In this document: positions 1-64,000 of the stretch, piece by piece | How positions within the stretch are numbered: position 1 is the stretch's first letter | Layout: every line of letters begins with the position of its first letter | Assembly (NCBI GenBank): GCA_000467715.1 | Contig: AJFK01000715.1 | Coordinates: 1 to 64,000 of the forward strand | Origin: Hysterium pulicare CBS 123377 | Taxonomy: Eukaryota; Ascomycota; Dothideomycetes; Hysteriales; Hysteriaceae | Direction: 5' to 3' | DNA length: 64,000 bases | The notes under the pieces: model-generated | Database searches by the model: none | Told to the model about the DNA's origin: nothing | The model's input: only the letters and a program-made list of their open reading frames with translations | Made by a program: the position numbers and the translations under genes

Positions 1-262
1 TATTGCGCTTCTTGGTGCCGGAGCTTTCATCATCTGGAGAATGATGCAGAAGAAGAAAGAGGATAACGATGATGTACCCCATATGACCGGAGTCCCGGTT
101 GCGGAGAAGCATTGGCAGCAGCAACAACCACCGCCAGCTGAAACCCATTATCCGACCGAAGGTCACTATGCGCCAAATCATTATGCCCCATCTGATGGTC
201 AGTACGCTGAGTCTCAGGCGCCGACAACGACACATTACTCTGAGATGGGTGATTATCGGTGA
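1..262 (+). CDS. C-terminal end of a single-pass membrane protein (5' partial)
   Basis: The reading frame enters from the left edge (first full codon at base 2) and stops with TGA at 260-262. The first visible residues (IALLGAGAFIIWRMMQKKK) are the end of a hydrophobic transmembrane helix followed by a basic stop-transfer cluster. The remaining ~65 residues form a hydrophilic cytoplasmic tail rich in Gln, Pro, His and Tyr, with repeated HYxP/HYA units. This pattern is typical of fungal cell-surface proteins with a Ser/Thr-rich ectodomain (Mid2/WSC-like), but the ectodomain lies outside the window, so the family cannot be named. Seen: frame, helix end and tail. Inferred: plasma-membrane location. 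Confidence 0.7.
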   Translation, partial: IALLGAGAFIIWRMMQKKKEDNDDVPHMTGVPVAEKHWQQQQPPPAETHYPTEGHYAPNHYAPSDGQYAESQAPTTTHYSEMGDYR

Positions 263-3185
263 TGAAATACTCTCTTCAAGATCTGATAGTTGAGCTGCAT
301 AATGAGTAATTGCGTATTTAACGACAAATCGGGGGCCACCAGGACGAGATGCTTTTGCGGTGCGACGGGAATTTGTTCATATTTGTTTCCAGGGACAATA
401 TTGCTGTTAATAGATTTTCAAAGCGTTCTGAGCTGCATATTTGGGCCTTGCTATTTTAGGCATGCTCAATTATACAAGAGGTTTAACTGAGTATTCACAG
501 GTGAATGACTCGATGTAGGTAGATTATCAAACCCTATCGTTCTATCTTATCCACACAAAATTAGTATTTGTTGACTTCGTGGATTGACTTGAGTTCCTCA
601 TTCAGTCTCGAAGTAAGATTTGGATATGAAATCAGATGTTCAGTGGACGATCCTGATGCCAGAGACAGTGGAAATAAGCTTTCATCTTGGAATTACATAA
701 GCGGTAAGGGCTATTTCTCCACATCCTCCAAAACCTTCGAAATCCTCCAATATTTCGCCTATTATCTTCCCTCAATATTTTTAGCAAGTTCCCGAAGATC
801 CATCAAGACATGTCAGGTTTAAGGCTGACTTGTATCCTTAACTTTTTATCCCTGGATCAGACTCCCAGAACACAACAACCCTCAGCAACTCCCATAGGAC
901 TCAACGGCTTTAGGAAAGCTGTATTGAAACCAAGCATTCAAAGCACGCCGCCTTATGAAAATTACCATACACACCAAGAGTCATCCTGCCGATGTATGCC
1001 CAACATGTCCTTCATCGAGAAACGACTCAGACTCGCTTCGAGGTGGAAAGCAGATTCTCGAGGAGTAAGAAAGGGTTTGAGTGAGAGTACAGGATTTGAG
1101 GAAGGCTTTGGGAAATTCTTGGAAGCGACAGAGAAATGTTTTGGCGGGAGCAGTGGCTTCGCTCCAATCCCAGCTTCGCAATGGAGCCGGAAAGGACTTC
1201 ACGTGTTGGACCAGTACTCGTGACTGTTTGTTGAGGGCTTTGCTAGAGGAAGCATTGTCGAGATCCATAGATGAGCTTTGGTATGTGGCCCCCTTTTCCA
1301 TCCCTAGTTCTCCTCCTTTTCAAGGACCCTTTATTCCACTTTTTCTCAGTCACGACAGGATGAATACATCGTAATATACTATATCGAACTTTGAGCTGAA
1401 TCACTCGCAACTCGTAACGTCTGAAACTTTAGTTTCCACACTCTGTTCTCCTTAAGTAGTTTCAATTGTACCACACAATTGAAGGAGGAAGCTTAAAGAG
1501 GTTGTGAAGTCAAGCGTACCAACTATCTCAAAAAAGCCGCCGTAGAGTCGCGATCCAGATGATATTTCTAATCTTGCAAGAGGCATTTAAAGAGATAGAA
1601 GTTACAATAGAATACAAGGCTACTCTTCTCGGCTTTTCAGCTTGGCCCGGCCCGATCCAGCACCGTCCGCTCGATCTCGGCGCCGCCCATTTTGCACTAC
1701 TATTTTAGCCCGGGAGAGACCCTTACTGCTTAGCCTCTGCCTTGTAAATCATACTACCTACCTAGACATGGCCAAATTACTCATAGCATCTACCGTCTCA
1801 TATTAATCATAGTTATACTAGATTCAAATGGACAGACCGAACGGAACAGACTGGGACTACGGAGACAAGAAGTTGGTATTCACCAAACAAATCACACCCT
1901 CGGATGATATTTTCCTGGATAAAACGTGTTCTATGGCTGGTGAAACCAGAGATCGTTGTCATTACACTGTTTTTATAGCCTTGGAGTGATGTTGAGAAGA
2001 TGGATTTAAGCACTCTGTCCTGCCCATTTAGTCCGCAAGAGACGACACGCTTTAGCTGAAAGTGGGGGTCTGAAGGTTCTGCTGCCTAGTCTTTGTCCAA
2101 TCAAAAATGCAGCAAGCTGAGCGCTCTGTCACACCGCCTCACTTTTCCATGTATCTCCGGAGGCTGCCTCACTTTCTGCACTGCTTTTTTATCCCAGGAG
2201 AGACCATAAGTGCCAAGCAGAGGCGTGCTCATCGACCATGATATGCTGTTGCGAGCAATACGCTTGATAGAATGCTTTAATAGCCTGAGAGAGAAGCCGA
2301 ACGACAGAGTGTAGATTCTTACGTGTCGTCATGTGCATATCCAATGGTATAGATTTGTCGTACAAAAGCGAAGGATAGGGGTGTCATAGTATTCCTAAGG
2401 TCTCTTCTGGGCTGAGATTGCAGTGCAAATTTCCTGCCTGACGTTTCTATACCCACATAGCTCTTTGCCTTCTTTCATAGTACTGCAATTGCAGCCCACA
2501 AGAGACCCTTCCAGCGTCTTCTCCACACATAACCTCGACTCAGCCTTACCCATCTCCGATCGACCATCACATTCCCAAAAAAAAAAAAAACAAGAACACA
2601 AATGATATGAAAATGATATCAATCCAATTCCTACATACGATACGTACGGGAGTAATTTACCAAGATATGCGAAAGCTCCCTATATCACCATTCACCCACC
2701 CACATATATAGGGAATCAGCATAAGCTCATATACTCCGATGCCCTCCCACCCCCAAAAAGTCTATTAACAAAAGCAGATGTAGTAACCATCCGCAAGTCC
2801 TTATCCCATAGCCAACCGACTCCGCGCCGACTGGAATGTGGTATTTGTTCAATTTCTCCACGAATCTCATTCTCTTTCCCGATGTAGGAAGCAGAGGAAA
2901 ACTCCAAAACAGAACCAAAGCATGAACGAATAGCTGAAGTGCTCGATCGTCGCTCGCATCTTCAACAATGAAGAAATTGGAAGAAAGAAAAATGCAAAAA
3001 GCACGAGTCAACCGCCGCTGGGGTGAATGCAAAGAGAACCGTGAACGCCAAAAGCCAAAGGCCAAAAGACAGGATAATAGGATTCAAGAAGGACAAAGAG
3101 GGAAAGGAGTATATGTTTCTGCGCTTCTTGTATAAGAAAAAGCGCGTCATAATACCCCCGAGTAATGTTTTTTTTGGCCTTATCT
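263..3185. other. gene-poor intergenic DNA with degenerate short repeats
   Basis: I see no convincing gene in these 2.9 kb; open frames of 60-137 codons lack recognisable domains and fungal codon character. Three related short tracts sit at about 1690, 2177 and 2477, each with a TGCACTGC-like core followed by GAGAGAC; see the findings. An A-run lies at about 2577-2591. The right end (about 2600-3185) is probably the 3' UTR and downstream region of ATG13, which ends at 3186. Confidence 0.5.
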
Positions 3186-6086
3186 TTACTTCGAGCCAAA
3201 GCCCCTCCAAGGAGATCCCCGTCTCCTTTCCACACTTCCAGCTGACGAACCACCTCTCCCCTCTTCCAAGCTCCTTCGCGAGGTGTTCCCAATCTCGCTC
3301 ATCTGGAAGAGAAGAGGTTCATCGTCATCTAACGGCGTAGTCCGCGAAGCGAAAGTATATCTGGAAGTCGGCCGATCGGCGTTCCCGAGACTAGTAGAGG
3401 AGCCTCCCGCGGAAGAAAGACCCCGACCTCGACCAGTGGACTGATGATGGCCTCGGCGAGATGATGCAAAGGGGATGTCTGAAGTAGATGAGGGTCTTGG
3501 AATTTCTTCGCGAGATTGAGGACGGTCATCCGGCTGATCGCCCCGTTCTGTGCTTGCAAGTAGCTCCGCTTGATGGAAGAGGCCACTCGGTGTTAGATCC
3601 GAGGATGTGATGCGTTGTAAGTCTCGTTCTCTGTCGACCTCCTCTGGTGGTAAGCTAGCACTCCGTAGTCCAAAGAAGTCGGGTTCGTCTTCTACAGCTC
3701 TGTTCTGTTGAGCCACTGAACTGGATCTACGAGTGTAGTACGGGCGAGGTGAGGTCGGTATGTCGATCGCTGTGGTTCCTTGTTCGCGGTCTGTTCTACG
3801 GCCCGAATCTCGCGCTTCTGTTGGACCTTGTTCTAATCGAGGGGAGTGATTGGGTCGGCTTCGGCTTCGACGGGGCTCATACTCGATGATACTGTTGGCA
3901 CTCAAGCGTGAAGGGATTGCTGGGGTATGGGGCGTATGAGGTGAGATGGGCTTTCCTGGCGACGATGAAGTAGATACCGAAGTTCCAGCAATCATCTGAG
4001 GTACGCTTGACAATTGACGGCTCGACGACGATGACGATCGGTGAAGAAGTAAGGAAGACGATAATGAATCTGACAGCTGCGCGTTGGAATCTCGCAGGCC
4101 TCGATACTTGGAAAGTTGAGCTGTCGTTCTTCTCATTGAGGCATCCCGAGCTGCCGTGTCCTTGCGATTGAAGCTACTCAGGTCTTTCTTCTGCTCTAGG
4201 AGCTTCAAAAAGTCTTGAATGTTTTCGTCATCTGTCTTAATCGAGCCGGAACTAGTTCCTTCGCCTTCGTTCAAAACCTCAGATCCATGCTGCGCTGACG
4301 ATGCCACACTTCCTTTACCACTGCTTAAGTTGTCATCTTCAGTCTTACTCCCACCGCCGGAAGAGAATTTACTACGTCTATGACCGAAGCTGCTACTATA
4401 ACGGCTGATAGGAGCAGGCTTAGGAGAACTGGAGCCAGAAGATGCAATAGCCGTTTCATTCGATAATGATGGAGCCCTTAGAGCTGCTTGGGGAAGAGCA
4501 GTCAACGATGTTCGATTGCGTGGTTGTGTGAGCGGATTGACGGCTGACCCTCTGCCCAATGAACTACCCGGTCTTCCAAAAGAGCTTCCAGGAGAAGGTG
4601 GGACTTGGGGACCTGGCGCAGGTGACGAGGACAGTGACCCTGCCTTGAAGGGCTGAAAAGATACAGAAGTCCGCCTTTGATATGACGGAGGAGCGTCTCC
4701 AGATCGCAGTGAGGACTTCGATCCTAGAGCAGTGCGATGATTTGGAGGAAGCTTCTGCGGTGGGGAATCTGGTAGTGATTGCGACGGCATGTCACGTGCG
4801 GCACGAAGTGCTGACATGGGACTCGTGCCAGTGGCTGGGCCGACCTGATGAAACGTTGACATGCTCCCGTACGCCTGCCCCAAGTCAGGTGTATCTTGCT
4901 GGTGCATCCCTTTTACTGGTAATGATCCCGGAACATGCGCATCTTGCTGTTGGCGGCCCAACGACGGTTCGAAATATTGGTCATCTAAGCCCATGAATTG
5001 GGAACTCAATAGCGACTCTGAATCATCCACCCGAAAATCACAATTTGTACGATAAGTTACTGATATGCATAGGGGTCCTATGGGCGAGTTCGACGGATTG
5101 AAGATCTGCTGCTCGGTGACAGTTTCGGACGATGGGTACAGAGGCACGTCTAGCGTTTCTGGTCGTGGGCTTTTGAAGTCGGCATTCGACATGCGATAAG
5201 CCAACTTTAGGGATGGATGATTTGCGGGCTGTTTGGCTATACGGCGATAATATTTCCAGGCCGGAAGGAAGCGGGTGTAGGCGTACAGTGAGCGGAACAA
5301 GACCACTGCTTTCTTATACACATTTGGGAGAGGGTCCTTCAACTCAGACGCAGGCACGGAATTTTTATCTCCTACTTCGATGGTCCATCGCTCAAGGAGA
5401 ATCTGAGTGGGTTTGCCCATGCGGCTTGGCGGCCGAGATGAAGACTCGACGGGTAGGTTCAAAGCTTCGGCGACGTCCCATCGTTTACCATGCTCATCCA
5501 AAATAACTAGTGTCTGCTTGTGACCAAGTTCTTTCAGATCCAGATATACCTCGATACATAGTGGAGGGTGTTGTCCTCGCATAGCATCCATCGTCTTCCA
5601 TTCCAACAAATCTTCCAGGAGAACATCAGTATCATCGAGTACGACGTTAAACTAAGACAATAGTCAGCATGGCTCATAAAGTTGCGCAATAGACGTCATC
5701 GTACCCATTTGTTCTGTCTTAATTGACCAGCTCTGTTGAAACTTTGTGGGAGCAAAGACCGGGAGGACACGATGGTAAGTGCGGCTTTGGTAAAGAAGTT
5801 CTGCAGATATTGTCAGTCATTAAAAGAGACTTCTCACGTTGCAGAAACGTACCTGGATTACTTGATTGACCTTGAAGTGATCTTTCTGCTCTGTCTCAGA
5901 CATCTGTTCCGTACGATCATCCATCTCGCCTTCGGCTTCCTCAGCTCCTCTGGCACCGTAAGGTATAGTATCTGAATAACGACGTTCTAAGTATGGATCC
6001 CGCGAGTTGTTGGTGCGGGTAGGATTTGTTTGGAGATTGTTGGCCGCCGAAGCGGTCCTCGGCGAGGGGCGTGGATGTTGATGCAT
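3186..6086 (-). CDS. ATG13: Autophagy-related protein 13 (Atg1 kinase complex regulator)
   Basis: Three exons on the minus strand: 6086-5853, 5800-5705 and 5651-3186, with GT-AG introns of 52 and 53 nt. The frame closes to a protein of about 931 residues. The N-terminal third is the HORMA domain; recognisable pieces are FFTKAALTIVSSR, LPQSFNRAGQLRQNKWFN, ERWTIEV and LFRSLYAYTRFLPAWKYYRR. The remaining ~600 residues are Ser/Pro-rich and disordered, as in other Atg13 proteins, where this region binds Atg1 and Atg17 and is phosphorylated by TORC1. Known role: scaffold of the Atg1 complex that starts autophagosome formation at the pre-autophagosomal structure. The ATG at 6086 is the first ATG of the open frame. 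Length is normal for filamentous fungi. A long gene-free leader lies upstream. Confidence 0.95.
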
Positions 6087-9000
6087 GGTGTGGTCAATTT
6101 CCGGCAATCAACGGCAGGGGGTCAGTACGTTGCCCGGCGACACAGTGAATTGGATATTGAGGTGGGCGGTTATGGTCGTTGGGGATGAAAGAACTGGGTA
6201 CTGATGGAATCCATCACGAGCGTAGCCGGCCGCGGTAGGTAACCAAAAATGAGGAGAGACAGGTGTTAGTATGGTCAGTACGACTCTTCAGCAGACAGGT
6301 CCACGCGAGGGAATGTTTGATAGGTGAAAAGCTCAGGCAACAGCCATGGTGGGTGTGATGTGAGGGCTATACAGGGTCTAGTTGGTGAAAGTCGGCGGCC
6401 TCAGGCGCGGAGATAAGCCTTGAGAAGGCTGCTGGGGAGTATCAACAGCAATGAAGGCCAGAGAGGGGATAGGATGGTGAATGAGTTGGGGCAGAGAGGA
6501 TCTCGAGAGCGATGAGTCGGGCAGTCAAAGAGGAACAAGAAGGGAATGGTGCAATGGTCCCGTGTGACTCTCTCAGATGACGCCGATGACTAGATAGCAA
6601 GTGACCAGGCCTGATACAGGGTCTGTGGAGGTTGTGGCGGAGAAACAAGCAGAAGGAGGAGACGGACAATGATGCAGCAGAGATTGCTATATGAGTCGAA
6701 GGACAGGAGAATGGTGGAAGATGGCGACAGGGCGAGAATGAGTTTCGTCTTGTCCTGTTGCGTAGCGGTAGCAAGAGGCTCGAGCTCTTCCACGAAGGTT
6801 GGCGTGCGAGCTGCGCGGAAGCTCAGCCGGCGCCAACAAGCTCCACTGCTGGCGGCAGTCAACAACGAACAAGGCCAGGCCAGATACGTCAAAGGGAATC
6901 CGTGCAACACCAGGACGCAGCGATGCAGCTCTGTTGAAGTCATACTGATTCAGTTCTCAATGGGTACAGCTTTACTACAAGGCCCCTTCAATCGCCTACC
7001 CGACGTCCGAATCTGGTATACCGCCTAGCAGGCAATGCCCTCCAATGTGAATTTCAAAGTAATTAATGAACCCTGGGTATTGGATACTGGACCCCACAGC
7101 CTCGCAACACCCCAAAGGATAGCCACAACGAGACAGCCGATGAGGATGACTGACCGGTGTTACAAGATCGACCCCGCGAATACTGTGACACCATGTCTTT
7201 ATCGCATGCACCGGTCAAGAGAGCTCGCTGGATTCGGACATGCATGATCCGCAGCCAACAAAGCCCCCATCTATCATCTGAAGATCAATGCACAACATGA
7301 ACAGACCACCGCCGGTGCAATGCCCATTTGCGCATGTCAAGGTCACTGGGGTCCACCGAAAGCCATTGAGCTCACGAAGAGCCTCATGTTTCATTTCTCG
7401 TCGCTTAAGTTGCCTGCCCTGCTGATGTTTATTATCCTGAGAAGGGAAAATTCTCCAGCTTTTCAACAACACATCATGCCATTTCCCGTTGCCCGTTCTT
7501 AAGATCGATGGTTAGAAAGCATTAACTGCTGCCAGCTGAGTCCACTTCGCTGCGTCTTCCACGGCTGCCTTGCCGTCACCCTCTTTGGAAGGTTTGCATC
7601 AACGTCTGCCTGTACTTCGCTGCATCTCCTATTGGTTCTGTGTCATCTCCGCTTGTATGACCTTCGCCTGGTGGATCTTGCAATAAAGTTAATTTACTTG
7701 GGCAGAATGAATGAGTCGATACGTGCCTTAGCAACCTAAAAAAATGAACGAGACTTGGGCTAGTGTTCTGCGAATGCCATTGGACTTACACTGGCTGTCT
7801 CTGGACAAGCTAGTGCCATTGAAAACAATAATATGTCCATGAGGGACTGTGGGGAGAGAACGATGCATATCTGCAGGGAGCCTCGCCCGGTCCAGCCGTC
7901 CAGGTACTCAGGCACCTCTTGCTCGTGAGAGGTCCATTTCCCAAACTGGTTGTGTGCAGAAAAACGCCTTTTAAGTAGCTCCATACGTGGTTACTTTTCA
8001 ATGCTGCTGCCTTGAATCTCAGCCTCCAGACTAAAGACTTATGTCTAAAGCTTTAGGGTTTGTCTCACGCAAAAGGGAAGGAAGAAGTTTTAGGTCTATC
8101 TTCTGCGGAATCCAATATATACCTTTCTATGAATTTTTATAATTCAAGAGGCTTAAATAACCATCTCCTGAATCTGCATACCAAGTATTGTAAATATCTT
8201 TTGCATAATGGCATACAAATTGTATTTTTGCTTCACAACTTCTGGTAAAGCATGGCGAGGAGATTATAGCTGCATGCAAAGCTATACTGCTACGCCGTGC
8301 CGCCTCCTTCTTTTACCGACATCACGACTAGTATTATCCGTCTACATGAATGATTCGGTCTTAGCAAAAGGGCTTGAAAGAGAAGTGTTGTCTCAGTGCT
8401 ACCCAATTAATCACTCTTATAGATTTTCTGGATCTGGCAGTTAAAAGTAGGATTAAGCTGAACATTAACCTCCATGTGCTTACAATGATACATTGCTTGG
8501 ACTTGACATTTCCCGTGATGAAGTAAAGTTTTCAGCATTGATGTACAATTCCGATGCTAAACACCTGTGATGTGTATGCCTCTTATTGTACACCGCCAGA
8601 TCGCTGTGGAGAACGTGCGTGTCCAATAATGCATACTTAGGTTGAAGATGATCTCCCATTAATATGGGCTTTGAATTTGCCCTTAAAAACCCCATGAAGA
8701 CGTTCTCCTTCCATCATCCACGGATACCCGCGTTATTTAAATTCATCATCATTCAAAGCGAAAGTGGTGATGGAGGAAAGAAGCTCGTTGCTGCTTCGGC
8801 CTCCCTGATTGGTCAGGTACGACGACTACATCCCACAATTGCTTCCGGATACCCATATCAACCTCAAATAGCCCCTCAAATCGCATTCAAAAGCCTACTT
8901 CGCGCCCCAGAAGCATTTGACTCCTTTCGAAAGCCATCTTCATTATCACTGGCAATCCTGACCCACCACGACACGAAGTACACTCAAATTCAGTCTAGAA

Positions 9001-9368
9001 TCAGCGTTTCGTCATCGTTCGGTACATACCACACAAGCCGCACCTGAAGTCGAAATCAACACCTAAGAGCACAACACATCGCATCGACCCTCTTTACCGT
9101 CGACCATACGAACTCAACATCCTCCCAAAATCCTCTACTCTCTACTTCAAATCGACCTTACGCTCACCAATCCGATATTCCAACTCCACCTCGTCTGCAT
9201 TCGCCACTTGTCATCGCCGGTACGCTCCCAGTTGCGCCCGGCGATCCTTCTCTTTGGAGTTTTCCTCAGCTTCACATATCGCACCTTTAAATACGCTTTG
9301 TCCCTTCGTGGTCATAGCGAGGTGCAACTTGTCGGAGCTCAAGGATCACTCCACCATCTTATCGGCAC
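6087..9368. other. intergenic region between two divergently transcribed genes
   Basis: 3.3 kb without a supportable gene. The left end is expected to hold the ATG13 promoter and 5' UTR. The right end (about 9050-9368) is pyrimidine-rich and carries stretches such as CTCTACTCTCTACTTC, which suits the promoter and 5' UTR of the gene starting at 9369. The middle (7500-8700) is more AT-rich. Open frames here are 60-127 codons and show no motif I recognise. Confidence 0.5.
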
Positions 9369-12300
9369 ATGAGTGGCTATCTCTGGAAATACTACCTCGA
9401 AGACAATGTTGACAACTTTCGGCATGTCTTGGAAAATACAGCCCACAGTACGCGCTTGGGGACACAGAAAAGCTTTGTTGGCTGGCAGGGAGGTGTGAAC
9501 AGCAGTCCGGGGAGCTTGGGAGCTTCTCCGACGTTCAACACCAAGTGGCGAAAAGCCCCAGGCCTCGGTGGCATATCGCTGACACGGTCGGATCTCAATA
9601 GTAGGGATTCTGTCGGTTTGACAATCTTGCACCATGCAGCATCTTCCGTTTCCGACAGCGCCATCGCGTTTGCTCAGGCCCTCCTGGAACATCCGTTGAC
9701 AGATGTCTACATACAAGACCTAGAGAACGGGTGGACAGCTTTACACAGGGCATTCTATTTCGGAAATATAGCCATTGCGCGCATCATTCTGAACAGGGAT
9801 ACTCAGGATATACTTGGTCATGGCTCAAGTGGATTTAATCACCATGCCAAAGGACTTGTCAAGATCAAGGATAAGGAAGGTTATGGTCCACTTGATCTGT
9901 TCTCATTGACGATTAAGGATCGCCCTTTGGGGCCGGATGCATCCTCTGCAGAGGAAACCGATTCGGATAATGAGGACGGCGTCGCTCATGGCGACAGTGG
10001 TGATCGAGACGACGGAGAACGCAAGAGATTGATCCGGCCACCAGTCTGCCTTGGAGGTGACGAGGTTTTTACCTTCGGAAGCAATAAGAACGTTACACTC
10101 GGATTTGGCGACGAAGACGACCGTCAATTTCCCGAGCGCATTGTTTTACGAAGACCAGATCATCTCGTTCAAAGATTTTACCAAGAGCATCGGGGGAGCG
10201 AAAGCCAGACATTTTCTTCTCTCAACAATTCTGGTGTTTTTCAGCCGAAGGCCGTGACAGACCTCCCGATTATCATTCGGAACACTCCTCTCTCAATCCA
10301 AGATGTCCAGATGTCGAAGCTTCATACGGCAGTCTTGACCAATGATCCAGAATCGAATCTTTACATGTGCGGTCATGGACCGGGTGGCAGACTTGGGACA
10401 GGTCATGAGACAACACGTTACCAATTTACTTGCATCGAAGGAGGCGCCCTAGCACAGAAGAAGGTTGCTGCGGTTGCGCTTGGTCAGAACCATACGCTGG
10501 CATTGTCTGATGAAGGCGAAATCTTCTCTTGGGGAAACGACGCCTTTGGACAGCTTGGCTACACCTTGCCAAAACCGAACCTCAAGGACGATGATCCCAT
10601 TCAGACCTTGCCTCGTCAAATATATGGACCTTTGAAACGTGAAGTTGTAATTGGTATTGCAGCTTCACGAATTCATTCTGTTGCCCATACGTCCACTTCC
10701 CTTTATACTTTTGGCAAGAATGAAGGCCAACTGGGTATCGTGGACTCGGATGCTCGGTCTCTCGAAATGCAGGTAACACCACGCAAGATTGCGGCATCAC
10801 TGTTCGCTTCTTCAATATCTTCCGTCTCAGCCATTGATGGTGCAACCACATGTTTACTTGAGAATCACGAAGTTTGGGTTTTCGCCAACTACGGATATGC
10901 AAGAATTGCGTTCCCACTGGATGGATTCACCAACTACTTTTTGAAAGAGAGCTGGCTCACTACCAAGTATGATGTAACGCCGAACAGGATCTGTAAAATC
11001 ACATCTGGTGGGGACACTATATGCGCTTTATCTTCCTCTGGAGAGGTGTTCACAGTCGCTGTGAGCAGACGTTCCGAATCAGCCCAAGACGCGACCAGCT
11101 CTACAACCAATCCGAAACAGATTCGCGGCGCGCTTTCTCAGCCTTATCGTATTTGGTCCGCGAAGAAGGGACACATGGCTGCAAGAGATGTAGACGTCGA
11201 CCAAGACGAATCTATAATATTGACTACTGAAGCCGGTAGTGTGTGGCGAAGGACGAAGCGGGCAACGATCAAGAATGCTACGGCCTCTGGAACTGGAGAT
11301 TACAAATCGAAGGACTACAAATTTTTACGAGTTCCAGGGCTGACTCGTGTTATCGCTGTAAGGGCTTCTGCATTTGGAGCCTATGCCGCTATCCGTAAAG
11401 ATTGTGACGTTACGAAAACTCAGCTTGGCGTGGACGAGTCTAGTCTCTGGAAAGACGTCGCACCTCTTCTTCCGTTCCGCGATCTTGCCAATTACGAAGA
11501 GCATTCTGACGACGACGATCCCAGTCCTAGATTTTGGCAGCGTGCCACACACGCCCAATCGCTCCGAAAACGAGCCCTCAAGTCGAAAGATCTTGAGTCA
11601 GAAATAGACAACATGCTTCGCCGATCAGCAGGTCTAGACAATTCGAGCTACGACCTAGACGTTGGTACCAGTGTTTCCGATATCCGCATCCCTGTGCATC
11701 TGTTCATGTTTTCTGGACGCAGCCATGTGTTTAGAGATGGCATTACTGCTACACAACGCGGAGAGGATTTCTCTATTCCTGACCTTTTGGTCTTGGAATA
11801 CAATGCGGATGGGCGACCCACCTTGATGTTTCAGGGATTAGACTTCCTCACAATATTCAATCTGGTCCTATATGTGTACACGGATACCGTCGTAGATTTC
11901 TGGAACGCAACACGGCAATATCCAAAGCTGGCTTTCAGATACCGATCTGTCCGAACTGAGCTCATGAAGGTAGCGTCTCGTCTAGACCTGCGGCAGCTTG
12001 AGCCGGCTGTTCGTCAGATGGTTGCACCCAGAAGGTCAATGCATTCAGACATTCAGCTTGCGATCAAGGAGCCATCTTTCTTTGAGGATGGTGATGTTAT
12101 AGTGGAGCTTGCCGATGGCGAGTTGCAACTTCACTCTGCCATCATTCGGCAACGATGTCCATTCTTCGAAGGTCTCTTCGGTGGTCGGGCAGGAGGCCAA
12201 TGGCTCAATGGAAGACGTGACGAGGCGTCCGACTTTGTAACAATCGATCTCAAACACATTGAGAAGGGTCTTTTTGAACTCGTCGTTCGGCATATTTATG

Positions 12301-14381
12301 CTGATGCTGGTGAGGAGATGTTCGACGGTGTTACCAGCGAAGATCTTAATGATTTCCTTGCTCTTGATGAGCTTCTCGACCATATTATGGATGTCATGGG
12401 GGTTGCCAATGAGCTGATGCTTGATCGCTTGTCCCAGATATGTCAGAAGTTGATTGGCCGATATGGTAGGTGCTGGTGCCTTTTCTCTCCAGTATATCTG
12501 CTGATCCTGTAGTCAATGCCCGCAATGTGTGTTCATTGCTCAACGCTATAGCGCCTAGCTCGGTTGCCGAATTCAAGGATGCCGGGTTAGAGTATGCTTG
12601 CCTCAGCTTGGAAGCGGTGATGCAGAATGGGTAGGCTAACGTACAATTCTCCATGAATTCTCACTGATGGCCTTCGTAGCTCCCTCGATGAACTTGATGA
12701 AGACCTACTTCTCGAACTAAATCAAGTCGTACGAGGCAATCAATTGGCTCATTTACCGTTTGCAAGGAGTGGACGAGCTGAGGCACTGCTCTTCAATAAA
12801 TATCCGGAGCTGGCAGAACGGATAGATCGAGGAAAGCGTGCCAAGATTGACTCGATCATGCTTTCAAATAAGTTCTCGGATGTTGATGGCATTACATCTT
12901 CGTCTTTCAGAGCACAGAGCTTGGAAGAATTGTCAAGCTCACCTCTACGACAAAAAACTCGTCGGAGGGGCTCAATGCAGGGGAAAATAGAGTCAGTTAG
13001 CCCGTCTTCAACGCCTGCGTTGAAAGGCAAAGCTTCTGTACCGGACCTAATATTCGAAATGTCCGATGAGGAGGAAGAAACTTCACAGCCTCGCTCACAG
13101 AACCGCACGCAAGCGTTAATGGACAAATATACGGCTGATGACAGCATCCATACCCCTCCAATCGGCTCTCCTGAGGAGTCTTGGTCTGAAATTAGGAAGA
13201 AAAATCGGACCTCCGCGCATGGGCTTGGAATTGAGGATAGTCCTATTCATGGCTCTCCAAGTCTGGACATCGCAACATCTGGGAAAGAGGGAAAACAATC
13301 TGGCAGACCTTGGGGACCGGCACCCCTTTCACACAAGAAGCTCGATCTAAAGGACATCATGGCACAAGATTCATCGGACACCCCATCAGGCTTATCCATC
13401 GGGCTGTCAAAGCAGTCAAAGGAAGAAAAACCGCTAGGATCGTTCAATGCAAAAATGTCTCAAAAAGAGCGGAAGAAGCTTCAACAAGCCCAACAGCTTG
13501 GTCAACCAAGTCCGCCAGGTCCACAACCAGCTCCACCTACAGTGTCACCATGGCAAGCCACGGCCTCTCAGCGCAAGGCAACACCATCTGGGAGCCCTGT
13601 AGTTTCGGCTTCTCCACAACCAGCACGTTCTGGTACACCCCAACTCACTATGCGCCAGACCATTGCAAACAGTGGTTCTACTTCAAAGCAAAAGGCAGAG
13701 CAACTTCCGCAATCTTCCCGAAGTGTTTCGAATCCCTCTGCCGCACGCTCGTCATTTTCAGCAGGTCCCTTCACCTCATCCACGTCGAATCCAATTTCCA
13801 CTCCCCATTCGATCCGGCACATACCCCTGCCATCTCACTCTCCTACCTCCCCATCTCAACACCTCTCAATGATGGAAATCCTCTCCCTACAACAAGCCGA
13901 GAAAGAGATCATCCGCGACGCGGCCTCCAAACGTAGCTTACAAGAGATCCAACAAGAGCAAGAATTCCAGGAATGGTGGGACCAGGAAAGTAAACGCGTC
14001 ATGCAGGAAGAGGAGTCTAGAAAGAGAACAGAGGAGCGAGAAAAGAGTGGGAGAGGTAGGGGTAAAGGAAGAGGTGGTAAGAGGGGTGGTGGCCGAGGTA
14101 AAGGGAAGAAGGCCGACGGCGACCGAGAGAATGATGATTCGAAAACCGCCACAGCACCTGCGACAGGTCCGGAGTCAAAACCTACCACACCGTCTGGTCC
14201 GAAGCGAGATGGTGAGAAAGTGGAGAGGGGAAGAGGAAGGGGACATAGAGGTGGACATCACGGCGGTAGAGGTGGTGGTGTTGGAAGAGGTGGTAGTAGA
14301 CCCCAGGCACATGTAAAGGAAGCTGGAGCTACGACATCCGCCGCTCCTATTCCTACTCCAGGTCACAACCCCAGCACCTGA
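9369..14381 (+). CDS. Ankyrin/RCC1/BTB multidomain protein (IBtk-like)
   Basis: Three exons: 9369-12465, 12513-12630 and 12680-14381, with introns of 47 and 49 nt that restore frame exactly (GT..TAG and GT..TAG). The protein is about 1638 residues. Order: ankyrin repeats (about 75-150; VGLTILHHAAS, NGWTALHRAFYFGN), RCC1-type beta-propeller repeats (about 225-560; VFTFGSNKNVTLGFGD, IFSWGNDAFGQLGY, LYTFGKNEGQLG), a first BTB-like segment (about 780-870), a second BTB domain (about 905-1000; GELQLHSAIIRQRCPFFEGL), and a ~500-residue disordered tail ending in RG-rich clusters (GRGRGKGRGGKRGGGRGK). This order matches animal IBtk, a Cullin-3 substrate adaptor, so a ubiquitin-ligase adaptor role is likely. 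The tail could bind RNA, but that is inference. Start is the first ATG. Confidence 0.88.
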
Positions 14382-15086
14382 CATGTAACATTTGCATAGA
14401 ATTGCTTTTCTTGTATTACACTTCCACAGCTACGTTCAGCATAATCACACATAGAGATACCTTAGATTTTTGAAATCGCGAGATGCAATGCAATCAAAGG
14501 TCCATGAATTGACATGGTAACTAAACATTATGAGTTAGCTTTTCTGATGACTTGACGTGCGAACTCCTTAATTCGCGCTCATGCATTCTCTCACTCTAGA
14601 TAAGTCCAAATGATCTGTGTACCACAGGTTGTACGCCATTAGGATAATTATGCATAGGAAAGAATAAGCTTCTTTCCCAAATCTTACTTTTGTTATGCAG
14701 TCTAAAGATAAATAATTAGATACATATCTAGAGGTTGGAAAAAGGGTAAACGGAGGAGGTGTGAAGGCAGTCAAAGCACCCTGAACGACCTTTACTAAAC
14801 TCAGGGCTATGCTTTTGCTTAGTTTTCACAATATCTTACCTATTCTTAAACTTCTTGGTGGTTTTATTGCTGGATATCTTATGAGAATACTTTGCGGATA
14901 ATATCGCCCTTTGCTGCGACAGTGATCGTGTGCATGTCTCGGGGTGAATTTCAACTAGATAGTAAGATGCTGTGCTTTTCATATATTTCTAAATAGGAGT
15001 GGTATGACCAGAGACGTAAGTCAAACACCACCTATGCTTCCCCTTCCCCCTTGTGTCCCCGACCATGTTCCCAATAACATTTACGC
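14382..15086. other. intergenic spacer between convergent genes
   Basis: 705 bp between the ends of two converging genes. AT-rich, with no open frame of interest. It should contain the two 3' UTRs and polyadenylation signals. No hairpin or repeat was recognised. Confidence 0.45.
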
Positions 15087-16646
15087 CTATTTCTTGGCCT
15101 TCTCCTGAACCAACTCCTTCAAGCTATCCAAGCCCCCTTCATACTGGCCCACATCATATTCCTCAGGATAACTTTCCAAAATCCCCCTCAACTCCTCGAC
15201 CTGCGCCTTCTGCTCCTGAGTCAACTCCTCCCAAACATCCGTGAAGACATGTTTAATCCCCGGTTTAATCTCCTTCTCCGCCTTCTCAAACGCCACCAGA
15301 ATCTCTTTCCGCGTAGCGGACCTCAACTCCCTCTCTTTATCCTCATCCCAAAGTCCCCGCCCCTCTAGCCACTTCCTTAACCGCGTAATGGGATTATCTC
15401 TCCGTTTCCAGTCTTCGACTTCGACGCGCTGTCGGTAGGCATAGCTGTCGTCCGAGGTGCTGTGGTGACCTACGCGATACGCCATCATTTCTACTAGGAT
15501 AGGTTTCCCGCCGTCTTCGAGCGCGAGATGGCGTGCTTCTTTCGTGGCGCGCCGAACGGCGAAGATGTCGTTGCCGTCGACGCGTAGGGTGGCGATGCCG
15601 TAACCTGCGCCTCGGCTTGCGATGCCGTCGCCTCGGTATTGATCGCTGGTCGGAGTGGAGATAGCGAAGCCGTTGTTGCGGCAGATGAAGATGCAGGGTA
15701 CTTGACGGGTGGCTGCTATATTTAACGCGGCGTGGAAGTCGCCCTCACTCGCAGCTCCCTCGCCGAAATAACATACTGCTATCCTAGGCTCCGCGTCCGG
15801 GTTCTGCATGTTCTGGAGTTTTAGAGCGTAGGCGGCGCCTGCTGCGTGTGGGATCTGCGTTGCGAGGGTGGAAGAGATGGTGTGGATGTTTAGATCTTTG
15901 CTGCCGTAGTGTACGGGCATATTACGGCCAAGACCGAGGTCTTTGGCGTTGGAAAACAGTTGGTTCATGAATTGGGAGAGGGGGAAGCCGCGTTGGAGGA
16001 AGACGCCTGTTTCGCGGTATTGGCAGAAGACGACGTCGGAGGGATGGAGGGAAGAGGCCGAGCCAATTGCTATGCCTTCTTCGCCGGCGGAGACCTATTC
16101 TATGTAAGCTTTTCGTTGAAGAATTAGGGTGAATCGTTGGTGTGTACCATGTAGAAACTCAATCGACCTTGCCTTTGGGCTTCGAACATAAGCAGGTCCA
16201 TGATGCTTACTGGCCATTGTCAGTCTTCTGCTCTAAATAAACCTTCGGAAGGTAGGCTTCGACATACAGCATACCATGTTCCGATATAGCTTCAAAGCCT
16301 CCTCATCACTTGTATCCACCCCTCTTTCCTTGTCAATTACCTCTCCATATTGATCCAGAACCCTGTATGTTGGTATAGCGTTCTTGCTCGCTGGTTGTAG
16401 GAACTCGAGGGTGTCCGTAAACTCGCTATTGAGAGCACCAGGGAATAGTACTCTATGCTTTCATCAACTTCTGTTTTCTCGAATAGAACTCTAGGAAACT
16501 TACCGTTCAGCATTTGGCGTTGAAGCCACAGAGCCCCATCTCCGCCATGTCTGCGTTAACGAAGGCGTCTGTGGAATATTGAAGCAGTATTGTGGGCAAA
16601 TTATCCTTCGTGGCGATATTGTTCTCGCCCCATAGCGTAGAGACAT
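15087..16646 (-). CDS. BCKDHA: Branched-chain 2-oxoacid dehydrogenase E1 alpha subunit, mitochondrial
   Basis: Four exons: 16646-16504, 16452-16268, 16209-16148 and 16094-15087, frame-consistent, 465 residues. The first ~45 residues are a basic, acid-free mitochondrial presequence (MSLRYGARTISPRR). Family signatures: EAQRQGRLSFYMVSAGEE, the thiamine-diphosphate motif region GEGAASEGDFHAALN...NNGFAIST, and the regulatory loop YRVGHHSTSDDSYAYR. That loop holds the serines phosphorylated by BCKD kinase in animals and separates this enzyme from pyruvate dehydrogenase E1 alpha. Reaction: thiamine-dependent oxidative decarboxylation of 2-oxo acids from Leu, Ile and Val, with the E1 beta subunit, in the matrix. 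It faces COQ5 head to head across 196 bp. Confidence 0.93.
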
Positions 16647-16842
16647 GTTGATAGTGTTACATGGTGAATTGGAGGCGCAAACTGTGGGGATATCAACCTC
16701 TGGGGAAACATGTCAGAGCAAACCCGCGGTAGCCGGCCAGCATCGGTTCAGCCTTCAGCCCTACGACGAGTCACGTGCAGCCGCGGAATCTGCTGACTTC
16801 ACGCCAAGCATCGTCAACTTTCCTCTATCCCCATCTCCCATC
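16647..16842. promoter_or_regulatory. shared bidirectional promoter (BCKDHA / COQ5)
   Basis: Only 196 bp separate the start codons of two divergent genes for mitochondrial enzymes, so both promoters must lie here. It contains a CACGTG E-box at 16772-16777 (context GTCACGTG, the core bound by bHLH factors such as Cbf1/Pho4). An in-frame ATG for the COQ5 frame exists at 16645, overlapping the other gene's start, but the ATG at 16843 begins a typical presequence and is preferred. Confidence 0.6.
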
Positions 16843-17889
16843 ATGAACGCTTCCACACCACGACTGCTAGCGAGGCCCCAATTACTGACGGGTGTGAGGA
16901 GGAAGGCGACGAGAGAACCCTACAGGTGTTTTTCCTGCTCAATTCGCCATGCTCAACAACAGCCTCCACCTCCACGCCCATCGCAAGAAGCTCCGAAGAC
17001 CACGCATTTTGGATTCGAGACAATTGCAGAAGCCATAAAAGAGCAGAAAGGTATATATTTAGCCTCTTCGCTCTCCAGTAACTGGTAGCAAAACTAATAT
17101 GCCCCAGTTGGCGCAGTCTTCTCCTCAGTTGCCTCATCCTACGACACAATGAACGACCTCATGTCTCTAGGCATTCATCGCCTTTGGAAAGACCATTTCG
17201 TACGGAATTTAAATCCTGGCCGAAACCCCTTAACCTCTTCCTCCAATCCTACGCACACCTCATCTCCCAATTCCCAAGGCTGGAACATCCTCGACATAGC
17301 AGGCGGGACCGGCGACATCGCCTTCCGAATGCTCGATCATGCCTCTCAACTCAACAACGACGCCCACACCCGCGTCACCGTCGCAGATATAAATCCAGAC
17401 ATGTTAGCTGAAGGCAGGAAGAGGGCATTGGAGACGCCGTATGCAAGGTCACCAAGGTTGAAGTTCGTTGAGGCGAACGCAGAAGATCTATCCATGATCC
17501 CGAGTTCGAGTATCGATCTCTACACCGTTGCCTTCGGCATCCGAAACTTCACGAACAAAGAAAAGGCGCTACGAGAAGCGTTTCGAGTCTTGAAACCGGG
17601 CGGCGTGTTTGCCTGCCTTGAATTTAGCAAGGTGAATAATACCGCTTTCGATTACGTGTACAAGAGGTGGAGTTTTGCCGCTATACCGTTGATAGGTCAA
17701 CTGGTTGCCGGTGATAGGGATAGTTATCAGTATCTGGTTGAGAGTATTGAGAAGTTCCCTAGCCAGACCGAGTTCAGGGATATGATTCAAGAAGCAGGAT
17801 TCATGGTTCCAGGCAAAGGCTGGGAGGATCTGACTGGAGGTATTGCGGCCATTCATAAGGGCGTTAAGCCGATTGAGGGAAGGAGGTAG
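16843..17889 (+). CDS. COQ5: COQ5, 2-methoxy-6-polyprenyl-1,4-benzoquinol C-methyltransferase, mitochondrial
   Basis: Two exons, 16843-17050 and 17108-17889, 57-nt intron, 329 residues. The N-terminal ~45 residues are Arg-rich with no acidic cluster (MNASTPRLLARPQLLTGVRR), a mitochondrial presequence. The UbiE/COQ5 core follows: VFSSVASSYDTMNDLMS, SAM-binding motif I ILDIAGGTGDIAFRML, motif VADINPDML, and FGIRNFTNKEKALREAFRVL then KPGG. Known role: SAM-dependent C-methylation in ubiquinone biosynthesis, in the matrix-side CoQ synthome. Length is normal. It shares its promoter with the divergent E1 alpha gene. Confidence 0.95.
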
Positions 17890-18337
17890 TCAAGGTGGAG
17901 ATCAAAATCAGGCTACGTTGCGTTGAGCGATTAATGAAACTGTACTGTACTAATACATTAAGGAAGTTTGCAGAATTCCTGTATGTCTTGCTGATGAGGT
18001 GGCTATGCAGGCACAGAGTTACAGTAAATAATCAATCATCTTCCACATGCCTTACTCGCTCTAATAGCATCATACTTCCGTTTTTAGTTCTTTCATCCTG
18101 TTCATACAAGGACAACTTTCTTCTGCTACCTGGACTAGTCAGAGTACACACCTTTGTGGTACTAGCTCGTTTCGCCAAGTTGAAGCAAGGCATTGATCCG
18201 AAGAAAACTCGACAATATGATAGACAAGCATAAACAATTTTATTGGGCCCTCTGGTATGACAAGGATTGTGCTTTCTTTTACACTTTGTATGCCTCAACG
18301 CAGATATCTAACTCGCATCCCAATGTACCGACGACTC
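17890..18337. other. intergenic spacer between convergent genes
   Basis: 448 bp, 3'-to-3' spacer. No supportable gene or repeat. Confidence 0.4.
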
Positions 18338-19324
18338 TCACAGTCCGACAGCCTTCTCCAAGCTTTCCCGATTTTTGGCTACAAAGTTTTCCCATGTTCC
18401 GAGGGGAATACCGTACCTCCTGACGCCATCGACGTCAACTCGTTGCGAAAACTCGTTCTGATAAAGCCCGCTGGCGGCGAAAAGGTCGCCATTTGCTGCA
18501 CGCTTCTTTGCCTCATCGCGCGGGATGAGTTCGAGGTTGACTTCCTTCTTCCCCTGCAAGGCCTTGTTCAAAAGCTCGACAAATTGACCTATCGTGACGT
18601 TGAGGCTAGCTAGGGGAATAATCTTCCCATTCCACTCGCCTTGATCATGGGATAAGAAGGCCTTGGCGATGAACTGGCCGATATCATCCGGGTCGAGTAG
18701 AGAAAGAACCAATTCGGGAGCGACGGCTGTCTTCAGGATACTCTTTTCGCCATCAAGATCAGGGTACATCCATTTTGCAGCTGGCGCGGTATAATTGGTG
18801 AAGAAACCCCCTGGTCGAAGGATCGTCCACCGCCAGCCTTTCTCGACTGCCACCGCCTGTACCTCTTCTTCGACGGTATTTTTGGAAATAGTATACCAAG
18901 CCATGAAGTTATCTGGTTTGGCTCTTGCTTCTGCGACCGACCTTTCGTTGCCCAGAGAGCTGACAGAGGAATAGATGATGTGCTTGATCGTCGAGACCTG
19001 CTTTGCTGCTGTGAGGGCATTGCGTGCGTGTTGCATTTCGCCTCCTTGAAGGTCCGTGAACTGAGGACTAACATTCAGGAACAGCGATGTGCACCCTTCT
19101 GCGGCCTTCGTGATAGATGAGACGTCCTCGAAGTCTCCTTGAAAGAGTTCAATTTTAGGTGAGAGTTTTGAAATGGCTTGGGCAGTCTCCGATGATGGAT
19201 TTCGAACTAGGGCGTGAATGATAATAGAGGCATTATCGGTAGTAGCAGTAGAAAGAAGTGCTCGGATGGCTCCATTGCCCTGTCTGCCAGTCGCACCGGT
19301 GATGAGGATTTTTTGAGTTGCCAT
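18338..19324 (-). CDS. NmrA-like NAD(P)-binding protein
   Basis: Single exon, 328 residues, ATG at 19324. It starts with a Rossmann motif KILITGATGRQGNGAIRALL, followed by HALVRNPSSE at strand beta-2 and the pattern SPKIELFQGDFEDVSSITKA, which is characteristic of the NmrA/HSCARG atypical SDR family; SSVSSLGNERSVAEA and the WTILRPGGFFTNY block also fit. There is no YxxxK catalytic pair in the usual place, consistent with a redox-sensor or isoflavone-reductase-type role rather than a classical dehydrogenase. The substrate is unknown. It lies near an SDR, a regulator relic and a P450, which hints at a small metabolic cluster (inference). Confidence 0.88.
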   Translation of the reverse strand: MATQKILITGATGRQGNGAIRALLSTATTDNASIIIHALVRNPSSETAQAISKLSPKIELFQGDFEDVSSITKAAEGCTSLFLNVSPQFTDLQGGEMQHARNALTAAKQVSTIKHIIYSSVSSLGNERSVAEARAKPDNFMAWYTISKNTVEEEVQAVAVEKGWRWTILRPGGFFTNYTAPAAKWMYPDLDGEKSILKTAVAPELVLSLLDPDDIGQFIAKAFLSHDQGEWNGKIIPLASLNVTIGQFVELLNKALQGKKEVNLELIPRDEAKKRAANGDLFAASGLYQNEFSQRVDVDGVRRYGIPLGTWENFVAKNRESLEKAVGL

Positions 19325-20182
19325 TCCGGTGCTCGGGAAGAGGATTTTGGAAGTTCAAAAAGATACTTTTCGAAAAATGGACAATCTAGAGTGGATTCCG
19401 CTAGTATTTATACTTCTTCAGTCATATCTCCCCTTAGACTGATTTAAGACCTTGCCGATGAAAGGACGCATTTCTAGCTAGCCATTCCGGCGAGGGAATT
19501 CGTCGGCGAATTACAATACGAACAAAGTAGCCAACGAGAGTTCATTCTTGACCGAGATATTTCGCCCGGAAGGATTGCAGGACGACGAAGTATCAACTCA
19601 TTGGCCGGGAGTAGATCGTTCACGGAATTCCGTTGGAGATGGCTTGAGGGTTCCTAAAAGGGTCAGGTTAGCGAAATATCCCCCAACATCACGTCAGTCA
19701 CCTCTTTAACCACTAGAATAATGCAAACATAATAACTAAGCTGTCTTAGATGCTTCCCTAACTAATGATTTGCTACTATGGATATCAGGCGTTCTTGAAG
19801 GACAATCATTGCCAAAGATCATGTGACTTACATCCATTTTTGGAATAGCGTCATTTGCACTTCTATCAAAACAGGAAGAGTAGGTAATATCATGCATCAA
19901 TCACTGCATGCATAATCCAATAAAGTGGGTGCCAATCCTATTGCTACACAGCTTCGGCAAAGTTGTCCTAGGCAGCGGTGAAATTGTCCTGGCAGCGCCA
20001 CTCTCTCATTCTCTAATGTGAACTCGCATTCCTCATTTGTAAGACGGCGAAAATGGCCGCTGGCTCATTGTCTATTAAAACATGAAGGCATCGTTCTGAT
20101 CCAGCAATCATCGACCTCTCGTCCCTTTCCACTTCTCCGCTTTTACAAACTCCACCTTTTTTTCGACAAGAAATCCGAAAAG
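19325..20182. promoter_or_regulatory. divergent intergenic region between NmrA-like gene and SDR
   Basis: 858 bp separating two divergently transcribed genes, so it carries both promoters. A direct repeat CGGCGA..CGGCGA occurs at 19488-19493 and 19504-19509 (the surrounding bases GGGAATT/AATT also echo). Direct CGG repeats are the kind of site bound by Zn2Cys6 factors. No gene seen. Confidence 0.4.
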
Positions 20183-20959
20183 ATGACGACTGCCAAACAA
20201 GCAATCGCACTCGTGTCTGGTGCTAATACAGGCATCGGGCTTGCTGTGGCGACCCAGCTCGCCACAGACCATGGATATCATGTTGTTATCGGATCGCGAA
20301 ACGAAGCAGCGGGAAAAGAAGTCGCTTCTGCCTTGGTAGCGGATGGGCATGCGGCTTCCTCGGTCCAGCCTGATCTCTCCTCAGACGAATCGATTGCAGC
20401 AGCTGTGAGCTGGATTGAGCACGAGTTCGGAGTATTGGACGTGCTGATCAACAACGCGGGTATCCTGCTTGATACCTCCGCAGCCGAAAAACATCTGTCG
20501 ACGCGAGAGCTTTTCAGCCAGACCTTCAGTACCAATGTTATTGGAACGGCCTGCTTGACTGAAGCGTGCTTGCCAGTACTTCGCAAATCCGACTTTGCGC
20601 GCCTTGTCTTTGTCTCATCGCGGATGGGATCCCTCTCAGAATCAACAAACAAGGAGACGATATACTACAACACAGACTACAAGGCCTACGATTCCAGCAA
20701 GGCGGCCCTCAACATGTTGGCGCTCAACTACGCCAGGATCCTCGACGACGTCGGTGCCCTGGTGAATGTAGCATGCCCTGGACTGGTCCAGACCAAGCTC
20801 ACCAATTTCCACGCGTGGGGTACGTTAACAGATTTGGGGGCTCAGCGGATTGTTCAATTGGTGATTGGTGAGAGGGGGGCTCCAACAGCGACGTTTTCGG
20901 ACCGAGACGGTAGCATCCCTTGGTATTTGAATGGCTTGAAAGTGTGGGAAAGCGTTTGA
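20183..20959 (+). CDS. Classical short-chain dehydrogenase/reductase
   Basis: Single exon, 258 residues. The ATG at 20183 is chosen because the Rossmann motif follows within 15 residues (ALVSGANTGIGLAVA = TGxxxGIG type); the in-frame ATG at 20018 would add ~55 unrelated residues. Further family marks: DLSSDES (adenine-side Asp), INNAGILLD (NNAG), the catalytic Ser in VFVSSRMGS, and the catalytic pair YDSSKAALNML (YxxxK), then VACPGLVQTKL (PG motif). Predicted cytosolic NADP(H)-dependent oxidoreductase acting on a small carbonyl; substrate unknown. Adjacent oxidoreductase and P450 genes suggest a metabolic mini-cluster. Confidence 0.92.
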   Translation: MTTAKQAIALVSGANTGIGLAVATQLATDHGYHVVIGSRNEAAGKEVASALVADGHAASSVQPDLSSDESIAAAVSWIEHEFGVLDVLINNAGILLDTSAAEKHLSTRELFSQTFSTNVIGTACLTEACLPVLRKSDFARLVFVSSRMGSLSESTNKETIYYNTDYKAYDSSKAALNMLALNYARILDDVGALVNVACPGLVQTKLTNFHAWGTLTDLGAQRIVQLVIGERGAPTATFSDRDGSIPWYLNGLKVWESV

Positions 20960-20992
20960 ATGAAGCTGGAAAGCCTACATCAAACGGGTTGC

Positions 20993-21963
20993 TTATACCA
21001 TAGTGCCAACTAGGTTCAATAGAGTACCCAGATTATCGACTCCTGCGTTCCACTTATCCAGTTTCTGCGCATTTGACAGCGAGTAATCAGCTTTCTGTGC
21101 ATCGATTAGATTACCTAAAGTTACTAATCCGCTCGTTTGAAGATTGTGGCTAGCTTCATACTCCAATTCCCAAGCTGACTGGGAGGGCGCCTCCCAGAGA
21201 GACTTTAGACTAGGAAGTAGAAGAGATCTATAGCTTTTCGATGGGTCGCAAGTAATTCCGGTCTTGATACATATGACGCAGCCAACGAGAAACCATAGAC
21301 TCGCAAGCCTGTTTGGTCTCAATTAGCAGGAATCCGACAGCCACACAGAGATAGAGCAGAAGGCATACCTTCGTTGAGATTCAGCAAAGATCCAATCTTC
21401 CCAATTCGAACTCGGGTCAGAAAGCTCGCTCTGGACTACGGATCCTACGCACACCTCTTTAAATGAGACGTATAGGTCCTTCACGGATTAGCTCTCGGAA
21501 TTAGGACTAGAACCAGCGGCCTTCATGTAATGCCATGAGAAGCTCCAGGCTACTCTCTTCACTTTCAGGAGATTGGTCAATGATGCACATGATTAGGCAA
21601 ACCATGCAAGCTTGCACTGCAGTAAGGAGTTCGAATATGGACAAGTGGTGCTTCTTTGAATGGTCAGAATGAGAAGAAGTCGGCATGGGCAGAACACGTA
21701 CCTCACTGATAAAATGAGGATAACGCCCGCCTCCCTGGTGCAGCCGCTCCTTCATACACACACTCGATACTCTACTTCATACATCGTGAACAAGGCGCCT
21801 CAAAGCTGCATTTTATCTTCGCGGCATTACACGCGCGACATGATCGCGGCCGATTGCGCGTGCGACTGCCATAGTAACGAAGATGACGACGGCGTGAAGA
21901 TTCTGTCCCAGATGTCAGAATAAGACGGAGTGGAGCCATAGGTCCTGGAAGAGTTCCTACCAT
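20993..21963 (-). pseudogene. Zn2Cys6 transcription factor, interrupted by an in-frame TAG in the zinc cluster
   Basis: Minus strand from the ATG at 21963. Residues CRACNAAKIKC and SFEAPCSRC give five cysteines with perfect Zn2Cys6 spacing, but the codon two before SIEC (the sixth Cys) is TAG at about 21772-21774, where Lys or Gln is usual. Downstream exons still read well: SIECVYEGAAAPGRRALSSF, then a regulatory-domain stretch about 21520-21650 (HHLSIFELLTAVQACMVC), then the block about 21369-21450 ending NWEDWIFAESQRR and the last exon 21308-20993 (LASLWFLVGCVICIK..., LWEAPSQSAWELE), joined by a good GTATGC..CAG intron. The junction near 21500-21450 also lacks a clean frame-preserving intron. 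Probably a young pseudogene; read-through or a sequence error is possible. Confidence 0.7.
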
Positions 21964-22468
21964 TGATGAAAGGTGTGTCACAAAGGGAGCAAAAGTAAAC
22001 CGCGGTTGGCGAAGACGAATCGTTAGACTGGTGGTTGGGTGAATTAGTAAAGATCGTCTCTCTTTCCATAGTGTGGAATTGAAGCCAAAAGTAGTGGGAA
22101 AGAATTGGGCAGTTGAGTCCTCACCGTGTGCAAACTGGCGGAGGGTTGTATGGCAGAGACTGCGAGGCTGCTGACTAATTCTAAGGAGTGTAAAGTGGGT
22201 CAGAATTGTGGAGTCATTTCTTAGATACGGCCCATTTGGCCGATGGCAATGAGTATTATCAATCAGGGTTCGCGCGATCGCCAGGCTCCCGTAAATCCGT
22301 CTTCTGAACTGCCGAGGTAGGCTTCCACCATCTGGCAAAGACGCACTGTTGCGTTTGTTCTCGGATGGATCTTTCCACCGTATGTTGAACACTCTGTTGT
22401 TCCGGGGTTTTTCAAAACTTACTCAAATATTTATATTGTGTGTAAAATCCTACATCTTCAAATTATCC

Positions 22469-22586
22469 GGTCGTGTGGCCCAATGGCAAGGCGCTTGAGT
22501 AGGTCTCCTCGTCTTCCCCAGCGTTTAACTCACTAACGGTTCCAGCTACGAATCAAGAGATTCTGGGTTCGATCCCCAGCACGACC
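22469..22586 (+). tRNA. tRNA-Arg(ACG) interrupted by a 47-nt GT-AG-type insert
   Basis: 5' part 22469-22498 and 3' part 22546-22586. Joined, they give a complete cloverleaf of 71 nt: acceptor GGTCGTG/CACGACC, D arm with GCCC..AGGC, anticodon stem CTTGA/TCAAG, loop CTACGAA (anticodon ACG, U33 and purine 37 present), T arm CTGGG-TTCGATC-CCCAG. The A box (TGGCCCAATGG) and B box (GGTTCGATCCC) are both intact and T-runs that would end Pol III transcription follow at 22595-22600 and 22604-22612. The insert sits between nt 31 and 32, not at the canonical 37/38. Confidence 0.88.
22499..22545 (+). other. non-canonical intron-like insert in tRNA-Arg
   Basis: 47 nt. It begins GTAGGTCTCCTCG, contains TCACTAAC (a textbook fungal branch site) ending 9 nt or so before the 3' boundary, and ends TTCCAG. 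These are the marks of a short fungal spliceosomal intron rather than of a tRNA-endonuclease intron. The start, branch sequence and end are shared with the insert in the tRNA-Ile gene at 63490-63541. Confidence 0.75.
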
Positions 22587-22769
22587 TTCACATGTTTTTT
22601 GACTTTTTTTTCGTCTTTTATTCTCTGGGGTTGAAGTAGATATGTCAGGTGTATGTAAAATTCGTTTTGATTTGTTCAAGTGGTGGTGGGTCGGCTAAGT
22701 TGTACATTAAGCGACAATAATAGCGGAAGAATGTCACTAGACTTTACTAACAGCCTTCAAAATGCTAAT

Positions 22770-22930
22770 TTAGATTCTGCAAGTTAGAAAGCAAGTTTGC
22801 TATCCTTAAGCCCTTAGGGTACTCGGAAAGTATTATTTGGAATAGACACTTCCAGACTTGTATCCTACAGCCAAGGAACTCGTAGTACAACGAATATGTC
22901 CCCCCGCCGTGATCCATCGTCGCACCCTCC
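22770..22930 (+). repeat. dispersed ~140-bp repeat, copy 1
   Basis: Shares blocks such as TGCTATCCTTAA, the GACTTGT segment and GTAGTACAACGAATA with three other loci in the window (25535-25690 and 48786-48935 inverted; 28350-28500 same strand). No coding capacity. Copies differ by many substitutions and small gaps, so the family is old. A MITE or SINE relic is possible; terminal repeats were not established. Confidence 0.6.
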
Positions 22931-23608
22931 ACCTCAAATTCCACGAAACGCAATGAAACCGATATATACAGCTATTCAGATGACTACAAGCTCACTAATC
23001 CTAGATCAGTATCATATCTAAGCAGCACGAATGTCGGTTTCGGTGGGTGCCGGGCAACTCTAGTGCTGACAGTTGACCTAGCTCGCTGGTCGCGAAGAAA
23101 TCCATCAACCTTCAGACTTCCAGATTGAGGCTTCAAATCAGAAAGTCGTTGGCGAAAGAACTTTTCGCCTTTCTCGTGTTTATCGAAACCAATAACATCT
23201 CTTTCTCTCAAAGTATATTTCCGTGTAATTGGGGAGGTCATCAACATCATTCCTCCAGGTGTTTGGATGACTAAGAGCTAAGCTTAAATATGTGGTCCAA
23301 CCGTTCAAGGTTTGTCATTGGTCTTCTCGAAAACCCACAGACTGTCAGACTTTCTTTTGAACGAAGATCGAAGGCTGAGCCTCTTCAACTCTTACTTGAG
23401 TTTCGCCAACTGCTTTCCTCTCTCACTTCTTCCAACGCAGGGCATCTCTGGTAAGCATTTAGCGTACTAGCTTATTTTCCCATCCCCATATTGGGTTTTG
23501 TCAGGCGCTCGTTACCTGAGAAGAGAGGGTTTGGTCGTATATAGAATACGACGTCCTTATAAAAATCTCTACAATCTCAGTCATTTGCTCGATACGCCTA
23601 CAGCAAAA

Positions 23609-25520
23609 ATGTCATCTAGCTTCTTCCACCTATTTTCTCTCCGCAATGTCTTGATTTCTGCCCTCGGTTGGGCAACACTCTATATCTTCCGAGTTGCCTA
23701 CCGACTTTTGTTCCATCCATTGGCTAGATTTCCTGGTCCCAAGCTGGCCGCCGCAACTAATTTGTACAATGCGTACTGGGATATTTTGCAACCTGGTCTT
23801 GTCAAACGACTCCCAGAACTTCATAGGAAATATGGTATAGACAACATCTAATCCTGATGCGAGCGAAGTATAGATACTAAAAAATACAGGGCCAATCGTT
23901 CGGATCCAGCCTGATGAGCTACACGTAGCAGACCTGGACTCATACAACCAGTAGCACTTCTCAGATCAACTATACACCTCCCAAACATACTGACAACGTT
24001 TTCAGAATCTTCAGAGTCGGCACGACCTTCGACAAGATTTGGCACGACAACCCCTTCTTAACTGGCTCCCTCCAATCCCTCCAATCCCTCCCTACCGCCA
24101 AAAAGCGTAAAGAATTCCTTAACCCATTCTTCAGCAAGTCAGCCATTTCCAAAGCTGAACCAATCCTCCTCCGCGCAAAATTGCAGCAATTCCTCGATAC
24201 ACTGGATCGCGCAGCCCGCGAGGATAAAAGCAAAGTCGTTGATTTCTTCCTTGCTTTCCGGTGCCTGACTGCCGACACTGTCATGGATTATTGCTTCCAT
24301 TCGGACTTGAATGCTTTAGGGGAGAGGGATTTCCAGTCTAAGACGGTGGAAGCGTTGACGGATGGGTTTGATTTGGCTCTTATACCGACTTATTTCCCGA
24401 ATGCATTTGCGGCGTTTAATAAGTTGGTGTTTGCGATGCCAGAGGGGGTGAGGGAGAAGTACTTTTCGCCGGTATATGGGTTTCAGACTATGCAGAAGGT
24501 AAGTTCCTTACGCGTCTTTTAAGACGCTCCGCATTTCTCTTCGAACATCCTTCGAGAAAGAATGAAGGACCAACTTGGAATTCTTTCTTACTTCTCCAGC
24601 TCGCCCGCGAACGTCTCGATAACATGATATCGAACCCCAAATTGGACTCCACCTCGAACTCTACCCTTCCAACAATCTACACCCAAATGCTCAACCCGGA
24701 TAGCAAGAAAGGCCAAGTTACACCCTCCCGCCGTGACATGATCGCAGATGGAGTACTCATGATCGCCGCGGGAACCGACACAACTGCCAATGCTCTCGGT
24801 CTCCTCGTCTACCACGTGACCCGCAACCCAGGCATCGAGGCGCGATTAGTAAGTGAGCTGAAGAACGCCATGCCTGAAAGGGAGATGCTGCTTGATTCGA
24901 CAGTGTTGGAGGAAGATGGCTTTGTGTATCTCAGAGCGGTGGTGAAGGAGACGCTGAGGTTGGCGTTTGGGGTTCCCGGACGTATGCCTAGGAGGGTGCC
25001 GAGGGGTGGGTGTATGCTTGGGGGAAGATTTGTGCCTGAGGGGGTGAGTTCGTTTGGTGTTTCTTTTACTGCGTAACGATTGAAATGAACGATGCTGATG
25101 TGCATTCAAGACGCGCGTAACGGCATGCATCTACATGCACAACATAAACCTAGACATTTTCCCGGAGCCTTTCAAATTCGATCCAGAACGCTGGCTTTGT
25201 GATCCGGAAACTTACAAGGAGAGAGATAGATATATGCTCTCTTTCTCTCGAGGTTCCAGAGGGTGCATCGGTATTAAGTAAGCAGTCTCTCTCTTTCCCG
25301 TTTCCCCTCCCAAATCCGATTCCTTCCACTTCACTGAGCTAATGTCTCCTGTTTTAGCCTCGCATACACAACGCTTTACCTCACAGTCGCGCATCTCTTC
25401 CGTCGCTTCGAGATCCAAACCGAGGGATACACCACTGCTGAGGATATGGAGTGGAATGACCGGTTCGTGCCTGTGCCTCAAGGGAAGATTAGGGGGTTAG
25501 TAAAGATACGAGAAGATTAA
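23609..25520 (+). CDS. Cytochrome P450 monooxygenase
   Basis: Six exons: 23609-23834, 23890-23950, 24006-24498, 24600-25043, 25111-25277 and 25358-25520, all frame-consistent; 517 residues. N-terminal membrane anchor (residues 11-35, [20 protein letters not shown]) then the hinge [16 protein letters not shown]. The I-helix oxygen-binding motif AAGTDTTAN, the K-helix ExxR motif KETLRL, the PERW motif (FDPERW) and the heme loop [15 protein letters not shown] with the Cys ligand are all present, so the enzyme looks whole. It resembles fungal P450s of secondary metabolism (CYP65-like hinge and PERF/W region), family not assignable here. ER-anchored, needs a P450 reductase. It lies between two inverted copies of the dispersed repeat. 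Confidence 0.95.
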
Positions 25521-25534
25521 TCTGGCTCATCCAC

Positions 25535-25690
25535 GGCGGGCGTCATTATTCGTTGTACTGCGGACTTTTGTAGCGGCACAAGTCGGGAAAGATCTTATTC
25601 CATAAGCTACATTCTGAGTAATTTTAAGGATAGCAACTTGTTTTAACGCTTTTGTACCGAGCTCAAGTCGGCTTTGTAAACTAGAAGTAA
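25535..25690 (-). repeat. dispersed ~140-bp repeat, copy 2 (inverted)
   Basis: The reverse complement aligns with copy 1: AAGTTGCTATCCTTAAAA, CGACTTGT and CAGTACAACGAATAATGAC blocks in the same order, extending to the CGCCGTGGAT end also seen in copy 1. It begins about 15 bp after the P450 stop codon and so probably forms part of that gene's 3' UTR. Confidence 0.6.
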
Positions 25691-26894
25691 AGAAGGCGTA
25701 GGTACAGGCATATACTCTGGAAATGACGAGTTATAACACCCCATATGATCTAGCATGATATATAAAGGTATAACTGATGGGCGTTTGAATTCTAGAGGGA
25801 AGAGATTATTGTACGTTATATAGCGACGATAAAAGCAATGTCAGAGAAGCATCTTGTCAAGGCATACTGTGCCTTCTCTATGTGCGGTAGAATTTGGCTC
25901 TTCTTATCAAAGGTATGTTGGATCCAACGATCTTCGGGACCACGTCAATTTTGCACTGCCATTTTTAGTGCACTCGAGCGACTGCTTCATTTTCCGAGGT
26001 TAGTAAGCAATACCCACTCCGTTGAAAACACCCTCCTCGTAGACAACAAGTTACAGGAACCGAAATATCGACAATTGCAATTTTTTTCGAGGCTTGGAAG
26101 AAGAGCAGTGGCCATGACTAGAGTTCCATTAGTGGCTTACTCTAGCGTCGTCTGTGTGGTGTGGCGGTGTAAGGGTTTAGGAACTCCGGTCGTATCGTAG
26201 GCACCGCGTCCCATATTGCACTGCAATTCGAACGCATGAGAGGCTTCCACATAGCTGCCATTAAATATTCGATGCCTTGAATGTGCTGCAAAGGTATCCA
26301 GACGCTGTTCGCCTGTGGAATCGTGATTTCGGCGTGACCTGTTGGATTGTAGAAGCGTGATTTCTTGAAGACGAACTTTCTAACATAAGCATCCCGTATA
26401 GTTCAAAATCAGCTGCGGCTAACACCTAGGAAACACAGAGGCTTTAGAGTTAAGAGATCGGACGACACGTAGGGATATTTGTGGGAGCCTTGACCCTTTT
26501 ATACGGCGAAGATTAGGCAGAAAATTCACGCGGCAGGAGAGGTGCACTGCAATTTTAGCGCACAAGAGGCTTTCTGCATAGCCACATTAGAAAGGTCGGG
26601 AACGTAGTACAGTCTCACATGAACGGCTGCCTGCCCAGGGGCCTAAAACTTTCTCCAGACCAAAAGGGCTTAGTAGAGGAGGAAATGAGCTACCATAAAT
26701 CTTGAGGAAAACTATGAAAGTCGCAAGAGCTGGTGGAGATTCATACACGGCAGATGAACAAAATGGCCATCGCGGGCTTTCGAGGTCAGCGTAGCATAAG
26801 TAGAAATTGAATTGGTATAGGCAGGTATGCCTCGAATACTGTCTTAGAACTCATTGGGCGAATCCAAGCCTAATTCCACAACCGCCTAACGACA
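25691..26894. other. intergenic DNA with three copies of a second short repeat
   Basis: No gene recognised. Three loci (about 25951, 26216 and 26541) share TTGCACTGC(A/C)A(A/T)TTTTAGC-like cores followed by GAGAGGCTT and CATAGC. Similar tracts occur at the other end of the window (about 1694, 2177, 2477). This looks like remains of one old short repeat family. Confidence 0.4.
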
Positions 26895-27935
26895 TCAGGA
26901 AGGACGAGGCGAATCAGAGTGGTCTTTCTCCATAGACCCTGCAGGGAGCTCTACTGGATTTTCCTGCGTAAGTAGTTCGGAGGTGTTATAGTTCGAAGGC
27001 GATTCTTCCCTATGGACCGCTTTCCCTTCAAGCTCATTGATAACGCTAGTCGACACAACAACTGCACGATACCCAGCATCCTTCTCGCAAGAATGACATA
27101 TTTTCCGTCTACGTAGATAGAACCTCCATCCGCTGAAGGCGCCGACGACCATAACTCCCACGGAGATTCCGACTCCAAGGCCTTCCCTCGCACTCTTGCT
27201 TAGACTGCTTGAGCTTGAGGTCATAGAGACGTTGGCGCTTGGTATAGAACCTGTTGAAGAGGTGGGCCCAGCAGACTCTACCGGTATTGTCGAAGAGGTT
27301 GGAAGCGTGGATTGGAATGCGGTGACAAGATCGAAAAATACCGCCTGAGCTACGAAGGTCAATGTTCCTGCCTGCCCAGCCGCTGGCGTAAGCTTTACAA
27401 GCGCTGAAGTCGACATCAGTGGACCCGTGTATATCGTATCGTTTTTGTCGAAGTCGTTACTTTGGGAAATTATCGTTGAGATGCCACCTTCGCAATCTGA
27501 TAGGGAGCTATCGCTAGTATTCATGCAAGTTGTAATGTTGACGTTCCCTCGAGTGCCACAGGTGTTATCTGCCTGACATCCAGGGGTATGAAGTTTGATC
27601 GAATAGGTTCCCGTGTTGTTGAGGGTGGGTTGGAAGACGGCGGACAGGTTGGCATTAGCTATATCATCTACAGTGCCAAAGAGACTTGCACTGAGGTATT
27701 CCTCGAAGTCGAGAGTCTGATAGTCCACCCATTTGCCATTGTGATAGCTTGCATTGTTGCATACGTCCTGATGTGATTAATTTAGAGTCAGCCGATGGGT
27801 ACTTGGGATCTGTTCAAGACTTACGCTGCAATGCGCGAACGATGTCCCACCGTTAATTTGAGACCATGCCACCTCTGGGATTGAGCAGTAAACTAGGATG
27901 GCGACTATGGCAAGTGAAGACGCGATCAGGCCCAT
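26895..27935 (-). CDS. Secreted/single-pass cell-surface protein with Ser/Thr-rich stalk
   Basis: Two exons, 27935-27825 and 27767-26895, 57-nt intron, 327 residues. An N-terminal signal peptide (MGLIASSLAIVAILVYCS) is followed by a Cys-containing ectodomain with several NxT/S sites (pairs in FAHCSDVCNN, GCQADNTCGT, TTCMNTSDSSLSDCEGG), then a Ser/Thr-rich stalk (about 185-220), one transmembrane helix (LGVGISVGVMVVGAFSG) and an RRRK stop-transfer with a ~75-residue cytoplasmic tail. Architecture is that of fungal cell-wall sensors or mucin-like surface proteins. I do not recognise the ectodomain family. Orientation and topology are inferred from hydropathy. Confidence 0.75.
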
Positions 27936-28349
27936 GTTTCCTTTCTCATCTCACTTCACTTCGCTAAGCGGACGTCAGAGTTGGGGAATAGTATGCTGAT
28001 AGTAGGTTTTCGGTGGGATAGATGACTCTTAAGTCTTTAAGATGGAAATCATTCTGAGCTACAAACCTGGTAGGTTAAGGGTTTGGGCAAAGAGAGGTGC
28101 ATTTGCTTCAGAAGACGGCAAGTCATTTTGTTCAGAGAACAGGAAAGTTCTCCTGATTTTGAACGGCGACTTGCGACTAAGTCTGAAACCTTTCAGAGTA
28201 TCTCAAGCTGCTGTGACCCAAGCGGGCGCTGATGAATGGAAGGCCGCTGTTACATCCGTGGGACTTGTAAACACAATCATACCCACGGGGTGTCATAATT
28301 TGTCGTCTTCGGAGGGTCTGCGCCTGCCGCTCTCTTTACTATCAGCCTA

Positions 28350-28500
28350 CAAAGTTAATTTAGACCCGTTTTGTACAAGGCTTAAAAGTAAGTTGCCATC
28401 CTCGCGGTTATTTAGGAAGAGATTTGGAATAGATCCTCTCCAGACGTATCCAGCCAAGGAAGTTGGCAGTACTACGAATAGACACCCGCAGTGATTTGGC
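28350..28500 (+). repeat. dispersed ~140-bp repeat, copy 3
   Basis: Aligns with copies 1 and 2: AAGTAAGTTGCCATCCT, ATTTGGAATAGA, CCAGACGTATCCAGCCAAGG (nearly identical order to copy 1) and AGTACTACGAATAGACACC. It explains the end of an otherwise gene-like 150-codon open frame at 28042-28494, which I therefore do not annotate. Confidence 0.55.
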
Positions 28501-28788
28501 TATCGAGGCGCGGTGAGACGTTCTGCGACGTGATATTAACATAACCTATCGAATCTCGTTAGCCAATTGTTGTCAGTCTCCATACCGAGCAGATGCCAGG
28601 TATATTACCTTTTGAAGATTAATCCCCTGAGGATTCCGGGAAGACACCACTAGAGGCAATGCATCACTTGCAGCTTTTATTACACAAAAAGTAGTCACCC
28701 CTTCATGTTCCAATGCGAACCTGATTATTCTTGATTGATCCGTTATGATACAGTATACACATAATACAAACCCAATGTACAACCAACA

Positions 28789-29603
28789 TCATTTAATCTT
28801 CTTGTTCTTCAATTTGATCGTCTCTCCATTCACAAAGATACCCTTGCCTTTATACGGTTCCGGCTTCCTCCACATCCGTATCTTCGCCGCAAATTGCATT
28901 ACCACCTCCTTCTCAATGCCCTCTAGCAGCAGACGCGTCGGCTGCGGTGTGCTGGCCTTGACCCCTTTTGGTATTGGCAATTCGACAGGATGCGAGTAGC
29001 CGACTTTTAGATTCACAAACTGTTGGCCAGGATATTCGGGTTGCACAGTTATTGCGGTAGGTTCAACGGTTGCACGGTATCCGACACCGACAAGACGCAG
29101 GATAGCGGTATGACCTTCTGAGACTCCGAGGATGTGGTTTTGGAGGTATGCACGAACGGTCCCTGTCTGCCATTAGTTCGGGTCCCTGGAATAGAAATCG
29201 AGGGGCTCGACATACCCCACATCTCCCTTTGCTTCCTCTCCGTATAGTCTTGCACGCTCAATGTAGGTCCAAGTAGAGTCGGATCTTGATTGATGGTGAT
29301 GTACGGAGGTACTTCCATCGATAGCTCTCCCAACGGGCCCTTAATATGCACAGTCGACATAGCTTGCCTTCGGCTGAGTCTGCCCGTCGATACTCGAGGT
29401 GCGACGACTTGGAAGGAGACCTCAGGTGGGATTAACAAGGGCGCTTTCCCGATTTTGGAGAGGCATGGTGAAGTTGTCGTGAAGGATCTTGCGGCTTGAG
29501 GCTGAAAGGCGGGTAGAAGGAAAGAAGGAAGTGAGACTGAAGTAGAAGATTTTGATGCTGTAGTAATGCCTTGAGTGCACCGCCGTCGCGCTGGGGCGAA
29601 CAT
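28789..29603 (-). CDS. MRPL6: Mitochondrial large-subunit ribosomal protein uL6m
   Basis: Two exons, 29603-29216 and 29162-28789; the 53-nt intron restores MWGTVRAYLQNHI across the junction. 253 residues. A presequence of about 50 residues (MFAPARRRCTQGITTASKS, RSFTTTSPCLSKIGK) precedes the L6 fold: SKIGKAPLLIPPEVSF, VHIKGPLGELSMEVP, TAILRLVGVGYRATVE, GYSHPVELPIPKGV and the C-terminal signature MWRKPEPYKGKGIFVNGE (the PEPYKGKG motif of L6 proteins). It acts in the mitochondrial large ribosomal subunit near the sarcin-ricin loop. Divergent from KAR5, start codons 488 bp apart. Confidence 0.94.
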
Positions 29604-30091
29604 TGCTGCATCTGTAGGTAGATGGAAGCTTTGGTAGCGCGCAGGAAGGTTTCGATGATTCTCGACGCACGGACCACTCGATACTTGCTTCCGGCCTCAG
29701 CCTGGTAACTACAACTCATCCATCCACTCTCTCCTCGTAGGAGCATCACTCCAGGCTCCCAATTCCAGGCCAGAGGCAAGAAATACCATGAACTCTTCTT
29801 CAAGACTCTACTAAATACAAGGCTAACCATAATTGCTAATACCACAGGTTCAGGCTTTCACGAACGTTGACCGACTTGTGATCGCGGCCATTGACCAGCA
29901 GCTCTCACTCTCACTTCCTTGAGATCCTCACGATACGGTGTAATAGTCACTTTACTTCAATTGCTTTCAATCGTTGACCTCTTCTCTTAATTCCTCCTTC
30001 AATTTCCTTTCCAACTCCATGATTTCTTCCTCCCTCTTATTCAACCCCAAGAACGATATTGTCATTGAAAGCCACCAAGATTCCATGCAAA

Positions 30092-32171
30092 ATGAGGATA
30101 TTCGTTCTCCTGAGTCTTCTTATGTCAGCATCTACAGAGTACCTGACCAATGCCAACGAAGGTCAGCGTCAACTCGTGGACATGAAGTCACTTGAGACTG
30201 ACAAGCGGATAGATTCCGGCGGAGTCACCTCCGACCTAGCTTCCATGCTTCAGGCGCAACCAGTTCGACAACAAGAACTCTTCTCTCATGCTCTACGTAT
30301 AATTCATTCAATGGAATCTTCACCGACGTGCAATCGATTGGCAGCCCTGACATTAATCAACTCGTGTCAATCGCTTGAACAAGCCCCGAACGATACGAAG
30401 CGAAATTCCGAACTAGTGCTAGATGAAGTGAAATCGGAATACGCAGCTAGACTAGCAATCTGTGAACTGATTGGTGCGAAAGCAAACGCACCCCGGGAAT
30501 GCTCAATCCTTGTACCGTCTTCCCGTGCTTGTGGGAAATTTCGTTTGAAGTTTTTATTTCGCCAACCAGAAGCTCATTCTGACAATGAACTATGCTATCC
30601 AGATGCAAGCAACTCACAGTTTGAACAGTGCTTGAGGGCGCTGGAATCAAAACCTCAATGGTGGACGTCATACAGCAATGCGAGGCAAAACGCAGTGGTC
30701 ATGTGCCAAGCGAGCAGGGACGCCATTGAGCGAGGTGAGTTCTTTTTACTCAGCAGTCTCTCACTCTCCCACTCTGAGCCCCCACAACGTTCTTTCTCCG
30801 ATTCTCAATACGAGAATGAACATTGTCCTCCAAAAAAAAATATGTACTGATATCTGTTGGTAGAGGAAAAGCTTTCCATATACAAATCTTTGGCGGACGC
30901 CACGTCTGGTATCTCGGCGGCACTTACAAAATCGATTGAAGAAGCCCAAGCTCGGCTGTCGGAACAAATGGAATTCCTCGAAATGATTCGAGCGTCACAG
31001 ACGGACGTCCTGAAGGACATCAAGAAAGGTCGTGATGAAGCTGTATCCTCCCTTAACCATGTGACCACGGATGTACGTTCGGCAATGCAATCCGTTCTGA
31101 ACATGGTATCGCAGGCATTCATGTCAGCTGAATCTCAGGTAGATGAATTGGACCGGGTAAGTCGACCTCTGAGCAACCTTGTATTTCTTCTGTGCTAACG
31201 GCTTTCTAGTCCATCGTCAAATCCAGGGCGAGCTTTTCCGAGGCCCGCGCTGAACTCGTCGATCTCTTACAGTCAATGGCGCGTTCAATGAGGGAGCATA
31301 CCACATTACAGAATGATCAGCTTCAACTGAACCATGAAAGTGCGCTGGAGATCCAGCTGGCTATTGACACCGTGAGGTCTAATCACATGTATGCCCTCTC
31401 CGAGGCCATTGGCTCTCTTCAAAACGATGTGGTAGGTCTCCGATATCCTACGTTTCTTCGTAGACGAATTGACTGACTTTTTGAAAGCATTTGTCCAGAA
31501 ACTTGATGGCGGAGATGTATGACCGTCAATCTCTTCTCGATGGAGTGAGTCTAACTGTTTCTAATTAACGTTGGATCACTTGGGAATATCTACTGACAGT
31601 CCTGCAGCGCCTCTCCGACTTAAGCGGAGCTTTTGGGACGCTCGAGTCTACTGCAATCAATTTACAGACCACCATCAACGAAACCACTGAAACGATCAAA
31701 TCGATGTCCCTTTTCGGTAGCTTTGGATCCATATCCGGTACCTGGGCAAGCATCATCATCATCCTTATAGGAGCCTGGTTTGCCAGCAAAAGGCTCGCTG
31801 GCTACCTCATCGCCTGCGTAGGCTTGCTATGGCTGACGTACTCTTCCGGGTCTTACGATTGGCTTAGAGGACCTTACCAGATGCTTAGAGGATCTTACGA
31901 GTCTGTAAAGAGCATGGACATTGACTTGAATTCGGCCCTGCACACTCCTTCAAGGACTTTCTGGATCATACTGATCACACCTACCCTCTTCTTGTTTGCC
32001 ATGGCAATACACTATTATGCTCAAAAGTCCTCACTCTACCCCTATCAAGACGAACAAGGCGAAAAGGGAGTTCTTCCAAGTATAGAAACACCGGAGCCAC
32101 CAGCAGCTCCACCACTTCGACCTCAATGGCGCTTCAACCCTTTCTCCTTCTCCTATTCGCCTTTCCGTTAG
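30092..32171 (+). CDS. KAR5: Nuclear fusion protein KAR5/Tht1-like
   Basis: Five exons: 30092-30734, 30864-31156, 31210-31431, 31488-31544 and 31608-32171, all frame-consistent; 592 residues. Signal peptide MRIFVLLSLLMSASTEYL; a Cys-rich lumenal domain (SSPTCNRLAALTLINSCQ, ARLAICELIGAK, CSILVPSSRACGKF, SNSQFEQCLRALESKPQWWTSYSNAR) is the recognisable Kar5/Brambleberry domain; then long coiled coil, and near the C-terminus two hydrophobic segments (WASIIIILIGAWFA / LAGYLIACVGLLWLTY and FWIILITPTLFLFAMAI). Known role: fusion of nuclear envelopes during karyogamy, in the ER/nuclear envelope. Intron 3 (31432-31487) begins with the same ten bases as the insert in tRNA-Arg. Confidence 0.88.
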
Positions 32172-32763
32172 GTAACCACAAGCGAGTTTCACCAAATATT
32201 GATTTCCATGCCTTTTCAGCAAGTCGCATTCAGCGGCTCACATTACAGTACCCCTGTTGCATTAGGATGTATGGTTTACAGGGAAATTTTACGGATCTAT
32301 CACATCTTACAGCATAACATGGTCCTTTTCGACATAATTGACCATGCGCCCTTCTTAAATCTGCAAGCGGAGGTCTAGGGCGGCGTCGGGAGATAGATTT
32401 CTGCATCTTACGGTAATTGGGGGCGTTGTGGCGAGCCTATCCGGATATACTTTTCTTTCACACATGTATCATCGACATCTGTCTACAACATATGCATTAT
32501 TTGGAGCGGGTTATTTAAACGCGGAGGAGACCTTCGTGCGGGAGTTAAATTCGAGGATATTTGCTTTCTTTAATATCAATCTTATCTTCTTCCGTCCGAT
32601 AGTCCTGTTTGGCATGCATCCTAATCGAATGCCCATTCAAAGTAGCCATTCCACGGAAACTTTTATCGTACAAGATCATGAGTCGACCGGGACCTCTTGT
32701 CGCAATGGTCCAAAATTCGGCCAGCCCTTACCAAAGTTTTCTTCGCCAGCCACCATTCCACTC
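32172..32763. other. intergenic spacer between convergent genes
   Basis: 592 bp between the 3' ends of KAR5 and MET22. Open frames here and in the antisense of MET22 have no coding character. No repeat recognised. Confidence 0.4.
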
Positions 32764-34026
32764 CTACTCCTTCGCACTCAGAACACTCTTCACAACCCCA
32801 ATAACCTTCTCATGAACACCACTCGGCGCAGCCACCACGCCCTTATTCTCCTTCAAAGTCCTCCCAATCCCAAAGTCTAGTTTCTTGCCCCACGCATCAG
32901 TAACCTTGCCACCTGCCTCCTCTACAATAACCACGCCAGCCGCATGATCCCATATCTTCTCCTCATACGTCTTGCTGACGGGAAGGCGAAGATACAAGTC
33001 TCCAGCTCCGCGGGCTATACTGCAGTATTTGGCCTGCGAATCCATGCGTACGCTGGGTTTGGAGATGCCGAGTTGAGAGGCGATGGCAGCTTGGTCGCCA
33101 TGGCTCGAGTGGCCAGCTTCTACGCTCTCGCAGAAAGTAGCGGCGGTGATGTCCGAGATGGGTTTCATGAAGATTTTCGCCTCTTTCTGTAATCCTCCCG
33201 CGCTTAAAGGTCTTGAAGTGGCGCCCTGGCCATTTATCGCGGCGAATAAGACACCTTTCCCCTCTGCGTCGTCTGCATCGGCGCCGATAGTTGATGTGAG
33301 GAGTGCGGAGTCATCGACTGGCAAGTTCGGACACCCGATTACGCCGAGTGTAGGCTCGCCATCTACAAGGAGCGCCAGACAAACAGCGTACTGCCCTCCA
33401 CGCAGAAAACCTTTCGTTCCATCTATAGGATCGAGCGCCCATATTCTTCCCGATCTCCCTCCTTTACTCCTCCCTGCATCAATGGCCTCCAACATAGCAT
33501 CCGCATCCTTGATCGGCCCACCAAGCTCTTCCTCCGCCGCCGTATCCTCCAACTTCGCCTTCTGCACCAAGTCCCAGACTAGATCTCGAAGGGAGGGATT
33601 GGAACGGAGGTCATCCGCATCTTCCTCGCCTACGATTTCGTCGGATGGGAAGTTGTGTTTTATAGCGGATATGATCAAAGCTTGAGCGCCGAAGTCGCCG
33701 ATTGTGACGGGCGAGGAGTCGGATTTTGAGAGAGTGCCTTTTGTGTGGGAGTTGTAGACGGAGCGGGTTAGAAGGGTGGCGCGTTGGACGGCTAGGGAGG
33801 CTATTCGGAGCTCTTTTGAGTAGTTGGAGGACATTGTGGTGACTCTGTAGGGTCTGGAGGTGATTATAGGGAGGGGTTTGAATTGGGATGTGAGGTGGGT
33901 AAGTCGAGTCGTGGCACGGGAGAGGAGGGAGGAGAGAGGTGGAGTGGTGACAGCCAGGATGAGGAGGGATAGGAGAAAGAGGATATATGGGAAGTACAAT
34001 TGAGTACGCGGTTGAGTACGAGGCAT
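32764..34026 (-). CDS. MET22: 3'(2'),5'-bisphosphate nucleotidase (MET22/HAL2-like)
   Basis: Single exon. Core signatures of the lithium-sensitive phosphatase family: SPVTIGDFGAQALI, VGEEDADD (first metal-binding Glu pair), WALDPIDGTKGFLRGGQY (DPIDGTKGF metal site) and WDHAAGVVIVEEAGGKVTD. It hydrolyses 3'-phosphoadenosine 5'-phosphate to AMP, needed in sulfate assimilation and salt tolerance. From the ATG at 34026 the protein has 420 residues and carries an N-terminal hydrophobic stretch (LYFPYILFLLSLLILAV) absent from the soluble yeast enzyme; from the internal ATG at 33834 (MSSNYSKELRIA) it has 356 residues, the normal family length. Both starts are possible and could give two locations. 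Confidence 0.93.
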   Translation of the reverse strand: MPRTQPRTQLYFPYILFLLSLLILAVTTPPLSSLLSRATTRLTHLTSQFKPLPIITSRPYRVTTMSSNYSKELRIASLAVQRATLLTRSVYNSHTKGTLSKSDSSPVTIGDFGAQALIISAIKHNFPSDEIVGEEDADDLRSNPSLRDLVWDLVQKAKLEDTAAEEELGGPIKDADAMLEAIDAGRSKGGRSGRIWALDPIDGTKGFLRGGQYAVCLALLVDGEPTLGVIGCPNLPVDDSALLTSTIGADADDAEGKGVLFAAINGQGATSRPLSAGGLQKEAKIFMKPISDITAATFCESVEAGHSSHGDQAAIASQLGISKPSVRMDSQAKYCSIARGAGDLYLRLPVSKTYEEKIWDHAAGVVIVEEAGGKVTDAWGKKLDFGIGRTLKENKGVVAAPSGVHEKVIGVVKSVLSAKE

Positions 34027-34342
34027 GAAGCTTAGTAGACCATAAAAACTGTGAATGGAGGGGTTGGCCTTGCGGAGCGGAGGTCTTGGCGAACGGGTCC
34101 CTGCGTTTTATTGTTTCTAGAGGTTTGACTTCATTGAAGTCGCTACAAACAATGAATATGTCTTCACAGGAATATGTGTCCCAAATTCCTACCAACTAGA
34201 GGGGCTACTGCAGCTCCTCGTACAAAGTAACAGCAAAAGCAAGAATTCTTGCACTCAACAAGCGACTTTCCTCTCTTCATCAAAGGGAGTCGCGACTTCG
34301 CCAAACCTTGATCATATACCCTTCACCGCGAATCTAAGCACG

Positions 34343-35831
34343 ATGAGCGCGCCAGTCGCCCTTAATACGACCAAACGCAAATTCCACAAACTCCTCGACA
34401 ACCTCACAGCCAGCAGATCCCATACCAGTTTAGCCAGCACCCTTCAAGACGAGCAGAACGAATCCACGACCTCCCTTACATCTTTGAGGACCGAACCACC
34501 TTCGAAACGTTCACGTCTCTCAGACTCAAGCATGGAAGGAGTTACTACACCTCCAGGCAACAGGCCGCGTCTTGTGACGAGAGAATCAATTCTCGCTCGT
34601 AAAAGCTTCGAACGACCTAACAGCGTGCGCGCTGTTGGCTCCGGACTCGCATCCAAAGCTTCCCCGAAGTCCTCCACGCCGCGCAAAACACCAAATTACG
34701 TCCCATACAATCATGAGGCTTTTCTCGCCCGCCTGAAAACTTTCGCTGACGTCCGTTTATGGAGCTTAAAGCCCGATAAGATTGATGAAGTAGAGTGGGC
34801 GAAGCGCGGATGGGTGTGTGAAGCTTGGAATACTGTGGCTTGTAAGGGGGGATGTGAGCAGAGGGTTATGGTCATACTTAGACCGAAGAGGAAGGATGAG
34901 AAGGGGGAGGAGATTGAAGGGAGTGAGGATGTGAGTTTGGAAGTTGAGGAGGGCTTGGTCGAGAGATATGAGGAGAAGATAGTGGACGGACATGAGGAGG
35001 GGTGTCTATGGAGGAAGGCAGGGTGTAAGAGTGAGTGCCTCCACCGTCTCCGCCGAGAGTTTACATCTGGGAAATCACTACTAATACCTATTTGAAGATG
35101 ACATCTACCACATCCCCATCGCCCGCCGCGACCACTGCGAAGCTGAACTCCTCCGCCGCTACCGCTCCTTCAAGTCCATAGAACCCCATCTTCCCCCCGC
35201 AGAAAGCATGACCTATCCCGAACCTCCAGCCTCAGACCTCATCACCTTACTCCCTTCGAACTTCTTCAATCAAACTCACTATGCCCGCCCTACTGCCTCC
35301 ACAGCCGCCAAATCAACCATACCTCCAAAGGCTACTACCACGACGGCGACTTCACCCGAGCCGCCTAACGTAACCGCTTTTGCATTTGCGCTGTTTGGAT
35401 GGTCGGGAGTGAAGCAGGAGGGACTTAATCTTGCAATATGTAATCACTGTTTTCAGCGTATAGGTCTCTGGCTCTATACTTCCGAACGGCTCCATACAAT
35501 GGCCGAGAAACTAGAAGTGGAGTTCTCCCAACTGCGTCTCAATCTCTTAGAAACCCACCGCGAGCACTGTCCCTGGAAGAACGGCGCTAGCCAGGCTAAT
35601 TCGCAAGATGGTCAGTTGGCGGGTGAACCAGGGTGGAGAACTCTACAGTTTATGATTGGGGCTTTTAGGAAGACGAAGGGTGGGGGAGAGGATGGTGGTG
35701 AAGTAGAGGGAAGGGACGGAGAGGTGGATAGGACGGAGGGCATTGCGGACAAGTGGAAGAAGTTGAAGAGTAAGTTGAAGAGGTCGACTAGTAGGAAAAG
35801 TTTGAAGAGTGCTGGAGAAGACTCTAAGTGA
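34343..35831 (+). CDS. C3HC zinc-finger protein (Rsm1/NIPA-like)
   Basis: Two exons, 34343-35030 and 35098-35831, 67-nt intron, 473 residues. After a Ser-rich N-terminus, residues ~125-235 form the zf-C3HC domain: YNHEAFLARLKTFADVRLW, WVCEAWNTVACKGGC and the H-x-x-x-C pair HEEGCLWRKAGC. The second, Rsm1-type half follows: ICNHCFQRIGLW and THREHCPWKN. The C-terminus is basic (WKKLKSKLKRSTSRKSLK). S. pombe rsm1 acts in mRNA export and human NIPA is an F-box-like SCF subunit; either nuclear role fits. Divergent from MET22, start codons 316 bp apart. Confidence 0.88.
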
Positions 35832-36084
35832 GGAATGAAGCATAAACGGGATGGGTGCTGAGTGGTTCTTGGACTACCTCATGGCGCCACGTCATACCTA
35901 GGTAGCTTGGTGAACTAGCAGAAACTAATGACAAAGCGCCCTTATCGATTCCAAGGTTGCTACTTCAACCTGTTCATAGGAGAATTGACCTGCAAACCTA
36001 TACTACTCCAATTTATAATCATCAAACCGGACGCTCAATGCTTCCACCTAAATCCCAGAATAAAGAAGCGGGCCCACGGCCGCT

Positions 36085-38144
36085 CTAGTCCAAGTGCAGC
36101 CTCCCTGGACGAATAGTAATGCCACTTACTCCAAAAATTGTCTTGAACGGTCTACCCTCATCCGAGAGATAAGAAAAGTGACGCTTATCCAAGGCTGCCT
36201 GGAGCGACTTCACGATTCCATCATCGTCATTGTATGCTGACAGAGCTGCCGCGAATGCTTGTTCGAAGAAGGGCTTCGCGTCGATCCACCTGTGAATGTT
36301 CTGATATACTAAACCTATACTAATTAGAATCCAGATTGTGCGTTCGTCATCCGTTCCAAACAGTTCCCCAGCCTTTTCTTCGACTTTCCGGACCATCCAC
36401 TTGGCAGCAGTGTCGAATCCAGCTTTGAGAACTCCAGATGCGAGCTCTAACGATGCCTCTAAGACCTCAATGCTTTTGAAGGTCTCAACGTCCCATGGAA
36501 AGGCGTCCCAGAAAGCCATGAGGAATGTACCTGCCTGCGTGTAGGCATCCGCGTGGTCAAGTAAAAGGCCGCTTTTGTTATATATTTTCAGGAGTTCAGA
36601 TCTAGCCCGGAGTCCTTGGATGGCAAGGCCTTTGCGATCGCGGTCACATATGCTCTCAATAGACTTCAAAAAATACTGAACCGCTGGTTCTCCAGCCATG
36701 ACATACGTTCGAGCAACTCCTAAACTGTAATCAATACGAGCAGGGCTGGCATCATCTTGGATGTCGTCATTCAAATCCTGGAGTTTTTCGATACCCGTCG
36801 TCGTTGAGGTTTGCGGGCTGCTTGTCGGGTTATTCCGGCTGCCGCCCGTGTTGACTTCCATACTTGGTTTGGATTTGGCCGAATCCGCGAGATCCCAGGC
36901 ATGTGACAGGAAAGCAAGGGCATCATTTGACCGGTTCCAGCTATTAAGGAGCTCAACGACATGCAATACATGTTGTTGCGTCTTTCGATGCTCGATTCCC
37001 CAACGCTCTATATGCTTGCGACTTATTTCCTCAAGAATCTCGTCGACTTTGGCTCTGTCGCCCTGCTCAGCATAGAACGATGCAAGCTCATAGGCGACTT
37101 TGTTTGTCTCTTCGTGCGTTGGGGATAGAATCTGGTTATAGCCTTCCAGCACGTTGCGAAAAGCTGCTTCCGCTTCGTTCGACTCTCCATTGCGGTAGTA
37201 ATCTCGGGCTACCTCCAACAAATCCACCAGGTCCGCTCTTGTCTTGCCTCTCCATTGCAGGAGTAATCCAGATTCGCGCTGCGCGGCAACTAGCAGGGTA
37301 GTTTCCGACCGATTATCACGTACCATTCTCGGGGAGGCGACGGCTAAAGGCGAGGCGTTGTCATGCGGATCCGCTGGAGTTTCTACAACCATTCCCGCAG
37401 GAGTCTCAACGACTGTTCCCTCGTCAGCATAGCAAGGTAGATGGAGTAGACGTAACTTACGGACGACCTTCTTTGTTCGACCTGCGCTATTCGCTGCTTG
37501 TTCCTGGGTCCACTTTGTCCCTCCGAAGGAAAACACTGTATCAACGTTTCGTTCGCTCTGCCTTTTGTTTCCCTTGTCGACCATCCACTGTGCGACGTCG
37601 CCAGGCAAATGTTTCTGCCATTTCCAAAATTTGAACTTTTCCTTGTATTGCTTTTGCCTACACAAAACGAGTCAGATGAAGCTCAAGAGTGTCAAGATGG
37701 GCCATAAGCTTACGATGCATCAAATCCATACGTTTCCTTCATGATGCGCATAGTCTCACCTAGGCTTTTGTGTTCATTGAGATACAATCGTTGGATAATG
37801 TCTTTATTGGAGGCCCAGTCCATGCCTCGATTTTTGTTTCGTCGAGACGCGGCAACTGATTGGTCGCTCGAGCCCTCCTTCGGTCCCTCTCTCTGAGCCT
37901 CGTTCTGAGCCTCGTCTGACATTACCACGTCCTCAGCGGAATCATGAGGGACGTTACGGTCATTGAATTCAATTGGCAGTTGCGACACGGGTGGGAAAGG
38001 TGGTCCGAAAGAGTTATGGGGTGAATTAACGTCAGGTCGGTGTTCAATCGGCTGGTTGCCCATGCCTAAGAAGGGAGCATGGTCTTGAGAATAACCAAGG
38101 TTCCAAGGGAATGAACTGGGGGGGAGAATGTTGCCGGAGTCCAT
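36085..38144 (-). CDS. Clr5-domain protein with tetratricopeptide-like C-terminus
   Basis: Exon 1 38144-37714, exon 2 37657-36085; 56-nt intron inside the domain. 667 residues. Residues ~108-165 form the Clr5 domain (DWASNKDIIQRLYLNEHKSL, TMRIMKETYGF, QYKEKFKFWKWQKH), a myb-like module common in ascomycete proteins and present in S. pombe heterochromatin factor Clr5. Residues ~300-600 are helical with TPR-like spacing (LDLLEVARDYYRNGESNEAEAAF-type helices). A possible second, stopless 48-nt intron (37413-37460, GTAAGT..GCTGAC..CAG) would remove 16 residues without changing frame. The ATG at 38144 is the first ATG; nuclear role inferred. Confidence 0.78.
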
Positions 38145-39841
38145 ACTGTCCAAAACAAGGCTGAAGGTATAACTCTCTAAAAGTGCAGGTGAAGGGATAG
38201 AGGAGATTCTGTGATGACTGCGGGAAAGCTGTCGTCAATACGCTCTTTTATATTTACAGGCCATGTATTGAATCATCCACAGAAGTGCCGCGTCGGACCA
38301 TCATGCGCATGCGCAAAAGTCCGCAGACAGCCACAAAAGTTCTGACAAGGGTTGACCGGCAAGGTGATATCCAATGACTTCTTAGGCGAAGACATCCAGC
38401 TGAGACCTTCCGCCACGTCGCCTCGACACGCGGACAAGCCACTCCAAACGGACATCAAAAGTACCCAAGAACGGACCTTGAACGGTATGTCAAAAGGCAT
38501 CAAATGTCACTCCAAACGAACTCCAAGGGGCCCCAAAGGCACCCCAAAGGCACCCAAAGGGACTTCAAGGGACTCTAATGGTACTCCCAGAAGTACTCCC
38601 AGAAGTTCCCAAAAGATCCTGACATACGTTCAAGCAAGTCCTAGCCTATCTAGCCTCTACATGAGCTGCAAGTTCCCTGCCAATCGTTCCCAGCCATGTT
38701 GACTGCCATCTGGATTCAAAATTTCACAACGACTGATTTAATGACACCGCTCATTTGACTCCCAGACGCAAAGCTATCATAGCTCCCCTTTCCAGAACGA
38801 CTGCAAAAGATCGCAGAAGTCACGGCTCTCTGTCACTGGATGAAATCAAGATGCAGTGGCAGAACCTGTTGCCTTCAATGCCTGGCAATCCGGAGACAGC
38901 ACCAAAAGTCCTCAAACGTTACCTTTGGCACATCATGGCATTTCTTCCGTCTATAAAAGGAATTGAGTTCAGTTCCAAAATTTTGCGTTGTGCAGAGAAT
39001 CTCCCACAGCGTTTTACTGACAGCAATAAGACGATTGCTTTCGTTATATGTACTTGATTTCACATGTTAAGTCGATTATCACCTCCAATTCGCGACAGAA
39101 CCTCCGTCTACATCATCGTGCCATTCTATCAGATAACTATGACCAAGATGAAAGATTCCGTTCAAAGGAATCACGATGGGTGGTCCGCGTCCGCCAATGT
39201 TGGTGACATCTTATCCAATCGATTACTGAAATTCGAGAATCTGATAGTTAGCGATTTTAGATATCAGAACAGCCCGCGCAGCAAGAGCACGGAAACGGGA
39301 TGAAGCCTCACGCCCAATACTGTCAAGTCCAACGTGATTGGTTGGCTCATGTCAAGGCAGAATCTGCTGGCGAAGGAGACGCTGTGGATGTGGCCAAATC
39401 GGCAGGGATGCAGCGATGGCTGCAAGAAGGAATGCGAGAACAACCATACAACAACGTTGGCGAAGTAGCGAAGTTGCCCCTCTCTGGTGCAACAACTGAA
39501 AAGTAGGCTCTCCCGCAGCCTTGAAGGCTATGCAGCATTGCTGCCTTATACATACTATCTTTGGAATAAATGAATCGAAGATCATCTCACCCATCTGACA
39601 TCTGCCGAGTGTTAAAGCTCTTGCTGCTGCCTGAATATAAGCCGCAGATATCCATACAATTGACGTTTCTAACTTGTTTACCTCCTTTTTCTCCCTATTC
39701 TTAGCGCTTTTAAAATATTTACTGGCTCAGCCTTGCCCAAAGACCATTCCCCGAATGCTTCACACATAGATCGAGAGAAGTCATTTCTATCTTCTCAGTA
39801 CTTTGGAGCTCAACATCTCCATTCCTCGTTCAAGTCACGAA
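38145..39841. other. intergenic region with a degenerate minisatellite
   Basis: 1.7 kb between divergent genes. At about 38450-38620 the sequence is a chain of degenerate 9-18-bp units of the type (A)CCCCAAAGGCA / CTCCCAGAAGTA, giving a Lys/Pro/Gly/Thr-like periodic frame. Elsewhere only short open frames without recognisable motifs occur. The right end must hold the promoter of the AAA ATPase gene. Confidence 0.45.
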
Positions 39842-42404
39842 ATGGAAGAATCAACCAGTCTATCGCCACGTGATTTGACTGTTGAGGCGAGGACTCCGGC
39901 TGTGTCAGAGGCAATGAACATGATTGACCAAGACAATTCATGCGGAACTCAAACTAATGAAATTCATTGCTCCAATGCGACGGAACTCCCTTGGCGCACC
40001 GCGGTTGAGAGCGTAATCACCGATGGCAGCGATGAACCCCTCTCTGTCGGAGACCTTTCCAAGAAGAATGACGTTATTGATATCAAGATACATGAGATCA
40101 ACGCTACGGATGAAGAACGTAGTCACTCCATAAGAGACGAAGCTCGGATCACTACCTCAGATTACGACGTTTACAATCTTCCTAGAGACGATAAGCTTAA
40201 CATCGCCGAATCCAAGGTTCCCACTGTGTACGAAGATCCATTCCCAGATTTAGATGCGACACTATTCGATGAGGACCCGCTATCAGCCTTGAATAGTACG
40301 CTTTCCAATGGCGAAGGGCGAATCTGCGTGCTTCAGACGTACGAAACCCGCTACAATACGCGGGGCGAGGAGGTTACTCTGCAGGTTGGGACTACGGAAG
40401 AGCTCGATCTGAAAGATGAAAGGGGATACGAAGCAGCGTTGGTCTTAAACCGCATATACGACGCATCTAAGAACCTCCAAGAAACCACACTAAGTGTTAG
40501 ATCGCCACATATCAAAGCTGCGCTACGAGACGTTATACAATCTTACTGGAATGTTGACATGAATACTAATGGACCCATTACCATTAAGGATGAGCCACAC
40601 TGCCTCTTCCATTATCGCAACGAGCTCCAGGCTTACGCAGAAGCATCTACGGACCCTATACTAAAGCAGCATGTAACTTTTTGTTTGCAATATATGGCTA
40701 AGGTACTTCATAGGGAAATATTTGCCTATGAAAAGATGATGAAGCATACAAGCCACGGTACTGGCCTTCCACCCAGCCTCGAGTACCAACATCTCTGGAC
40801 TGCGTTTAAGCCGGGAGACCTTTTATACCTTAAACAAAATGGCAATGAACGTCTCTGGCGCCTAAGATACATGACACGAGAGAAAGGCTACGGGGGAGCG
40901 AACTACTATGAAGATTACTGGCGTATAGTTGCGGAGAGCATCAAGTGTGATGGGGATAACTTCGGATACGTCAGAGTGGAAACACAAATCAAGTCATACG
41001 ATGGGTGCCAGCCTCTTAGTCAACTCGGTATATGTCCCTTAAAATATCACAACGACAACAAGAGAATCCAGCAAGATCTCCTTTCACGAGGGAGAAAGTA
41101 TATTTCGTTGTTTGGGATCCACCATCGATCTTACGAAGGGGCTGTGGGCACATCGCAGATCCGCCACAGAGTCATGATCGACTGCAAAGAATACTATCAA
41201 TCCGCTGGAATTGGCGAAGCTACATTTGTGCCAGGATCGAAAGTTTTTGCAACAGAACTGAATGAGCATCTGAACATGTCCGAAGAAGACATCCTCATCT
41301 GTGACGATCGAATTCCCGGATTCTCTTTGGTGCGGAAGATCTGGGCGCAACTCGAGGTCAAGGATACCAAGGACGTAGAATTCAATCAGAGTGCATTCAA
41401 CAGTCTGGTTTTACCACAGCAGAGTAAAGACCTGGTTTTGTCTCTTGTCAAAGAGCATGGATCCCAAGAGTCATACTTTGATGACTTGATTAAGGGAAAG
41501 GGGAAAGGTCTTATCTTTCTTTTGCATGGGGAACCTGGAGTAGGCAAGACGTTAACAGCGGGTAAGTCAAAACTTGCAAGCTCCCCGGTTCCGTCCTATG
41601 ATATCAGTATGCTGATTTACCTGTTAATATACAGAAAGCCTCGCGGATTTCACCAAGCGCCCCTTGTATACAATCGGCTGTGGTGATCTCGGCATCCAGA
41701 GTGAGATTGTTGACTGTAAATTGGGTTTAGCTTTGAACCTAGCTACGAAGTGGAATGCAATAGTGCTGCTTGACGAAGCGGATGTCTTTATGGAAGAGAG
41801 GAACAATTCCGAACTCATGCGTAATGGACTTGTTTCAGGTAACTCAGCAACTAGTGCTCATCAAAACCTAGCTCAAGCTGATGCTCTTCTAGTACTCCTA
41901 CGCACCTTGGAATATTTCGAAGGGGTTATGTTTCTTACTACAAATCGGATCGTCTCAATTGATCCTGCATTCAAATCCCGCATTCATCTTGCAATTTCTT
42001 ACCCAGCTCTATCGGTGGAATCCAGATCCCAAATCTGGAAAACGTTCATCACAAGAGGTTCAGCTCGGCAAGAACTTTGTTGGCTTGATAGCGAATTCCT
42101 TCGCAAAGTAGCTCGCGAGGAGATTAACGGTCGACAAATCAAGAACATCGTCCGGATGGCTCACTCGTTGGCTGTTAGTGGTGAGCGGGAAATTTCAGCA
42201 GAGGACATCTTGATGGGGTTGGAAGCATTGAAGTCCTTCGAGGCCGACTTCAGCGAAGCGCAGTCTAAACGGAGGTTCCTTTCCATGCCATTCCTCGGAC
42301 TAGCCCCGATTGAGGGTATTATGCGACTTGCCCTAGGTTTTATATGGATCCTAAAACTAGGAATCGTCAAGCTCATAGCCCACGCACCTAGTGTTTCTCA
42401 GTAA
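39842..42404 (+). CDS. Fungal AAA-family ATPase
   Basis: Exons 39842-41561, 41635-41838 and 41893-42404; 811 residues. The N-terminal ~470 residues contain an acidic, low-complexity leader and the conserved fungal region around LWTAFKPGDLLYLKQNG, YYEDYWRIVAESI and IKSYDGCQPLSQLGICPLKY. The single AAA module follows: Walker A HGEPGVGKTLTA (~565), Walker B AIVLLDEADVFMEER (~615), sensor region FEGVMFLTTNRIVSIDPAF and an arginine-finger stretch KSRIHLAISYP. The last intron (54 nt, 41839-41892) is stopless and a multiple of three, but splicing gives LVSVLLRTLEYFEG, matching the family. Function unknown; a substrate-remodelling ATPase. A C-terminal hydrophobic stretch (LALGFIWILKLGIVKLIA) may anchor it to a membrane. 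Confidence 0.9.
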
Positions 42405-43017
42405 AAGGTACCAAGTTTCAACTTCGGAGACCTCCGAATGGTGTTTTTATGCATTTTTCAAATTGATTTTTACTACCTATGGACTTGGGGTGGAGCTGTT
42501 GGATTTTGACATTGGCCTAGTGTTGTTTCAGAATAGAACTTAGTAGGGGAGAATAACGCGTGGCCGACGGTATGCTTAGTTTACATGAGTCTCTAGTTAT
42601 CTAAAGCACCTTCTCTATTCCTGAGCAGATTGGTACGGCAAAATAACTAAAGTGAATCACTCTGCAACGCGACTGCCCATGGTTGGGAGATCATCCATCA
42701 CTTGTGACCACCAAAAAAATCTTTTATCTTTCACGTACGACCAAAAGTAACTGAAAGCAGGTTGTCTCTTAGAAAAGGAAAGCAGGGCAGTTCGCGATTA
42801 CTTGTCTTCCTCCTCTTCGCGATGAAAACCAACTTTCGGGCAGTACCTGAAGAAGAGTTTGGTAAAGAGGGAAAGGAATTTTGAGAACCGAGGGCTCATT
42901 GCCATAAGCATCAAGGTGACCCGCATCCATTTTCATTTCTTCGAGTCAGTAGCGAAGTCCTATCCATCCGCTGCTTACCACCTTGACCTCGTAATGGGCC
43001 CCTCTACGTTTCTTCAT
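42405..43017. other. intergenic spacer between convergent genes
   Basis: 613 bp, no supportable gene; AT-rich, presumably 3' UTRs. Confidence 0.4.
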
Positions 43018-44078
43018 CTATTCAGAGGCTTTCAGTTGTTCATCTAGACTGATGAGCACCAACGCAGAATACACCTTTTTCTTCTGATCTGCCACAGGGC
43101 TATGCTTTGGCCATTGTTTGAAGAGAGAAATAGTTTTAGGGAACCGAGGTTCAATGTCAAAGTCGCGAAGATGTTTCGCAGTACTCGTCAACTCTTCCAG
43201 ATCGCCTTCGTGATCCCACTCTTCACCATGCTTCTTGGACGCATTGGCAATGTATTCAAGCAGTTCATCTGCCGGCACGTCTGATGGTCTATCTCCATAA
43301 TCATAGCCCCCACAATCAAGCTCTCCGAACGAATAATCGGCGAGTTGAGCACGAGGTCATATGCTATTTTGAGATTGCCCTCCACCCCTTGCATCTTGCG
43401 TATATTATAGTACCATTTCCTGACTTAAGTGGTCTGAAGTCGCATCAGTCTTTTTCGAATTCAACAATTGTTCGGAGATCGAGTTGTACTTTTCCGACGT
43501 CTTCGCGTCGATGGATTCTGCGAGAGCTTGAATTCCGGCACCATTGGGTCGTGCGAGCATGTCGCTACGAATCGAGGGTGGTATATCTGTGACGTTGAAT
43601 AGGTCTGTTAGCAAACAATTCCTTAAATCAGAAGACACCAGCTAGAGAAAGAAATGCTTACCGAGCCTGAGCCCCTTCGAATCGATGAACAGATGCAATT
43701 GGGCGATGCGAGCCTTCAGCTCCACAATCTGTACTTTCGCTTCGTCTAATGTCTTCGGATCGTCTGAAAGTCGCGGCTTCTTTCTATCGGCTTCGGGATC
43801 TCCGTTTATCCCATCTTGTTCCGGCTCCAGCGATGGTGACCATCTGCGCTTCAAAGGTCCGCTCTGCCTCGAAGCAGAATCTTCAGGGTGAATGAAACAG
43901 TCAGAGTCAAATGTGTCCTTTCTTCGCCATCATTATTCTCTTTGGAAAAGTTCCAATAAGGTTTCAGTGCTTCATCGAATGAAGGTGCTGATTTACGCAC
44001 AGCTTTGGACGCGAGCTGCCTCGGGCGGAATCCCTTTGGACCCGTAGTTTTTCTTGCAGTTTGTTTAGACCGAGCCAT
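43018..44078 (-). CDS. Uncharacterised gene with a histone H3-tail-like N-terminus (3' part appears disrupted)
   Basis: The ATG at 44078 opens with ARSKQTARKTTG...RQLASKAVRKSAPS, almost the H3 tail (residues 1-31 with one extra residue), keeping the lysines equal to K4, K9, K14, K23 and K27. No histone fold follows. Likely exons: 44078-44001, 43917-43662 and 43604 onward, giving DTFDSDCFIHPED, a basic/acidic segment (LKRRWSPSLEPEQDG), a short coiled coil (TLDEAKVQIVELKARIAQLH) and DLFNVTDIPPSIRSDML. If the first splice is used, RKSAPS falls in the intron. From about 43430 leftwards the frame shifts: VEGNLKIAYDLVLNSPIIRSES and YDYGDRPSDVPADELLEYIA are in different frames with no adequate intron, so the 3' half looks damaged. 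Function unknown. Confidence 0.5.
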
Positions 44079-44576
44079 TCCCCGGGTCAACTGCGTGCAA
44101 TTGGAGGTCTTTTGAGGAGAACGACAGGTCGGTCTTCAGATGTTCGAATGCGAAGACGCGCGGGGATATTTTTAGCGTATCAGAAACTCGTTTACCTAGG
44201 TACCTACCTCGGCTAGCTCCATCACGTGTAAAGTAATAGCTATGATGCTGGGAATATTTTAGACTTCAATAACAGAACCCTCTCTTATAGAATGATATTG
44301 CATTCACACAATCACAATCATAAAGCTCCATGCTTTTAAGAGTCTCGTCGTCTATTACCTATATCTGGTGAGGTAAGCGAAGGAAGAAGCTAACGTCAAA
44401 TATTCCCTGCTTATGTTGATCAAGTCTAACCTTTCTAATTCGCGTCTTTACTACTTGCAGGCAGGTGGGAAGCTCGAATTTGATATATGAATACTTACCC
44501 CTCACCACTTGCGAGATGTGAGGTTTTTGAACTCATCTTTATCCTCATCTACTCTCTTAATCCCTATTTCGATATT

Positions 44577-45877
44577 ATGAGGATGCTGATATTCGCTTTT
44601 TGGGCGGCGCTCACTTCAGCCGAGCTGTTGAAACTTGACTTCACTAAGACTGCTGTACTCAAAAACCGACGGGACCTTAGCCTTCCTCTGGAAAATGATC
44701 TCCTGCACCAAGTTCGTTCCTTAGTCCAGTGTGTTGAGTCATCTAATGAGTGTGCTTGTAGCGTTATCTCGTTAACGTGAGCGTTGGTACTCCGCCGCAG
44801 CAATTCTCCCTCACCTTGGACACCGGTAGCAGCGACTTCTGGGTACCAAAACCCAACTCATCAGGCTGTGCGCCGTCATGTCCACCTGGCACCTTTGATC
44901 CCGCGGATTCATCAACCTCGGTAGCAACAGGGCTCCCTTTCAATGCTACCTACGGGCTCACTCCAGATTTGCAAGTTACTGGCCCTTATATCAACGAGAC
45001 CGTAAGAATTGGTAACGCCATCATACCTAATATGACCATTGGCATAGGCGATATTCCCAAGACACTGTTCGACGCTGGATTCTACGGTATTGTTGGCCTA
45101 GGATCCCGATTCGGTGAATCCATTTACAATAGTCCGGCTAGCCCACTATTTCGGAAGCAGAACGGCACTTTTCCAACACTCTGGGAACAGCTTCAACTCC
45201 AAGGATATACTGGTAGGAGACTGTTTAGCATCTGGCTGAATGAGCAATCAGCTACCACAGGCAGCATCCTTTTCGGTGGCATTGACACCACAAAGTACCA
45301 GGGTCGACTTCGGAGCTCGCCCGTCATCACCTCAGGTCCCACAAAACTCTTCACGGCTTGGAAGGTCAATCTGACGTCCATTTCTCATCTGAGCAACAAT
45401 GGTACTGAAGCTCTGACAGCAAACGGAAGTGTAATAACTACGGCCCTGGACAGTGGATCGCCTAATATGTACCTGCCATCTACCCTGGCAGACTCCATCT
45501 CCTCCAGTATGGGCGCTTCTCTATATCAGGGATTTCCGTATGTCCTATGCGAACTCCGCAAATTCCCTGACTCTCTGAAGTTTGGGTTCGCTGGAAAACC
45601 CGGGGAAGAGGGGCCAAAAATCATTGTTCCATACGCTGAGATCATATACCCGTATGGATACCCCGCAAACCTGGGCAACGTGACAGCGGACGACGGTACC
45701 CCGTTATGCTACTTGGGCTTAATCGGAACCGGGGGCTCGATATTTCTACTCGGGGACACTTTTATTAGATCCGCTTATGTCGTGTACGATGTTGATAATC
45801 TGCAGATATCAATGGCGCCAGTCAAGTACAGATCTAGTTATAAACAAAGCGCAATGGAAGTGCCAGTGGGCAGATGA
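44577..45877 (+). CDS. Secreted pepsin-like aspartic protease
   Basis: Exons 44577-44711 and 44762-45877, 50-nt intron; 416 residues. The splice joins LLHQ to RYLVNVSVGTPPQQFSL, the usual start of the mature A1 fold. Signal peptide MRMLIFAFWAALTSA, short propeptide ending near KNRRDLSLP. Both catalytic Asp motifs are present: TLDTGSSDFWVP and TALDSGSPNMYLP; also YGIVGLGSRFG and the C-terminal SIFLLGDTFIRSAYVVYD. Many NxT/S sites suggest glycosylation. The C-terminus has no clear GPI signal. Predicted extracellular protease; closest to the fungal yapsin/opsin-like A1 proteases. The 5' splice site (GTTCGT) is weak but the frame match is decisive. Confidence 0.9.
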
Positions 45878-46132
45878 TATCTAAGCTGTCATTTGACAAA
45901 TGCGCATTCTTCTTGATGTATCATACATGTACAAATCCAGCATTCATTAGTCTACGTTCTCATGAGTCAGCTACTTTAGCTAATCACTAACGCATCCTCA
46001 CAGGGATATACGAGAGTTGAGCTGCGTTTTTCTCACGCTAACCAGAAGGTCAACAGAAGCTACATGCACTTAGTGGGACAATCCTTCAGAGTCTATCAAT
46101 TTGATTACTAACTCTGTTCTCCCTTCCACGCC

Positions 46133-46747
46133 TCATCCTACCATTTCATCTCGCGACTTCCTCAACCTCATTCTCCCCTTTAGCATAGCTCGTTCATGAG
46201 CTCTTTGCATTCGTTCATCTTTCGCAGCCCGTTTGTGCTCGTCCAGTTCATGTTGTTGTTCAGGACCGCTTTCCTCAACCCGACCACCGACTCCATCGAT
46301 TTTATTCCTCTCCTCATCTGTCATAGTCCCCAGTCCCCGTTTCGGCAGCGTTGTCATGACTCCAGCTTTAGCTTGGGCGCGGCGTGCGGTTCTCTGACGA
46401 CGTAGCGCCTCCGCTTTTCCTGATATCTTCACCTTCTCCAGGCTAGATGCACAATCCTTGAATGCTTTTGCTTTGAGTAAGAAGAACATTTGGCCACTCA
46501 AAATATCCGCCAATGCGGCTTGGGTTTCAAATGCCCGTGCTCGCGCCCGCAAAGCTGGAGCTCCCGTGTCTGCCTCGATACCAGCTTCACTTATTGCTCG
46601 CGACCAATGTTGAGGATATTGTTCTGCATCGCGTTTGGTGGCATAGCGCTTGTTGATGACCGGAGAAGGTGGTGGTGCTGAAAAGTTCACAACTTCTGAG
46701 GGGTTGGACTCAGGGATCAAATTAAAGGCAGCGGTCCGGTCAGTCAT
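46133..46747 (-). CDS. Hypothetical protein, basic coiled-coil C-terminus
   Basis: Single exon, 204 residues, ATG at 46747. No family recognised. A Pro/Ser-rich N-terminus (FSAPPPSPVINKRYATKRDA) is followed by an Ala-rich helical segment (APALRARARAFETQAALADI) and a highly charged Lys/Arg-rich helix (EALRRQRTARRAQAKAG; DERMQRAHERAMLKGRMRLR). Length, codon use and an uninterrupted frame support a real gene. The basic tail suggests nucleic-acid or ribosome contact (inference only). Confidence 0.6.
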   Translation of the reverse strand: MTDRTAAFNLIPESNPSEVVNFSAPPPSPVINKRYATKRDAEQYPQHWSRAISEAGIEADTGAPALRARARAFETQAALADILSGQMFFLLKAKAFKDCASSLEKVKISGKAEALRRQRTARRAQAKAGVMTTLPKRGLGTMTDEERNKIDGVGGRVEESGPEQQHELDEHKRAAKDERMQRAHERAMLKGRMRLRKSRDEMVG

Positions 46748-47402
46748 CGTGGGTATTTCGGTTTCTGAATTGGGAGGTTGATGGTAGAATGGTTTAACAT
46801 GAGGTGGAGTGGTCTAATCGTAATCAAGTTCAAAAAATTTGGGTATCCGAAGTGCTAACTGGAATTTGTGATACAGTGAAGTACTTACATCGCAAACTTG
46901 AAAACAATCAGTGAATCGTAAGTGATCGGCTTGATGCGGATTTACAAGAGACCTTCAGTGAGTGACTGCGAGCTACCGATCTTCCTAAGCTGATTGGTAC
47001 AGGAGGGTACTCAAAACATATTCAATTGGAATTCTTTGTTTTGCAATGGACGAAGTATCATCTGAAATGCTAATGAATTGAATGAGAAGGTCTGGCTAAT
47101 TCAGAGTCGTAAGTATCTGGATACTGTAGGTGCTCATTTACTAATTGATATACGGACACGGTTCTGAGGCTGTTGAGGCGTACTATCATCGGAGAAAGCC
47201 TTATTCTGGATTGGTGCTGTGACTTATGCTCTCTCCACCATATCTACATTCCCCTCACCGTCCATCTCAGTGTCTCGAGAAGTTGATGAAAGGGTTGGTA
47301 ATAGCCGCGCCATGAGTAAGAACAGGCAAGGCTGAAGACTGACCCTCGACTGTCGAAGCACCATACGCGAAGGTTCCACTTGGTTCGACAATTACCGCAG
47401 CC
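46748..47402. repeat. downstream flank of RING gene A, duplicated at 50790-51000
   Basis: Stretches such as GTGAATCGTAAGTG...GATTTACAAGA...CTGCGAG and AATGGACGAAGT...CTAATGAATTGAATGAGA recur in the same order downstream of the second RING gene (about 50835-51020). The homology continues into the two genes, so the duplicated unit includes non-coding DNA. No gene in this stretch. Confidence 0.55.
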
Positions 47403-48557
47403 CTACTGGAGTTGTCCGAGCTCCATTTCGTTGACAGAGGTGGCATAATTGAATTTGAACTTCAGGGTCTCCCCTTGAACGTTCTCGAGGAGAATATAGT
47501 CCTCCCCTGTTGAGGCAGCCGCGAGGTTTCCTAAGGTGCTTCCAATGGAATCTCCACCCACAATCCGGATTTGACACACAAGCCGGAAATCAGATGATCC
47601 CAATGAGCTGGGATAATTTCTTGCTCGATAACAAACAAAAACTATGCCGGAATCGAATTCCACGTGCGTTTCGTCGCGCGGTCTCCAACATTCGTAAAAG
47701 TTGGTCTCTCGGATTGGTCCAATGGGAACTGCTAACTGTAGGACGTGTTCTTCCTCGTCAGGGCCATTCCGTGCCGAAATTGTGAAACTCACTGGATGGT
47801 CAGTTCGCGAGGAATTGACTTGTAGATCATGGTGCCAAAGATCGTCCCAGCGCATTGCAAGGTCCTCCTCAGCTGACATTGGTGGCGCCGCTTGTTCATA
47901 CCGTGATCGACGGTACCTCATTACTTCAGCCCATTGCTCGAGGGAGATTCTATGATGCGTATTAGCTAGATGCAAGATTTGTGACGCGACATTGAACTCC
48001 AAAGCTGCTTCGCTGGCAAGCCAGCTGCCTGGTGACAGATGCTGCCGCACATATTCTGTTACTGGCTCTATAAGAACATTCCAGCGTCCTCGGGACTCAG
48101 GTTCTACGACTTGTTGAAAGTGTTCTTGGAATCCTTGCGACGACAGTTCCATCAATTCTTCATAAACGTCCATGAATCGAAGATCATCATCGGACTCGGA
48201 CCAATTTTCAGTATCTTTATCCTTGTACCAAAGGACGCGACGACAGCTCGGGCAGGTATTGTTGTTGTCATTAGAGGAATTAAACCAACCTAGGATGCAG
48301 TCTTTGTGAAAGACATGCTGACAACCTGCAGTATGCACGATTTCTATATCCGAGATCTCAGGCCAGTCCATGTAACAGATTGGACAATAATCATCCTTCG
48401 GAGAAGTAGTGATCAAGTGGTAAAGTGTATACTCTTCCTGCGTGATATGGCCGATGCTAGTATTTCCAGCCATTCTCGTAGATATCTGATGATTGGGTAA
48501 TTTGAGTGAAGTATTCGGAGAAGTTCGGAACGATGCGGGAAAGGAGGAACGAGTCAT
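47403..48557 (-). CDS. RING-H2 finger protein (copy A)
   Basis: Single exon, 384 residues from the ATG at 48557, or 356 from the ATG at 48473 (MAGNTSIGH). A complete RING-H2 finger lies near the N-terminus: CPICYMDWPE, then CQHVFHKDCILGWF and TCPSCRRVLW, giving the C-C-C-H-H-C-C-C pattern of an E3 ubiquitin ligase. An acidic linker and a ~230-residue C-terminal region (LASEAALEFNVASQILHLAN, ISLEQWAEVMRYRRSRYEQA, EDYILLENVQGETLKFKFNY) follow, shared with the genes at 51109 and 55646. The region upstream of MAGN is also conserved in copy B (SPNTSLK), which supports either translation or recent duplication of the leader. Substrate unknown. Confidence 0.85.
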   Translation of the reverse strand: MTRSSFPASFRTSPNTSLKLPNHQISTRMAGNTSIGHITQEEYTLYHLITTSPKDDYCPICYMDWPEISDIEIVHTAGCQHVFHKDCILGWFNSSNDNNNTCPSCRRVLWYKDKDTENWSESDDDLRFMDVYEELMELSSQGFQEHFQQVVEPESRGRWNVLIEPVTEYVRQHLSPGSWLASEAALEFNVASQILHLANTHHRISLEQWAEVMRYRRSRYEQAAPPMSAEEDLAMRWDDLWHHDLQVNSSRTDHPVSFTISARNGPDEEEHVLQLAVPIGPIRETNFYECWRPRDETHVEFDSGIVFVCYRARNYPSSLGSSDFRLVCQIRIVGGDSIGSTLGNLAAASTGEDYILLENVQGETLKFKFNYATSVNEMELGQLQ

Positions 48558-49163
48558 CTACCGACTTATATGTTGATACAGGAGTCAATCCTTACATTGC
48601 ATAATGTGCTTACCATGTATATCATTGTGTACGCACAAGGCCTGATAGGTCAGACAAACGTGATGTGCTTTGTACACTTCCTTATGTCTGCGCAATGTTA
48701 CCACGCAGTGCATTCACAAGCAACGAAGGCATCCTTCTCGAAAGCTTATGTTACACGGGTCGAATTCTATTTACTGCGATGGTACACAAAGGGTGTCATT
48801 ATTCGTTGTACTACAGACTTTTAGAGTGACCTATGTCTAGGTAGATCCTATTATAAGCTTCTTTTAAAATAATCTTAAAGACAGCAACTTACTATAATGC
48901 TTTCTATAGAAATTGAACTAGCTTTACAGGCTGGTGGAAACGAAGGTGGTAGATGCGCGAACTATGATCTCTGTGGTTTGTCTTGGGAACAGTAACGTCC
49001 CAACCACACGATATCCCTACGTTACTATAGAAAATAGTATAATCCCGCTCACATCCAGTATTTTAAGCTGCCATATATAACAACGTCTTCTTCCTAAGCT
49101 TGACTGAGATTGAATTCCCTAGGCACTAAAAGTACAGTATGTTCTACATGCTTGAGCCATGCC
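48558..49163. other. upstream flank of RING gene A, duplicated at 52280-52450
   Basis: The first ~180 bp (GAGTCAATCC...ATTGCATAATGTG...TGATGTGC/TTTGTACACTTC) resemble the sequence upstream of RING gene B (GAGTCAATTATGATATTGCACAATGTG...GTGATTTGCATTTTACACTTC). The rest holds repeat copy 4. No gene seen. Confidence 0.5.
48786..48935 (-). repeat. dispersed ~140-bp repeat, copy 4 (inverted)
   Basis: The reverse complement contains AGTAAGTTGCTGTCTTTAAG, ATAGGATCT and GTAGTACAACGAATAATGAC in the same order as copies 1-3. The family therefore spans at least 26 kb of this window. This copy is AT-richer than the others, as expected from age or C-to-T mutation. Confidence 0.6.
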
Positions 49164-50201
49164 TCACGTGCTCCTAACCAGATCTTCCAATATCTCTTTC
49201 GACCAGTTCACGACAATGCTTGCGTGTGTCTCATCCTCCACTCTGAGATGTGCTCTACCGCCCAACCGTGCCGCTATCTGCACACCATGATTAGGTGGAA
49301 CGAAAGTATCGAGCTTCCCATACCACAGCTGCACAGGTAGCTCGGGACGAATATCTTCTATTCGAAAACCAAAGTCCATGCACATCACCCTGCCATCCTG
49401 CACCACCCAATCAAACCCCTGCGCGAAGCTTTCCCGAGCCGAGTGCAAAGATAATCGGGGCCAGTCAGACTTCCTAAACTTAAGATCCTTCTCATGAGCG
49501 ATTGGCTGCTGAAGCACAAGCTCAAGACGCTGCTCGTCAGTCAAGTCCAAGCGTCCTGCCGGTTCTCGTTGCCAAAACCACCGGAGGGCACTGAGGGGGG
49601 CATACTGATATCCTACTGTGAATCCAAGCCAGTGCCCCCAATCCGCCCCACTCATACCAATGTCAGGTGGCCCCAGGCCGCAGACAATTGAAATACACTT
49701 GAGCTTTTCGCGAGGTAATGCCACCGCGCAAGCAAGTGCATATGGTCCGCCTCCTGATACCCCCTATCCAGCCGTGCCAGCGGTGTTAGCAAGCGGTCTC
49801 GGACATTCTCAGGAGTAATACGTTCTCCGTACCAATACACTATAATGATCCAGCTCAAGATGTTTCGCAAGGTGTTCTAAGTCTTTTGGATGATCAAGGA
49901 GTGTTCGGCCGGGATGCGGCGAGCTCCAACCTATGCCAGGTCTGTCCACAGCGATGATACGGGCGCCTAATTCTAAGCCGAGCTCATCAAAACCGGCAGC
50001 CTCTAATCGAGAGCCTGGAAGGCCATGTTGGTATAGGATAGGCCGCCCCGTCAGCGAACCGTACTGTGCATAACCGAGTTTTCGTCCATCTGGGAGGGTG
50101 AAGGTGTCTGAACTGTCGTTGTCCGTACGGAAACGCGACTTGGGAGATTCGTCCGATGTTGGAAACATGGTAGACGCGAGAAATTGCTGAACATATTGCA
50201 T
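49164..50201 (-). CDS. Alpha/beta hydrolase
   Basis: Exons 50201-49833 and 49763-49164, 69-nt intron placed exactly before the nucleophile elbow; 322 residues. Signatures: LPDGRKLGYAQYG, the oxyanion region YQHGLPGSR, IIAVDRPGIGWSSP, the nucleophile motif GVSGGGPYAL (GxSxG with Ser), the Asp in YGKLDTFVP and the His in EDETHASIV. All three catalytic residues are present. The alternative start at MFPTSDES (12 codons later) is possible. No signal peptide, so probably intracellular. Substrate unknown; the proline-iminopeptidase/epoxide-hydrolase-like sequence style is common in fungi. Confidence 0.9.
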
Positions 50202-51108
50202 GTACTCGATGCAAGTGATCCTTTTATATGCGAACTATGAATGCTGACAGGAAGGACCGGAGTAACTGCCCCGATACCCGATTGAACTACGATACGAATG
50301 ACTCACAGGAATGAAAGAGTCAGGAGTTTTTTACAACACGGTTTGTTATCGACGAGCGGTCACCTGCCTGCTCACTGCATCGTGAGATAAGGAATGGGTA
50401 CGAGAGTAGAAGTTTAAGGCGTAGTACCGTCTTTAAGGCTCAGCAAAATGCAGACACACGAGCGTAAGCAAGTCAAAAGAAAACACCACGCACGTGGCTT
50501 AGAAGATGTGGCGTTTTCGCGGCCATTGTTACAGGGTTCTAGAGCCTCGGCCACTGATGGAGAAGAATTCAATCATATAATTACAAGTAAGGGTGATTTT
50601 GGATGACAAATTGGACTTTAACATAGACCAGCTTGAAAAATGTTATAGTACTATATTAATGTATTGAAATAGTTTCGTAGCTGTGTGGACATATACTTCA
50701 GTATTTTGGCACCAACCAATCGGCACGCCGGTTATCTCTACGCTGAGATATACTTTATGAGAGTCAGTGAAGGACTTGCGTTGCAAAAGTTTGGGTGAAG
50801 GGGTATTAGTGTGAAAGTGAACAATGTCTTACAAACACTCGGTGAATGGAAAGTGGTTGGGTTAATCGCGGGATTTGCAAGAAGACCCTTTGATCAGTAA
50901 CTGCGAGTTTCTAACATTGTCTGCAGGTCGATATACGAAGTATAGTCACATGGTATCGTTATTCCAAAAATGGACGACGAAGTGGAGTTCAAAGCGCTGA
51001 TGAATTAAAATGAGAGGATCTAGGTACGTTTTTACCAACCTACAGAGAGTCCTTGCTAAATAACAGTCTTGAAGCTGATGATGTATCTGGATCTTAGATA
51101 CCAAGTAA
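50202..51108. repeat. intergenic DNA; right part duplicates the flank at 46.85-47.1 kb
   Basis: No gene. 50820-51020 resembles 46870-47100 (see copy A flank). The left part (50200-50800) is the presumed promoter region of the hydrolase gene, AT-rich and without recognisable structure. Confidence 0.5.
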
Positions 51109-52275
51109 TCAACGGCTGTAATCGAACGTAAACTTAAGGGTCTTCCCTCGAACGTTCTGGAAGAGAATGTAGTTCTCGCCAACTGTCGCAGTCTCAAGAT
51201 CCCCTAAGGAGTCCCTATCACGAATTGCTACGTCCTCACGAATCGTAATAGCTTGTCGTTCTGGATGCACGACATCCTCGGCCCAACTGAAATGTGTGGA
51301 TCCTTCCTCCGGTGCCCAATCTTCATAGACTTCGTTGAGGTCGAGGGACACGATGGGAAATGGGATGCCCGCCTCTAAGACACGTTCTCTATGGCCGAAT
51401 TCAAGCAACGAAATAGTGATAGTCTCAGGGTCGTCATCTCTTGAAAATATTCTTGCTAGACTTCCGCTCCAGCTATTACTCCAATTTATAGCAGTGATCT
51501 CTTCGGGCGACGTAGGTACCAACGCTTGTTCGTACCGTACCCGGCGGTAGCTGAATAGTCTAGCCCATTGTTCGAGCGGAATCGTGCGCTTATCTTCAGC
51601 TACGCTCATGATCTCGGAGGTGATTCCGAACTCTAAAGCTGCCTCGCTGGCGCGCCATCCACGCCTCCGCACATATGGCAATGTTGACTGTACAAGCGCA
51701 ATCCAGTTTCCTTCCAACGCAGTCTCTAAAAACTGACGATGGAGGTCTGGGAGAGCATCCCTCAACTTTCTATACACTAGACTGCTAGGCCACCAATCCC
51801 GCTCGCGCTCGTCGTCGCTAGCGTCCTCGTCTACTCTTTCGTACTCGTCGTCGCTCTCGAACATAGCGTCATCTGCGCTATCGTCCTCCTCTTCGGTATC
51901 TTGATCCTCGCCCCATAGAGCGCGACGACATGATGGACAAGTATTATTGTTCTCGTTGGGGGAATCAAACCATCTTAAGACGCATTCTTTGTGAAAGGCA
52001 TGCTGACAATCTGTAGTTTGTACGACTTCTAAATTTGGAGTCTCGGAATAGTCCAGGTGACAAATTGGACAATCGTCTTCTGGTGATGGAACGATGACTA
52101 AGCCGGTACGGATGTATTCTTCCTGCGCGGAAAAACCGGTATTAGGAGTGTTTCCAGACATTTTCGTAGTTGTGTGGAGCTTTTGGAGCTTTGGGTGCTC
52201 TAGTGCCTTTGACGATTTAAGTGAAGTGTTCGGAGAATTTTGGAGAAAAAGGGAGAAAGAGTGACCAAACGTCAT
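51109..52275 (-). CDS. RING-H2 finger protein (copy B, paralogue of 47403-48557)
   Basis: Single exon, 388 residues from the ATG at 52275, or 350 from the ATG at 52161 (MSGNTPNTG). RING-H2: CPICHLDYSE, CQHAFHKECVLRWF, TCPSCRRALW. A longer acidic linker follows (EDQDTEEEDDSADDAMFES), then the shared C-terminal region (RASEAALEFGITSEIMSVA, IPLEQWARLFSYRRVRYEQA, ENYILFQNVRGKTLKFTFDY). It parallels copy A from leader to stop, showing tandem duplication with the hydrolase gene trapped between. Predicted E3 ubiquitin ligase; intact. Confidence 0.85.
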   Translation of the reverse strand: MTFGHSFSLFLQNSPNTSLKSSKALEHPKLQKLHTTTKMSGNTPNTGFSAQEEYIRTGLVIVPSPEDDCPICHLDYSETPNLEVVQTTDCQHAFHKECVLRWFDSPNENNNTCPSCRRALWGEDQDTEEEDDSADDAMFESDDEYERVDEDASDDERERDWWPSSLVYRKLRDALPDLHRQFLETALEGNWIALVQSTLPYVRRRGWRASEAALEFGITSEIMSVAEDKRTIPLEQWARLFSYRRVRYEQALVPTSPEEITAINWSNSWSGSLARIFSRDDDPETITISLLEFGHRERVLEAGIPFPIVSLDLNEVYEDWAPEEGSTHFSWAEDVVHPERQAITIREDVAIRDRDSLGDLETATVGENYILFQNVRGKTLKFTFDYSR

Positions 52276-52797
52276 TTATGATAATGTATGAGTCAATTAT
52301 GATATTGCACAATGTGATTCACAATACAATGCTTTGTCTTGTGGGAAGTCACTCTCTGCATAAGTCTTCACAGACCAAATAACCGTGATTTGCATTTTAC
52401 ACTTCATCATGCCTGGACAACGTTTACCACAATGAATCTTGTGTCTAGAGATATTCACCTTCAATTTTGGATAGGTTGGCCGCTGTCTAGCCAAGTCTAT
52501 TCTCCACATTATAGCGGTCGTTGAGAGGCCCTGCCAAGAGGCTACGAGGTGCTCCTGCACTTTATAATAATACGACTACGAAGAAGTAGAATATTAACTT
52601 TCACGCTTTATCGGTCTAAATATTGCGATACCTGTGGCAGAACGAAATATTTCTAATTTAGGGAGATACCACAGTAGGAAGTTAACTACACGCGTAGACG
52701 ACGGCCCCTAATTGGCTTTCTCTAATTCGAAGCACAACCTGGGATCGGCCTATATACACTCTCGTCCTCCGTGAACCTTGTCTGCGCTATCAACAGC
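52276..52797. other. intergenic spacer (contains duplicated leader of RING B)
   Basis: 522 bp. The right-hand part of this minus-strand leader resembles that of RING A (48560-48740). No gene. Confidence 0.45.
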
Positions 52798-54460
52798 TTA
52801 CAAATGATCGACCCTGCCCAACACCCATTCTAGATACCTGTAGGTGACCCTAGGTTGGAATTGTGGTTGCATATGGCCAGACTGGTAGGTCTCAGCCCAC
52901 ATGAGTCCGCGCTCATAATGCTGAATGCCCATTATCCCTTGCGGGCCATCGTAACCCCCCACATAAAGGCCGTTGTCCGAGTTGTTGAAAATGCCCTCGT
53001 ACTGCAAGTCCGGTTCCGTGATATTGATCGGAGTAGATGGCATCGTTTGGAAACCTAGCATCCCGTTCCATGTCATGTTTTGGATAGACAGGAGGGTTCC
53101 ATTGGTGATGATGATCATATCGTAGTCACCATTGGACACGAGAACACGATTTGTTGCCTCAATGACCTGGGGTAGAACCTTCTGAATTGGGTCAGCGGAC
53201 GTGTCGGGCTCTTCCTCCGGTCCAGGCGAGGGGCTGACGAATACGCTCTCGACCGCGCATTCCATCCAATCAACGTATTGGGGAGCGTGGAGGGCAGTCT
53301 TGACATCTGTCCGATTGAAGTAAAGCTGGCCGGAGCCCTCTGGGGAGTATACAAGTTCAGTCGGGAAGCCGAGAACGTCCCAAAGGAGGGGACACATCTG
53401 GTTAATCTCGTATATATCGAAACAAGGATTGGGGTCGAAGGCAGCCTCGTTGATCAAGTCGAAGACATCACAGCTCGCGTTAGCTGTGTAGTTGAAGAAA
53501 ACCGGTGGCTGGACACCACTCGGTGGAAATGTCAAATATTTCTCGAGATAGTCCGCATAGCCACAAGACTCGTGTAGACCCTTGATTGTACTCATGAAGC
53601 TCGCATTGAAATTGAAAAGATTAGCATTAGCTTCCACGAATGGAATTGCAGGTACTTCTTCCTGGGTGTAGTCGAAATCACCAATACAGGGATCAAAAAC
53701 GAGGGCACCAGAGAGGTCAAAGTACTCGGTGGAGTTTTGATCCAGCATTGCCGCTGAGATATAGGGAACATAGCGGCCAGCGTAGCTTTCTCCAGTAACG
53801 TAGATCTTGAAATCCTTGATACCGAAGATGTCTTCCCAATTTTTGAAGAAATTCACGAAGTTGTGGGCTGTTTCTTCTTGGGTTGTAGCCTTCGGAGTGC
53901 CGATTGAGAAGCCCGTACCAATTGGTTGATCTACCCAGAGCATATTTGTTAAGTTTACCTTGAGGCAGGGTCAGTACGTAGTAAACTTGGAAGTTGAGAG
54001 GGCCTTCACATACCCAGCTGTAATCATTTACTACAGGTCTGTATGTTCCAGGCGGCCAGACAAAACGCCCGTTCTCCTGGAAGAACCCCTCGAGGGAACT
54101 ACACCCAGGGCCTCCGTTCAACCAAATGGTAATTTCATCGACGGGTGCTCCAAGCTTTGGTTGGAAGATGAAAAATAGAGCTTCTGAAGTGTTGTCGTAG
54201 TTGATTGGGACCAAGCCTGAATACATCTCGCCAATATCATATGGCACTTCCGGCAAATGTTTCACCTTGTAGGGCTTTGTGGCATTTGTTAGGAAACGCG
54301 GATGTGTCGTGGTTCGTTTCTCGGGATGGCTAACTTCCTCTCTGGCCGAGGGATTGCGCAACGATAAATGATCCCTAGCGCGCTGGCCGAATCTACCATG
54401 GCCAGCAGTTACGGCACCGAGCAAGGTCGAGCTCGCGAGGAGCAACAAGAACGACTTCAT
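52798..54460 (-). CDS. Secreted serine carboxypeptidase (family S10)
   Basis: Exons 54460-54014 and 53958-52798, 55-nt intron; 535 residues. Signal peptide MKSFLLLLASSTLLGAVTAG. Substrate-binding motif WLNGGPGCSSLEG, then LWVDQPIGTGFS restored across the splice, catalytic Ser in VTGESYAGRYVPYIS, catalytic Asp in VLVSNGDYDMII, and catalytic His in YQSGHMQPQFQP. Start chosen at 54460 because the signal peptide begins there; the ATG at 54496 adds 12 hydrophilic residues. Predicted extracellular or vacuolar carboxypeptidase active at acid pH. It belongs to a stretch rich in secreted hydrolases. Confidence 0.94.
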
Positions 54461-55645
54461 TTGGTCTAGTTTCCGATTGATGGAAGATACATTCAATCTA
54501 GGCGAAGCCTTTGATGATGGGATGGAGGAGAGGTACGAGGAGCGCGTGTGGGCTTTCTATTCATTTTGGTGGGTCATCAATGCATTGCGAAAGCTCGTAG
54601 GAATGTAAAGCTGCCTTTGGGGCTCGACTAATGCTGTCATCGATACGAGGGAGCTTGCTGGCTGCCGCATCCTCGAGAGAAAAGTCGCGCAGGGCCATGC
54701 ATGGTAAGGGTGATATTTCCTGGTTTTGGTTGCAGCGGCCGGTACGCGGAGGGTTATTGGACGAATGCAATACGAGCTTGAAGGGTGAATCGCTGATCGA
54801 CCGACCGGATCACGACAAACATGCCCGCATGTTGGAGTCGTACCTGATAGCTTTTTACCCCATCCGGAAGGTCGATAGACACCCCCGCGACATCGAAGCT
54901 TATCGAAGCTTAAGCGGACCGAACTCCAAGCTTGACTTCAGGGACGTCTTGGCCAGAAAGCTTGACGGTGACTGAGGCTAGAAATCATCAAGTAGCTAGA
55001 TAGGCAGCCAACCCGTGCTCCGTACTATGGGTTGGTCAAGCTCCACGACGTCGAACAATGGGTGGTACCAAGGTCCTGCCCCTTGTCTCAGAACATAATA
55101 CCGAAAAAGAAAAGACTTTGCATGCTGATGGCGCTCGCAGGATGATGAGGAGTTGGTCGTCCTAAGGCATTATTAGTATGTGAACAGTGTTATGTTGAGG
55201 ATTGTCGAAGAAGCTTACGCATTGAATGATTAGAGAGTCTTATCAGCCGATCTTACAACGAAGAGAACCTGATCCAGTAATCTTAGACGGATCCAACAGC
55301 CTCAGTTTCTGCTCGGTGTCCTCTCAGAACTGAAAAAATGATGTATGTGGGGGTTCTCGAGTACGTAACGCAATGCATACCTATCCGGGAAAAGAAAGCA
55401 TCACGTGAGCATCCATTCCAATTTTCAAACGCACGTTGCAAGATTTAGAGACTTCAATGTTTCGACTGAGAAACAGTAACCTAAGTTTAACTAGGTTCAT
55501 TATCGGAAGTTACGATACTTCGCCTTCTAGTGTCGAGACTTTGTGATGTGCTAATACGTACGCTAGTAAGTGATCTTGCCCTAGGCCAAAAGTGTCCAGT
55601 TGTTGTTCGAATATACAGTACCTAGGCCGAGCAAGCAAAATTACC
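54461..55645. other. intergenic region
   Basis: 1.2 kb. The left part is the carboxypeptidase promoter. An open frame of 114 codons on the plus strand (54631-54975) has no recognisable motif and lies in promoter DNA, so I do not call it. Confidence 0.4.
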
Positions 55646-56533
55646 TCAGAGAATGGTGGACCGTGAGCTTACGCTCTCCTGGGATTTGTTGACGCCAAGA
55701 TTGAACGTCAACGCGAGGGCAGCTGGGCCATCTGGAGCGTCATACTTGCCCGATATGGTATTGTCTTCTTTTACTACACTCGGTATTGCCGATGGTCCCC
55801 ATACGTTGAGCTCAAACTGATCCTCTCCGTTGACTCCATCGATATGGATACATTGCTGCCTGCAAATGAGTGAGTAATGAAAATCTCCGCTGTAAGTATG
55901 CGTCTCTTCTGAGTGTTCCGTGTTGATTGTAATGCTGTCCAAGGGAATTCCCTTCTGCGAACGCTCAAACAGATTATTTATGGACGTCTGGAAAGATATT
56001 TGCTCATTCCATATCCATTCGGCCTCTGAATCCAATATCTCTTCGGAGGCTTCTCGACGCATGGTATTTGCTCGCTCTAACTGAGACTGACGATATCCTG
56101 CTATTTCAAGCCAGATGTCCAGAGTTATTACTGGCATGACTGTCCGAATCAGGTCTTTGATGATTCGAAACTCCAAAGCGCCATCACTCATCTGCCAGGT
56201 TCCGGGCTCCAGTCCAGAGCGTACGGAGTCAACAACTAGCTGCATAATGCGAACCCATTGCCGCGTATCTTTTAGCATCGGAGCTGTGATTCGGCACATC
56301 GCTTGCGGGATAGCGACAGCAACTAGGCCTCGTATTCGAACAAGCGCTCCATACAACCAGGGTTTGTCGTCATCGTGAAGGATGTCGTTCATCTGCGCGG
56401 CTGCATCTCCCACGTTGGAAGAAGGTGTTCGTCGGCAGCAATGGCAGGTAGTCCTTATTTCCTCCCGAGTTACATTGAACCAACCCGATATACACCCCGT
56501 TTGAAGGTAGTGGGCTAACTCTGTAGTATCCAT
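55646..56533 (-). CDS. Degenerate RING-family paralogue (copy C)
   Basis: 295 residues from the ATG at 56533. The C-terminal region aligns with RING copies A and B (MSDGALEFRIIKDLIRTVM versus ASEAALEFNVASQILHLA; ITLDIWLEIAGYRQSQLERA versus the EQWAxxxxYRRxRYEQA block). The finger is eroded: the part with the first CPIC pair is missing, and TTELAHYLQTGCISGWF stands where TTDCQHAFHKECVLRWF lies in copy B, losing one Cys and one His ligand, while TCHCCRR keeps the last pair. The upstream sequence around VLPDYRHHLMDTT still resembles the family. Unlikely to bind two zincs; either a pseudogene in progress or a protein with a non-ubiquitin role. Confidence 0.6.
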   Translation of the reverse strand: MDTTELAHYLQTGCISGWFNVTREEIRTTCHCCRRTPSSNVGDAAAQMNDILHDDDKPWLYGALVRIRGLVAVAIPQAMCRITAPMLKDTRQWVRIMQLVVDSVRSGLEPGTWQMSDGALEFRIIKDLIRTVMPVITLDIWLEIAGYRQSQLERANTMRREASEEILDSEAEWIWNEQISFQTSINNLFERSQKGIPLDSITINTEHSEETHTYSGDFHYSLICRQQCIHIDGVNGEDQFELNVWGPSAIPSVVKEDNTISGKYDAPDGPAALALTFNLGVNKSQESVSSRSTIL

Positions 56534-57399
56534 TAAATGATGTCTGTAATCAGGTAAAACCTGGAAGAGAAAGAAGTGGAATTACCAGAAAGGCTTTTTC
56601 ATATTGCGGTCTGCTGGTGAACAATGTGACATAATATAGAGCCGACATCATTGTAAACGCACACGATCCATTGAGTTAGCGAGACATTGTGCTGCACTCG
56701 AGCTTTGTGACCGTTGGCGGGCATGAAATGTTCGTTAGTGTCCTATTTGAGACGGCTTAATCACGGAGCTGTCGACCGATATAATGAAAAGTGTCGAGGG
56801 CTGAGATGTAGCGACTTGATCTTGAAAGACAATACTCCCCAGGAGAAGTTTACGGTTTGTGTCAAGGTATCTTTGTAGCGAAATCAAGTATACCGGTACA
56901 CCATGTAGACTTACTGGGAGGATGTGTGATGATCATATGATTAGGTATTCGAAGATGGAAAGCCTTGCTAGTTTTCTGCACAAAGTAGAGATTAGCTTCT
57001 CCACTAACGTACCTTGCCTATTTTTGATCCCTCGGTCAACTTAACATCAACCTCACACCAAGCAGCACGCACCACGGCCCCACAACTGCCGACCTTCATT
57101 ATTGGCTTTTCTCCCAAGAGGCAGGAAGAATATAATAGGAAGATATCAAAATTAATGACGTCGTCCCATCTAATTGGGTGGCCATTCATATATAGGGCAT
57201 GGACCATCTAATATCTATTTTTACCGGTAGAAAGCAAACCCCACCTAGACATAAATGATTAACCACGGCACATACTTGATTAATGCTTCGATCTCCCCGG
57301 TGGAAAGAGACGACTTACTTAAGTGCTGTCAGTTTGCTACGTTCCCGGTATTCGAAATAGAATCAACCAAATTTCTTCCCTTACCTACAGTCCACCGTC
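56534..57399. other. intergenic region
   Basis: 866 bp between divergent genes, holding both promoters. A 5' remnant of the RING family may extend to about 56660. Nothing else recognised. Confidence 0.4.
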
Positions 57400-58191
57400 A
57401 TGCTTCCTACCATGGGCGCAGCCCTCGGGGCGTTTACCATCATGATGGGAATGCTCACCTCAGTGTCGGCGGAGTGCACCCGCGATGGACTTCTAGCAGC
57501 GGCCAATAGCTACATAGCGGCCCAAACCAGCGGGAAACTCGATGGGCTCAAGTTGGTCGCCGACAATTTCACCTACCAAGAGAACAACAAGGTGATAGAC
57601 ATCAAAAAGGGCGTAATCGTCCAGCCATTGAAGATCGACCTCAATCGCTCCACGGCGGATACTGTGGCCTGTGCCAGTTACACAATGATAATTTCGAGCA
57701 GCGGCTCCAAGCCCTACGTACTGGCGACGCAAATCCGGCATAATGGAGATGATACGAGCTCTATTTCCATGATTGATACGATAGCTGCGACCACTGGCTC
57801 CTTGTTCTTCGACGCAAGCAAGACGCTTGGGTATATCAAGCAGGAGAACTGGGGCCCGGTTTCAGGGAACGTATCGAGTCGGGAACTGCTCAAAAAGGTC
57901 GGAGATGCATACCTTGATATGTGGACTGATGCCAAAGCGGCGGACACAATTCCTTGGGGAACGAATTGCGAGCGTGTTGAAGGATCGAGGCTGACTAAAC
58001 CGTGTGGTGGTTCGCTCCCGCATGGTGGAAGTTCCAAATCGAACTCGATGCGGCGCTATGTTATTGACGAGACAGTTGGTTCGGTGGATGTGCTCTGTGC
58101 TTTTAACTCTTTGGGGAACATGCCTGACAGCCATGAGATCCGTCTTGAGGATGGAAAGGTGAAATATGTGCATACGGTGACGGTTGAGTAG
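57400..58191 (+). CDS. Secreted protein, DUF8021-like
   Basis: Single exon, 263 residues. The signal peptide (hydrophobic 5-24, AALGAFTIMMGMLTSVSA) is cleaved before ECTRDGLLAAANSYIAAQTS, the usual start of this fungal secreted family; DNFTYQENNK, the central DxxxC and the terminal WGTNCERVEGSRL ... LCAFNSLGNMPDSHEIRLEDG also fit. ATG at 57400 or 57412. Function unknown; related domains occur in fungal NTF2-like enzymes and secreted proteins. Normal length for the family as I recall it. Confidence 0.75.
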   Translation: MLPTMGAALGAFTIMMGMLTSVSAECTRDGLLAAANSYIAAQTSGKLDGLKLVADNFTYQENNKVIDIKKGVIVQPLKIDLNRSTADTVACASYTMIISSSGSKPYVLATQIRHNGDDTSSISMIDTIAATTGSLFFDASKTLGYIKQENWGPVSGNVSSRELLKKVGDAYLDMWTDAKAADTIPWGTNCERVEGSRLTKPCGGSLPHGGSSKSNSMRRYVIDETVGSVDVLCAFNSLGNMPDSHEIRLEDGKVKYVHTVTVE

Positions 58192-58382
58192 GATAATATA
58201 GTTGCCTGGAAAACATCTTCGCTCGTTAGGGAGACTTGAATACCATGACTATTGTGCTAAAACTTCAAGACTATTAAGGACAAAAGGAGACTGATACCAG
58301 TATGAACAGATCAATAGGAAGCCGCAGACAATGTATATTCTCAACCATCTGACCAGTCATCATCATTGGAGTAACTATTAGA

Positions 58383-59333
58383 TTATTCATCATCGTCGTC
58401 GTCATCATCGTCGTCGTCATCATCGCCGTCGCCGTCATCGCTCTCCGAATCGGACATTTCGTCGCTATCAATCTGTTTGCGTACCTGGAGAGAATGATAT
58501 GTGTCACCCGCAAAGAGTGAAAACAAATAACGGGATGACTTACCATCTCGATATAATTTTGGAGTGCCTTTGACCATTCGTTGCCCGATAGTCCGCAAAT
58601 GGCTGTGATGTCGTTGGAATGAAAATTGCAAGGATAATGGTCCACTTCATTACCAATCTTCTTTCTCCAAATCCTTGAGGATAGGATATATGGCTTCCAG
58701 TATCATTTTCAGCTTTTTTGACGAATACTCTGTGATGACTATCTCTATGAAAAGTCCGTTCTTGTGCTCGACCTTGAATATATGCATCAAGTCTGTACGT
58801 AATCTGTCGACACTATCCACAGGAAAACCGACTGCCCCCACTTCCAGTGCAAGATGGTGAACGAACTTAGCTGGCAAGTCGCCCAAGCCGTTATAGTCTA
58901 GATTAATGAGAAAGCTCAGGTGCTCAGTGTTACGCACTTGAAAGATGTTCGTTCGGTACAAGGGTTCTGCCACTTTGGTGGCAAAGCCAGGACCAACGAA
59001 TGATGGAAGCAAGTAATGAGGTAGTTGGAAAGGCTTATATGCCTGAGCAAAGAGAGGGCATGAATTTCTAGGAGGACCATCCACTGGGATCATCTGGTCC
59101 TCAGTGGCAAGGCATTCATACACCCTGTCTCGCAACTGGCGCGGAAAAGTTGAATAAAGTTTGCTTTGTGAGATCTAGGCATGACTTTTGGGCATAAAGC
59201 TCAGCTTCTTTGTTAAGTTCTCTGCCTAAAGTGAGTCAAGTGCCCATCGCTGTGAGCCTGCAAGTACAGACCTAACAACAGGTTTGCTTTTATTCCTCCA
59301 TTCGTCGGCTTCTTCTTTAGACTTCTTCAACAT
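58383..59333 (-). CDS. Hypothetical protein with poly-Asp tail; exon structure does not close
   Basis: Pieces in order: MLKKSKEEADEWRNKSKPVV (ATG 59333), a good intron, then RELNKEAELYAQKSCLDLTK; a frame change; STFPRQLRDRVYECLATEDQ...LKMILEAIYPILKDLEKED (59150-58655); GLSGNEWSKALQNYIEM (58602-58544); and VRKQIDSDEMSDSESDDGDG plus a run of Asp codons (58484-58383). STFPRQLRDRVYE resembles the start of fungal F-box-like '2EXR' proteins. Splice signals around the last exons are good (GTAAGT..CTCCAG), but frame is lost at about 59150 and at the 58654/58602 junction. Either a decaying gene or one with unusual splicing. I do not recognise the function. Confidence 0.4.
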
Positions 59334-60301
59334 GAAAAGTATAAGTTGCTTGAGAGTTTCGACACCGCAAAGTATTAGTAGTCTTACTGAGATGCGATGT
59401 AAACAAGATACGCTTGTAACCTAATGTTAAGTGAGCGAAGTTCGTATCCGCGTCTAAAAATGGCTAGAATACCGCTAACTAGCATACGCGTTTATCTGAA
59501 GAATGTATACCATTCTCAACATTAGAAGGCCGCGCACGCTTCATGTCTGCTTTCTACGCTCTAGAAAGCTTAGACGTTGGAGTGGAATATTATGTACCTA
59601 GGGTAAAATCGTTTCGGTGCAAGCAGTGTCGTGTAGTGCACGATCTCCGCTGGAAGTGCGGCTTGTCCCAAACTACGAAATAAATCCAGGCCTGCACAAC
59701 CACCTTACTAAGTTACGATGTGACTAAAATATACCCGGCCCGCCCATTACACTACCACACTACCTAGGTACCTGGGTAACGTAGGTGTTTTTTGTTCCCA
59801 AAGGTAAAGCGTCAGATTAAGATCAGATGAAGCTCATGTAGTGAAGCTCTATTATCCACCCAAGATTGGGAAAGATAGTAGACCCATACGATTGGGTTTC
59901 CCACTGGACCGGATGGAAGTTCTTAGTTGTCTGTTACTGAAGAGCTACTGTAATTGCGCACTAACTGGATACAGCATCACGTTGGTCGCGCTCCAGGACC
60001 TCGCGAATGGGATCTGGAAGACGGAAGTGGACTGATGAGTTGCCTGGACTTCTGCTTGGGCTGGTATGGCAATTATAACCGGTCGATTTAGATATTAATA
60101 CCTTTAGGAGAATTGGTCTAGGGACTATTAACGAAACTGAGTGGGTCGAGGGGACAAACGACAGCTCATAACGATTATTTGATTCACCTCTGCACTTCTA
60201 ATAATGTGGAAAAATCATGGCTATTCAATGAACGTGCTGGTCGGCGCTCGAACAGCGCCGACCCAGAAAAGATCCCCGCAGGCTAAAACCGAGTTCGACA
60301 C
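59334..60301. other. intergenic region
   Basis: 968 bp. Contains the palindromic string TACCTAGGTACC at about 59761-59772, a motif type frequent in ascomycete intergenic DNA and also at 44194-44208. No gene. Confidence 0.4.
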
Positions 60302-61873
60302 TCAAACATAGATGTAGCAGAATTTCCCATTGAAGCCTCCAATATTGTTCAACAAGTCTTTCAAGTAAGCCCTCGGTGCAGACCACTCAAGATCCACAAC
60401 ATCGTCTGCGGGAGCGGATCCCGGAAATTTGTCCATACGGTTCGCAGGGTCTTGCATTTGCCAAATCCACCATATGCGATCAACCATGCCGTGATGGAAC
60501 CAGAAAACAGGGTCACCTGGAGATGAAAAGAAGTCCTGCTAAGGGTTAGGATATGCGTAGGATAGATACTGCGGCTGTCGAATCGAATGTACTTACACCG
60601 CCTGGATCACCGCCAATGGTGTAGTGTCCACCAGTATGAACGCCCCAATCATTATTTTTGGGGATACCTAGCATGTTGTTTTGGAAGGTGTCAACGTCTT
60701 TGGCCTCTTTGATCAAAGCATACGTGTAGTTGGCATGGGTAACGGCAGCAGAGTATTTGTTCACGTCGCGTCGAAGGCACCGAGGGTTGGAGGCGAAACC
60801 ATCAAGTTGGGGATTCTTCGGCACGTCTGTCAGCACGGTCTGTAGGGGTCCGAGGCTGATGGTCATGCTTTCGTGGACATTAGCATCTAACAACATCAAA
60901 GGAGTGAAGAAGGAGTTTACTTCTTGAAGGGCCCCTCAGTTACGCATCCACCGCCCCCAGCTGCTGGGATTACGTCGTATGGTTTTTTGAAACCGTTAGT
61001 TTGCTTGACTCCTGGATAAGTAGCTGGACCACCATTACCGCCCATACTGGAATCGTTTCCATTAAAGAGAGGCGAGTTGATTGGATCGGAAGCGTAGCGA
61101 CCCCAGTTCCAGTACTAGACCTCAACATCAGAAATCTGGGTTTATTCAACCTGCGGAGACCATATCGACCATGGACTTACAGGTTGGTAGCCAGTATAGC
61201 CACACTCTTCACGGAGAGCTTTCTCATACGCCCAGATGTACAAGCGGTGCGCGGCGAAGAAATGTTCCTGAATACCAAGAGTATCAGCAGGTGGATCTCA
61301 CATGAACCTTAGACAGGCCAACTTACCGTTGAATGAAGGTGAAAGGCCTGCTTGATGTGAGTGGCTACAAAATCGTCGTAACGATTAAGTGCGCCAGGGT
61401 AATCTTTCCTTGGTGACTTTGGCGGCTTGGACTGCAGACATAGTACCGCTCGAATGTATTCTTTTCTTTGCGGAATCGAAAGATCGCTCCTGGATATCAA
61501 GTTAGCTCGGGTATTCTCATTTCTTGCTAGATCCCCAGGCAGCTAGCCGTAAGTTAAACGTTGAGATTCATACCATTCATATCTCTTAGCTGCATTCTCA
61601 AGTGTACACGTTGAGTTAGACGCGGTTGTGGACGCATTCTTTGTGAGATAAGCCTCAAATTTGCTCAGGCTAGCCAACGCTAGATTATCCACTTCATCGA
61701 GTGGGTAAGGGCCATCGGATCGCCTAAAATGGATGCTCAGTCAGCGAGCTGCTCTGGGTGACGGTTTGGAATCAGAAAGTGTACCGTTCTAGTGTGAACT
61801 TCTTCCCAACTGGACTTGCCACTGCCCCAGTAACGATCGAAGAAATCAGGAGAGCCCAATACGTGAACACCAT
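60302..61873 (-). CDS. Tyrosinase-family copper oxidase, secreted
   Basis: Seven exons: 61873-61785, 61723-61574, 61489-61327, 61267-61181, 61114-60921, 60867-60597 and 60535-60302; every junction keeps frame; 395 residues. Signal peptide MVFTYWALLISSIVTGAVA. CuA site: FHLHSTEHFFAAHRLYIWAYEKAL, with the histidines split by an intron. CuB site: WGVHTGGHYTIGGDPGG and SPGDPVFWFHHGMVDRIWW. YWNWGRYASDP and VTEGPF are typical of short fungal tyrosinases. It has no long C-terminal shielding domain, so it belongs with the ~400-residue secreted forms. Reaction: o-hydroxylation of phenols and/or oxidation of catechols to quinones. Confidence 0.93.
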
Positions 61874-63438
61874 CTTGAAGCAGGTCTGGCTTCAGCACTG
61901 CGGTTGGAAGGAGTGTATCAGCAAACTTTCACCTGTATCCTAGCGGGCACCACGGTCGCAGCGGGCAAGCCTTTCTAATAGCCATCACGGTAACACAACC
62001 ATGGAGTGCTGATTGCTAGACGCGCACAGCGCTCGCAGAGAGGCCATGACCTGCCGTATGTGCCGAACGAAGTAATTACAAGGCATGGCCGAATCAGGGA
62101 ATTTCAATATGTAGTGATTGTGGACTAATGGCTCACTGCCAAGTAGCCAATGGAAAGTTTACCACTTGAGCGATCCCTTTAAGCTCGATATGAAACCTTC
62201 CTAGAGAAGTAGGGGGGATGCTTTGGTTGAGATGTCCATCCAAAGTTGTACCTACATTGATATATTAGCTAGCCAATCATAAAGAGAGCGGGGATTTTAC
62301 CCCAGAGTATCGACTTGGCACCCTAAAGAGGGGCCACTGTGACGAGCTCGGCAATTGAATTGTCGGGTTTTCAACGAGAGCATAGATACGCGATTGGTTC
62401 TTTAACGAGAGACAGTAATTGCCAACCTTATCTCGACTGAAAGAGTGTGTGGGGCTTTATAAGCAGAGGGCTCGTGGGCCAAGATCTAGAAACGACGATC
62501 GACCCAAGACGAATGCTTGAGTTGGCATAGAAGTGAAAGGTGTCTATGTGAAGTGATGACGTTCTTTAAAGAAGAAGTCGGGGGTGCGAAGTCAGCGACG
62601 AGAAATCAGACATGAATCCCAATGCTAGTGACTGTGTAGGCGGAAACCGATCTACATGGTTAGTCTTTTATTTCTCGGCCAGTGACTCCCATATGTACTA
62701 AAACATACCGCTACTCCACTCGTACATCGAATTGCAGGAAGACTTTGATTGCTCCCCATGGGAGACAAGGCATTGTGCCAAAGGCTTGGTCGATCGTGTC
62801 GTCCCAAAGATGGAGCGATTGAAAGCGCAAGGAAAGAAGGGTTCTATAGCCGTCTGGCACTGGAAAGAAAACTGAACAGATCTCGTCCATGCCTACACAT
62901 CTCACATGCTCTTGGGTCTGTCAACCGGTATATTCTTCCATAATATACAGACCCTTGGACAACTCTTCTTGCAGAAGAAACCTGAGCCCAAGTCGAAACT
63001 GTCATTGGGAACCAGACGTAGATCATGGCGAGAAGGTTGACGCCGGACATATGGTTTCTGCGACGAGGAAAATGCTGATCTGCAAAGGACGCCCTGACGC
63101 GAACTTCAACGCAGCGCTCCGGCTTGGCAGCCTCAAGATTCGGTGCAGACCTGTCGCTCTATGAAGCTTATTTGAACGCCACCTCACTTACTTTCCAATC
63201 TAATTTCGGATCCGTACTCGTGCTTTTAAGTCTTCAAATGTATTGCTAAACTGTTGTTTGACTTGCTCTAAAGCGCCGTGGAACGATGTCTCCTTCTCTC
63301 AATCGGCTTCATGCGGGAAGAGCAGATGCATTTTAAAAAATGTCCAATAGTATAATACTCAGCCTTTCATTGCATGTACCTAATTCTACATTGCAAAAGA
63401 TCTTGCAGAGTAAAAAACAAACGACAAAAAAATTCAAT
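61874..63438. other. intergenic region between tyrosinase and tRNA-Ile
   Basis: 1.6 kb. The left part is the tyrosinase promoter. Two minus-strand open frames at 62711-63050, one starting with a signal-peptide-like stretch (LLAMIYVWFPMTVSTWA), could be a small secreted protein but do not join cleanly; not called. Confidence 0.4.
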
Positions 63439-63562
63439 GGTCAGCATGGGGATCGAACCCATGACCTTGGCGTTATTAGCACCACGCTCCTGCGAGACTT
63501 GTTAGTGACATTCAACATAATCGTGCCTCGGTGAGACCTACTACCGACTAAGCTAGCCGACC
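63439..63562 (-). tRNA. tRNA-Ile(AAT) interrupted in the D-loop by a 52-nt GT-AG-type insert
   Basis: 5' part 63562-63542, 3' part 63489-63439. Joined they give 72 nt: acceptor GGTCGGC/GCTGACC, D arm GCTT-AGTCGGTA-GAGC (fully paired only after removal of the insert), anticodon stem TGGTG/CGCCA, loop CTAATAA (anticodon AAT), T arm ATGGG-TTCGATC-CCCAT. A box TAGCTTAGTCGG and B box GGTTCGATCCC are intact; a T7 run follows the 3' end (63432-63426). The insert lies between nt 21 and 22, where fungal tRNA introns are not expected. Confidence 0.88.
63490..63541 (-). other. non-canonical intron-like insert in tRNA-Ile
   Basis: 52 nt. Starts GTAGGTCTCACCG, contains TCACTAAC 12 nt or so from the end, and ends CTCGCAG. 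The first nine bases, the branch-like octamer and the CAG end are the same as in the tRNA-Arg insert at 22499-22545, while the middles are unrelated. Confidence 0.75.
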
Positions 63563-64000
63563 TTTTTTAGTTCTTTTAAAAAACGACTCCAAATGTTTGC
63601 ATTATATACTTGTATCATCACTGAATTAAAATGATGCCAACTGAACCCTGGGAAATTGATTTTACGGACTCGCGGCTGATACTCGGCAGTACTTCCGCAG
63701 GTTTAGGCAACATGCGCTTCCATTACGCAACAAGGTCTTCTTCAAAGCTACTTTTACTACCTAGTTCAGCTCTAGATACAGTTTACGATATCTATACAAT
63801 ACTGCCTTCTTTCAAGAAGATAACAGTCCAGAGTTGTTTTGGCGAATCAGATGGGAGCAGGCCTGCGCCACGATGATCAAACGTTGGCGCAGAGTCTAAT
63901 TCGCCGCAACATCTACCCGGAAATTCTACGATTCGATGCGAGAGCAATCAAGAGAAACCGCATTCCAACAGCTTATGACGCTAGTTGTCTAGGTGGTTTT
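63563..64000. other. right-edge intergenic DNA
   Basis: 438 bp upstream of tRNA-Ile. An 81-codon plus-strand frame (63631-63876) has no recognisable motif. A gene could begin beyond the edge; nothing supportable here. Confidence 0.35.

Follow-up and report, generated by a model that had tools for sequence, protein, structure and literature searches.

Spliceosomal introns are usually regarded as belonging to Pol II genes, and the few exceptions include U6, U3 and rDNA. According to the excerpted text of PMC5832005, the introns of U3 carry the usual splice sites of pre-mRNA, and no small structured RNAs other than U3 and U6 were until then known to be frequently interrupted. mRNA-type introns are likewise described in the rDNA of ascomycetes, and reverse splicing has been proposed for their spread in Pezizomycotina (PMC11889510, in the part available). 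Introns of nuclear tRNA genes are as a rule assigned to the tRNA endonuclease and lie mostly at position 37/38 (PMC4090602, in excerpt). The same excerpt describes tRNA genes of nucleomorphs and Cyanidioschyzon merolae with introns off 37/38 and several per gene, again ascribed to the tRNA endonuclease, the insertions in Guillardia measuring 3-24 nt. Our literature search found no description of spliceosome-type introns in tRNA genes.

Two tRNA genes in the window, i.e. the whole stretch of 64,000 nucleotides of Hysterium pulicare analysed here, carry inserts. Very probably these are spliceosomal introns of the U2 type, lying in tRNA genes that Pol III transcribes in this dothideomycete. The sequence features of these inserts suggest that the mRNA splicing machinery is also needed to make the tRNAs of this fungus. 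The introns of fungal U6 snRNA and U3 snoRNA provide a precedent, being of the mRNA type and interrupting small structured RNAs (PMC5832005, in excerpt), but here the interrupted genes are tRNA genes of many isotypes, with up to two inserts each, at scattered positions and beside canonical tRNA introns. This genome has five U6 copies, and none of them shows an intron-sized insert. Ascomycete rDNA is comparable in having mRNA-type introns in structural RNA genes (PMC11889510, available part), whereas rDNA genes are transcribed by Pol I and tRNA genes are of Pol III type. Unlike the introns of nucleomorphs and C. merolae, which they resemble in position and number per gene, the present inserts are 47-78 nt long and have spliceosomal signals. 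Canonical 37/38 introns share the genome with the inserts, and also 8 of the 12 high-confidence insert-bearing genes (by reading), but they occupy one fixed site and do not follow the GTNNGT/CTAAY/AG rule.

The tRNA-Arg(ACG) gene (unspliced, 22469..22586, + strand) was read from the sequence and was also called by ARAGORN when introns were allowed on the cut-out region, as tRNA-Arg acg with intron i(31,47), exactly 22499-22545; Rfam made no call at this gene in the window scan. Exon 1 (22469..22498, +) and exon 2, with an intact B box (22546..22586, +), enclose a GT-AG insert of 47 nt (GTAGGT...CTCACTAAC...CAG; 22499..22545, +) located between the 5' strand of the anticodon stem and the anticodon loop. 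The insert contains the branch-site-like TCACTAAC (22530..22537, +), with the putative branch A 9 nt before its end, and in the cloverleaf cut test the GT-AG cut is among the top cuts (6 tie of 1682). A TATA-like word lies 37 nt upstream of the gene (22432..22436, +), and a T6 run resembling a Pol III terminator is found at 22595..22600 (+). In the genome search, the joined exons match one place only, their own locus, as two pieces.

The tRNA-Ile(AAT) gene (unspliced, 63438..63562, - strand) is detected by Rfam (RF00005, 48.1 bits); ARAGORN identifies the spliced form as tRNA-Ile aat and misreads the unspliced gene as Glu. Exon 1 (63542..63562, -) carries the A box and exon 2 (63438..63489, -) an intact B box and no canonical 37/38 intron. 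The GT-AG insert between them (52 nt, GTAGGT...GTCACTAAC...CAG; 63490..63541, -) sits in the D loop, where the cut can slide by one base, and its GT-AG cut is also among the top cloverleaf cuts (4 tie of 2214). TCACTAAC recurs as a branch-site-like motif (63501..63508, -), its putative branch A being 12 nt before the insert end. TATATA is present 46 nt upstream (63603..63608, -), and a terminator-like T7 run is present at 63426..63432 (-).

The common start, octamer and CAG end that the earlier note had noticed in the two window inserts are confirmed, GTAGGTCTC lying at 22499-22507 (+) and 63533-63541 (-) and TCACTAAC at 22530-22537 (+) and 63501-63508 (-). Its view that such sharing exceeds chance holds for GTAGGTCTC, which has four matches in the window where 0.34 are expected; two of the four (31432 and 52885) lie outside tRNA genes. 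It does not hold for TCACTAAC, which is not enriched by itself (three window matches vs 1.68 expected), nor for the inserts as a pair: when the shuffles leave bases 1-6, the branch pentamer and the final three bases unchanged, the Arg/Ile alignment scores 32.5 against 28.5 +/- 4.5 (P = 0.20) and is no closer than chance. Genome-wide, GTAGGTCTCNNCG has 9 places compared with 23 for the reversed control, and among the 8 of these 9 places inspected, tRNA genes hold just the two of the window. On these grounds, and given the P value of the pair, the exact shared 9-mer was rejected as a signature of the class. The shared ends are real, yet once the splice signals are fixed the two window inserts resemble each other no better than shuffles do; hence what matters is GTNNGT...CTAAC...AG and not the exact words.

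Similar inserts are found in many further tRNA genes of the same genome, 12 of the 37 recognised tRNA genes being interrupted in this way (by reading; adding one provisional gene makes it 13 of 38); the census covers recognised tRNA genes only, and several isotypes were not found, among them Asn, Asp, Cys, Phe and initiator Met, so that these counts are partial. For most genes, the identity was assigned by eye. The 14 high-confidence inserts, at most two per gene, are distributed over the D arm, anticodon stem, variable loop and T arm, with none at 37/38; 16 inserts lie off the canonical site if the provisional gene, L094, is included. Both this gene and its two inserts are provisional, as it has a Leu/Ser-type D arm and a clear GT-AG insert but an unsettled anticodon arm. 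Insert lengths are 47-57 nt, plus one of 78. The proposal of the earlier note that spliceosomal-like introns form a class in tRNA genes, which was to be given up if no other tRNA had such inserts, thus survives, and the insert positions do vary among tRNAs within this genome, from D arm to T arm. ARAGORN called no tRNA when run on the whole window, and a window scan for a T arm, terminator, matching acceptor and A-box-like start yielded two genes, Arg and Ile, and no third. One new tRNA gene, Pro-TGG, came from a search with a D-arm pattern whose choice took no account of introns, and it likewise has such an insert. For the missing isotypes, queries with 13 tRNAs found no gene for any, a result that does not establish absence of these isotypes. 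Left out of the gene count were L027, L029, L030, L033 and L076 (an Asp-like family), as well as L028, L044, L074, L075, L107, L088 and L097-L103.

The 14 high-confidence and two provisional inserts all begin with GTNNGT and end with AG (16/16 each), the end being YAG in 15/16. Beyond the GTAGGT of the window, the 5' starts are GTAAGT, GTATGT, GTACGT, GTGAGT, GTCAGT and GTTGGT. CTAAY, its branch A 8-14 nt from the 3' end of the insert, is present in 13/16, compared with a shuffled mean of 0.48 and a maximum of 4 in 5000 trials, and the three inserts without a placed CTAAY have CTAAG, TTAAT and CTGAC instead. For comparison we predicted mRNA introns of the genome from reading frames; the first searches were either too noisy or too strict (none found), and a relaxed version gave the comparison set. 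Among these predictions of 49-109 nt, CTAAY occurs in 18/126 GTRNG candidates vs 28/656 others. As predictions, they appear to agree with the tRNA inserts in signals and roughly in length, the rows listed having been chosen for both motifs. The GTNNGT, CTAAY and AG signals of the tRNA inserts fit constraint by one removal machinery, the alternative that the earlier note had set beside common origin. A group I or group II intron needs a catalytic core of hundreds of bases, and such a core is ruled out by the size of the inserts (47-78 nt).

The cloverleaf cut test was applied to the 14 high-confidence inserts, canonical introns having been taken out by hand beforehand, and its scoring is blind to GT or AG. 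The GT-AG cut is top-scoring for 13 of the 14; for Trp, 29 cuts tie, and Gly-TCC falls half a point short of the top score. Once spliced, 8/12 genes receive the expected anticodon from ARAGORN vs 3/12 unspliced, and 4/12 spliced genes receive an unexpected call. A run of at least five T is found 1-39 nt downstream in 11/11 placed insert-bearing genes (L094 included, Gly-TCC left out). Internal T runs above 4 are found in 0/11, numbers too small for a claim of depletion, and a TATA-like word upstream occurs in only 5/11.

We consider it improbable that the tRNA splicing endonuclease takes out the inserts at unusual sites, a mechanism suggested for red algae, and that their GT-AG look is incidental. 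The several non-37/38 introns per gene in nucleomorphs and Cyanidioschyzon, ascribed to this enzyme (PMC4090602, in excerpt), speak for it, as does the frequent presence of canonical introns in the same genes here, but GTNNGT and AG in 16/16 inserts together with a placed CTAAY in 13/16 would be unexpected for an enzyme that reads structure. Moreover, in a crude, simplified test, pairing between the exon-1 end and the insert 3' end does not rise above shuffles (mean 3.60 vs 3.90 for 15 inserts; 0.93 of shuffles reach the observed value), while the 14 canonical introns give a weak signal (4.21 vs 3.76, reached by 3.8% of shuffles). Still less probable is a mobile family in which one intron spread by copying into tRNA genes, the common origin suggested in the earlier note. 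Introner-like elements are reported to have generated new spliceosomal introns in Dothideomycetes (PMC4457414, in the portion accessible), the window pair has 9 + 8 bases in common, and z exceeds 3 in 2/105 insert pairs. Both of these pairs involve Thr-TGT.1, whose CTAAG was free in the shuffles; the window pair itself is not closer than chance, and the 5' starts differ. Furthermore, 15 inserts (Pro-TGG left out) yield 12 matches at E <= 10, all to their own loci and none to copies elsewhere in the genome, although old diverged copies would escape this search. An introner-like family was therefore rejected as far as similarity search reaches.

Equally improbable is that the interrupted genes are unused pseudogenes struck by spliceosomal introns. 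Searches found no intronless Arg-ACG in the assembly with the joined exons and, at the sensitivity used, no intronless sequence of Ile-AAT, Lys-TTT, Gly-TCC, Leu-AAG (whose query held an extra T), Val-CAC, Ala-CGC, Trp-CCA or Gly-CCC. These nine genes without an intronless copy argue against decay, among them Trp-CCA, for which no gene besides the interrupted one is seen in the recognised set. In favour of it, Ala-AGC has an intact paralogue, and Ile-AAT and Gly-CCC each have a second gene of other sequence, so these two insert-bearing genes may be dispensable. The intronless Ala-AGC was recovered whole within the same search; its exons are identical to those of the interrupted copy (72/72), and the difference is a clean insertion. 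No target-site duplication was seen at this insert, the one site examined, which also speaks against an introner family. Full stems and terminators are kept in the insert-bearing genes, as would not be expected of pseudogenes.

If the inserts are spliceosomal introns, we infer that the precursor tRNA would be transcribed by Pol III straight through the insert, that the spliceosome would recognise the insert by GTNNGT, AG and the CTAAY branch site and excise it as from mRNA, and that the joined exons would then adopt the tRNA fold. The tRNA endonuclease and ligase would remove canonical 37/38 introns separately, and the spliceosomal introns would have arisen one by one. It is likely that several essential tRNAs depend on the spliceosome for their supply, that pre-tRNAs, some of them containing a canonical intron besides two spliceosomal ones, pass through both pathways, and that tRNA genes lie open to the gain of spliceosomal introns, perhaps through reverse splicing. 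With about a third of the recognised tRNA genes carrying such introns, the spliceosome would then act widely on Pol III transcripts that the cell cannot do without, and tRNA supply would be tied to splicing capacity. Many short sites with a fixed exon structure would make intron gain and loss readable base by base, and standard tRNA finders would be expected to miss genes in such genomes, as ARAGORN did in the window.

The relation of the inserts to the internal promoter was also considered. The idea that inserts at 53/54 give a new B box from their own 5' side was rejected, as shuffles equal it (Lys P = 0.11, Gly-CCC P = 0.24). In Lys, the B box is preserved on the 3' side of the insert through its AG end. 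An AG end before TTCGA leaves the B-box-like AGTTCGA, and insert ends can in this way keep promoter boxes readable.

The two tRNA genes of the window, tRNA-Arg(ACG) (22469-22586, plus strand) and tRNA-Ile(AAT) (63438-63562, minus strand), are each interrupted by one GT-AG insert away from the canonical intron site, of 47 nt (22499-22545, +) and 52 nt (63490-63541, -), respectively. Both genes were identified by a scan for a T arm, a terminator and a matching acceptor, which found no further tRNA gene in the window (bases 1-64000 of contig C478, in a genome of 37.2 Mb and 596 contigs). Rfam detected the Ile gene alone and missed the Arg gene, and ARAGORN called no tRNA in the window; with the inserts removed, it calls tRNA-Arg (acg) and tRNA-Ile (aat). 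Reading of both loci confirmed that the inserts share the nine-base start GTAGGTCTC and, near their 3' ends, the octamer TCACTAAC. The former also occurs at 31432-31440 (+) and 52885-52893 (+), both outside tRNA genes.

The earlier note had proposed a wider class of interrupted tRNA genes, and our census found 14 such inserts in 12 recognised genes, to which a provisional gene with a Leu/Ser-type D arm (L094) adds two provisional inserts. Altogether 37 tRNA genes were recognised in addition to L094, and 25 of them have no insert or a canonical-site insert alone. The census drew on an RF00005 profile search (27 matches at E <= 10, 22 above the cut-off, among 63 of 1229 candidates scored), on B-box patterns (55 places, 81 for a pattern that included a terminator and 84 for the A52-T62 form) and on one D-arm pattern (three places, one of them new). 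We read all 55 places of the first B-box set, five further places, 14 picked by eye from the sets of 81 and 84, one place from the joined-exon search and the new D-arm place; tRNA identity was rejected on reading for 8 of the 19 places made up of the five further and the 14 eye-picked ones. Genes were assigned by eye, aided by Rfam scores for part of the loci. The census is incomplete, because it recovered no genes for Asn, Asp, Cys, Phe, initiator Met or several other isoacceptors and most of the 81- and 84-place sets were judged on matched letters alone. One locus (L044) begins like a D arm and ends like a T arm, with a repeat-bearing stretch in between (TAGGCTGGTAGGTCAGTCAC twice), and no tRNA could be derived from it.

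The earlier note also asked whether insert positions vary among tRNA families; by our count they range from D stem 11/12, inside the A box (first insert of Val-CAC, L087), to T loop 58/59 (Ala-AGC, L034). Between these lie the D loop (Ile-AAT and Trp-CCA, L090), the D stem near 24-26 (second insert of Val-CAC and Ala-CGC, L089), position 26/27 (first insert of Thr-TGT, L037, and Pro-TGG, L108), anticodon stem 28/29 (Leu-AAG, L061), the anticodon stem-loop border at 31/32 (Arg-ACG), the variable loop (Gly-TCC, L024), T stem 51/52 (second insert of Thr-TGT) and position 53/54 (Lys-TTT, L032, and Gly-CCC, L031). Only Thr-TGT and Val-CAC carry two inserts; the other ten genes have one each.

All 16 inserts start with GTNNGT and end in AG (YAG in 15); 15 are 47-57 nt long and one measures 78 nt, with a median of 51 nt. 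Thirteen contain CTAAY placed so that its branch A precedes the insert end by 8-14 nt, compared with a mean of 0.48 and at most 4 inserts over 5000 trials when the interiors were shuffled. CTRAY occurs in 14; those lacking CTAAY are the first Thr-TGT insert (CTAAG), Ala-CGC (TTAAT) and Pro-TGG (CTGAC). Protein-gene introns predicted from the reading frame across 302,500 bases appear to have the same motifs. CTAAY lies near the end in 46 of 782 such candidates, that is 18 of 126 starting GTRNG versus 28 of 656 others, and the 18 listed span 49-109 nt, some being alternatives at one site.

For the 14 high-confidence inserts every cut of 30-99 nt was scored on cloverleaf pairing and conserved bases with GT/AG ignored, after second inserts and canonical introns had been taken out by hand. 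The GT-AG cut scores highest for 13 of 14, out of 1682-2214 cuts each, of which GT-AG cuts number 5-16 per insert (13 inserts, Pro-TGG aside); 1-6 cuts per insert tie at the top (29 for Trp-CCA), and the exception, the variable-loop insert of Gly-TCC, falls short by half a point. ARAGORN gives the expected anticodon for 8 of 12 spliced genes (L094 included, Pro-TGG left out), the other calls persisting for Gly-CCC, Thr-TGT, Trp-CCA and L094; unspliced, the same 12 yield three expected anticodons, four wrong calls and five without a call. Because it also tolerates displacement of most cuts by 1-3 bases, it does not fix the insert boundaries. RF00005 at E <= 1 detects 3 of 10 unspliced interrupted loci (Gly-TCC and Leu-AAG above the cut-off, Gly-CCC just under it at 28.8) and both control loci.

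On this anatomical evidence the case for spliceosomal introns within tRNA genes is strong, and the best inference from the sequences is that the spliceosome would remove them. In a crude test of 15 inserts, the last bases of exon 1 pair with the insert's 3' end, as in a tRNA endonuclease helix, no more than in shuffles (3.60 vs 3.90); the same crude test puts 14 canonical introns slightly above shuffles (4.21 vs 3.76; 3.8% of shuffles reach it). Common origin of the window pair, suggested in the earlier note from the shared motifs, is not upheld, as with the splice signals fixed their alignment does not exceed shuffles (P = 0.20, 20,000 shuffles). GTAGGTCTCNNCG occurs at 9 genomic places versus 23 for its reversed control, and among the eight of nine read, tRNA genes are found at the window's two only. 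Two of 105 pairs among 15 inserts reach z > 3 (Gly-CCC with the first Thr-TGT insert, 3.7; Ile-AAT with the same insert, 3.1; 200 shuffles per pair, with the CTAAG of that insert left free to shuffle), high values that we do not interpret. Searched together against the genome, the 15 inserts matched just their own 12 loci and no copies elsewhere.

As to origin, two Ala-AGC genes have identical exons (72/72), one copy carrying a 50-nt insert with no target duplication; their flanks, compared over 300 nt, are not convincingly similar (21.4 bits at best). These features would fit gain of the insert by reverse splicing, at the RNA level, or its exact loss from one copy; a duplicating transposon does not fit. 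According to a review (PMC3443670), reverse splicing has been demonstrated under non-physiological conditions alone and into the original site alone. Comparable introns in structured RNAs are known from fungal U6 and U3 (PMC5832005) and from the rDNA of ascomycetes (PMC11889510). In the literature searched, from which most subscription papers and all preprints were absent, spliceosomal introns are nowhere described for nuclear tRNA genes, and the word stem 'spliceosom' does not occur in PMC4090602; such introns are likely new.

The joined exons of Arg-ACG have their sole match, broken into two pieces, at the window locus, and those of Ile, Lys, Gly-TCC, Leu-AAG, Val-CAC, Ala-CGC, Trp and Gly-CCC match only their own loci, with no intronless copies. 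The same search recovers the complete intronless Ala-AGC paralogue together with L107 (C78:92403-92445), a damaged tRNA-Ala(AGC) 5' half that is probably a pseudogene fragment; Thr-TGT joined exons matched nothing, their own locus included, and are therefore uninformative on copies. Second genes of different sequence exist for Ile-AAT (L092) and Gly-CCC (L015), and none for Trp-CCA was seen among the recognised genes; the assembly may be short of some tRNA gene copies. At 1-39 nt downstream, 11 of 11 genes (L094 included, Gly-TCC left out) are followed by a run of at least five T; none of them has an internal T run above 4, and a TATA-like word lies upstream in five (Arg, Ile, Leu-AAG, Val-CAC and Ala-CGC). 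Five U6 matches above the cut-off (47 of 2278 candidates scored) are 97-107 bases long and thus hold no intron-sized insert; U6 introns are reportedly the subject of a paper by Canzler et al. Both U6 genes read of the five (L104, L105) have GGTTCGAG, resembling a B box, downstream.

Several tRNA-like pieces were seen beside these genes. Immediately behind Trp-CCA (C536:49650-49930) lies a second B-box-like word, GGTTCAAATCC, which may have come from partial duplication of the T arm. Some 100 nt beyond tRNA-Thr(TGT), downstream on the minus strand, stands another piece resembling a T arm, GGTTCGATTCC; with TTTCTAAC...TTTAG before it, it looks like a further 3' splice site and exon and may be a damaged copy. 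A dispersed Asp-like family (L027, L029, L030, L033 and L076; GTCGGTGTAGTYTAGTGG...GACCCAGGTTCRATTCCTG) has varied anticodon arms and, in several loci, similar upstream letters, and is possibly a tRNA-derived repeat or a set of pseudogenes. Within the window, the product of a HAL2-type nucleotidase ORF (32764-34026, -) shares 75-76% identity with Pleosporales proteins (Trematosphaeria, Zopfia), which on this one protein suggests a dothideomycete source. Two adjacent ORFs (47403-48557, - and 51109-52275, -) with alike RING-type cysteine patterns are perhaps a local duplication.
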